Below, in pieces: positions 1 through 39,867 of a DNA stretch of 39,867 bases. The number at the start of each line of letters is the position of its first letter. The first letter of the stretch is position 1. Position numbers and translations under genes: made by a program. The notes under the pieces were generated by a model that ran no database searches, had not been told where the DNA came from, and saw only the letters and a program-made list of their open reading frames with translations. This stretch comes from Methylocystaceae bacterium. Its GTDB lineage: Bacteria; Pseudomonadota; Alphaproteobacteria; Rhizobiales; Beijerinckiaceae. The DNA is taken from NCBI GenBank assembly GCA_009773555.1, contig WSXZ01000070.1:1-39867 (forward strand), given 5' to 3'.

Positions 1-104
1 CGCGCGTTCCGTAACAAAGGCCATTGTGCAAAGCAAGAGAGGAAGCGCGCCGTCGGCAAATTGGCCGCAGCCTTTTGACGAGGCGCCTCTATATTGCGCG
101 TCAG

Positions 105-917
105 TCAGTCAGGAGTGGAATGGCGCGCAACAGTCGCCGCAGCCTCGAATTCCTGAAAGCGTGCTGACCGCCGGGCTATGGCTTCGGCGTCTTCGCCCCA
201 GGCGCCCATCTGCCAGTCTTCATCGACATTGGCCGCCTCCCAGGCCTTGCCCGCATCTATCTCGTGTCGGGCGGCGGCAAGCGCAAGGACCGCGGAGCCT
301 GATAGCGTCGTCATGACGTGCAGCGCCGCAAGCCTGAGCGGAGCGCTCGCCCCCTCCCCCACATAGACGCGCACCGCGCGCGCAAACGCGTCGAGCGCCT
401 CCTGCGGCTGTTCGATGAACATGACGCCTTCGGCGAGCGCGAGCTTGGCGCCAAGCTTCTCGCGCGCGAAGGCGACGAGCGGGTCCCAGGCCGAGGATTG
501 CGCCGCGGCCAGGCTTTCCGGCTCTCCGGCGCGGTAGCAGATGAGGTCGGAGGCGGCATATTTGACGACGTCAGCTTCGACCTCGGCCAATTGCGCCGCC
601 ACGCCGTCGAGCGCGGTGTTCATCAGCTTGGTGAGCGGCATCGTCGCCGGATCGATGGTTTCGCCCTGCTGCGCCCATTCGGCGGCGATCGCGTCCGCCA
701 GCGGCTGTGAGGGCGCGACCAGCGGACGCCTTGCCGGCGTGTTGACCGGCCGACCGTCAAGGAAAATCCCGTAGCCGCCCGCGGCGGGCGCCGCGACCGC
801 CTCCTTATAGAAGCGCTTGGGCAAGGGGCGCGCCGGATCACGCGCGGCCTTCACCGGATCCCGCTCCTCCGGGGGAACGAAGAAATCGGCCTCAAGACCG
901 GTCGGCTGCTTTGACAT
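105..917 (-). CDS. ATP12-family F1-ATPase assembly chaperone
   Basis: 270-residue protein of the ATP12 family, which in alphaproteobacteria and mitochondria helps assemble the F1 sector of ATP synthase by binding the alpha subunit. The N-terminal part shows the family pattern: RFYKEA near residue 36, then GYGIFLDGRPVNTPARRPL, then an AAEWAQQGE-like stretch and the P-x-T-K-L-MNTALD segment. A cytoplasmic location is expected, as no signal peptide or membrane segment is visible. The start ATG at 917 gives a length normal for the family. It lies 78 bp downstream of the pseudouridine synthase on the same strand, a common alphaproteobacterial neighbourhood, although the HAD-family hydrolase often found between the two is absent. 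Identification is by motif only. Confidence 0.9.
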   Translation of the reverse strand: MSKQPTGLEADFFVPPEERDPVKAARDPARPLPKRFYKEAVAAPAAGGYGIFLDGRPVNTPARRPLVAPSQPLADAIAAEWAQQGETIDPATMPLTKLMNTALDGVAAQLAEVEADVVKYAASDLICYRAGEPESLAAAQSSAWDPLVAFAREKLGAKLALAEGVMFIEQPQEALDAFARAVRVYVGEGASAPLRLAALHVMTTLSGSAVLALAAARHEIDAGKAWEAANVDEDWQMGAWGEDAEAIARRSARFQEFEAAATVARHSTPD

Positions 918-995
918 TTGTCATCCTTGCCTGAGCCGCCACCCGTCAGGCCGAGCTTGTTCACGGCCATGACGGGCATATCGCCCTCTGAGCGC

Positions 996-2069
996 TTACG
1001 CGTCCGGCGCGTCCTCGATAGGGTCATGACGCTTCACGTCGAAGCCGAAAAGCTCCCAGCTCTGTTGCATATGATCGGGCAGCGGCGCGGTGACGTCCAG
1101 AATTCCGCCTCTCGGATGCGGCAACACGAGCCGGCGGGCGAGCAGGTGAAGCTTGCGCTCGAGCCCCTCCGGCACGGCGCGCAGAGGGTCGCGACGTCGG
1201 ACCTCGTCCTCGGCGCGATGGCCATATTTGGGGTCGCCAAAGATCGGATGGCCGATCGCCTCTGCATGGGCGCGCAGCTGATGCGTGCGTCCGGTGAGCG
1301 GCTTCATCGACAGCCAGGCGCAGCGCGGCGCAACCTTGTCGACGATCGCGTAATAGGTCAGCGAATGCTGCGCATCGGCCTCGCCATGTTTGGCGACGCG
1401 CATTTTTTCGAGGTCTCTTGCGCCGCCTCTGGATTTTTCCATGCCGGCGCCTTTCGCCAGATAGAGCGAAATCCGGCCCTGCACGGGCTTCGGCACGCCT
1501 TCGACAAGCGCCCAATAGATCTTCTTGGCCTGCCGGGAGCGGAAAATCTCGCCGAGGTCGGCGGCCATCCGCCGGTTCTTGGCGATGAGCAGCACGCCCG
1601 ACGTGTCGCGGTCGAGGCGATGCACGAGCACGGGCCGCGTATCGCCCTTGGCGAGCGATTCCAGCATCCCGTCAATATGCCGCGTCTGACCTGAGCCGCC
1701 CTGAGTCGCCAGCCCATAGGGCTTGTTGAGGACGAGCACATCCTTGTCCTCAAACAGCGTCATGTCTGCCAGCGCCCGCGCGTCCGTGGGGTCGGCGCGC
1801 TTCACCGCCGGCGACGCGGGCGCCTCGATCTTCAAAGGCGGCACCCGAACCTTTTGCCCTTCTTCGAGCCGCGTCGAGGTTTCGACGCGCTTGCCGTCGA
1901 CCCGCACTTCGCCCTTGCGGCAGATTTTGGCGAGATGGGACAAAGCGAGCCCGGGATAACGTCGCTTGAACCAGCGGTCGAGGCGCATCCCCGCCTCGTC
2001 CTCGGTGACGAGGGCGGTGGAGACGCCTCCCGCGGCGGCGGGCGTCTGCGTATTTGGACTGAGGGACAT
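996..2069 (-). CDS. RluA-family 23S rRNA pseudouridine synthase (RluC/RluD-like)
   Basis: 357-residue RluA-type pseudouridine synthase, which isomerises specific uridines in large-subunit rRNA. Residues about 20-80 form an S4 RNA-binding domain (LDRWFKRRYPGL, then KGEVRVDGKRV). The catalytic domain carries LNKPYGL near 115 and the signature HRLDRDTSG at 150-158, with D153 as the catalytic aspartate, followed by GRTHQLRAHAEAIGHPIFGD. The ATG at 2069 is chosen because it opens directly before the conserved region. A start at 2210 would add 47 poorly conserved residues and run to the edge of the divergent tonB-like gene. Which uridines it modifies cannot be told from the sequence. Confidence 0.93.
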   Translation of the reverse strand: MSLSPNTQTPAAAGGVSTALVTEDEAGMRLDRWFKRRYPGLALSHLAKICRKGEVRVDGKRVETSTRLEEGQKVRVPPLKIEAPASPAVKRADPTDARALADMTLFEDKDVLVLNKPYGLATQGGSGQTRHIDGMLESLAKGDTRPVLVHRLDRDTSGVLLIAKNRRMAADLGEIFRSRQAKKIYWALVEGVPKPVQGRISLYLAKGAGMEKSRGGARDLEKMRVAKHGEADAQHSLTYYAIVDKVAPRCAWLSMKPLTGRTHQLRAHAEAIGHPIFGDPKYGHRAEDEVRRRDPLRAVPEGLERKLHLLARRLVLPHPRGGILDVTAPLPDHMQQSWELFGFDVKRHDPIEDAPDA

Positions 2070-2241
2070 GGCCGCCTTATCCGCCAAAGCCGCCTCTGTG
2101 TCGATCACGATCGGCCCGCGCCGCCGGGCTATCCAGGCGCCGCACAAAGCCGCACCCACGCCGCCACGGCTTGAAGCGCCATGTTTCACCAGCCTATGAT
2201 GCCAAAACATTTTGGCGCATCGGCGGCGGAGCGCTTCGCAA

Positions 2242-3063
2242 GTGAATAAGACGACTAAAAGTTCGACCGTGGGCGCGCAATTGGAAAAGCGACCCCCGCT
2301 CAGGCCCCGTTGGCTGCATCCGGTCGCAGCCGCTTCGGTCGTCGGGATATTCTGCGCCTTCTTCGCTTCCGGCGTTTACTGGCCGCAGTCGCCGATCGTC
2401 GACCTTAGCAGCATAAATGCAGACCTCATTCCGGAAGGCGTTTCGCTCGAGGCGGGAGATCCCGCGCCCGAAGGAGATTCGCTGGACGATCCATTGCCGA
2501 TTGAAACGGCCTCCCTCACCGAGGAAGGGATGGACGAACTGATCTCCGACGAGCCGCCGCCGCCCCTGATCATGGAGCCCGATGCGGCGCCGACGCCCGC
2601 CAAAAAAGAAAAGGCCGAGAAGAAAGAGAAGGTCGAGAAGCCGAAGAACGCGGAGAAAAACGTCCGCGAGCGCCGAGAAACAGCAGCTGATGGACGCCGC
2701 GCGGCCGAGAAGGGTCGGCGCTATGGCCTCCCGGGAGGAACCGGTCAAGGATCCGGAACGGCGAGAGTCGCCGGCCGCTTCGGCTTGCCGGGGGGCCGCG
2801 GCGACGCCTCGGCCGCTGCGCAGGCGAGTTGTATCGCCCAGGTCGCCGCTTCCATTCGCGGGCGTACGCCAGCCGTGACAAGCCTCGGGCCGGGGACCGT
2901 CTCCGTCTCCTTCTATATCAATTCCGGCGGCGGCATTTCGAGCATTTCAGTCTCGGGCGGAAGCCCCGCGCATGGGGCGCTGGCGCGGCGCATCGTCGCC
3001 TCTTCGCGCGGGCCAAGCAGCTGCGGGGCCGTGTATGCGCGACAGGGAATCACGTTTCAATAG
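2242..3063 (+). CDS. TonB-like energy-transducer protein
   Basis: About 273 residues with TonB/TolA layout: a basic N-terminus, one membrane anchor (roughly residues 22-45, WLHPVAAASVVGIFCAFF), an acidic and proline-rich stretch with EPPPPLIMEPD-like sequence, a Lys/Glu-rich segment, a Gly/Arg linker, and a C-terminal domain (from QASCIAQVAASIRGRTP to YARQGITFQ) resembling TonB C-terminal repeats. It would couple the inner-membrane proton motive force to an envelope process. I chose the GTG at 2242, preceded by GGAG at 2228-2231. A TTG at 2212 is in frame but has no ribosome-binding site. It is followed 34 bp later by exbB, which supports the TonB assignment. No TonB-dependent receptor gene is in the window, so the substrate is unknown. 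Confidence 0.72.
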   Translation: MNKTTKSSTVGAQLEKRPPLRPRWLHPVAAASVVGIFCAFFASGVYWPQSPIVDLSSINADLIPEGVSLEAGDPAPEGDSLDDPLPIETASLTEEGMDELISDEPPPPLIMEPDAAPTPAKKEKAEKKEKVEKPKNAEKNVRERRETAADGRRAAEKGRRYGLPGGTGQGSGTARVAGRFGLPGGRGDASAAAQASCIAQVAASIRGRTPAVTSLGPGTVSVSFYINSGGGISSISVSGGSPAHGALARRIVASSRGPSSCGAVYARQGITFQ

Positions 3064-3097
3064 CGCTTAACGCCGCGAGTCTCAGGAGAGCGTTGTA

Positions 3098-3775
3098 ATG
3101 GATTTTGCGCCCATGTCGCTTTCGCCCATCTCGCTTGCGCCGATGTCGCCCCTCGGCATGTTCATTTATGCCGGACCCGTCAGCAAACTGGTGATGGCGC
3201 TGCTTCTCGCCGCGGCGGTCTGGACCTGGGTGCTCATCATCGACGGCGTCTTTGTTCTGCGGCGTCTTTCCAAGGCGCTGGATCGCGTGCGCGCCGGCGG
3301 CGACATTGGCGTCCTTTGGCCGATCGCCGAGGCCGCGCGCGAAGCGTCGCAAGCCGAATTGCCCGACGAAACCATTCATCAAAAGCGCGAACGAGTCCTG
3401 CAGCAGATGAACCGCGCCGCGCGCGAATTCATGCTCGACGCCGAAGGCGGGCTCCCGGTTCTGGCCATCGTCGCCTCGGCGGGCCCCTTCGTCGGCCTGT
3501 TCGGCACGGTTTGGGGCATTATGTCGAGCTTCTCGGGGATCGCGCAGACCCAAGACACGAGTCTTGCGGTCGTCGCCCCGGGCATCGCCGATGCGCTCGC
3601 CGCGACGGCCTATGGGCTCGCCGCCGCGATTCCGGCCGCGCGGTCTCAAAGAGAGAATGATCCGCTACATCCTGACCTATGCGACGTCGATTGGTTAGCG
3701 GCGAAGACGCGCGCGCCATCTTGGCTGGCATCTTGGCCGGCGAGACGTCCTCATCTAGAGTCGCAGCGTTTCTGA
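3098..3775 (+). pseudogene. exbB: exbB-like proton-channel gene with lost C-terminus
   Basis: The first about 180 residues are a good ExbB/MotA-TolQ family protein: TM1 (LVMALLLAAAVWTWVLIID), then LRRLSKALD, then the TM2 signature GPFVGLFGTVWGIMSSF and the start of TM3 (IADALAATAYGLAAAIPA). At about 3637 the match stops in the middle of TM3 and the frame continues into unrelated, Arg/Pro-rich sequence. The usual C-terminal tail and any exbD are missing before the symporter at 3792. The product would energise the TonB-like protein just upstream. Because TM3 is cut, I score it as broken. Whether this reflects a real deletion that also removed exbD, or an assembly error, cannot be decided here. 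Confidence 0.75.
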
Positions 3776-3791
3776 TTTAGCGAGGGCCAGG

Positions 3792-5570
3792 ATGAGCGAT
3801 CGGTCGACCGAGCAGGCGGCGCTCGAAAGAGCCAATCTTGACGCCCGAATCGCCTTCGTAGCCGCGAGCTTTCTGCTGGCTTACGCCTTTGCGGCGCTTC
3901 TCGACCGCGTCGGCGCGCCGGAGCGCTTTGTCGGCGCGGCGCCGCCCTATTTCACCATCCTCGGCCTCGCCACGCTGGGCTTCCTTCTGCATTCGATGCG
4001 CGCGTCGGTCTATTACACCGCCGGCCGCGGACTGCCGGCCGCCTACGCCGGCTTCGCCAACGCCGCGGTCGTGATCGCCCTGATGCTGCCTTTCGGCGCA
4101 CGGCTGGCGGGTGGCAGCTGGGCTGTAGGCGCCGTCGCCGGCGTCTTCATCGGTCTCGCCGCGGCGGGTCTTTATGTCGGCCCGCTGCTGCGAAAAACCG
4201 GCGTTTTTTCGATTTCCGAGCTTCTTTGCGCACGTTTTGCAAGCGCCGCGACCCGCGCCGGCTTCATCGGCGCGGTGGCGCTGTCTTCGACGCTGCTTGC
4301 CGCCGCCGGCGGCCTGATCGCGGTGAATGCGCTTGTCGAGCACACCGGCGCCAACCGGGGCTTCGCGGCATTTCTGATCGCCGCGGCCAGCCTGATCATT
4401 GCCGGTCCTGGCGGCCTTTCAGGCGTCATGTGGGCGGCGGCCGCCGCCGCTGGCGTCGCGACGCTGGGCTTTGGCTGGCCGATCGCCGCGCTCAGTCTCC
4501 ATGACGCGCTGCCGAGCGGCCTGATCTTTGGCGGCGGCGCCTCCGCGGAGGCTGCGAAACTGCTGGAGAGCTGGGGGGTGACGCCGACGCCCATGGGCCT
4601 GCCGGTGGAATTCGTCACGACGATCGCCGTGGCGCTCGGGATCGCGACGCTCGCGCCCGTCCTCGCGGCCTCAGTGGCGACCGCCGACGGGCGCAGCGCG
4701 CGGCGCGCCGGAGTCTCCGCCCTCTTCTGGAGCGTCGTCATCGCGCTGCTGGCGGCCGCGGCGATCGCCGCTTCGGCGCTGTCGCTCGCCCGGGCCACGG
4801 CGGGACAGCCGCCGGAACGTCTGCCGCAAGCAGTCTATCTGGCGAGCGAGCGCGGGCTTCTTAGCGTTTGCGGCTATTACGTGCGCGGGCCGTCGGAGGC
4901 TCAACGGGCCTGCGCGGCAAAGGGCTATGCGCCCGGCGCGCCGCTCGCCGCGGAGGAGATTCGACCGATCGACGGCGACTTTCTGCTCGGCGCGCTGCCG
5001 CAGGCGGCGGAGCTCGGCGCGGCGTCTTCGGGACTTATCGCTTCGGCGCTTGTCGCCCTTGGGCTGGCGCTCGCCACGGCGGGCCTGCAGGCCTGCGCGA
5101 CAGCCTTTGGCCATGACGCGCTCTATCGGCTGCGCGGCGAGATCGACCTGACGAGCCGGCGTCTCGCCGTCAACCGCGTCACGCTCGTGGTCGTGTCGAC
5201 TCTTGCTTACGTGACGGCCGTCACCGGAGTCTTCACGCCAGGCGCGCTCGTGGCGGCGGCGCTCGCAGTATCGGCCGCCTGCCTCGCGCCGCCTCTCGCC
5301 CTGGCCTTTTGGGCGCGGGCGGGCGATCGCGAAGCGCTCGTCGCGCTCTGCGGCGGCGCGGTGGGCCTGTTCACCGCCTTGGCCGTAGCGGGATCGCCCA
5401 ATCGCATCGAAATCTATGCGCTCTGCGCGCTTGCAGGCATCACGCTTGGCGGCGCGCTTGGACTGTTGTCAGGACTGACCTCGAGAAGCGACAAGCCTGC
5501 GGCGCGCGCCTTCATCACCCGGATGTTGCGCGGCGACGCCCAAATGCTCCAGCCCGACAAAGGCGCCTAG
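3792..5570 (+). CDS. Sodium:solute symporter family protein (VC_2705-like)
   Basis: 592-residue, Ala/Gly-rich integral membrane protein with about 13 predicted hydrophobic spans. The segment YYTAGRGLPAAYAGFANAA near residues 75-93 matches the early SSS-family motif found after TM2, and the following GLAAAGLYVGPLLRKTGVFSISELL fits the TM3-TM4 region with the family's ..tv.ElL.aRF pattern. Solute transport coupled to Na+ or H+ is expected; acetate-like organic acids are typical for this subgroup, but the substrate is not readable from the sequence. A long soluble insert (residues about 340-400, containing several Cys: CGYYVRGPSEAQRACAAKGY) lies between two spans, as in the VC_2705 subgroup. The ATG at 3792 lies 16 bp after the damaged exbB frame ends. 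The small DUF4212 partner subunit is not seen. Confidence 0.85.
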   Translation: MSDRSTEQAALERANLDARIAFVAASFLLAYAFAALLDRVGAPERFVGAAPPYFTILGLATLGFLLHSMRASVYYTAGRGLPAAYAGFANAAVVIALMLPFGARLAGGSWAVGAVAGVFIGLAAAGLYVGPLLRKTGVFSISELLCARFASAATRAGFIGAVALSSTLLAAAGGLIAVNALVEHTGANRGFAAFLIAAASLIIAGPGGLSGVMWAAAAAAGVATLGFGWPIAALSLHDALPSGLIFGGGASAEAAKLLESWGVTPTPMGLPVEFVTTIAVALGIATLAPVLAASVATADGRSARRAGVSALFWSVVIALLAAAAIAASALSLARATAGQPPERLPQAVYLASERGLLSVCGYYVRGPSEAQRACAAKGYAPGAPLAAEEIRPIDGDFLLGALPQAAELGAASSGLIASALVALGLALATAGLQACATAFGHDALYRLRGEIDLTSRRLAVNRVTLVVVSTLAYVTAVTGVFTPGALVAAALAVSAACLAPPLALAFWARAGDREALVALCGGAVGLFTALAVAGSPNRIEIYALCALAGITLGGALGLLSGLTSRSDKPAARAFITRMLRGDAQMLQPDKGA

Positions 5571-5677
5571 AGAAAGTTCCGAAAAAATTGACGGACTTTT
5601 TTGATGGAAACCTGCGCCAATATTTGATTCCTTTTTTGTCGATATCGAGTCGCGCGCTTTGCATCAGCGCACACGGC

Positions 5678-6487
5678 CTAAGGAAGCGGCTTTCGCGGAA
5701 CAAGATGCATGACGCGCGCAAGCCGCCGCTCGGTGAGAAAGGCCAAACTGAACAGCTGCAGGAAGTTTTCCGCCTCGATCAGCTCGAGGCCGATGGATTT
5801 CGGCGTCAGAACCTTTCGCGTGCGAAAGAGAATGTCCCAGACCGAAAGGACAATTCCATAATTGCCGTCGTGCTCGCTGCGCAGCGTCGAGTGATGGGCG
5901 CGGTGCAGAGACGGCGTGATGATGAAATAGGACAGAATCTTCTCTCCGGGAATCGCGATGTTGGCGTGGTGGAACAGCACGAAGAACATGCGCACAACCT
6001 CGCATGCCACCACGACATGCGCCGGCGCGCCGATGACGACGGCGCAGAAGCATTTCACGATGACTTCCAGCAACTGATCGAAGACGTGGAAACGCAGCCC
6101 GGTCGTGACGTGAAAGCTCTTGTCGCTGTGATGGATCTTGTGAAACAGCCAGAGCGCTTCCGACCTATGCCCGAGATAGTGCCACGCATACACCGCCAAA
6201 TCGAACAACACGAAGGTTGCAATCCATTTCAACGGCGCGTCGGGCAGGCTCGATAGCAGGCCATAGTCCGAATAATTCGAAGCGACGACGAGCAGGCTGG
6301 AAACGGACAAGACATTCATGATGACGTTGTTGATCAGAAAAGCGGAGGTGTTGGTGGAGAATGACGCCTTCAGCCCCGCACTCGCGAATTTCTTGTAAGG
6401 ACGGAATTTTTCGACGACGAGCAGGAGCGCGAAAAGACAGAATGCGGCGATAAGCAACTGGTTCTCGATATGTGGCGGAGCGCTCAT
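5678..6487 (-). CDS. Sterol desaturase / fatty acid hydroxylase family membrane di-iron enzyme
   Basis: 269 residues counted from the ATG at 6487, with hydrophobic spans near residues 10-28, 50-70 and 90-105. The di-iron histidine clusters of the family are all present: H103-x3-H107 (AWHYLGHR), H116-x2-HH (FHKIHHSD), and H195-x2-HH (LHRAHHST), with extra histidines at 134 and 173-174. Such enzymes hydroxylate or desaturate lipids, carotenoids or sterol/hopanoid-like substrates in the membrane; the actual substrate is unknown. The ATG at 6487 is preferred to an in-frame ATG at 6571, which only adds basic sequence before the first span. The gene is convergent with the symporter and divergent from the SRPBCC-LOV pair. 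Confidence 0.88.
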   Translation of the reverse strand: MSAPPHIENQLLIAAFCLFALLLVVEKFRPYKKFASAGLKASFSTNTSAFLINNVIMNVLSVSSLLVVASNYSDYGLLSSLPDAPLKWIATFVLFDLAVYAWHYLGHRSEALWLFHKIHHSDKSFHVTTGLRFHVFDQLLEVIVKCFCAVVIGAPAHVVVACEVVRMFFVLFHHANIAIPGEKILSYFIITPSLHRAHHSTLRSEHDGNYGIVLSVWDILFRTRKVLTPKSIGLELIEAENFLQLFSLAFLTERRLARVMHLVPRKPLP

Positions 6488-6707
6488 CGCCGACCTCGCT
6501 GGTTTGGGATGGGCCGTTTTCAGGCGCGCGGCGACGCGGCCCGACCGATGAAATAGGCGTCTTAGACCCACTGAAGACCGCCAATGTTCGCCAATTTGCC
6601 GCCGTTTTTAGACGGCGCGGGGGAAGTCGCCTTGATCGCCCTTGTCAGTCGCCGGAAAACGCCTAGCTCGTCTGAGGGAGCCCATCATCTTTCAGCAAGG
6701 GCGTCGC

Positions 6708-7216
6708 ATGTTGGGACTTAACGTCAATCTCAAAGGAATGAGCCCGCCCCGTCCGCCAGCCGTCGGCGGCGTTGCAAGAACCGTGATTTCACAGCCGCGC
6801 GATTTTGCTTTCGACTTTGTCGCCCGCGATTTTTTCAAGAATTATCAGCGCTGGTGTCCGCAAGTGGTGGAGTTGGAGCCGAATGGAAGCGCGCCCGTGC
6901 GCGTCGGGATGACGGCGCGTCAAGTCACGATGGAACGGGGCATCCGCAGCTGAACCTCGAACGCCCGCGCTTTCTCGCACTGGAAGGAATTTCCGAACCC
7001 TTCTCGTCCTCCTACGCATTCGAGTGCGAGTCGCAGGGAACCACGCTGATTTTCACCTTCGAATTGCGCGAGATCGAGTTTTCGATGCGACCCTTCGTCA
7101 AATTGATTCGCGCCGCATTGCAGGACGGCGCAGAGCAGATCGTCGAGAACCTTCGGGCGCTTATCGAAACCGGCGCGGCTTCAGCCCAACCCGCCGGCGC
7201 ATCACAATCAAACTGA
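6708..7216 (+). pseudogene. SRPBCC (polyketide cyclase/START-like) gene, frameshifted
   Basis: Two reading frames together make one SRPBCC-fold protein. The first (6708-6953) runs from MLGLNVNLKG through FVARDFFKNYQRWCPQVVEL to VRVGMTARQVTMERGIRS and ends in a TGA. The second frame continues without a gap in DNA at LERPRFLALEGISEPFSSSYAF and ends at 7216. In the family a short segment of the type E-x-T-F-x-V sits between these two pieces, so a few codons are missing at about 6950 along with a frameshift. SRPBCC proteins bind hydrophobic ligands in a helix-grip cavity. It ends 12 bp before the LOV gene, suggesting co-transcription. Sequencing error is possible. Confidence 0.7.
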
Positions 7217-7228
7217 GGTCAGCGAAAA

Positions 7229-7681
7229 ATGTTCGTCGTTCAGAAAGATGATGGGATCATCCCGAAGATTTTGACGCAGATTCTCGATTCATGCGTCAAC
7301 GGCGTCACGCTGGCGGACCCGGATCAACCCGACGCGCCGATCGTCTATGCGAACAAGGCCTTCGAAAGCATGACCGGCTATGGCCAGGAGGAGATCATCG
7401 GCCGCAACTGCCGATTTCTGCAAGGCGACGACCGGGATCAGGAGGGGCTCGCGCCGCTGCGGGAGGCCATGCGCAAGCATCACCACATTGAAGTGACGCT
7501 GCGCAATTATCGGAAAAATGGCGAGTTGTTCTTCAATAAACTCAATATCACGCCGCTGCTCGATAGTCGCGGCGCGGTGATCTACTACCTCGGCGTCCAA
7601 TATGACGTGACCGAGCTTGTCCGCGCGGAAGTGGAAATCAACCGGCTGGACCAGCGACTAAAGGCGCTGGAGAAGGCGTAA
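7229..7681 (+). CDS. Short LOV-domain blue-light photoreceptor
   Basis: 150-residue protein made almost entirely of one LOV (PAS-type) domain. The flavin-adduct motif GRNCRFLQG is intact, with photoactive Cys61; the preceding [10 protein letters not shown] and [12 protein letters not shown] segments and the flavin-contacting Asn/Asn/Gln positions (LRNYRKNG N93, FFNKLNI N103, LGVQYD Q124) are all present. A C-terminal helix ([17 protein letters not shown]) could form a dimerising coiled coil, as in short LOV proteins of other proteobacteria. There is no effector domain, so it should signal by dimerisation or a partner protein. The start ATG at 7229 follows the end of the broken SRPBCC gene by 12 bp. 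Photochemistry is inferred from family residues. Confidence 0.93.
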
Positions 7682-7724
7682 GACCTCTATCCATCTCCTG
7701 CATTTCTGCTATAAGGCCACGGCA

Positions 7725-7744
7725 CGCCCCGGTCCGCCGGGGCG
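7725..7744 (+). terminator. GC-rich hairpin between the LOV gene and rpsO
   Basis: Perfect 8-bp stem CGCCCCGG / CCGGGGCG with a TCCG loop, followed 6 nt later by TTTT. It may terminate the LOV transcript or form part of the rpsO leader; the T-run is short, so the role is uncertain. Confidence 0.45.
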
Positions 7745-7827
7745 GCTCCGTTTTCGCGCGACCCTGCTGGACGACATCCCGGCCTTGGCCGCGGAGCGCG
7801 GATCACCTCCAAGACAAGGACAATCCG

Positions 7828-8097
7828 ATGTCGATCTCGGCGGAGCGCAAGCAGTCGCTCATCAAGGAATATTCCACCAAGGCGAACGACACGGGCTCGC
7901 CCGAGGTGCAGGTGGCGATTCTCACCGAGAGAATCACCAATCTGACCGAACACTTCAAGACCCATGCGAAAGACAATCACTCGCGTCGCGGGCTCCTGAA
8001 GCTCGTTTCCCAGCGCCGCCAGCTGCTTGACTATGTGAAGGTGCGGGACGAACCGCGCTACAAGAGCCTGATCGAGCGGCTCGGCATCCGCCGCTAA
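7828..8097 (+). CDS. rpsO: 30S ribosomal protein S15
   Basis: 89-residue S15, full length for bacteria. The start [20 protein letters not shown], the central [16 protein letters not shown] and the rRNA-binding [16 protein letters not shown] are characteristic, and it ends with IERLGIRR. S15 binds 16S rRNA helices 20-22 early in small-subunit assembly. An AAGG sequence lies about 8 nt before the ATG. The order rpsO-pnp is conserved in proteobacteria, but truB, usually upstream, is not present here; the LOV gene takes its place. Confidence 0.98.
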
Positions 8098-8107
8098 CCA
8101 GCTGAGC

Positions 8108-8135
8108 GAAAGCGGCGCGACGATGCGCCGCTTTC
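8108..8135 (+). terminator. 11-bp hairpin after rpsO
   Basis: GAAAGCGGCGC pairs perfectly with GCGCCGCTTTC across a 6-nt loop, 11 nt after the rpsO stop. There is no proper T-tract (it is followed by CCCC), so it may be an attenuating or RNA-processing hairpin in the rpsO-pnp transcript rather than a full terminator. In E. coli this interval carries an RNase III site. Confidence 0.6.
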
Positions 8136-8292
8136 CCCAAGATGGGCGTCCAGAGGGGCGCTCGCCACGACCAACGCGTAAAGTCATGGCAGGATCGCCG
8201 GACGCTGCGTCGACGCTTTAAGAAACATCGCTGCCGCAGCTTCTCGCCGTCTTGCTCATGACGAACCGCAGGTTCATCAGAGAAAGACCAGC

Positions 8293-10443
8293 ATGTTCCA
8301 GATTCACCGCGAAGAACTCGATTGGGCCGGGCGTAAGCTCGTGCTCGAGACCGGCAAGGTCGCCCGCCAGGCCGACGGCGCCGTGATGGCGAGTTGGGGC
8401 GAGACGACAGTGCTCGCGACAGTGGTTTCCGCCAAGACGGCCAAGCCCGGCCTGGACTTCTTCCCGCTCACGGTCAATTACCAGGAAAAAGCCTTCGCGG
8501 CGGGCCGCATTCCCGGCGGCTATTTCAAACGCGAGGGGCGCCCGTCGGAGCGCGAGACGCTCCTCTCCCGACTCATCGACCGGCCGATCCGCCCGCTGTT
8601 TCCCGACGGCTATCGTAACGAGACGCAGGTGGTCATCACCGTGCTGTCGCATGATCTGGAAAACGATCCCGACGTTCTCGCCATGGTCGCGGTCTCGGCG
8701 GCGCTGACGCTCTCCGGGGTGCCCTTCATGGGGCCCATCGGCGGCGCGCGCGTCGGCTTGGTCAATGGCGCGCTGAAACTCAATCCGACGATCGAGGAAA
8801 TGAAGCTTTCCGAGCTCGATCTCTTCGTCGCCGGCACGCAGGACGCCGTGCTGATGGTCGAGTCTGAAGCGAAAGAGCTGTCAGAAGAGACGATGCTCGA
8901 GGCCGTGATGACCGGTCATCGCGGCTTTCAGCCGGTGATCGACGCGATCATCCGCCTCGCCGAGCGCGCCGCCAAGGACCCGCGCGACCTCGTCATCGCC
9001 GACACGACGGATGTCACGAGCGCCGTCGCCCAGATCGCCGAAGCCGAGCTGCGCGAAGCCTATAAGCACACCGTCAAGCAGGAGCGTTACGCCGCCGTCG
9101 ACGCCGTGAAGGCGAAGGTGACCGCCGCGCTCTTCCCGGAAGGCGGCGAAGCCAAGTTCACCAAGGAAGAAGTCGGCGCGGCCTTTAAGGAGCTTCAGGC
9201 CAAGGTCGTCCGCTGGAACATTCTCGACACCGGCATCCGCATCGACGGCCGCGACGTCAAGACCGTGCGCCCGATCGTCTCCGAAGTCGGCGTTCTTCCG
9301 CGCACGCATGGCTCGGCGCTCTTCACCCGCGGCGAGACTCAGGCCTTAGTCGTGGCCACTCTCGGAACGGGCGAGGACGAGCAATATGTCGACTCGCTCG
9401 AGGGCACCTATAAGGAGCGCTTCCTGCTCCACTACAACTTCCCCCCCTACAGCGTCGGCGAGACCGGCCGCATGGGTTCGCCAGGCCGTCGCGAGATCGG
9501 CCATGGTAAGCTCGCTTGGCGCGCCATCCGGCCGATGCTGCCGGCCCCCGCGGAGTTCCCCTACACGCTGCGCGTCGTCTCCGAGATCACCGAATCGAAC
9601 GGCTCGTCCTCGATGGCCACTGTCTGCGGCACGTCGCTCGCGTTGATGGACGCGGGCGTGCCGCTGAAGGCGCCGACGGCCGGCATCGCCATGGGCCTCA
9701 TCCTCGAGGGCGAGCGCTTCGCGGTGCTCTCCGACATCTTGGGCGATGAGGACCATCTCGGCGACATGGACTTCAAAGTGGCGGGCACGTCGAACGGCGT
9801 CACCTCGCTGCAGATGGACATCAAGATCGCCGGCATCACCGAAGAAATCATGCGCGTCGCTCTCGCCCAGGCGCGCGACGGCCGCTTGCATATCCTCGGC
9901 GAGATGGCGAAGGCGATCACGGCTTCGCGCGCCGAGCTTGGCGAATTCGCGCCGCGCATCGAGACGTTGAAGATTCCGACCGACAAGATCCGCGACGTGA
10001 TCGGCACCGGCGGCAAGGTCATTCGCGAGATCGTCGAGAAGACCGGCGCCAAGATCAATATCGAGGACGACGGCACGGTGAAGGTCGCCTCCGCCGACGG
10101 CAATTCGATCAAGGCGGCGATCAACTGGATCAAGTCCATCGCCTCTGATCCCGAGGTCGGCTTGATCTACGAGGGCACGGTGGTGAAAACCGCGGACTTT
10201 GGCGCCTTCGTCAACTTCTTCGGCGCCAAGGACGGCCTCGTTCACATCTCGCAGCTTTCCAAGCAGCGCGTGAACAAGACGACCGACGTCGTGAAGGAAG
10301 GCGACCGCGTGAAGGTCAAACTCCTCGGCTTCGATGACCGCGGCAAGGTCCGCCTCTCGATGCGCGTCGTCGACCAGGAGACCGGCGAAGACCTCGAGGC
10401 CAAGGAAAAGGCCGAAGCCGTCGCGGCGAACGGCGGAGAATAG
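8293..10443 (+). CDS. pnp: Polyribonucleotide nucleotidyltransferase (PNPase)
   Basis: 716-residue PNPase, the phosphorolytic 3'-5' exoribonuclease of the RNA degradosome. The first RNase PH domain begins at [21 protein letters not shown], followed by the helical linker and the second, catalytic RNase PH domain ([23 protein letters not shown], then [15 protein letters not shown]). A KH domain follows ([21 protein letters not shown], residues about 563-583), then an S1 domain ([21 protein letters not shown], about 622-690) and a short acidic/alanine tail. Length and all domains are normal and no frame damage is seen. A purine-rich GAGAAAG sits before the ATG at 8293. It follows rpsO in the standard order and ends at a strong terminator. 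Confidence 0.98.
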
Positions 10444-10450
10444 GACATTC

Positions 10451-10484
10451 AACGGGCGGCTTCTCGAAGCCGCCCGTTTTTCTT
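10451..10484 (+). terminator. Rho-independent terminator of pnp
   Basis: Perfect 12-bp stem AACGGGCGGCTT / AAGCCGCCCGTT with a CTCG loop, directly followed by TTTCTT, starting 8 nt after the pnp stop codon. Confidence 0.93.
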
Positions 10485-10621
10485 GGCGCCGAAACGGCCG
10501 AACGAATTCATGACTGTTATTTGCGCGGCCGTCTTGGAGCGCGCAGATGTCCTCCCCGGCCTCCTTGCCAAGCCCGCGGCGCGCCCTGTCTATAGGGTTG
10601 AACGCAGCGACGGGGGCCGAC

Positions 10622-11695
10622 ATGAACGAGGAGCTTGAAGCGGCGGCGCTCGTCGATCAGGATCAGAACCTCTCAATCGACGTTTTTGTCCTCGCCAGGC
10701 TTGCCGTCACGCTTGCGTTTCTCTCTGCCGCGATTTTGATTTCTGCGCCCTTTCTGCCGGCGCTCACCTGGGCGCTCGTGCTCGCGGTTGTGTTCATTGC
10801 TCCGCATCGCCTGCTGGAGCGGTATCTGCCGCCCTCCCTTGCCGCCGCCGCGTCCATGCTGATCGTCGGGCTCGTCGTGGTTGGACCGCTGCTGCTTGTG
10901 ATCGAACGGCTCGTCAGCGAGGCCGCCGCAGGCGTCGACTATGTTCAGAAAACCGTGCAGCAAGGCGACTGGCAAACGATGCTCGACGGGCATCCTTGGC
11001 TCGGCGGTTTCCAAAGCTGGATCGCACGCAGGTTTGATCTGCAAGCGACGTTCTCGCAGCTGGGCGGCTTTGTCACCAATATGGCCGCAAACTTTCTGCG
11101 CGCGTCTACCGGTCAGATCATCACCACTCTTCTGGCTTTCTACCTCCTCTTCTTTTTCCTGCGCGACCGCGCCGTGGCGCTGCAGACGCTCGCGCGATTG
11201 TCGCCCTTCTCGAACATCGAAACCGGCAAGATCATCGTGCGCGTGCGCGATACGATCAATGCAATCCTCTTTGGCACGCTGGCGGTGTCGGCGCTGCAAG
11301 GCCTGCTTGGCGGAATCATGTTCTGGCTGCTGGATTTCAACTCGCCGGTGCTATGGGGGTTGATCATGGGGCTTGTCTCGATCGTGCCGGTGCTCGGCTC
11401 TTTCATCATTTGGATTCCGGCGACGATTTACCTTTTGATCGAGGACCGTTGGGTTGAAGCCATCATTCTCGGGCTGTGGGGCGGCGTGGTGATCTCCAGC
11501 ATCGACAATCTGGTTCGACCGCTGCTCATCGGCGACAGCTTGCGGCTCCATACGGTGCCCGCGTTCATCGCCATGCTCGGCGGCCTTCAATTGTTCGGCG
11601 CTTCGGGCATCGTCCTTGGCCCCATCGTTATGGCGCTCAGTCCGTTGCTGCTGGAATTCTGGAGACGTCGCGTCGGACCCGATCAGCCGGCTTAG
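10622..11695 (+). CDS. AI-2E family transporter (PerM/YdiK-like permease)
   Basis: 357 residues from the ATG at 10622. It has the AI-2E exporter family layout: two N-terminal hydrophobic spans (residues about 20-60), one at about 75-95, a long amphipathic region (EAAAGVDYVQKTVQQGDWQ), then a cluster of C-terminal spans with LLAFYLLFFFLRDR and the family stretch LWGLIMGLVSIVPVLGSFIIWIP, followed by DNLVRPLLIGDSLRLHT. The family exports small molecules or acts in ion homeostasis; the AI-2 link holds only for a few members, so the substrate is unknown. An upstream in-frame ATG at 10547 would add sequence without conserved character. The gene is convergent with addA, leaving a 16-bp gap. Confidence 0.88.
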   Translation: MNEELEAAALVDQDQNLSIDVFVLARLAVTLAFLSAAILISAPFLPALTWALVLAVVFIAPHRLLERYLPPSLAAAASMLIVGLVVVGPLLLVIERLVSEAAAGVDYVQKTVQQGDWQTMLDGHPWLGGFQSWIARRFDLQATFSQLGGFVTNMAANFLRASTGQIITTLLAFYLLFFFLRDRAVALQTLARLSPFSNIETGKIIVRVRDTINAILFGTLAVSALQGLLGGIMFWLLDFNSPVLWGLIMGLVSIVPVLGSFIIWIPATIYLLIEDRWVEAIILGLWGGVVISSIDNLVRPLLIGDSLRLHTVPAFIAMLGGLQLFGASGIVLGPIVMALSPLLLEFWRRRVGPDQPA

Positions 11696-11711
11696 CCTCA
11701 GCCTGCGGGAA

Positions 11712-14700
11712 CTACGTCAGCGCGCAAGCGAGCGCATGGGCCAGCGCCGATTCATCGGCTTCGAGCACGCTGGCGTTCTGCGTGTAGATCAGAAAGCAGC
11801 GCAGCCGCTTGCCGGGGAAGAGCGGCGCGATCGCGGCGCGATAGAGCGCGAGCTGGCGCACATGCGCATCTTCGAGCTTGACGCGCGGCCGTCCGGTCTT
11901 GAATTCGGCGATGAGCGCCTCGGTCGCCGTTTCGGCAAGGCGGTCGATGCGCCCCGCGACGACGGCTCCGTTTTCGAGCGTCGCGACGATGTCGACCTCA
12001 GGAGTCGAGTCTGGGCAAAAGAGCGGCGCGAGACGCGGATCGGCGAGAACCGCGAGCGCCGACTGCGCTAGCGCCTCTCGCCTGTCTTCGATCAGAAAGC
12101 CGCCACGCGCCGCAAGGAAGCGCCGCGCCGCGCTTTGCCGATCGTCTGGCGCGCAGGCCGGCAGATGCTGCAGCAGCGCATGGACGAGACGGCCGTGCAG
12201 CAGACGTTCCGCTTCGCCTCGGCGCGCAGCCACGCCGTCCGCGCCATTGGCGATGAGGTCTGCGCCAGCCAGCGCGCTCGAGGGACGCAGCGGCGGCGCC
12301 GGCGCAACTTCGGGCCGCGCCTTGGTCCTCGCGAAGGCCGGAATGTCCACGGCGTCGGTCCGCAGCGCTCTTCTCGCAAGATCGAAGCGCGGCGGAACCG
12401 CGCCGCGGCGCAGAATCGTCGATGTCGCATCGAGGGGGTCGGGCACAATCTCGCAATTGGGTTCGAGCGCGTCGCGTACGGCGTCGTACCAGCAGCCGTC
12501 AGCGCGCCCGCTCACGCCGTGAGCGCCACAAATGTAAAGCCGCTCCTCGGCGCGCGTCAGCGCGACATAAAGCAGGCGCTGGCTTTCCTCGCGCTCGCCG
12601 CGCCGATGCGCCTCGCGCGCCTGGTGGAGGGCGATCGGGTCGCTGTCCTTGCCGATCGACCAGAGGAGCGCCGCTTCGTCAGTCTCGCCGAGCGCATAGA
12701 GCTTCGGATCATGCTTGCCGGCGGACGCCCCGCAGGTGTCCGGCAAAAACACGATCTTCGCCTCCAGACCCTTCGCGGCATGAGCGGTCATCACCCGCAC
12801 GGCGCCGCCGGGTCAGCGATGGCGGCTGTTCGCGTTCGAAACTCGCGGCGAGCTTTAAGAATTCGTCGATGGCGTCCTCGGCTTCGCCTCCTAGCCTCGC
12901 CATGAGCTTCGCGCGCCCGCCGTCAGTCCCGAGAATGCTGCTGTAAAAATCGAACGGCGCCAGAGCCGCAGCATCGCGTCGCAAGCGTCGAAGCCGCGCC
13001 GCGGCTTCCCGGCAACGCGCGTCTTCGGACTGCTCGAGCGCTTCGATCAGTGAAGCGGGACGGCCTGGCGCGAGCGCGATGAGATCGTCGTCGTCGAAGC
13101 CGAAAAACGGCGACTTCAACACGCACGCCAGCGTCAGATCGTCTTGCGGCAACAGCGCGGCGCGTCCAAGCGCGACGAGATCATGGACGGCGATATGGTC
13201 GGCGAGGTTGAGCCGGTCGGCGCCCGCGACGGGGACATGTTCGCTTTTCAGAGCGCGAATGATCGCCTCGAAGAGCGGACCCCGCTTGCGCACCAGAACC
13301 AATATGTCGCTAGGTTCGACGGGACGCAGCGCGCCGCCGTCCTCGACGCATTCGCCGCTCTGCGGCGCAAGCAACGCCCTGACTTTGCGCGCCAGTCTTT
13401 CCGCCAGACGCTCACTGGGGTCGCTCGCGTCGACATAGTCGACCGGCAGGCGCCAATCGCTCGGGTCCTGCGCTTTTTCCGCGCCGATCGGCTCCCAGAT
13501 CTCGATGAGCGCCGCGACATCGGATTTCCACGCCTCATGCCTTGGCGCCGGCTCCTGGGGATCGCAGCACAGGCCGAGGCGATTCTCTTCGATTGCGAAA
13601 ATGTCATCGACGGCCTGCAGCACGCCGGGCGATGAGCGGAAGGATTGCGTGAGCCTCACCGCTTCGAAGCGGCGTTCGACGCCTTCGAATCTTCGGCGAA
13701 ACTCGCGCCGCATCTCGTCGAATCTTTCCGGCGCCGCGCCCTGGAAGGAAAAGATCGATTGCTTCTCGTCGCCGACCGCAAAAAAACTGCGCGGCGGACC
13801 GCCCTTCGCTTCGCGCGCGCTGGCGCCTGCGCAAAATTCGTCAGCGATCGCCGCCAATATGTCCCACTGCGCCGGACTCGTATCCTGCGCCTCATCGAGC
13901 AGGATGTGGTCAATCTGCGCGTCGAGCTTATAGAGCACCCAGGACGGGCTCGAACGATGAAGCAGGCGGCGCGCGCCCTCGATCAGATCGTCATAGTCGA
14001 GTAGTCCCCGACGTCTTTTGGCATGCTCATATTCGCCAAGAATGGCGTCGCCGAGAACATGCAGCGCCAGCGAGCGTTCGGCCGCGGCCGCGGCCTTGCG
14101 CCTTTCGATGAGCGTGACGAGTCTGTCGCGCTCAGCCTCCACGCGCACAAGAAGCTGTGGTTCGCATTTGGCGAGCGGGCCGGTGATGATTTTTGTTTTT
14201 CCCAGGCCGCGCGGCTCGCCGTCTTTCTTGAAGAAGGCTGCGAGATAGCTCTCGATACAGTCCGGATGCGGCGCAAGCACAAAAGCGGAGTCTAGCGAAT
14301 CGGCGAGCTTGCCGTCGTTGGTCGAACCGCCGCGCAGCATTTTGGCGAGCGTCGGCCACGCGGACGGCGGCTCGCCGTCCGCGATGATCGCCGCTTCGAT
14401 TCGCGCCAGCGTTTCTTCGGGGCGCAAACCAAGCGCGGCAAAGACACGCGCCTCATAATCGTCCTGCTCGCGCATGCACGCGATCTCTTGACGGTGATGC
14501 AGCAATTCTTCGCAGAGCGCGTCGAATCCCGCGGCCGTCGTCTCACGGGCGACAAGCTCCAGCGCTTTTCGCAGCGATCCATTATCTCGCGTGGCGGCCT
14601 CGAGCGCGCGCCGGCGCGCCGCATCCATCAGCTCGGCGCGCTCCAGATCGTCGACGACGCGGAAGGACGCCGGAACATTGGCTTCGAAAGGAAAGATATG

Positions 14701-15102
14701 CAGCAGCTTTTCGCAGAAGGCGTGGATCGTTTGGATCTTGAGGCCGCCGGGCGTCTCGACGGCGCGCGCGAAAAGCCGCCGGGCGAAATCAAGATCGATG
14801 CGCGATTCGACCGTCGCGCCCATCTGAGCGATTTCATTGGCCAGCGCCGCATCGTCGAGCGTCGCCCAGCGCGCGAGCGCATCAAAGACGCGCGAACCCA
14901 TATTGGCCGCCGCCGCCTTCGTATAAGTGAGGCAGAGAATCTGCGACGGCCGCGCGCCGGCAAGCAGCAGCCGCAAAACCCGCTGCGCGAGCACATGGGT
15001 TTTCCCGGAGCCGGCATGCGCCGAAACCCAGGCGGACGTGAACGGATCTGAGGCCGCTTGCTGGCGCCGGATCGTCAGGGCGCCGACGGGCCGCTCGCTC
15101 AT
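11712..15102 (-). pseudogene. addA: addA, AddAB helicase-nuclease subunit, internally deleted and frameshifted
   Basis: Two overlapping frames encode one AddA. The first (15102 to about 12820) carries the UvrD-like helicase: Walker A AHAGSGKTHV (residues 29-38), LTYTKAAAANM, and the motif II segment LLDEAQDTSPAQWD. It runs to EREQPPSLT and then loses the match. The second (12800-11712) resumes with VRVMTAHAAKGLEAKIVFLPDT and includes the RecB-type nuclease motifs GRIDRL and IAEFKTGRP. In the family about 20-25 residues separate these two pieces, so roughly 60 bp is missing along with a frameshift (missing length about 2 mod 3). AddA with AddB processes double-strand breaks for RecA. The ATG at 15102 overlaps the addB stop by 4 nt. 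If real, the cell lacks full AddAB activity unless another copy exists. Confidence 0.87.
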
Positions 15103-18100
15103 GCCGTCTCTCCGCCGCCGCGCATCCATTCCTTGACGCGCGCCAGATGGTCGTAGTCGCCGACATCGCTCATAAAAGCCGGATGCGGCCGCGACGCATA
15201 GGGCGTCGATTCACTGGAAAACTGCGACAGCAGCTCTTCGAGCTGCGCGCGATGCGCCGCGACGACATCGGCGAAGCGCGCGTCTTTCCATTCGAGCCAG
15301 TGAGTCTCGCCGCCCTTTCGCAAGCCGATATAGGCGGCGCCGGAAACTGGCCGCACGCCGATTTTTTCGAAAGCGCCGGCCTCGATCATCGCCGCCTCCA
15401 ACGTCAGCTGCGGCGACCAGCCGGCCTTGACCTGCTTTTTGGACGGCGGCGCGCCCGTCTTGTAGTCGAAGACATAGGCCTGGCCCTCGCGGTCGACCTC
15501 GATGCGGTCGGCGATCGCGGTCAGGCGAAAAATCGTTCCGTCGGTAAGTGCAAGCGCGATCTCGCCGCGCGTTTCGACATGGATGTCGCAGTCCAAAGCG
15601 CGACGCTCCTGTTCGAAGCTGAACGCATGATCGAGCCCCGCTTCGATGCGCGGCCACTGGAAACTCACGAAGGCGGGATCGGCCATGAAGCCATCGAGTT
15701 TCTCGCGCGCGAGATCGCGGAGAACGTCGCGGGCGCCAGAGGGAAGCGCGCCGCGCGGATGGCGCGCGACGAACGCCGCAAGCGCCTCATGTATCGCGAC
15801 GCCGATTTCGCGCGCGCCGGCCTCCGCGCCTATCGGCGGCAGAGGCGTGAGTTTGAGAATATATTCGGCGAAGATCGCGTAAGGATCGCGCCGCAGGCGC
15901 TCGACGCGGGTGACGCTCAAGCGGTGCGGGCGCAGCGCCGCCGGTGGGCGCGGCTGCGGCCGCTCGATCGCAATCGTCGTTTCGGGACGATCGAGCGCCG
16001 CGGCGATCGCGAGCATCGCGTCGCCGCGTTTCCTGCAGTCGTCGAACGCGTCGCCGGCAAGCGCCGAGAGACGCGCGATGAAGCGGGAAGGAATGGTTGG
16101 CGCGCCATTACGCTTGATGGCGCGGCTCAGCACGACGCGCTCTGCGCCCAAAGCCATGACGAAATCATGTGCGCTCTGGCCGATGCGTCGCTCGGGCGCC
16201 ATCAAGCCGAGTTGCGCGCGCATCGAGCGGTTGAGAAAAGCGCCAGTATCCGTCTGCGGCGGCCATACGCCTTCGTCCAGTCCGGCGAGCAGGACGAGGT
16301 CGGCCTCGATGAGCCGCGCTTCCAAAGGACCGAGGATCTTCAAGCGCGGATGGGCGCGTCTTGGGCCGCGCAGCATCGTCTCGGCGGCGACACGGTCGAA
16401 CAAAGCTGCATAGTTTTGCGCGTCAAAGCCTGCCGGCGCCTCAGCGTGCGCGAGCCGATCGAGGAGTTCGAACAGCGCCGACGCGCCCTCTGCATCAGCG
16501 TCGTCGGCGCCGGCGATCACCGCTTCAAGCGCGCCGCTATGCGCGCGCGCGCGGTCCGACAGCGACGCCGACGGCGTCAGCGCGGCGACGGGCGAGAAAG
16601 CGGCGTCAATACGCGCAAGCGCGTCTTCGATCGCGCACCACTCGTCATCGCTGATGCGGCGCGCCGCCGGATGCGCATGCGTCGCGCGCGCCACTTCGCG
16701 CGCCGGCGGGACGCGCGCCGCCCAGCCGCCGTCAGGCTGCGCGAATGTGCGCAGCACCCCGATCTCGATGAGCGGCGCGAGCGATGCGACGCGCGCGCGT
16801 GAGAGTCCGAGCCCGGTCAGCGGATGGGCGAGCAGCGCGGCCACGTTCACGGCGCCGGCGCGATCCGATCCGATCGTCGCGACGAGCCGCGCCAGCGCGC
16901 CGATGGACGTTCTTGCGAGCGGCATGCCGCCAGAATCGTCGATCTCAATGTCGAAGCGTCGCAATTCGGCGGCGACGCGCCGCGCAATGAGCCGGTCCGG
17001 CGTCACAAGCGCCGCCGTTCGGCCGGGCGTCTCCAGCGCCTCGCGCATGAAGAGCGCAAGCGCCAAAGCTTCGAGCCGCTCGTCCGGCGCGTCCAGCGCG
17101 ATGACGCCGTCGAGCGCCTGTGCGAAGCCGCCGCTCTGCGCAGCCTGATAGTCGCGCCACGCCGACGTCGCGTCAGCCGGCGCCATCGCTTGCGAGACAA
17201 ACGCGCGGCGCGCGGCGAGCGCCGGAGTCACGCGCGCCAGTTCCCGGGGCTCGTCGCGCGCCGCGCCCATGGCGGCGAGCAAGCGTTTCAGCATCATCTG
17301 CGGATGGGTGAAGGCCGGTTCTCCGCCTCGCTCGGTCTGACCCACGCCCGTCCAGGCGTCCGCGCTCATGATCTGATCGAGGCCCGGCAGGACCACGGCG
17401 CCATTTTCGAGCCCGGCGATGGCGGCGAGCAGCCGTGTCGTCGTCGGCTGCGCGCCGGTGGAGCCGAGCGCGATCACCGGCGCGGTCGGCGGCGTGCGGG
17501 CAAGCTCCGCGAGCTGCGCTTCAACGAGGCGTTTTTGATAAGCGCTGGCGTCGATCCGTCCGCGGTCCGCGAGAATTTGCGGCCATTCGCGCAAGGCGAT
17601 CTGCAGAAATTTCGTCGTGATCGCCCAGAAATCGCTGTAGGCGTCATCGCTCAAAGTATCGAATGTGTCGACCGAAACATCCTCGATGTGCAATTCGTCG
17701 ATGAGGGCGCCGAGCTCGGCGGCCAGCGCATAGGCGGCCGACGGCGTCGATGCGACGAGAAGCGGTTCGCTCTCATGCAGGCTGGGCGCGCCGCTCGTAT
17801 CGACCGAGATGAGCGCGCGCCCGATCGCTTGCGCCCATTGCAGAATGAGCTGCGACAGCAGCAGGCGTCGTTCCAGCTCTTCGATCGGCGCGGCGAGGGA
17901 CGCGTCAGTCTCGACGCCAAAATCTCCGGCAAACAGAGCGGCGTTCTCGCGCTCCTCCAAAGCGCCGAGCGGCAGGATGCGCGGCAGCAGCGTCGCGCGC
18001 CGATCCAGCGCTTGCGCGAATTCGGCCGCGAGCGCCCGCGCCGCGCGCTGGGTCGGCACATAGATCGTGGCGCGCGCCATCGTCAGCGGCGGCGTGTCGC

Positions 18101-18206
18101 GCGAGAGGCCGGGAACGATCTCGCCGTCGAGCAGCGCCGAAACGAACGTCTTCAGAAATGGCGCGCCAGGCGCGATGGTGAACAGATTGCGCCAACGAGC
18201 GAGCAT
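15099..18206 (-). CDS. addB: AddB, double-strand break repair helicase-nuclease subunit
   Basis: 1035-residue AddB of the alphaproteobacterial type. The N-terminus FTIAPGAPFLKTFVSALLDG is the degenerate Walker-A-like start of the inactive helicase half; RATIYVPTQRAARALAAEF follows. The C-terminal RecB-like nuclease domain carries EAGAREIGVAIHEALAAF and the catalytic FDYKTGAPPSKKQ (D and K of the D..ExK motif region). It forms the AddAB complex that unwinds and resects broken DNA ends. Its stop overlaps the addA ATG, and it begins 5 bp after the murU remnant, so the genes are co-transcribed. Unlike its neighbours on both sides, it shows no frame disruption over 3.1 kb. Confidence 0.94.
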   Translation of the reverse strand: MLARWRNLFTIAPGAPFLKTFVSALLDGEIVPGLSRDTPPLTMARATIYVPTQRAARALAAEFAQALDRRATLLPRILPLGALEERENAALFAGDFGVETDASLAAPIEELERRLLLSQLILQWAQAIGRALISVDTSGAPSLHESEPLLVASTPSAAYALAAELGALIDELHIEDVSVDTFDTLSDDAYSDFWAITTKFLQIALREWPQILADRGRIDASAYQKRLVEAQLAELARTPPTAPVIALGSTGAQPTTTRLLAAIAGLENGAVVLPGLDQIMSADAWTGVGQTERGGEPAFTHPQMMLKRLLAAMGAARDEPRELARVTPALAARRAFVSQAMAPADATSAWRDYQAAQSGGFAQALDGVIALDAPDERLEALALALFMREALETPGRTAALVTPDRLIARRVAAELRRFDIEIDDSGGMPLARTSIGALARLVATIGSDRAGAVNVAALLAHPLTGLGLSRARVASLAPLIEIGVLRTFAQPDGGWAARVPPAREVARATHAHPAARRISDDEWCAIEDALARIDAAFSPVAALTPSASLSDRARAHSGALEAVIAGADDADAEGASALFELLDRLAHAEAPAGFDAQNYAALFDRVAAETMLRGPRRAHPRLKILGPLEARLIEADLVLLAGLDEGVWPPQTDTGAFLNRSMRAQLGLMAPERRIGQSAHDFVMALGAERVVLSRAIKRNGAPTIPSRFIARLSALAGDAFDDCRKRGDAMLAIAAALDRPETTIAIERPQPRPPAALRPHRLSVTRVERLRRDPYAIFAEYILKLTPLPPIGAEAGAREIGVAIHEALAAFVARHPRGALPSGARDVLRDLAREKLDGFMADPAFVSFQWPRIEAGLDHAFSFEQERRALDCDIHVETRGEIALALTDGTIFRLTAIADRIEVDREGQAYVFDYKTGAPPSKKQVKAGWSPQLTLEAAMIEAGAFEKIGVRPVSGAAYIGLRKGGETHWLEWKDARFADVVAAHRAQLEELLSQFSSESTPYASRPHPAFMSDVGDYDHLARVKEWMRGGGETA

Positions 18207-18211
18207 CGCGC

Positions 18212-18800
18212 TCAGCTCCGGCGCAGGGCGATCGCACGCTCGGCCTCTGCAATAGCCGCGACCGTGCCGACGTGAAGCCAGAGTCCGCTGGAAACGACTC
18301 CATAGAGTCGTCCCTTGCGCGCGGCCTCGAAAAAGAAGGGCGCGAGCTTGAAGACGTCATCCGCGACGCCGGCGAAGAGCTGCGGCTTCATGAGGCCCAC
18401 GCCGGTATACCAGCGCCGCGTCCATCATCTCGGGGTCAAAGGCGTCCGCGAGCGCCAGAACATTGGAGCGCGCCGCGTCGATCCAAAACGCGTCGGTGTT
18501 GCAAACGAAAAATGGATCGTTTCCGATCAAGGGAAGCGCTTTCTTGATCCCGCCGCCTTGATCCAGCAGCAGCCTGCGCTCATCAGAAATCACGACTCGC
18601 GGACGGGCGCGCGTCGCGAGATGCGTTTCAATCTGATCGGCGAGATGATGGACGTTGACGATGGCCCGTTCGACGCCCGCCTTCTCGAATTCGTCGAGCG
18701 CGCGATCGATCAGCGTGCGGCCAGCGACGGAAACGAGCGGCTTCGGCGTCGCTTCGGTGATCGGCCGCATGCGCGCGCCAAGCCCCGCGGCGAACACCAT
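18212..18800 (-). pseudogene. murU: murU-type nucleotidyltransferase, internally deleted and frameshifted
   Basis: The N-terminal half (from 18800) is a sugar-1-phosphate nucleotidyltransferase: MVFAAGLGARMRPITEATPKPLV with the GxGxRxxPxTxxxPKPL pattern, then DQGGGIKKAL and FFVCNTDAFW. At about 18404 the frame changes, and the C-terminal half resumes as YTGVGLMKPQLF and ends VSSGLWLHVGTVAAIAEAE at 18212. In intact homologues about 35-40 residues separate MMDAALL from the (V/Y)(F/Y)TG motif, so around 110 bp is missing at one point. MurU turns N-acetylmuramate-1-phosphate into UDP-MurNAc in cell-wall recycling, using the product of AmgK encoded just upstream. The ATG at 18800 is the only good start; it begins 35 nt after the amgK stop. 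Confidence 0.85.
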
Positions 18801-18834
18801 GGCGACGCTCGGCGCAGACGCGCGCGCGCGCTTC

Positions 18835-20373
18835 TCAGGCGTCGCGAAACAAGCCGGGGATGTTGGCCTCATACCACGCCCTGATGTCGGCCAGCGCCGG
18901 ATGGCGAAGGCTCTTTTTGAGATAGGATTCAACGCGCGGAAGATGCGCGAGATATTGCGGCTTGCCGTCGCGCTGATCCAGCCGCGCGAAAATCCCCAGG
19001 ATCTTTGTCGCGCGCTGCGCCGCCAGGATCGCATAAGCCTTAGCGAAAGCGCCCATGTCGAATGCGGAGTCGGCGTCGCGTCGCAGTTTGGCGTAATGGG
19101 CGAGGAGCTTCAACTCCAAATCGTCGGGCACGTCGACGCGGGCGTCCTGCCCCAGCGAAGCAACGTCATAGGCGGGATGGCCGAGCACACAGTCCTGGAA
19201 ATCGAGGATGCCGATCCGCGCCAGACCATTCCGCTGCGCCAGCCACAAAAAATTGGGAGAGTGATAGTCTCTCAGAGTCCATGTCGGCGCAGCGCTTGCG
19301 ACATCTACAAGCGCCTGGCGCCAAAGATTGAGAAAGATGGCCTTGGCGCCGGACGAGACCGACGTCTTCTGGCGTGTGAGATACCAGTCGACGAGCAACT
19401 CGACTTCGATCAGCAATGCGTCGAGGTCGTAGGGCGGGATGTGGTAATCGCCGTCGACTTCGACCGCGATCACATCCGGCAGGCGCTGCGCATGAAGATA
19501 GGCGAGCGCGCCCGCCGCTTCGAGATAGCGCTCGACGATCGGGCCGCTCCCGTCGACGACGCCCTCGCCGCCAAGATCCTCAATGACGAGCAGGCCGGCG
19601 TCGACATCTTTGGCGTAGACTTCCGGAGCCGAAAGCCCCAGGCCGCGCAGCCCTTGAGACATGGCGACGAAAGGAACGACATTTTCGGCGAGGCGCGCGA
19701 TCGCGCTATAGGATTTGCCGAAGCGGATCGGCGGTCCGTCCGGCCGCGCCGGCGAGATCATCAGAATCGCGCGCTGTCCATTTTCCTTTTCGAGTCGCTC
19801 ATAGGCGCGCGTCGAAGCGTCGCCCTGCAGGAAATGGCGCTTGGCGTGCGCCCAGCCCGCCTTTCGCAGAAGTTCGCGCAGCGCCTTGAAGGACGCGAGG
19901 CGCGACACGAAGCCGCCATAGCCGGAAATGGTGAACCGACGCGCCTCGCGATTATCGCCATCGACGAAACTCAGTCGCACTTCGAGACGATCGGGTGAGA
20001 GCGCTTCGCGCGCACGTTCGGCCCATTCGACGAGCACGATCGCGTCGTCAGTCGCCTCCTCCCAACCTAATCCCTCAAGCTCGCCAGTGTTCTCCAGCCG
20101 ATAGAAGTCGGCGTGAACGACGCGATTGCCTGCGCCCTCGTAGACTTGCATCAGCGTGAAGGTCGGGCTCGGCGCCTCAAGCCGCGGGTCTTCGACCAAA
20201 GCGCGGATCATCGCGCGTGCGAAGGTGGTCTTGCCGGCGCCGAGATCGCCCGAAAGCATGACGGCGTCGCCGTTGCGAACAAGCGTCGAAAGTTCCTGCG
20301 CGAGTTCGATCGTCTCGGCTTCGCTGGCGACATCGAGGCGCCAGACCGATTTCGCCGCTGCCTCCTCGCTCAT
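18835..20373 (-). CDS. TsaE-AmgK fusion: t6A-synthesis ATPase plus N-acetylmuramate/GlcNAc kinase
   Basis: 512 residues with two domains. Residues 1-150 are TsaE: the P-loop GDLGAGKTT at 42-50, SPTFTLMQVYEG, then HADFYRLENTGELEGLGWEE. TsaE supports the TsaBD complex that makes threonylcarbamoyl-adenosine-37 in tRNA. Residues about 180-512 are an aminoglycoside-phosphotransferase-fold kinase of the AmgK type: GDASTRAYERL, then catalytic LRDYHSPNF (D369) and metal-binding LDFQD (D391). AmgK phosphorylates MurNAc at the anomeric position, feeding MurU, whose damaged gene follows directly. This fusion is a known arrangement in several Hyphomicrobiales. The ATG at 20373 overlaps the divL stop by 4 nt, indicating translational coupling. 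Confidence 0.92.
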   Translation of the reverse strand: MSEEAAAKSVWRLDVASEAETIELAQELSTLVRNGDAVMLSGDLGAGKTTFARAMIRALVEDPRLEAPSPTFTLMQVYEGAGNRVVHADFYRLENTGELEGLGWEEATDDAIVLVEWAERAREALSPDRLEVRLSFVDGDNREARRFTISGYGGFVSRLASFKALRELLRKAGWAHAKRHFLQGDASTRAYERLEKENGQRAILMISPARPDGPPIRFGKSYSAIARLAENVVPFVAMSQGLRGLGLSAPEVYAKDVDAGLLVIEDLGGEGVVDGSGPIVERYLEAAGALAYLHAQRLPDVIAVEVDGDYHIPPYDLDALLIEVELLVDWYLTRQKTSVSSGAKAIFLNLWRQALVDVASAAPTWTLRDYHSPNFLWLAQRNGLARIGILDFQDCVLGHPAYDVASLGQDARVDVPDDLELKLLAHYAKLRRDADSAFDMGAFAKAYAILAAQRATKILGIFARLDQRDGKPQYLAHLPRVESYLKKSLRHPALADIRAWYEANIPGLFRDA

Positions 20374-22874
20374 TCCGCGCCTCCAGCGCTCGCCGCCAGG
20401 AGAGGCGCCTCTTCATGCGCGGCATGCGCCGGAAAGATGCAGGTCACGGTCGTGCCTTCGCCAGGGGCGGAATCAATCAAGACTCTGCCGCCATGAAGCT
20501 CCATCAAGGCGCGCACGATAGAGAGACCAAGCCCGACGCCGCGGTGGCGGGAACCGGCGGTGTGCGACTCAAAGCGATCGAAGATGCGTTCGAGGATTTC
20601 CGGCGAAATGCCGCGGCCGCGATCCGTCACTTTGAAAACGATTTCGGTGTCGCGCCGCAACACGGCAAGCGTCACCGTCTGCCCCGGACGCGAAAAGCCG
20701 ATGGCGTTCGAAAGAAGATTGAACAGGATCTGGCGCACGCGTTTGGCGTCGCCGCGGAACGTTCCGACATCGTCCATGGCGACGATCTGCACGTCGATCG
20801 AATTTTCGGCGAGCCGATCCTGCACGCCTTCGATCGCGGCGCGCATCGTCGCCTCGACGTCGACCTCGGATACTTCAAGCTCCAGCGCATCCTCGTCAAT
20901 TGTCGCCAGATCGAGAATATCGTCGACGATGGCGAGCAGCGCCGCGGAGGATTTGTTGACATAGCCGAGATATTCGCGCTGGCGCGGATTGAGCGGGCCG
21001 GTCGAGTCCTCTCCGAGGAGATGCACAAAGCCGTTGATGTTGTTGAGAGGCGAGCGCAACTCATAACTGACGTGATGAATGAAGTCATTGCGCAGCTTTT
21101 CGGCGGCGAGCAGCGCCTTGTTGCGGTCCGTCAATGCGCGTTCGACATTCACGTCAGCGGAAACGTCGACGAAGGTGAGGAGCGCCGCGCCATCGAGCAG
21201 TGATTGCGCCGTACAGTCCAAGACGACGCCATCGCTGCGTTCGATGCGCCGGGTGAAGCCTTCGCGCAGCTCATTGAGACCGGTGACGAAGCCTTGCAAC
21301 GCCGCCCATGTCTCCTCTGTGGCGTGCAGCGCGCGACATCTCGCGGCGAGCGCGTCGAAGCGCGGGCGTTGCGTGAGTTCCTCGGGATCGAGCCGCCACA
21401 GATGGGCGAAGGCGGGATTGCTGAACTTCAAACGCCCGTCGGAACCAAAAACCGCCACGCCCTCGTGCAGCGTCTCGAGCGTTTCGCTCTGCATGCGGGC
21501 AAGCGCGTTGAAGCGCGTCTGGAGATCGTAAGCCTTGGTGGTGTCGTCATAAAGATAGGTGACGCCGCCCTTGGGGTTCGGATGCGCGACGACGTCGATG
21601 ATGCGGCCATCCGGCAGATGCCATGTGTGGCGTATGGGCTCTGGCGAGCGATAGGCTTCGAACAGCCGCTCCTTCCATGCCCTATAATCCGATTCGACGG
21701 GCACGCGCTGCTCGGCGCGCAGACGGTCGAGAATCTGTCCGTCGGTCGGCCGTTGTTCAAGGAACCTTGGGTCAAGCTGCCACAGCTTGGCGTAAGCGTC
21801 GTTGCTATAAATGAGGCGTCGCGCACGATCGAAGCTCGCGACCGCCGTCGGCAGCTGATCGAGCGTGCGCACATGCGATTGCATCTGCTGTTCAAGATCG
21901 GCGCGCACCGTCTCGACTTCATGACGATCGATGGCGATGGCGGCGGCGGCGCCCGAGGCGGAGGCCTGCGTGACGTCGAGCCGATGGCGCTCCCCCGCAA
22001 CGACGGCGTTGACCCGCTCGCGCCAGACGCTGTTCTTGGCGCGCGCCGCCTCGGCGGCGATGCGGGCCGACTCGTCGAGCAACTCCAGTTTGCGGGCGAG
22101 GGCGTCCTCGGGGTTCTTGGCTTCGACCGCCTGCGCATAGGCGTCGTTGACGAAGACGAGTTGGCCCGCGTCGTCGCGTATCCAGAATGGCGCGGGCAGC
22201 GCCTGGAGCATCGCGCGCAGACCGGAGAGTTCAGATTGCGCCGACGCGTAGCGCTCGCGAAGGCCGATCAGCTCCAACCGATCGCCCGAGACTTCACGGA
22301 TGCGCAACACGACGCTGCCGCCAACCGCTCGACCGTCGGCGTCAAAATGCCGACCGGCGACGCCGGCAAGCGCCAAGCGGAAGCTTTCGCCGCTCTTGCG
22401 CAGACGGTCGACGGCGCTTTCGAGCGCCTGAGCGTCTTTGGGCGCAAGCCAGGCGCCAAAGCTCAATATGCGGCGCGGCGCGGCGACAGCCCCGGTCATG
22501 ATGAGCGACGAAGAATGGATGTCGGGCTCGGCGTCGGGCGCCGTCCAGGCGACGAAGATCTGCGGCTCGGATGCGAGGAAGGTTTTCGCCCGGCCAAGCT
22601 GGGCGCGGGCGTCGTCGAGCTCGACGCTCAAGGCGGCTTCGCGGCGACGCCAGGCGGCGCGCTCGCGCACATGCGTCGCGACGATGGCCGCGGCGAAAAT
22701 CGCCAGTCCGCCGCTAAAAGCGAAACTGACGATTTGCGGATCGATAGCCAGATCTTCAAGGAACCCCCCCGCGCGCGCCGGCGTCGCCTCGAGCCATAGA
22801 AGCAAAGACCCGAGGGAAGCGCCGGCAAAGGGAGGAGCGCCAGAGCGGTTGATCGCGCGCCGCCGTCGCGTCAT
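20370..22874 (-). CDS. divL: DivL-like PAS sensor pseudokinase (Tyr in place of phospho-His)
   Basis: 834 residues from the ATG at 22874. One N-terminal membrane span (residues about 38-60, near IVSFAFSGGLAIFAAAIVATH) is followed by several PAS-like regions (FWIRDDAGQLVFVNDAYAQAV; LIYSNDAYAKLWQLD; FGSDGRLKFSNPAFAHLW) and a C-terminal HisKA-HATPase module with N-box FNLLSNAIGF, G1 DRGRGIS (751-757) and G2 GVGLGLSIV (779-787). The H-box reads FIHHVSYELRSPLN: the usual histidine is Tyr604 (codon TAT, complement of 21063-21065), as in DivL of Caulobacter, an essential cell-cycle regulator that controls CckA-CtrA through DivK. The 4-nt overlap with tsaE-amgK and the position near ahcY support orthology. 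The alternative start at 23075 adds only low-complexity residues. Confidence 0.87.
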   Translation of the reverse strand: MTRRRRAINRSGAPPFAGASLGSLLLWLEATPARAGGFLEDLAIDPQIVSFAFSGGLAIFAAAIVATHVRERAAWRRREAALSVELDDARAQLGRAKTFLASEPQIFVAWTAPDAEPDIHSSSLIMTGAVAAPRRILSFGAWLAPKDAQALESAVDRLRKSGESFRLALAGVAGRHFDADGRAVGGSVVLRIREVSGDRLELIGLRERYASAQSELSGLRAMLQALPAPFWIRDDAGQLVFVNDAYAQAVEAKNPEDALARKLELLDESARIAAEAARAKNSVWRERVNAVVAGERHRLDVTQASASGAAAAIAIDRHEVETVRADLEQQMQSHVRTLDQLPTAVASFDRARRLIYSNDAYAKLWQLDPRFLEQRPTDGQILDRLRAEQRVPVESDYRAWKERLFEAYRSPEPIRHTWHLPDGRIIDVVAHPNPKGGVTYLYDDTTKAYDLQTRFNALARMQSETLETLHEGVAVFGSDGRLKFSNPAFAHLWRLDPEELTQRPRFDALAARCRALHATEETWAALQGFVTGLNELREGFTRRIERSDGVVLDCTAQSLLDGAALLTFVDVSADVNVERALTDRNKALLAAEKLRNDFIHHVSYELRSPLNNINGFVHLLGEDSTGPLNPRQREYLGYVNKSSAALLAIVDDILDLATIDEDALELEVSEVDVEATMRAAIEGVQDRLAENSIDVQIVAMDDVGTFRGDAKRVRQILFNLLSNAIGFSRPGQTVTLAVLRRDTEIVFKVTDRGRGISPEILERIFDRFESHTAGSRHRGVGLGLSIVRALMELHGGRVLIDSAPGEGTTVTCIFPAHAAHEEAPLLAASAGGAE

Positions 22875-23187
22875 TGCGAGAACGACTCTGCTGGCAAGCG
22901 ATCGAATGGGCGCGTCATGAGAACCGGTCTCCACGATCAATTGCGGGTGCTCATCACAACAACGCCGTAAACGGTTCTTGCAGAACGCGGACGCAGCCTG
23001 CCGGGCGCAGGATGCGGATAGGCTCCGACGACAGGAAGACGGAGGGCTCCGTCCGTCGCCCGCCGCGCCGCACACGAATCAACCCCAATCTAAAGCGCAT
23101 TTGCTCAAAACGGAATCTTTGAAAAGCGAATGTGCCGGGGCGTTCGGAAAGCTCGATCCCTCGCGTTAAGCGCGAAATACCTCCCCC
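22875..23187. other. Intergenic region upstream of divL
   Basis: About 313 bp between the divL start and the left target duplication of the insertion sequence. No convincing ORF, RNA gene or full CtrA box (TTAA-N7-TTAA) was seen. It probably carries the divL promoter, possibly separated from more distal upstream sequence by the insertion. Confidence 0.5.
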
Positions 23188-23195
23188 TTGCGGGG
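23188..23195. repeat. Left 8-bp target-site duplication of the IS1595 element
   Basis: TTGCGGGG immediately left of the element, identical to the 8 bp at 25292-25299. Eight-base duplications are typical of the IS1595 family. Confidence 0.8.
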
Positions 23196-23200
23196 GGAGA

Positions 23201-23218
23201 TATCACCTTGACTGAACA
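23201..23218 (+). repeat. Left terminal inverted repeat core of the IS1595 element
   Basis: TATCACCTTGACTGAACA, matching the reverse complement of the right end at all 18 positions. Confidence 0.9.
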
Positions 23219-23240
23219 CTACGAAGGCCCTATATCTGGA

Positions 23241-23477
23241 ATGAAGCCAGTCCAGGACGGGAAGGTCCGTGACAGCATAAAAATTGCGGTTCTCAACGGT
23301 GTTCGAGAATATGGCGAAGGGTTGCCGGTAGAGATATGGTTGGACGGCGAAACTGGGAGGCTTGTGCTATCGGCATATAATCAGTGTGGAGATGGCTTTG
23401 TGAATATTGACATTAGCGACCTCATTTCGTGGCTACAGACTGGCCGAGTGGACTCTGGGGCGCTTTCTAATGGATAG
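23241..23477 (+). CDS. IS passenger protein A, unknown function
   Basis: 78 residues from the ATG at 23241 (MKPVQDGKVRDSIKIAVLNG). The sequence VEIWLDGETGRLVLSAYNQCGDGFVNIDISDLISWL looks like a small alpha/beta fold, with alternating hydrophobic strands and a final helix. I do not recognise the family. A TTG at 23208 is in frame but lies inside the terminal inverted repeat, so I prefer the ATG. The last 8 nt overlap the start of the next gene, implying translational coupling of A and B. It is the first gene inside the element and is probably expressed from a promoter near the left end. Its small size and coupling to B would fit an antitoxin or adaptor role, but that is only a guess. Confidence 0.6.
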   Translation: MKPVQDGKVRDSIKIAVLNGVREYGEGLPVEIWLDGETGRLVLSAYNQCGDGFVNIDISDLISWLQTGRVDSGALSNG

Positions 23478-24081
23478 CGAGTCTTTCCCGCTTGAAGGAA
23501 TATGCTCTGAAATTCATGCTGCTTTAGCTTCGTCGGTGCCATATCTGGCAGCCGCCGCAGCTCTAGCGATGCCTGACATTTGCTCTTCATTGGAATGGGA
23601 CCCAGACCCACACAAAATCACGGCTCAGAGACGCACACAGCCGGAGTCGTATAAAAGATGGTTTAGGGATTATCTAGCGAAGAATTACCGTAATTTCACA
23701 GATGACGATTGCTATCGCCTGCGGTGTGGCCTTCTGCACAATGGCAAACTAGGTCGCCCTCAGGACCAATATGACAAGGTTGCCTTCACTGTGCAAAGAG
23801 GCCCAGTAGAGCAATTATATAAAGGTAATGTAATAAATGGAGTAGATACTGGAACGCTATTGGTTCTTGACCTTGGCAAATTTTGCAATCTTGCAATTGA
23901 TGCCGCACGAGAATGGCACGAGAAGAAGAAGGGCGATCCATTTGTGAAGCAGAACGCAACCACATTGGTTAGGTTAAGCCCAAATGGGGTCCCGCCATTC
24001 TTCGCCGGCGTGCCAGCTTTAGTCGGCGACACGCGCGCTATTACAGACTTCGGGGGCTTTGTGATGGTCCAAATCGGTTAG
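23470..24081 (+). CDS. IS passenger protein B, HEPN-like motif, unknown function
   Basis: 203 residues from the ATG at 23470, which overlaps the end of gene A by 8 nt. The predicted secondary structure is mainly helical in the first half (GICSEIHAALASSVPYLAAAAALAMPDI). It carries YRLRCGLLHNGKL near residues 90-100. The R-x4-H spacing in RCGLLH resembles the catalytic motif of HEPN ribonucleases, and a similar helical context surrounds it, but the match is short and could be chance. The second half (LLVLDLGKFCNLAIDAAREWHE) adds another helix. Codon use is AT-richer than in flanking chromosomal genes (for example around 23815-23860), consistent with transfer on the element. I do not recognise a named family with certainty. 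Confidence 0.62.
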   Translation: MDSESFPLEGICSEIHAALASSVPYLAAAAALAMPDICSSLEWDPDPHKITAQRRTQPESYKRWFRDYLAKNYRNFTDDDCYRLRCGLLHNGKLGRPQDQYDKVAFTVQRGPVEQLYKGNVINGVDTGTLLVLDLGKFCNLAIDAAREWHEKKKGDPFVKQNATTLVRLSPNGVPPFFAGVPALVGDTRAITDFGGFVMVQIG

Positions 24082-24084
24082 AGT

Positions 24085-24288
24085 ATGAATAAGACCCGTC
24101 AAAGCGTCGATGATATCTACAGCGAGCAAGAGATAGCGCGTCGACGAGATGATGTTGTTCGCCGTATGGCAAACACCCCGCCGCAGCCGAAGCTGTCTAA
24201 TCATCTACCGGAAAAGGCAAAGAAAGCTGCCGGGGATCGCGCGGCTCGTAAGGCCCGCGCGCCCCGTGAAGGTTCGACCGAAACTTAG
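24085..24288 (+). CDS. IS passenger protein C, small basic protein
   Basis: 67 residues, starting MNKTRQSVDDIYSEQEIARR, with RRDDVVRRMANTPPQPKLS in the middle and a Lys/Arg/Ala-rich tail. Small proteins with a RRD..x..MxxTPPxPH/K pattern are common in alphaproteobacterial mobile regions; no function is known to me. It begins 4 bp after gene B, so A, B and C form one transcription unit, and its 3' end overlaps the 3' end of the convergent transposase gene by 4 nt. Confidence 0.6.
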   Translation: MNKTRQSVDDIYSEQEIARRRDDVVRRMANTPPQPKLSNHLPEKAKKAAGDRAARKARAPREGSTET

Positions 24289-25232
24289 TTCGGTCGGCCA
24301 TTAGGTTGTTGATAGGTGATCCGCTTACCAACAACGCCGCGCACAGCCCGTTCGGCGCGCTCCGCGTCGCTGACATTCAACGCGGCGCGCTCGTTATACC
24401 GGAAGTCAAATTCAGCGAGATAACGCTTCAAATGCTGAGCGCTCACGTGATGATAAACGCCGACAATGCCGCGCTTCATGACCGAGAAATAGCCCTCAAC
24501 GGTGTTCGTATGGACGTCGCCGCGAACGTATTCGCCAATGCTGTGATTGACCGAATGATGGTTCGGCTCCCCGTGGCGGACGCGGGCGCCTCCGTCATCG
24601 CTGACGGTGCGCGACTCTTCCGCGATCTGCTCATCCATGATGGGGCGCAGCGTCTTGCCGGTAACGTTCGGGACGTGATGCGAGCGCACCTTGCCGCCGC
24701 GCTCGACAAGAGAGAACACAGCTTCCTTGCCCGCGCCGCCGATATTCTTCCGATTACGCTTGCTCGCGTGCTTGTTCTTCTCCTTGCCGCCAACGAACGT
24801 CTCGTCAAACTCAACGGTCTTGCCTTCGCCCCCAAGCGGGCCGGCCGGGTTGAGTTCGCGCATTCCCTCGCGGATGCGATGCGCCATAAACCACGCTGTT
24901 TTGTAGGGAAGGCCAAGCATCCGGTGAAGCTGGTGGGCGCTCATGCCCTTCTTGCTGGCGCACATCAGATGCGTTGCGAGAAGCCACTTTGTCATGGGGA
25001 TGTGCGAGCGCTCGTAAATCGTGCCGACGGCCGCAGTGAACTTCTTGCGGCACTCTTTGCAGTGATACCAGCCCGGCCCCATCGACTTGCCGCCGAGTTC
25101 TTTGATCGTCTCAGGCTTGCCGCAGAACGGGCAAACCAGGCCATTCGGCCAACGGATCGCCTCAAAATGCTTTCGCGCGGCGTCGAGGTCAGTGAAAATC
25201 GGGTTCGTAAGGTCAACAGTCGCGGTCATCAC
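24285..25232 (-). CDS. IS1595-family transposase (ISXO2-like)
   Basis: 315 residues. The N-terminus has the zinc-ribbon-like C-x2-C...C-x2-C (LVCPFCGKPETIK and WYHCKECRKKF) typical of IS1595 transposases. The catalytic domain shows VEFDETFVGGKEKNKHASKR (first acidic residue), TVSDDGG (second), and the characteristic region EYVRGDVHTNTVEGYF followed by SVMKRGIVGVYHHVS and YLAEFDFRYNER. It looks complete and has no internal stop. Two adjacent ATGs (25232 and 25229) are possible starts. It reads toward the passenger genes from the right end of the element. Confidence 0.95.
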   Translation of the reverse strand: MMTATVDLTNPIFTDLDAARKHFEAIRWPNGLVCPFCGKPETIKELGGKSMGPGWYHCKECRKKFTAAVGTIYERSHIPMTKWLLATHLMCASKKGMSAHQLHRMLGLPYKTAWFMAHRIREGMRELNPAGPLGGEGKTVEFDETFVGGKEKNKHASKRNRKNIGGAGKEAVFSLVERGGKVRSHHVPNVTGKTLRPIMDEQIAEESRTVSDDGGARVRHGEPNHHSVNHSIGEYVRGDVHTNTVEGYFSVMKRGIVGVYHHVSAQHLKRYLAEFDFRYNERAALNVSDAERAERAVRGVVGKRITYQQPNGRPN

Positions 25233-25266
25233 CTATCTCCTAGGCTTGACCATCGCATGTTGGCCT

Positions 25267-25284
25267 TGTTCAGTCAAGGTGATA
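25267..25284 (-). repeat. Right terminal inverted repeat core of the IS1595 element
   Basis: Reads TATCACCTTGACTGAACA on the minus strand, an exact copy of the left end. Confidence 0.9.
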
Positions 25285-25291
25285 ATTACCC

Positions 25292-25299
25292 TTGCGGGG
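25292..25299. repeat. Right 8-bp target-site duplication of the IS1595 element
   Basis: TTGCGGGG directly after the right end of the element, identical to 23188-23195. Confidence 0.8.
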
Positions 25300-25490
25300 A
25301 GGTCGGCGGACGCAGGCAAGTTTACGCAGCCTGCGTAAACTTGCCTGCGGACCGCCGGGTGGGGGGTCTCGTCACGCCACTAGAGCAAATTTTTCCCCAC
25401 CCGACCCCGCTTCGCGGGGCCACCCTCCCCGTAAAGGGGAGGGATGCGCAAACGCCCAACCTTCAGCCGACCGCCTACTCCAAGAGGCCA
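25300..25490. repeat. REP-like palindromic intergenic region
   Basis: Non-coding stretch packed with inverted repeats: a 19-bp perfect palindrome (25311-25349, 1-nt centre) embedded in GGCGG/CCGCC arms, a CCCCGC-TTC-GCGGGG hairpin (25405-25419), and an 8-bp CCCTCCCC/GGGGAGGG hairpin (25423-25443). Together with the part left of the IS (23181-23195) this looks like one intergenic repeat element into which the IS inserted. Such clusters are frequent between genes in Hyphomicrobiales. Confidence 0.7.
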
Positions 25491-25531
25491 TCTCAAAAGA
25501 CGGCCTCGCTCCAGGCAAGGAGCGAGGCCGT
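25491..25531 (-). terminator. Rho-independent terminator of ahcY
   Basis: Perfect 13-bp stem (25500-25512 with 25519-25531, 6-nt loop), followed on the minus strand by CTTTTGAG. It begins 26 nt after the ahcY stop. Confidence 0.88.
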
Positions 25532-25556
25532 CAATGGCGAAAACCAGGACCCTGGT

Positions 25557-26966
<1,410 letters not shown>

Positions 26967-27324
26967 GCGAAATCCTTCTGTTTCTCGTACGGCTCGTCGG
27001 CTGTCATTCCCGACGCTTCGCATCGCGAAGCGATGGGGTGTCCCGAGCAAGGCCTTCCTTGGCGACCCTCGGATGTCTCTCGTTTCAGTCGAACGCCTCG
27101 AATGTCATTCCCGACGCTTCGCGCGAGCGAAGCGATCGGGAATCCAGAGCAACGCCTGCATTTCCGGTCGGCTCTGGATTCCCGGTCAGGCCTGCGGCCT
27201 GCCAGGGACGACACAACATGGAACGGTTCAGCCAAATTCAGGCCGCCGGTCAGCCCAGCGGCCCTTTACGAGTCTATAGCAGGGGTGGGCGAGGAAGGCA
27301 AAAAGATATAAAGATGCGTTTATG
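26967..27324. repeat. Intergenic region upstream of ahcY with two REP-like copies
   Basis: The 20-bp sequence at 27002-27021 recurs identically at 27103-27122 (TGTCATTCCCGACGCTTCGC). Each copy is followed by a GCGAAGCGAT complement, so both can fold into GCTTCGC/GCGAAGC hairpins. The second copy is followed by further inverted pieces (CCAGAGC near 27145, GGCTCTGGATTCCCG near 27170, GGCCTGCGGCC near 27190). No gene was seen. No SAH or SAM riboswitch structure was recognised. The ahcY promoter probably lies here or just beyond. Confidence 0.65.
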
Positions 27325-28155
27325 TCAATTCCGGTACGCCGGCGCCGGCGCCGTGACCTCCTCGGCGATGACCCTGAAGCTCGCGAGCGTGCATGGGCCA
27401 AATGAGGTCACCATCGCTACGTCCGTCGCATCCCGTCCGCGCGCAATCAGGATCCGCCCGATGCGCGGGGTGTTGTGGCGAGCGTCGAACGTGTGCCAGC
27501 GGCCGCCGAGATAGACTTCGAACCAGGCGCTGAAATCCATCGCGGCGTCGTCCGGCGGGACGCCGATGTCTCCAAGATAACCGGTGCAGTAACGCGCAGG
27601 AATATTCATGCAGCGGCACAAGGCGACGGCGAGATGAGCGAAGTCGCGGCACACGCCGCGTTGCTCTGTATTCGCGTCCCACGCTGTTCTTGTCGGGCTC
27701 GCATGCTGGTAATCGAAGGCGAGGCGATCATGGACATAGTCGCAGATCGCCTGCGCCAGCGGCCAACCCTTCGGAACCTGACTGAAAAGCGACCACGCCA
27801 AATCCGACAGGCGATCGGTCTCACAATAGCGGCTGCCGAGCAGATAAATCAGAACCTCCACCGGCAGGTCTTCGAGCGCATGCTGCTCGGCCTGCGCGGC
27901 GACTGGGTCGGGTTCGCCATTGTCCTGCACAAGAAAGTCCGAAGACATTGTCAGCCGGCCCACAGGTGCGCGGATGACGTGGCAGAAATTGCCGAAACTG
28001 TCGTGATAGGTATTGGCGGGAATGGGCGGATCGAGGCGCATGCGATCGGCGGTCAGCACATCGGCGATGCGTGACGGATGGACGCTCAGCGTCAGAATCA
28101 TGGGCGTCGGCTGCGGGCAGTCATAGGTGATTTCATAGCCGGCGCGAATCTTCAT
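27325..28155 (-). CDS. Transglutaminase-like cysteine peptidase family protein
   Basis: 276 residues. The N-terminal part (MKIRAGYEITYDCPQPTPM) is the beta-rich domain that precedes bacterial transglutaminase-like cores. The catalytic core shows the Cys motif EQRGVCRDFAHLAVALCR, followed by IPARYCTGYLGD, and the His region MDFSAWFEVYLGGRWHTFDAR, so the Cys-His-Asp set appears complete. Members of this type are cytosolic peptidases or amide-forming enzymes of unclear substrate, often clustered with ATP-grasp and alpha-E proteins, which are absent here. A GAGGAGGC ribosome-binding site lies about 7 nt before the ATG. It follows a second, broken transglutaminase gene on the same strand. Confidence 0.9.
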   Translation of the reverse strand: MKIRAGYEITYDCPQPTPMILTLSVHPSRIADVLTADRMRLDPPIPANTYHDSFGNFCHVIRAPVGRLTMSSDFLVQDNGEPDPVAAQAEQHALEDLPVEVLIYLLGSRYCETDRLSDLAWSLFSQVPKGWPLAQAICDYVHDRLAFDYQHASPTRTAWDANTEQRGVCRDFAHLAVALCRCMNIPARYCTGYLGDIGVPPDDAAMDFSAWFEVYLGGRWHTFDARHNTPRIGRILIARGRDATDVAMVTSFGPCTLASFRVIAEEVTAPAPAYRN

Positions 28156-28206
28156 CGGGAAAGCCTCCTCTGCTCGAACAAGCGGAGCCGTCGCAACGGT
28201 CGGGCA

Positions 28207-29078
28207 TTATCCTCCCGCGCTCATGAAAGCGCCGCATTCGGCGTCCGCGGCAGCGGCGACTTTGACGGCGACCTTCATGGCGAGATGGTCGGACGCCGTC
28301 CCGATCCATGTTCCTTGCAGCGGAATCGCTTCCCTTGGCTCGTCCACGACCGCGATGCGCACCAAATTCCGATTCCCGAACATGCCGCTCGATGGATCGA
28401 AGTCAACCCAGCCAGGGCCGGCGATATAGGCCTGGACCCAGGCATGGGTGTTACCCCCGATGTCGTCGTCGTCGTCATCATCGTCAAGATGCAGATATCC
28501 GGAAACGAATCGCGCGGCGATTCCAAGCGCGCGCAGCGCCGCGATCATCAGCGTCGCAAGGTCGCGACAACTTCCTGCACGCCCTTCTCATGTCGCGATA
28601 CATGCTTGAAGGTGCGGTTGATGGTCTGCGTCATCTCGACGAGAAGCTTGTGGGTGTCGGCCGATCCATCCTCACGCAAGAACGCGGCGGCCCAGCGATC
28701 GAGCCGGGGATGCTGCGACTGTGGCGTGAGGAAGCGCGCGAGATCGCGGCTCTCTTCCTCGCCGTAGGCGAACGGATGGCTCCGCGCAAAGTCCTCTATA
28801 TCGGCTTCTTTGAAGTCGGTCGGCGCGTGGCGGAGACGCATCGTGCTTTCGACGCGAAGCTCCGAGGCGCGTTCCTCGAAACGGGCCGTCGCGACATGAT
28901 TGCCGAAAATATCCCGCGTCCAGGAGATTTGGCTCGGCGCGGGCGTAATTTCAAGTTCGGACTCGAGCACGATCTGGTCGTCGTCGTCGCGCGGACGCAG
29001 CATCATCCGGTGCTCGCCGAACGCGACAGGCTGCGCATAATGGTAAGTCGTGACGTGTCGGACGGTGAGAATCGGCAT
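28207..29078 (-). pseudogene. Second transglutaminase-like gene, deleted and frameshifted at the catalytic Cys
   Basis: Counted from the ATG at 29078, the first frame gives the N-terminal domain (MPILTVRHVTTYHYAQPVAF to SRHEKGVQ) and then stops just after 28550. The other frame resumes with SCRDLATLMIAALRALGIAARF, which contains the catalytic Cys, and goes on through GNTHAWVQAYIAGPGWVDFDPSSG to the end. In homologues about ten residues of the type DP..TL..GSG link these pieces; they are missing with a frameshift. A run of eight consecutive Asp codons (GAC/GAT, around 28465-28490) lies in LHLD(8)IGGN. Each half is otherwise well conserved, so the break is recent or artefactual. The intact paralogue sits 51 bp downstream. 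Confidence 0.85.
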
Positions 29079-29196
29079 TGCGGTCCCGCGGTGATCAAGT
29101 TGCGGATAATGCAAGTTCCGATAGCAGGCAATTTCCACGCCAGGAACAGGACTCGTTTATCGCTTTGCGCCGTCGCCACTCCAACGAAGAGAACGC

Positions 29197-29223
29197 CCAT
29201 GACTGGAACACCATGACTGGAAC
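29197..29223 (+). repeat. 14-bp tandem duplication at the start of the amidohydrolase gene
   Basis: CCATGACTGGAAC occurs at 29197-29209 and again at 29211-29223, a 14-bp period. The first copy carries an ATG with a purine-rich AAGAGA upstream but reads only MTGTP before TGA; the second copy begins the real reading frame, again with MTGTP. Confidence 0.9.
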
Positions 29224-30010
29224 GCCATACAGACTGTTGGCGGCCGATGACCCGGCGCCGATCACGGTGCACAATGAAAACGGCCTCTCGCCGCTGCTGA
29301 TCGTGGTCGATCACGCGGGCAATACCCTCCCGCGCGCGCTCGGCGGGCTCGGCGTTCCGGAAGGTGAATTGGCGCGCCACATCGCCTGGGACATCGGCAT
29401 CGCCGCGGTTTCCCGCTTCGTCGCGGACGCGCTCGACGCCACTTTGCTGCAGCAGAACTACTCGCGCCTGGTCATCGACTGCAACCGCGCGCCGGGGTCA
29501 CAGACGTCAATCCCCGACATCAGCGAGTTTACCCAGATCCCTGGAAACGTCGGCTTGAGCGAAGGCCAGAAGGACGCGCGGCTGCGCGAGATTTTCCGGC
29601 CCTATCATGATCGAATCAAAGCCGAGCTTGATCGGCGATGGCGGGAGGGCCGGCCGGCGGCGTTGATCGCGATGCATAGTTTTACGCCGGTCTACATGGG
29701 CGCGGCGCGGCCCTGGCATGCCGGCGTGCTGTACAATCGCGACGCGCGTTTTGCTGATCTGCTGATCGCTTCGCTCAGGCGCGAAGACGGACTTATCGTC
29801 GGCGACAATGAGCCCTATAGCGTGACCGATGAGTCGGATTACACCATTCCGGTGCATGGCGAGCGACGCGGCCTGCTCCACGTCGAGGTCGAGATCCGCC
29901 AGGACCTGATCGCCGGCGACAGCGGACAGCGCGCGTGGGGGGCGCTGCTCGCGCGTTTGCTGCCGCAGGCGTATCGAGAGCTGACGACGGCGTCGTCTCT
30001 CAGGCCCTAA
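29213..30010 (+). CDS. N-formylglutamate amidohydrolase family protein
   Basis: 265 residues. Signatures of the family are SPLLIVVDHAGNTLP (metal/active-site HAGN), ELARHIAWDIGIAAVSRF, YSRLVIDCNR, and ALIAMHSFTPVYMG with a conserved His; the C-terminal part contains LLHVEVEIRQDLI with the metal-binding Glu. The enzyme hydrolyses N-formyl-glutamate to formate and glutamate in histidine degradation, but many family members act on other N-acyl amino acids. No hut genes are nearby, so the substrate is uncertain. The ATG at 29213 lies in the second copy of a 14-bp duplication. The only good ribosome-binding site sits before the first copy, about 23 nt upstream, so translation may need reinitiation. 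The gene is divergent from the broken transglutaminase gene. Confidence 0.85.
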   Translation: MTGTPYRLLAADDPAPITVHNENGLSPLLIVVDHAGNTLPRALGGLGVPEGELARHIAWDIGIAAVSRFVADALDATLLQQNYSRLVIDCNRAPGSQTSIPDISEFTQIPGNVGLSEGQKDARLREIFRPYHDRIKAELDRRWREGRPAALIAMHSFTPVYMGAARPWHAGVLYNRDARFADLLIASLRREDGLIVGDNEPYSVTDESDYTIPVHGERRGLLHVEVEIRQDLIAGDSGQRAWGALLARLLPQAYRELTTASSLRP

Positions 30011-30245
30011 GATTGCGTTGCATAGAGGGAGGGAGTTGCACCGGATCCGAGGGGGCAGATCGCCTTCAGGTTGAGGCTTCCAATAATCCGCCTTGGGGAA
30101 TGTCCCAACCGATTCGCGAACCTATCCCGTTCCTTAGCTTCAAGCCTGCACTTCAGTCACTGCTAACGTTTTATTTTTTCGATATTTTCCTTTCATGAAC
30201 AATCCTGATGGGTAGGAGTTTACCTGCCTTCAAGGAGTATGCATC

Positions 30246-30428
30246 ATGCCCCACAATCCGCCGGACAACTGGCGGAAGCTGGACACTTCCGCCCTGAAAG
30301 CGCAGTCCGATGCACTTGAGAAAGTCGGCAAGCTTCTGCGAGCCAAGTTCGACAAAATCCTAACGGAGCCGCTGCCCGAGGGAATAGCTGATCTGCTCGT
30401 CGAGCTGCACGCCAGCAGAAGAACCTGA
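30246..30428 (+). CDS. NepR-like anti-sigma factor (general stress response)
   Basis: 60-residue protein. The stretch EKVGKLLRAKFDKILTEPLP followed by EGIADLLVEL matches the NepR core pattern (LRxxYDDvvxEPvPdrfxdLLxqL), which binds the stress sigma factor EcfG and is released by phosphorylated PhyR. A clear AAGGAG lies 7 nt before the ATG at 30246, after an AT-rich leader (30150-30200) that may hold a promoter. No phyR or ecfG gene is beside it, but a HisKA_2 kinase, the kinase class that acts on PhyR, is encoded convergently 56 bp downstream. The substitution of Lys-Phe for the usual Leu-Tyr makes it a divergent member. Assignment rests on about 30 residues. Confidence 0.65.
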   Translation: MPHNPPDNWRKLDTSALKAQSDALEKVGKLLRAKFDKILTEPLPEGIADLLVELHASRRT

Positions 30429-30484
30429 ATAGGCTTTGAGGGCGCCAAACCGTTCTGAGAATGCTCACGGGTCGCCGAACCGAA

Positions 30485-31582
30485 CTATGCGAGACGCGGA
30501 CTGAAAGTCGTATGACTAATCGCCACGGTCAGTCCTTTCGGACCGCTTGTTGTTTCGATCTGCGCCTTGATTTGTTGTGTCAGCGCTTTCACGAGCGTGC
30601 TGCCTAGGCCCTCAGAGGGAGGCGCGACGCCATTCTCTTTTTGCTTGCCGACGCCGTTATCCGACACCGTGAGCCGCCAGTCGGCGCCGGAGGTCTCGTA
30701 TCTGACGCGAATTTCCGCGTCGGGACGATTCTCCGGAAAGGCATGTTTCACCGCGTTGATCACCGTCTCCGTCACGATCAAGCCGATACTTACCGCTTCC
30801 GTCGGAGGAATCATGGCCGGGTCGAAGGCATATTTGAGGGATATCTTTTTCTCCTCGCCAATCACCGAGGCCGAAAGACCATCGCATAGCGTCGTCAGAT
30901 AGGGAACAACTTCGACCAGCTCCGATCGGCCCGCCGTATCAATATGCCTCTGCAAGGTCGCCACCGACATCACGCGGGAATAGGCGTCCTCGAGATGGCG
31001 CCGCGCCTCTTCGGACGTCGTAATGCGGGTCTTCATCATGAGAATGTTCGCAATGATCTGCAAACTGTTGAAAATGCGGTGCTGCATTTCAAGCAGCAGC
31101 ACTTCCTTCTCGCGAAGCAGCCTCCGGGTTTCGTTGTGAAGAGATTCTTTCTCTTTCTCAATTTTGCGCCGATCGGTCTCGTCTGCGAAAGAGAGCAAAA
31201 TAGCTTTGTGCGTGTTGCCAACAAAGAAGACTTCTCGCGCGTTCACAATCAAGGCGCGGCGCCCGACGCGCGGAAAGACGGCGTCGATTTCAAAATCTTC
31301 CGCGGTGGCGTGCTCAGGCAAGACCTTATTTAATAGCGAAACCAGGCGCGGGATTTTGAAACAGCCGTGCAAGATTTCAAAAACGGAACGTCCGATGACG
31401 TCTTCGGGAAGCGCTTCAAAAACATGAAGAAAAGATCGGCTCGCCGCGGTTACGCTGAAATGGCAGTCAAGCACCAGCAAAGGGTCGCGCACAGTGTCCA
31501 CGATCGCCTGCGCGAGCACTGCGCTATACTGGGGATCTAAGGGCTCGGTCGTAATATGGAAAAAGCCTTTGGAGCGGTTCAA
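30485..31582 (-). CDS. PAS-HisKA_2 sensor histidine kinase
   Basis: 365 residues, apparently soluble. Residues about 20-135 are a PAS domain (VDTVRDPLLVLDCHFSVTAA, then IGRSVFEIL and LIVNAREVFFVGNTHKAILL), joined by a charged helix (ETDRRKIEKEKESLHNETRR) to a HisKA_2 domain with LLLEMQHRIFNSLQIIANIL, phospho-acceptor H168. The HATPase domain includes IGLIVTETVINAVKHAF (N-box) and LTVSDNGVGK, ending LGSTLVKALTQQIKAQIE. This kinase class commonly signals to PhyR-type regulators in the alphaproteobacterial general stress response, which fits the NepR-like gene next to it. The PAS core lacks the LOV cysteine motif, so it is not a blue-light sensor of that kind. Confidence 0.9.
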   Translation of the reverse strand: MNRSKGFFHITTEPLDPQYSAVLAQAIVDTVRDPLLVLDCHFSVTAASRSFLHVFEALPEDVIGRSVFEILHGCFKIPRLVSLLNKVLPEHATAEDFEIDAVFPRVGRRALIVNAREVFFVGNTHKAILLSFADETDRRKIEKEKESLHNETRRLLREKEVLLLEMQHRIFNSLQIIANILMMKTRITTSEEARRHLEDAYSRVMSVATLQRHIDTAGRSELVEVVPYLTTLCDGLSASVIGEEKKISLKYAFDPAMIPPTEAVSIGLIVTETVINAVKHAFPENRPDAEIRVRYETSGADWRLTVSDNGVGKQKENGVAPPSEGLGSTLVKALTQQIKAQIETTSGPKGLTVAISHTTFSPRLA

Positions 31583-31798
31583 AAGCGGCAGGGAACGCCG
31601 TTAGGCGCGAGACCCTGCGGGAAATGGAGCGAATTAGCAACGGGCGCTTCGTAAGGGGAGCGATCGTTTGGCCTGCAGCGAAACTCGGACCTCATTGAGA
31701 AGCAGCGGTGATTCAATCTTAACTTGAAAATGTTGCGGCCCTGTTATTTGCGCGGGCCGCGGCGCCGCCGGCGGGTGGACTGGATCTCAGGCACTGAC
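31583..31798. other. Intergenic region between the kinase and the L,D-transpeptidase-like gene
   Basis: 216 bp without a convincing gene. It likely holds the promoter of the kinase on the minus strand and the 3' end signals of the transpeptidase-like gene. No full GGAAC-N16/17-CGTT stress promoter was found. Confidence 0.4.
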
Positions 31799-32509
31799 CT
31801 ACGCCGGCAGCATCACCACCTTGGTCTTGACGGGGGTTCGGGCGTAAAGGTCGAGCATGTCCTGACTGAGGAGGCCGGTGCAGCCGCTCGTGATGCCCTG
31901 CCCGAGCGTATCGGGGTCGCTGGTGCTGTAGATCGTGTAGACCGTGTAGACGCCGTTTTTATAGAGATACAGCACGCGGGCGCCGAGCGGATTCTCCAGA
32001 CCTCCCGGCATGCCGCCGGCATATTTGCGCGCCTCTGGCTGGCGCGCGATCATCTCCTTGGGCGGCGTCCAGGTGGGCCACTCGGCCTTGCGCCCGACAT
32101 AAACTTCGCCGCTCCACAGAAACCCGGGGCGGCTGACATTGGCGCCATAGCGAGTGGCCATTCCGTCGCCTTCGATGCGGTAAAGATGGAATTTGCCAGG
32201 ATCGACGATGATCGTGCCGGGCGCTTCCTTGCTGTCGTAGCGCACTTTCTGGCGAAAATATCGCGGATCGACCCTGCTGATATCGACCGCCGGGATCGCG
32301 AATTTGTCGTTGGGCACCGGCCCGTAAAGCTTCGCCGCTTCGGCGCGCATCAAGTCGTCGGAAGACACGCAACCGGCAAGCCCGGCCGCGCCGAGACCGG
32401 CGGCGGAGCCGACCAGAAACGACCGGCGGTTGAGACGCCCCGACCGAAGCCCAGGCAGAGCTTCCTCGTTTCTTTCGCCGGCTTCGGCGATCCCATCGTC
32501 CATGATCAT
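31799..32509 (-). CDS. L,D-transpeptidase (YkuD)-like Tat lipoprotein, catalytic His replaced
   Basis: 236 residues. NRRSFLVGSAAGLGAAGLAGC near residues 27-47 gives a twin-arginine signal with a lipobox (LAGC, Cys47), so an exported lipoprotein is expected. The body matches the ErfK/YbiS/YcfS/YnhG type: DPRYFRQKVRYDSKEAPGTI, then GTIIVDPGKFHLYRI and NPLGARVLYLYKNGVYTVYTI. The active-site segment reads YTIYSTSDPDTLGQGITSGC, with Cys210 kept, but the usual H-G-T-N is Y-S-T-S (Tyr194 for the catalytic His) and the usual C-I-R is C-T-G. The fold is therefore present but normal 3-3 cross-linking or lipoprotein-attachment activity is doubtful. The reading frame is intact across the region, so this is substitution, not frameshift. 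Confidence 0.85.
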   Translation of the reverse strand: MIMDDGIAEAGERNEEALPGLRSGRLNRRSFLVGSAAGLGAAGLAGCVSSDDLMRAEAAKLYGPVPNDKFAIPAVDISRVDPRYFRQKVRYDSKEAPGTIIVDPGKFHLYRIEGDGMATRYGANVSRPGFLWSGEVYVGRKAEWPTWTPPKEMIARQPEARKYAGGMPGGLENPLGARVLYLYKNGVYTVYTIYSTSDPDTLGQGITSGCTGLLSQDMLDLYARTPVKTKVVMLPA

Positions 32510-32597
32510 GATTTTGGAGTTCCCATGTCCTGTTGCCGACCAGAGAATGCTCCGGCCTAAACCCGCCGAACGTCTTTGCTGAGCCGAGACCTTGCCA

Positions 32598-32645
32598 TCA
32601 CTTGCTTTTCGGAATGTAAAGAATGTCGCCTTTGCCCGGCAATTT
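32598..32645 (-). pseudogene. Remnant of a LysM-type C-terminus
   Basis: On the minus strand a short frame reads KLPGKGDILYIPKSK and stops (TGA at 32598-32600). This is the shape of the end of a LysM repeat (..GDxLYIPK). No start or upstream domain is present in this frame, so it looks like a leftover of a deleted cell-wall-binding protein. Confidence 0.35.
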
Positions 32646-32968
32646 CGGTCATTTCGTGGCGGCGTTCGTCAATGGCGATAGGCGGTCGTGTGAGCGCTCA
32701 GCAATACAGCTGGATTGTCACTGGGTTAGTCTGTTCAGGCTGATCGAGCGACGACGCTCGCTCTTTCCGAGCAATCCGACTTGCGATCGAAGGCGGGCGG
32801 CATTGTGCTGTCGCCGGCGCTCCCGCGCCGCGAATCGACACAAGCTTGCGACGAGCCGCTCCATGTCGAAACTTCTCGCGGCAGGAAGGCGAGCCTCTCG
32901 ACAGTCCCGAGCAACCCTCAAAAAGAGCCCCACTTACTGAGCGGCTCCTTGTTGAATGCCCAGAACAA
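32646..32968. other. Unassigned region before the nuclease gene
   Basis: 323 bp with several open frames on both strands, none with a recognisable domain or a clear ribosome-binding site. One plus-strand frame (32781-32978) has a fairly protein-like composition, but I cannot support it as a gene. The region may be decayed sequence adjoining the LysM remnant. Confidence 0.4.
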
Positions 32969-34447
32969 TCAGTCTTGACCACGACGAGGGGGAGCGGGCC
33001 AGGTGCGCAGTTCTTCGCACACTGCAGTCATTTCCATGACCCTGCCCACGTTGGCGTCGATCAGCTCTTCTTTGTAAATGCGAGTTCCATTTGGACTTCG
33101 ATGGCTCAAGCTAGCGACCATCTTTAATTCGCGATTCCGACGATGCACGCCTTGCCAGGAGAGTTCGCGCGCTCTGCTTGTATCCAAGATGTCATATTGT
33201 GCGCGGCGCTCAATGGCGGCGCCCTTTTTCTGGCGGTGTCGCACCGTCCATTTGTCACCTGTGATCGAAATATCAATCGATGTCGTATCTCCGGCGGATG
33301 CCGGCAAACAACGCAGAGCGAGCGCGGAATTACCCGGAGGATTTTCTGCCGCGCTTGAATGAGTACGACTCACCTTGTTCCCGTCTTCAACGGTAGCCTC
33401 GACATTACCCCGAGACGTTGCAGATGGCAGCGCCCTTGGATCGGAGCTCGACCTTGAAGGTGTTTGGGCGGTTGCTTCAGAAGGCGACGACAGGTCCTTT
33501 GCGGTCATGTCCGAGATCGATGACGTCCCGCGACTTGATGCACTCGGCGCCGACGTTCCGGATGATGGCAGAGTTTTTTGCGCCGTATGTTTTGGGTCCG
33601 GGACGGACCGGGAATTCATCTTGTTCTGAGGAGCGCGGGTAAAAAAGATTGAAATGATCACGACAGATACCAGCGCCGCCATCGCATAAAATGGAATTGT
33701 AAGGCTCTGCAGCGGACGAACGGCTTCTGCAAAAGCCGCTTCCCGAGAAACTTCCTCGGACGAGCTTGCTGGATGCAGAAAAACCCGTTCAGAGGCTTCT
33801 TTAGGAAAGCTTAGAATTTTATCGATTTTTGCGAGGTCACGATGGTGTAGCAAAATAACGTTGTTCGTTCGTGCGAGTTCCTGGGCGGCAGGAGTATAAC
33901 TGTTATTGCTTACGACAACTCCATAATCGGCTGCTTCATGTGCTCGGGCTGCAACGACCTCTTGCACTGCTTTGTTTCCGACGGGAGATCGGTAAAGTTT
34001 GCATTGAACCGCAAGCCGAATTCCCGGTTTTTGAGCGATCACGTCGACGCCTTGATCGCGGCTGGCCGTCGTCACCCGCGCGTCCCAACCACTGCGCTTA
34101 AGTTCTTCGGCACAGTAATGCTCATAATCTATGGGCGTCATATCATCTCGAAACGCCTGATGACGTGGTTCGAGCTCTGTTTTCGCAGCAACCGTGCTCT
34201 CAACATAATCGGTTAGCTCGGGCGCTCGCTCAGCCGCAACAAAGCGGTCATAATCGCTGTCCAGAGCCGAGAACAGGTTCTTCGAAATAAAGTACTCTAT
34301 CTCCTTTAACCATTTTTCTGGCTTCAAATTTCCGTATGGATCGAGCTGCAATAATTGAGACCTCCTTCGCGCTAAAGCCTCAATGTTGGTGTCAACAACT
34401 TCTTTTAGCGTACCGTCCACACGTCTCACGGCGCGCGAATACTTCAC
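32969..34447 (-). CDS. Membrane-tethered Mrr-type restriction endonuclease-like protein
   Basis: 492 residues. Residues about 105-205 form an Mrr-like (PF04471-type) PD-(D/E)xK nuclease: IDYEHYCAEELKRSGWDARV, then DQGVDVIAQ (D135) and RLAVQCKLY (Q148-C-K150), then VVVSNNSYTPAAQELARTNN. After it come one membrane span (251-270, IPFYAMAALVSVVIISIFF), a Ser/Thr/Pro-rich linker (about 280-375), and a C-terminal domain (about 376-492) with just two cysteines (C380, C477), probably outside the membrane. Translation starts at a GTG that overlaps the stop of a small membrane protein gene. Base composition is lower in GC than the neighbours, suggesting acquisition. DNA cleavage is inferred from the motif; a role in phage or plasmid defence is a guess. 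Confidence 0.82.
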   Translation of the reverse strand: MKYSRAVRRVDGTLKEVVDTNIEALARRRSQLLQLDPYGNLKPEKWLKEIEYFISKNLFSALDSDYDRFVAAERAPELTDYVESTVAAKTELEPRHQAFRDDMTPIDYEHYCAEELKRSGWDARVTTASRDQGVDVIAQKPGIRLAVQCKLYRSPVGNKAVQEVVAARAHEAADYGVVVSNNSYTPAAQELARTNNVILLHHRDLAKIDKILSFPKEASERVFLHPASSSEEVSREAAFAEAVRPLQSLTIPFYAMAALVSVVIISIFFTRAPQNKMNSRSVPDPKHTAQKTLPSSGTSAPSASSRGTSSISDMTAKDLSSPSEATAQTPSRSSSDPRALPSATSRGNVEATVEDGNKVSRTHSSAAENPPGNSALALRCLPASAGDTTSIDISITGDKWTVRHRQKKGAAIERRAQYDILDTSRARELSWQGVHRRNRELKMVASLSHRSPNGTRIYKEELIDANVGRVMEMTAVCEELRTWPAPPRRGQD

Positions 34448-34578
34448 GTAATCCGTAATCTCGCTAGAAGACCCGCTATGATTTTACTGAAGTCGCTTGG
34501 CCAACCCGCCCAAGCCACAAGTCCTGCGATCGGTATGAGGACCAGACCAGAGCCATCGTTTTTCTTTTTTTTCGCCAT
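34444..34578 (-). CDS. Small membrane protein coupled to the nuclease gene
   Basis: 44 residues from the ATG at 34578: MAKKKKNDGSGLVLIPIAGL, then VAWAGWPSDFSKIIAGLLARLRIT. A basic head is followed by one hydrophobic span (about residues 11-26) and a short amphipathic tail. Its TGA overlaps the GTG start of the nuclease by 4 nt, so the two are translated together. A longer form from 34653 (69 residues) is possible; neither start has a strong ribosome-binding site. Some related nucleases have an N-terminal membrane hairpin in one chain, so this might be a split-off anchor. Not recognised as a named family. Confidence 0.55.
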   Translation of the reverse strand: MAKKKKNDGSGLVLIPIAGLVAWAGWPSDFSKIIAGLLARLRIT

Positions 34579-34823
34579 TGCCGATAAATTGTTCGTAGCC
34601 GACTTAACCGCAGCGTCGCGAGAGATCTTAATCGTCTCCGCGTAAAAATACATGGCGAAGCCTTAGCGTGACGGTTGGGCCCAGGTTGGATCCATGCCGA
34701 ATTATCTGCAAACTTTTCCCCGTTCTAGAAGGCGACGGCGTGTTCCGCTTCAAGCTACCCTTCCCGGCCCCCTGATCTCTACGGATTTGCAACGCAGCTC
34801 CCGTCCCGCTAGCTTCGCCGCCC

Positions 34824-35321
34824 ATGTTCTCAGCGCTCAAAAACTTCATCAATGAACTCACCGGCGAGGCCGAGCGGCCCAAGGCCTTTGAGGCCGCGGA
34901 CTATCAGCTCGCCGCCGCCGCGCTTCTCGTCCATATCGCCTCGGTCGACGGGCAATTCGACGACACGGAGAAGGCCCGCATCCGGCAGCTCGTCGAGGCG
35001 CGCTTCGGCCTCCAGGGGGATGAGGCGGCCGAATTGATCGACGCCGCGCAGGCGAGCGAGCGCGACGCCGTCGACCTCTATCGCTTCACCAGCGTTCTGA
35101 AGCGCCGGCTCGACGAGGACGGGCGCCGCCAGATCATCGGCATGCTCTGGGACATGGCGCATGCCGACGGCGCGGTGCATGAGTTCGAGGAGAATGTCGT
35201 CTGGCGGGTCGCCGAATTGCTCGGCGTCTCGACGCGCGAACGCGTCGAGCTGCGCCGCGAGTTCCGCGACGCGGCGCCGGCGCCGAGCGGTCCCTGGTCG
35301 CGCGATAAGGACGAACTGTGA
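34824..35321 (+). CDS. TerB-like tellurite-resistance-domain protein
   Basis: 165 residues, all-helical. The TerB/DUF533-type pattern is visible: LAAAALLVHIASVDGQFDDTEK early and MLWDMAHADGAVHEFEENVVW later, each with the acidic (D-G-x-x-D/E) turn thought to bind metal. Such proteins are found in many bacteria, most without any link to tellurite; the function is unknown, with stress or metal sensing most often proposed. The end overlaps the next gene by one base (TGATG), so the two are co-translated. Confidence 0.85.
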   Translation: MFSALKNFINELTGEAERPKAFEAADYQLAAAALLVHIASVDGQFDDTEKARIRQLVEARFGLQGDEAAELIDAAQASERDAVDLYRFTSVLKRRLDEDGRRQIIGMLWDMAHADGAVHEFEENVVWRVAELLGVSTRERVELRREFRDAAPAPSGPWSRDKDEL

Positions 35322-36103
35322 TGCGCCCTGTCGCGGTGATCACCGGCGCGTCCGACGGCATCGGCGCGGCGCTTGCCCGCATCTTCGCCGCCCACGGCCA
35401 TGAACTTGCGCTCGTCGCCCGTCGCGGCGACCGGCTGGAGGCTCTGGCCGACGAAATCGCCGCCGATGGCGCGGTTCGCCCGCTCGCGATCGAACTCGAT
35501 CTCACAACCGAGGGCGCCGCGGATACGCTGTCGGAACGCTTGCGCGAGGCGGGCCTTACCCCGCGCTTCCTGGTCAACAACGCGGGCTTCGGCCTGATGG
35601 GCCGGGCGATCGAGCTCGACGCCGCCGAGCAGCTCGCGATCGTCGATCTCAACATGCGCGCGCTCACCGCGCTGACCTTGCGCTTTCTGCCGGCGATCGT
35701 CGCGGCGAAGGGCGGCGTCCTCAACGTCGCCTCGGTGGCCGCCTTCATGCCGGGACCGGGCTTTGCGGTCTATTACGCCACCAAGGCCTATGTGCGCTCC
35801 TTCAGCGAAGCGCTGTCGCAGGAATTGAAGCCGCTGGGGGTGAAGGTCGCGTGCCTGTGTCCCGGTCCGGTGCAGACCGGCTTCCAGGCGCGCGCCGGCT
35901 TGGATTTTTCGGGCGTGATGAGCGCGATGAAGCCCGCAATGCTGCCGGCGGCGGAAGTCGCGCGCCAGGGCTACGCGGGTCTGATGGCCGGCAAGCGCGT
36001 CATCGTGCCGGGCCTCGTCAATCGGCTGTTCGTCTGGGGTGCGGCGGCGGCGCCGCGGGCGCTGCTGCTGCCGCTGCTCGCGTCCGCTCAGCAGCGGCGC
36101 TGA
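35321..36103 (+). CDS. Short-chain dehydrogenase/reductase (SDR) family protein
   Basis: 260 residues with the classical SDR set: VAVITGASDGIGAALA (TGxxxGxG NAD(P)-binding), LVNNAGFG (NNAG), NVASVAAFMPGPGFAVYYATK (catalytic Ser and YxxxK), and LCPGPVQTGF. An Arg-rich pattern after the first strand (LVARRGDRLEAL) points to NADPH preference. The closest familiar type is the DltE/YqjQ-like group acting on lipids or unknown substrates; the actual substrate is unknown. ATG at 35321 overlaps the terB-like stop. The C-terminal hydrophobic stretch (RALLLPLLASAQ) might attach it to the membrane. Confidence 0.9.
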   Translation: MRPVAVITGASDGIGAALARIFAAHGHELALVARRGDRLEALADEIAADGAVRPLAIELDLTTEGAADTLSERLREAGLTPRFLVNNAGFGLMGRAIELDAAEQLAIVDLNMRALTALTLRFLPAIVAAKGGVLNVASVAAFMPGPGFAVYYATKAYVRSFSEALSQELKPLGVKVACLCPGPVQTGFQARAGLDFSGVMSAMKPAMLPAAEVARQGYAGLMAGKRVIVPGLVNRLFVWGAAAAPRALLLPLLASAQQRR

Positions 36104-36168
36104 TCAACGCTGGCGAAATCTGTCCGGCCACGGCAAAGGCGCGGCTCTGCTGGCCGCCCTCTGTTTAC

Positions 36169-36930
36169 CTAGCCAGTCTTGATAATATCGACTGCAGATT
36201 TCAGAGGGTCGGTGGGAACAGTAAAAAATCCCTGGAATGGCCGATCGAGCTCCACCAGCAGAAAGATTGCTCCGGACACGCATAAGGAGGCCGTTACAAG
36301 CCCAAGCGCCGCTGTCCAATGATGGTGCGAAATGACGCCGAAATTAAAGAAAACCGTCACGAGTAGAGCGATCAGGAATATGACCACCTCCAGCGGTATA
36401 TTGGCGTTCAAGTCGTTATATATTTTCCATCTTATGCCGGAAATTTCTTGCGTCAGATTGAGCGCGGCCGTTTTCGCCCATGATTTTTTCTCATCTTTTG
36501 CTTCTAAACTGAGCACTGCTCCACGAAATGAATCGATCTTGGCTTTTTTAAAAGCCTCTTTTTGATCGATGTTATTGCCGCTCGCGACCTGCAATAGATC
36601 AATCTGACCCTGCAGCGTGCGCATGATTTTTGTTCTCGCTTCGTTAGCTTCGTCGCCAAACAAATCTAACACGCGATGCAACAGAACAACCTTGGACGCT
36701 TGCGTCCTGACCTCGTCGACCTTCTTATCAAAATTGTTTTTTGCCGTTACCAATAAAAAGCCAAGACATACCGCAAGCAGTGAAGCAATCATGTTTCTCA
36801 CCGCTTTGAACTGATCCCTTGATACTCCATCAAGCCAGCTCTCTTTCAGCCGTAGTGTAACGGCAAATCCAAATACACCTGCTAGCAATGTCGCAAAAAA
36901 AGTAACTATAGCTATATCTATGCTATTCAC
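36169..36930 (-). CDS. DUF4239 (bestrophin-like) membrane protein
   Basis: 253 residues with four hydrophobic spans: two at the N-terminus (IAIVTFFATLLAGVFGFAVTL at 7-27; MIASLLAVCLGFLLVTA at 47-63) and two near the end (VVIFLIALLVTVFFNFGVIS; ALGLVTASLCVSGAIFLLVEL). The C-terminal LLVELDRPFQGFFTVPTDPL is the hallmark of DUF4239. A soluble helical segment lies between. Function is unknown; a channel-like role is suggested only by distant bestrophin resemblance. The GTG start at 36930 follows GGAGGAG. Lower GC than the surrounding genes hints at transfer. Confidence 0.82.
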   Translation of the reverse strand: MNSIDIAIVTFFATLLAGVFGFAVTLRLKESWLDGVSRDQFKAVRNMIASLLAVCLGFLLVTAKNNFDKKVDEVRTQASKVVLLHRVLDLFGDEANEARTKIMRTLQGQIDLLQVASGNNIDQKEAFKKAKIDSFRGAVLSLEAKDEKKSWAKTAALNLTQEISGIRWKIYNDLNANIPLEVVIFLIALLVTVFFNFGVISHHHWTAALGLVTASLCVSGAIFLLVELDRPFQGFFTVPTDPLKSAVDIIKTG

Positions 36931-37039
36931 GAGTATCTCCTCCGCAGGATCCTACCCGGCAAGGACGCCCTTGCAAACCTTCGCGTAGCCTGAGCGATCC
37001 CCGACCGCCTGAAATGAATAAGGCGCGCATGACTGTTCG

Positions 37040-37072
37040 AAAACAAAAAAGCGAGCCTCGCGGCCCGCTTTC
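37040..37072 (-). terminator. Rho-independent terminator of rpmF
   Basis: On the minus strand a GC-rich stem (AAAGCGGGCC ... GGCTCGCTTT, one mismatch, GCGA loop) is followed by TTTTTTGTTTT. It lies about 22 nt after the rpmF stop. Confidence 0.82.
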
Positions 37073-37094
37073 ATTTCCTCACACGTCGGAGCGA

Positions 37095-37245
37095 TTATTC
37101 CTCGACGGATTTCGGCTTCAGCACCTGACGGCCACGATACATGCCGGACTTGAGGTCGACGTGATGCGGCCGGCGAAGCTCGCCGGAATCCTTGTCTTCG
37201 ATATAGGTCGGCGCCTTGAGGGCGTCGGCGGAGCGGAACGGCCAT
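37095..37245 (-). pseudogene. rpmF: rpmF, 50S ribosomal protein L32, deleted near the N-terminus
   Basis: The start is intact: AGAGAGAGA, then ATG GCC GTT CC (M-A-V-P) at 37245. Only 13 nt later, in another frame, the protein resumes as [20 protein letters not shown] and goes on through [20 protein letters not shown] to the stop. In normal L32, 17 residues (MAVPKRKTSPSRRGMRR) precede SADAL, so 38 nt are missing, which also shifts frame. The bases CCG occur at both expected edges. L32 sits at the large-subunit surface near the peptidyl-transferase region. Loss of this basic arm and the frame would abolish the protein. A second copy elsewhere or a sequence error is likely. The terminator downstream is normal. 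Confidence 0.9.
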
Positions 37246-37386
37246 TTATTCTCTCTCTGACGGAAGGCTGCGGGCGGGAACGCCGCGCGGCGGAAACTGG
37301 CGTTGGGCCTATACGCGAAATCTCGCCCCATGGCTACCCCGGCGAGGGCTTTTACCAGGGGGCGATCGGTCGCTGCGGCTTTCCGC

Positions 37387-38391
37387 CTATTGGACGGCGG
37401 CCGGCGGGACGGGAGCGCTCGCCGCCTTGTCATAGGCGTTCTTTTCGCCGCCCGACAGCATCGCCGGATCTTCCTCGATGAGCTGCTTGCCGCCGCGATC
37501 GTCGGCCGGCCGCGCCGCGACCGGCGCCGCCGCCAGGCCGGTCTGATGCGCGAGCCAGCTGCGCCAGTGATCGGCTGAGCCGTTGAACGTGTTCTGGTCC
37601 ACCGCGCCGGTGATGCCCGGCACGCGCCCGTCCGAGCGATACTGCCAAAAAGTCCATTTGCGGTCGCCGTAGCGCACCTGTGGGTGATATTTCGTCGAAC
37701 GCACCCAGATCGGATATTCGGACAGCGCGTCGGAGTGCAGGATCGCCTGATAGAAGTCGACCGAGGAATAGATGATCGGCTTCTTGCCGTAATGGCGCTC
37801 CATCTGCGTGAGCATGTCCTTCATGTCGCGCAGCACTTCCTCGCGATAGAGCGTGCGTTTGCAGGTTCCCGACGTCGGCGTCGCCTCGACATCGAGCACC
37901 GGCGGCAGCGCGTCGGGCTCATTCGGCACGATGCTGGCGAAATTGCCAATCTCTTCATGCGGCCGGCGGCACCAGTATACGAAGTGATAGGCGCCGCGCG
38001 GCACGCCGGCGGCCTTCGCCGCCGCCCAATTGTAGGCGAATTTCGAGTCGACCCGGTCGCCGCCCTCCGTGGCCTTGATGAAGGCGAAGGAGACGCCAGA
38101 GTCCTTGACCTGCTCCCAGTCGATATTGCCCTGATATTTCGACACGTCGATGCCGTGGACGGCGAATTCGGCGCTGCGCGTCGCCGGGAATTTATGGAGA
38201 TCGTTCTCCGGCACGGCGTAGGCGAGAAAGCTCGGGTCGCGCTTGGGATTGATCAACGGCGCGCTAGTCTGGAACCGCGGCCGGCGCGAAAAGCTAGGAT
38301 CATAGGAGCTGCCGCAGCCCGCGAGCGTCGCCGCCAATGCAGCGCACACGAGGGCCGAGGAAAGCAGGGAAAAACATTTCAACGAGCGCAT
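37387..38391 (-). CDS. GH25 family lysozyme (N-acetylmuramidase) lipoprotein
   Basis: 334 residues. The N-terminus has a lipoprotein signal ([21 protein letters not shown], lipobox Cys26). The GH25 barrel begins at [15 protein letters not shown] (catalytic-site D82) and contains [27 protein letters not shown] (D167 and E169, the DxE catalytic pair), [11 protein letters not shown] and [14 protein letters not shown]. It should cut the beta-1,4 bond between MurNAc and GlcNAc in peptidoglycan from the envelope side. The last about 50 residues are Ala/Pro-rich and disordered. A role in wall turnover or growth is likely. It is divergent from no neighbour; rpmF and mgtE lie on the same strand. Confidence 0.93.
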
Positions 38392-38444
38392 TTCTCCAAA
38401 TTATCTCCGCAGGCGGTAACGGAGCGTAAACGCGCCGACGCGCC

Positions 38445-39857
38445 TCAGCCCAAATGGAACCACATACTGGCGATTGTAAGGAACGCCCCGTAGCCGACCA
38501 CGTCGGTGATGGTCGTCACGAAAGGCCCCGACGCGACGGCAGGATCGAACTTCAGCTTGTCGAACGCAAGCGGCACGACGATGCCGCCCAAGGCGCCCGC
38601 GACGAGATTCGTGAACATCGCCAAGGCTATGACTGGCCCCAGCCCAACATTATGGAACCAATTTGCCGCGACGATGCCGGTCACGAGGCCAAAGGCCGCG
38701 CCATTGACCGCGCCAATGGCCAGCTCCCTGAAAATAATCCGCATGGCGTTGGCGCGGGTCAGCTCGCGGGTGGCGAGCGCCCGAACGGCGACGGTCATCG
38801 TCTGGGTCGCGGAATTGCCGCCCTGGCCCGCAACGATCGGCCCCAGCACCGCCAGCGCCACCATTTGCTCCAGCTGCGACTGAAAATGCTTGAGCACGCT
38901 GGAGGTGATGAAGGCGGTCAGCATATTCACCGAGAGCCAGGTGAAGCGGCTTCGCGCGATCCACCAGAAATTGTCGGTCAGCTCTTCTTCGGGGTTCACG
39001 CCGCCGAGCGCCAGGATCTCGTCCGAGGCCTGCTCCTGAATGACGTCGACGATGTCGTCGATGGTGAGAACGCCGACAAGCCGTTCGGATTCATCGACAA
39101 CCGGCACGGAGACGAGATTGTAGCGCTCGAAGAGCCGCGCCGCCTCGGCGCCGTCCTCGGTCGCATTCACCCGCCGCCGATCCTCCTGCATGATTTCGTC
39201 GAGCCGCGCGCCCGGCCTGGCCCGCACCAAAGCGTCGAGGAAAACGGTTCCGAGCAGACGGTAGCCGGGATCGACGACGAAGACCTCGAAGAAGTTCTCG
39301 GGCAGATTCTCTTCACCGCATTCTCGAAAAAAATCGAGCACGCGCCCCGCCGTCCAGAAGGGGGGCGCCGCGACGAAAGTCGTCTGCATCAGGCGCCCGG
39401 CGGAATCCTCCGGATAGTCCAGCGAGCGGCGCAGGACGATCCGCTCTTGCGCCGGAAGCGCATCGAGGACCTCCGCCTGTTCTTTTGGCTCCAGACCTTC
39501 GAGAATGGCGACGGCGTCGTCGCTTTCGAGGTCGCGCACGCCCTCGATGAGGGTCTCGACTTGGAGTTCCTCGAGGATGTCCTCGCGGGTCGCTTCGCCG
39601 ACCTCCATAAGGGCCGTAAAGTCGAAGTCCGCGCCCATCAGTTCGACAAGGCGGGGCCGCGCCTCGTGGCTCAGCAGCTCCAGCAAGGCGCCAAGGTCCG
39701 CCTCATGCAGGTCGCCGACGAGCTCGTGAACGCGCTCCGAGTCGCCCAGCGCGATCGCGCCTTCGACATCGAGAACGAATTCCCGGCTGAGAGACGCCTC
39801 TCCGCCGTCGCGGAAGTCCTCGGCGGGGGTCGCCGTATCTTCATGATCGAGCGGCAT
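38445..39857 (-). CDS. mgtE: Magnesium transporter MgtE
   Basis: 470 residues, complete. The N-terminal superhelical domain (about 30-150) contains LHEADLGALLELL and SDDAVAILEGLEPKEQAEVL. Two CBS domains follow (DSAGRLMQTTFVAAPP; then ERYNLVSVPVVDESERLVGV and LTIDDIVDVIQEQASDEIL), which sense cytosolic Mg2+. The membrane domain carries five spans with the pore signature VLGPIVAGQGGNSATQTMTV, RALATREL, and ANAMRIIFRELAIGAVNGAAFG, ending with TTITDVVGYGAFLTIASMWF. It is a homodimeric Mg2+ channel gated by the N-CBS region. The ATG at 39857 is 10 nt from the window edge, so its promoter is outside. Confidence 0.96.
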   Translation of the reverse strand: MPLDHEDTATPAEDFRDGGEASLSREFVLDVEGAIALGDSERVHELVGDLHEADLGALLELLSHEARPRLVELMGADFDFTALMEVGEATREDILEELQVETLIEGVRDLESDDAVAILEGLEPKEQAEVLDALPAQERIVLRRSLDYPEDSAGRLMQTTFVAAPPFWTAGRVLDFFRECGEENLPENFFEVFVVDPGYRLLGTVFLDALVRARPGARLDEIMQEDRRRVNATEDGAEAARLFERYNLVSVPVVDESERLVGVLTIDDIVDVIQEQASDEILALGGVNPEEELTDNFWWIARSRFTWLSVNMLTAFITSSVLKHFQSQLEQMVALAVLGPIVAGQGGNSATQTMTVAVRALATRELTRANAMRIIFRELAIGAVNGAAFGLVTGIVAANWFHNVGLGPVIALAMFTNLVAGALGGIVVPLAFDKLKFDPAVASGPFVTTITDVVGYGAFLTIASMWFHLG

Positions 39858-39867
39858 AGGCGGTCCC

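What the first reader, a model, noticed from the sequence alone, without database searches (positions are those of the whole stretch)
3098..37245. Seven genes across one window damaged by small indels, each with conserved flanking halves
exbB (about 3637), the SRPBCC gene (about 6950), addA (about 12815), murU (about 18404), a transglutaminase (about 28550) and rpmF (about 37233) each lose between about 10 and 120 nt at one point, nearly always with a frameshift, while both sides still match their families closely. A 14-bp duplication also breaks the original start of the amidohydrolase gene. In contrast, long genes such as pnp, addB, divL, mgtE and the transposase are clean. Real decay should also show scattered substitutions and stops; here every lesion is a single clean event. 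That favours an assembly or sequencing artefact, or a very recent mutator episode.
Basis: partly seen in the sequence, partly recalled or inferred. Interest (0 to 1): 0.75.

Follow-up and report, generated by a model that had tools for sequence, protein, structure and literature searches.

The report
Genome-wide assembly deletions, not gene decay
Six genes in this stretch of a Methylocystis genome each lack a short piece that close relatives keep, and the same kind of hole recurs on the other parts of this assembly that were compared, including in a gene needed for life, so the holes are almost certainly assembly errors and not real gene loss.

Summary
The six deletions are in the given sequence: 32 nt (exbB), 19 (SRPBCC), 59 (addA), 104 (murU), 31 (transglutaminase), 38 nt (rpmF). 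Each is intact in every relative that aligned there, 4 to 9 of nine Methylocystis genomes per site. A seventh, 28 nt at 34460 upstream of the mgtE frame, was missed. The 14-nt tandem duplication exists, but its second copy keeps an in-frame ATG. Such deletions are not special to this window. In 315 kb of the same assembly (four contigs) one caller found 38 private clean deletions of at least 14 nt; it found 1, 2 and 1 in three relatives over 318 to 344 kb each. Lengths ignore reading frame (13 of 38 multiples of three). Junction microhomology is close to chance. Small private indels are not in excess, and no hairpin or GC signal and no convincing adapter signal was found. The only pheT copy is frameshifted, ileS lacks 42 nt against one relative, and the only rpmF lacks its start. 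A living cell could hardly carry this set. Best reading: assembly artefact, probably unsequenced gaps closed without the missing bases. No reads were available; the exact step is inferred.

The parts
3639..3640 (.). Junction of a 32-nt private deletion in the exbB/tolQ-type gene (frame from 3098 +)
   Evidence: MotA_ExbB match ends at residue 180, at the lesion
6950..6951 (.).
12811..12812 (.). Junction of a 59-nt private deletion in addA (-)
   Evidence: TIGR02784 split 2-753 / 777-1136
18410..18411 (.). Junction of a 104-nt private deletion in murU (-)
   Evidence: NF045697 matched only 1-133 of 229
28572..28573 (.). Junction of a 31-nt private deletion in the transglutaminase-type gene (-)
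   Evidence: N-terminal Pfam domain PF08379 in the upstream piece
29196..29223 (+).
   Evidence: gene name not tested
34460..34461 (.).
   Evidence: two relatives aligned there, both intact
37233..37234 (.). Junction of a 38-nt private deletion near the 5' end of rpmF (-)
   Evidence: only rpmF match in the genome covers 16-56 of 56

Best explanation
The lesions are assembly artefacts found throughout the compared part of this draft genome (G000, 144 contigs). Shown: blunt, featureless losses of 14-116 nt, one per about 8.3 kb in 315 kb, private to this assembly, indifferent to reading frame and found in essential genes too. Inferred: at places of thin read coverage the two sides were placed next to each other by paired reads (scaffolding, gap closing or glued read pairs) and the unsequenced few tens of bases between them were dropped instead of being filled or written as Ns. 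That would give blunt ends without repeats, a limited size range set by the insert length, no excess of small indels or duplications, and placement without regard to genes. The genes themselves are most likely intact in the organism.
For: Six of six named deletions private against the 4-9 relatives that aligned. 38 clean private deletions of at least 14 nt in G000 over 315 kb on contigs C67, C5, C7, C13 (7, 18, 9, 4), against 1, 2 and 1 for G005, G006 and G018 over 338, 344 and 318 kb with the same caller. 13 of 38 lengths are multiples of three, as expected without selection. Only pheT copy frameshifted: profile 1-139 and 158-798 in two frames, whole in three relatives. ileS, looked at without prior knowledge of a lesion, lacks 42 nt relative to G005. 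A gene matching phosphoglycerate kinase is frameshifted by 38 nt and a 5-aminolevulinate synthase gene lacks 33 nt. Private 1-9 nt indels no more frequent than in relatives. Microhomology near chance. In 15 of the 38 hit genes, 586 of 865 mismatches to a relative fall on third codon positions, so the flanks look like genes under selection. No N marks any gap in the G000 stretches compared.
Against: No reads, coverage or second assembly of the species were available, so the artefact was not seen directly. The size range has a floor near 14 nt, which simple coverage gaps would not give. No low-coverage signature (GC, hairpin) was found. The share of multiples of three is uneven between contigs (0 of 7, 7 of 18, 5 of 9, 1 of 4), and events look clustered on C5 (not tested). 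rpoB, dnaE and alaS are whole; at this rate that is unsurprising. Runs of Ns elsewhere in G000 were not followed up. That pheT, ileS and rpmF matter for life is recalled knowledge, not tested.
Confidence: 0.94

Rival explanations
1. A very recent burst of real deletions (mutator or repair defect) in the sequenced lineage, too young for substitutions and stops to pile up.
For: Clean single events; flanks under selection; addA, a double-strand-break repair gene, is among the genes hit.
Against: The only pheT copy is frameshifted and ileS and rpmF are damaged, which a growing cell could hardly bear. No excess of 1-9 nt indels. Microhomology near chance, mean 1.05 against 0.76, whereas slippage and end-joining often leave short repeats (recalled).
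Confidence: 0.03
2. Ordinary gradual pseudogene formation in this window.
For: Several genes hit in the window (murU, transglutaminase, SRPBCC) are probably dispensable (recalled).
Against: The same deletions occur on three other contigs, include an essential gene, ignore frame, and come without relaxed selection; three relatives at similar distance show almost none.
Confidence: 0.01
3. Artefact of another kind: adapter-like or hairpin sequences trimmed out of reads.
For: One region has a 9-nt exact match to the Nextera end, by eye the murU one; one of five oligos tested gave p = 0.009, one-sided and uncorrected, with a tiny shift (5.9 against 5.6 nt longest match).
Against: TruSeq p = 0.13, Nextera p = 0.09, SMRTbell p = 0.52, ONT p = 0.51; hairpin energy p = 0.57, stem length p = 0.65, GC p = 0.43 and 0.81.
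Confidence: 0.02

Closest known systems
Public assemblies noted for 'many frameshifted proteins' (problematic sequencing or assembly; one passage seen in PMC10228379)
   Same: A genome in which many conserved genes are broken by assembly or sequencing faults.
   Different: The usual cause (recalled) is one-base errors of homopolymer-prone platforms; here 1-9 nt indels are normal and the faults are blunt losses of 14-116 nt.
Scaffold gaps closed without sequence (misjoined contigs; recalled)
   Same: Blunt joins, lost bases, no shared repeat, genes hit without regard to need.
   Different: No read data could be examined; the size floor near 14 nt is unexplained.
Recent pseudogenes by short deletion
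   Same: Frameshift with both halves of the gene still recognisable.
   Different: Found on all four contigs compared, hits an essential single-copy gene, ignores frame, nearly absent from close relatives.

Membership tests
Assembly artefact (collapsed gaps) | Lesions occur across the assembly, not in one region | tested here: met
   38 in 315 kb on four of four contigs compared, of 144
Assembly artefact (collapsed gaps) | Private to this assembly | tested here: met
   Intact in all 4-9 relatives aligned at each of six sites; 1, 2, 1 such events in control genomes
Assembly artefact (collapsed gaps) | Essential single-copy genes are hit too | tested here: met
   pheT frameshift, only copy, and rpmF, only copy, both searched because a lesion was already seen. 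Of four genes picked without that knowledge, ileS lacks 42 nt and rpoB, dnaE, alaS are whole
Assembly artefact (collapsed gaps) | Reads carry the missing bases or do not span the joins | not testable with these tools
   No reads held
Replication slippage or microhomology-mediated deletion | Direct repeats at the two ends | tested here: not met
   20 of 39 junctions share no base, 11 share one; chance 54% and 27%; one junction of 39 shares 9 nt
Mutator lineage | Excess of small indels | tested here: not met
   Private 1-nt deletions 21 in G000 against 32, 28, 28 in the controls
Pseudogene decay | Relaxed selection beside the lesion | tested here: not met
   586 of 865 mismatches on third codon positions in 15 of the 38 hit genes

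The most novel reading that the evidence does not exclude
The deletions are real DNA in the source population: a burst of some hundreds of blunt 14-116 nt losses, tolerated because each broken copy coexists with an intact one (many genome copies per cell, or mixed cells), with the assembler having kept the deleted version.
Probability: 0.02. Interest if true: 0.8.

Novelty: not a real feature. Interest (0 to 1): 0.12.

Why it matters
It matters as a warning and not as biology: a genome rated 99% complete and 0.88% contaminated may hold some 480 false breaks (38 per 315 kb scaled to 4.0 Mb, an extrapolation from four contigs). Gene-loss or pseudogene claims from this assembly, and species-representative catalogues that use it, would be wrong for those genes. 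Testing the lengths of private deletions for multiples of three, with relatives as controls, is a cheap detector for this fault.

Tried and rejected
Adapter over-trimming: five public oligos tested, no convincing excess. Hairpins and GC extremes: none. Junction motifs: a few 4- to 6-mers such as ATACA ranked high among the many tested and were not pursued. Direct repeats at junctions: near chance. Unmerged contig overlaps, which should leave exact tandem duplications: no private insertion reached 95% tandem identity in any of the four genomes, and G000 had 7 private insertions of at least 8 nt against 10, 1 and 4, so the 14-nt duplication (93%) stands alone and may be an ordinary mutation. Private deletions of 100 nt and up: G000 4, controls 2, 4 and 5, so no excess there; the largest in the strict set is 116 nt. 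Naming the source genome: relatives could be named but not G000; one Methylocystis bin paper (PMC9506196, passages seen) does not fit in size or contig number. Literature on this kind of fault: three searches (listings seen) and one passage (PMC10228379); no claim is made that it is not in print.

Rows dropped: one search counted 39 events on three contigs by a looser filter (at least two relatives intact). One search counted 38 on four contigs by a stricter one (at least two relatives aligned and every one of them intact, flank identity at least 88% to the best, at least 14 nt; one further 12-nt event on C7 left out). Four C7 events and one C5 event of the looser set fell away and four C13 events came in. 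Codon-position counts used 15 of the 38, those whose gene and strand I could recognise. A stretch of contig C105 matched well only in G018 of three relatives and was not compared; contigs fetched beyond C5 and C7 were not compared either, and C26 was compared with G005 alone.

Full report
Source. The window is the whole of contig C67 (39,867 bases) of an unnamed draft genome, G000, of 3,999,444 bases in 144 contigs, rated 99% complete and 0.88% contaminated. All 32 contigs whose length I saw, of 144, are at least 2,519 bases long, which suggests a metagenome bin with a 2.5-kb cut-off; this is inference.

The observation. Every relative that aligned at a site is intact there (7, 5, 9, 9, 4 and 8 of nine). 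Protein profiles break at the lesions in exbB, addA and murU and rpmF. The 14-nt event is a near-exact tandem duplication; the first ATG is dead but the second copy's ATG at 29213 is in frame with the open frame to 30010.

Not a property of the window. I took 120 kb of contig C5, 100 kb of C7 and all 67 kb of C13 of the same assembly, and the matching stretches of G005, G006 and G018. One caller was run with each of the four genomes in turn as the subject. It asked for a gap of at least 14 nt, at least two other genomes aligned and all of these intact, and flanks at least 88% identical to the best of them. G000 gave 7, 18, 9 and 4 events (38 in 315 kb aligned, one per 8.3 kb). G005 gave 1 in 338 kb, G006 2 in 344 kb, G018 1 in 318 kb. 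Pairwise mismatches among the four are about 4 to 6% on C67, C5 and C7, and G000 is no more distant than the rest, so evolutionary time does not explain the difference.

What the events look like. Lengths run from 14 to 116 nt, 21 of 38 between 30 and 49; 13 of 38 are multiples of three, unevenly by contig (0 of 7, 7 of 18, 5 of 9, 1 of 4). Private indels of 1 to 9 nt are not in excess in G000 (for 1-nt deletions 21 against 32, 28 and 28), so base-level accuracy is good. Private deletions of 100 nt and more are not in excess (4 against 2, 4 and 5). Private insertions are not in excess (7 against 10, 1 and 4) and none is an exact tandem copy. On the looser set of 39, 20 junctions share no base and 11 share one; random cuts give 54% and 27%; the mean is 1.05 against 0.76, pulled up by one junction with 9 nt. 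GC of the lost pieces, folding energy and stem length do not differ from random stretches. Adapter likeness is not convincing (one of five oligos p = 0.009 uncorrected, with a shift of 0.3 nt). Spacing on C5 looks clustered, with two stretches of over 26 kb without an event (not tested).

Genes that should not be missing. The only pheT of G000 is split into two frames, profile positions 1-139 and 158-798, at the 53-nt event on C13; three relatives have it whole. ileS matches to 787 where G005 matches to 859 of 861, and lacks 42 nt, in frame, relative to G005, the one relative compared. The only rpmF match covers 16-56 of 56. A gene matching the phosphoglycerate kinase part of NF010569 (494 bits, below that bifunctional model's cut-off of 883) is frameshifted by 38 nt, and a 5-aminolevulinate synthase gene (TIGR01821, over cut-off) lacks 33 nt; whether these are the only copies was not tested. 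rpoB, dnaE and alaS are whole. pheT and rpmF were searched because a lesion had been seen; rpoB, dnaE, ileS and alaS were not. That pheT and ileS are indispensable is established knowledge, recalled. Beside the lesions, 586 of 865 mismatches fall on third codon positions in 15 of the 38 hit genes, as in working genes.

Reading. Real decay would be local and would spare pheT. A mutator would add small indels, and slippage would leave repeats at the ends. None of this is seen. What remains is loss of bases during assembly. Blunt, featureless joins with a limited size range suggest that pieces were placed side by side by paired reads and the unsequenced stretch between them was dropped. That step is inferred; the lower size limit near 14 nt is not explained, and reads were not available. 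In the organism the genes are most likely intact.

Verdict. Its second, a mutator episode, is nearly excluded. As biology the finding is ordinary; as a quality warning it probably affects this whole assembly, of which four contigs were tested by the full caller.

Noticed in passing
window 23118-25485: A segment of about 2.37 kb present here and lacking in G005, G006 and G016, where only about 20 nt lie between the flanks; perhaps a mobile element, contents not identified.
   Followed up: no
window 3697-3698; also C7 15251-15358 of the same genome: Relatives G006, G018, G004 and G021 carry an element of about 112 nt right after the exbB stop, absent here and in G005, G016 and G035; an element of similar length on C7 matches dozens of places in three relatives (capped list). 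A dispersed short repeat family of Methylocystis seems likely; the two were not compared with each other.
   Followed up: partly
   Followed up: yes
window 29196-29223: The two copies of the 14-nt duplication differ by one base, so it may be an ordinary mutation and not part of the artefact.
   Followed up: partly
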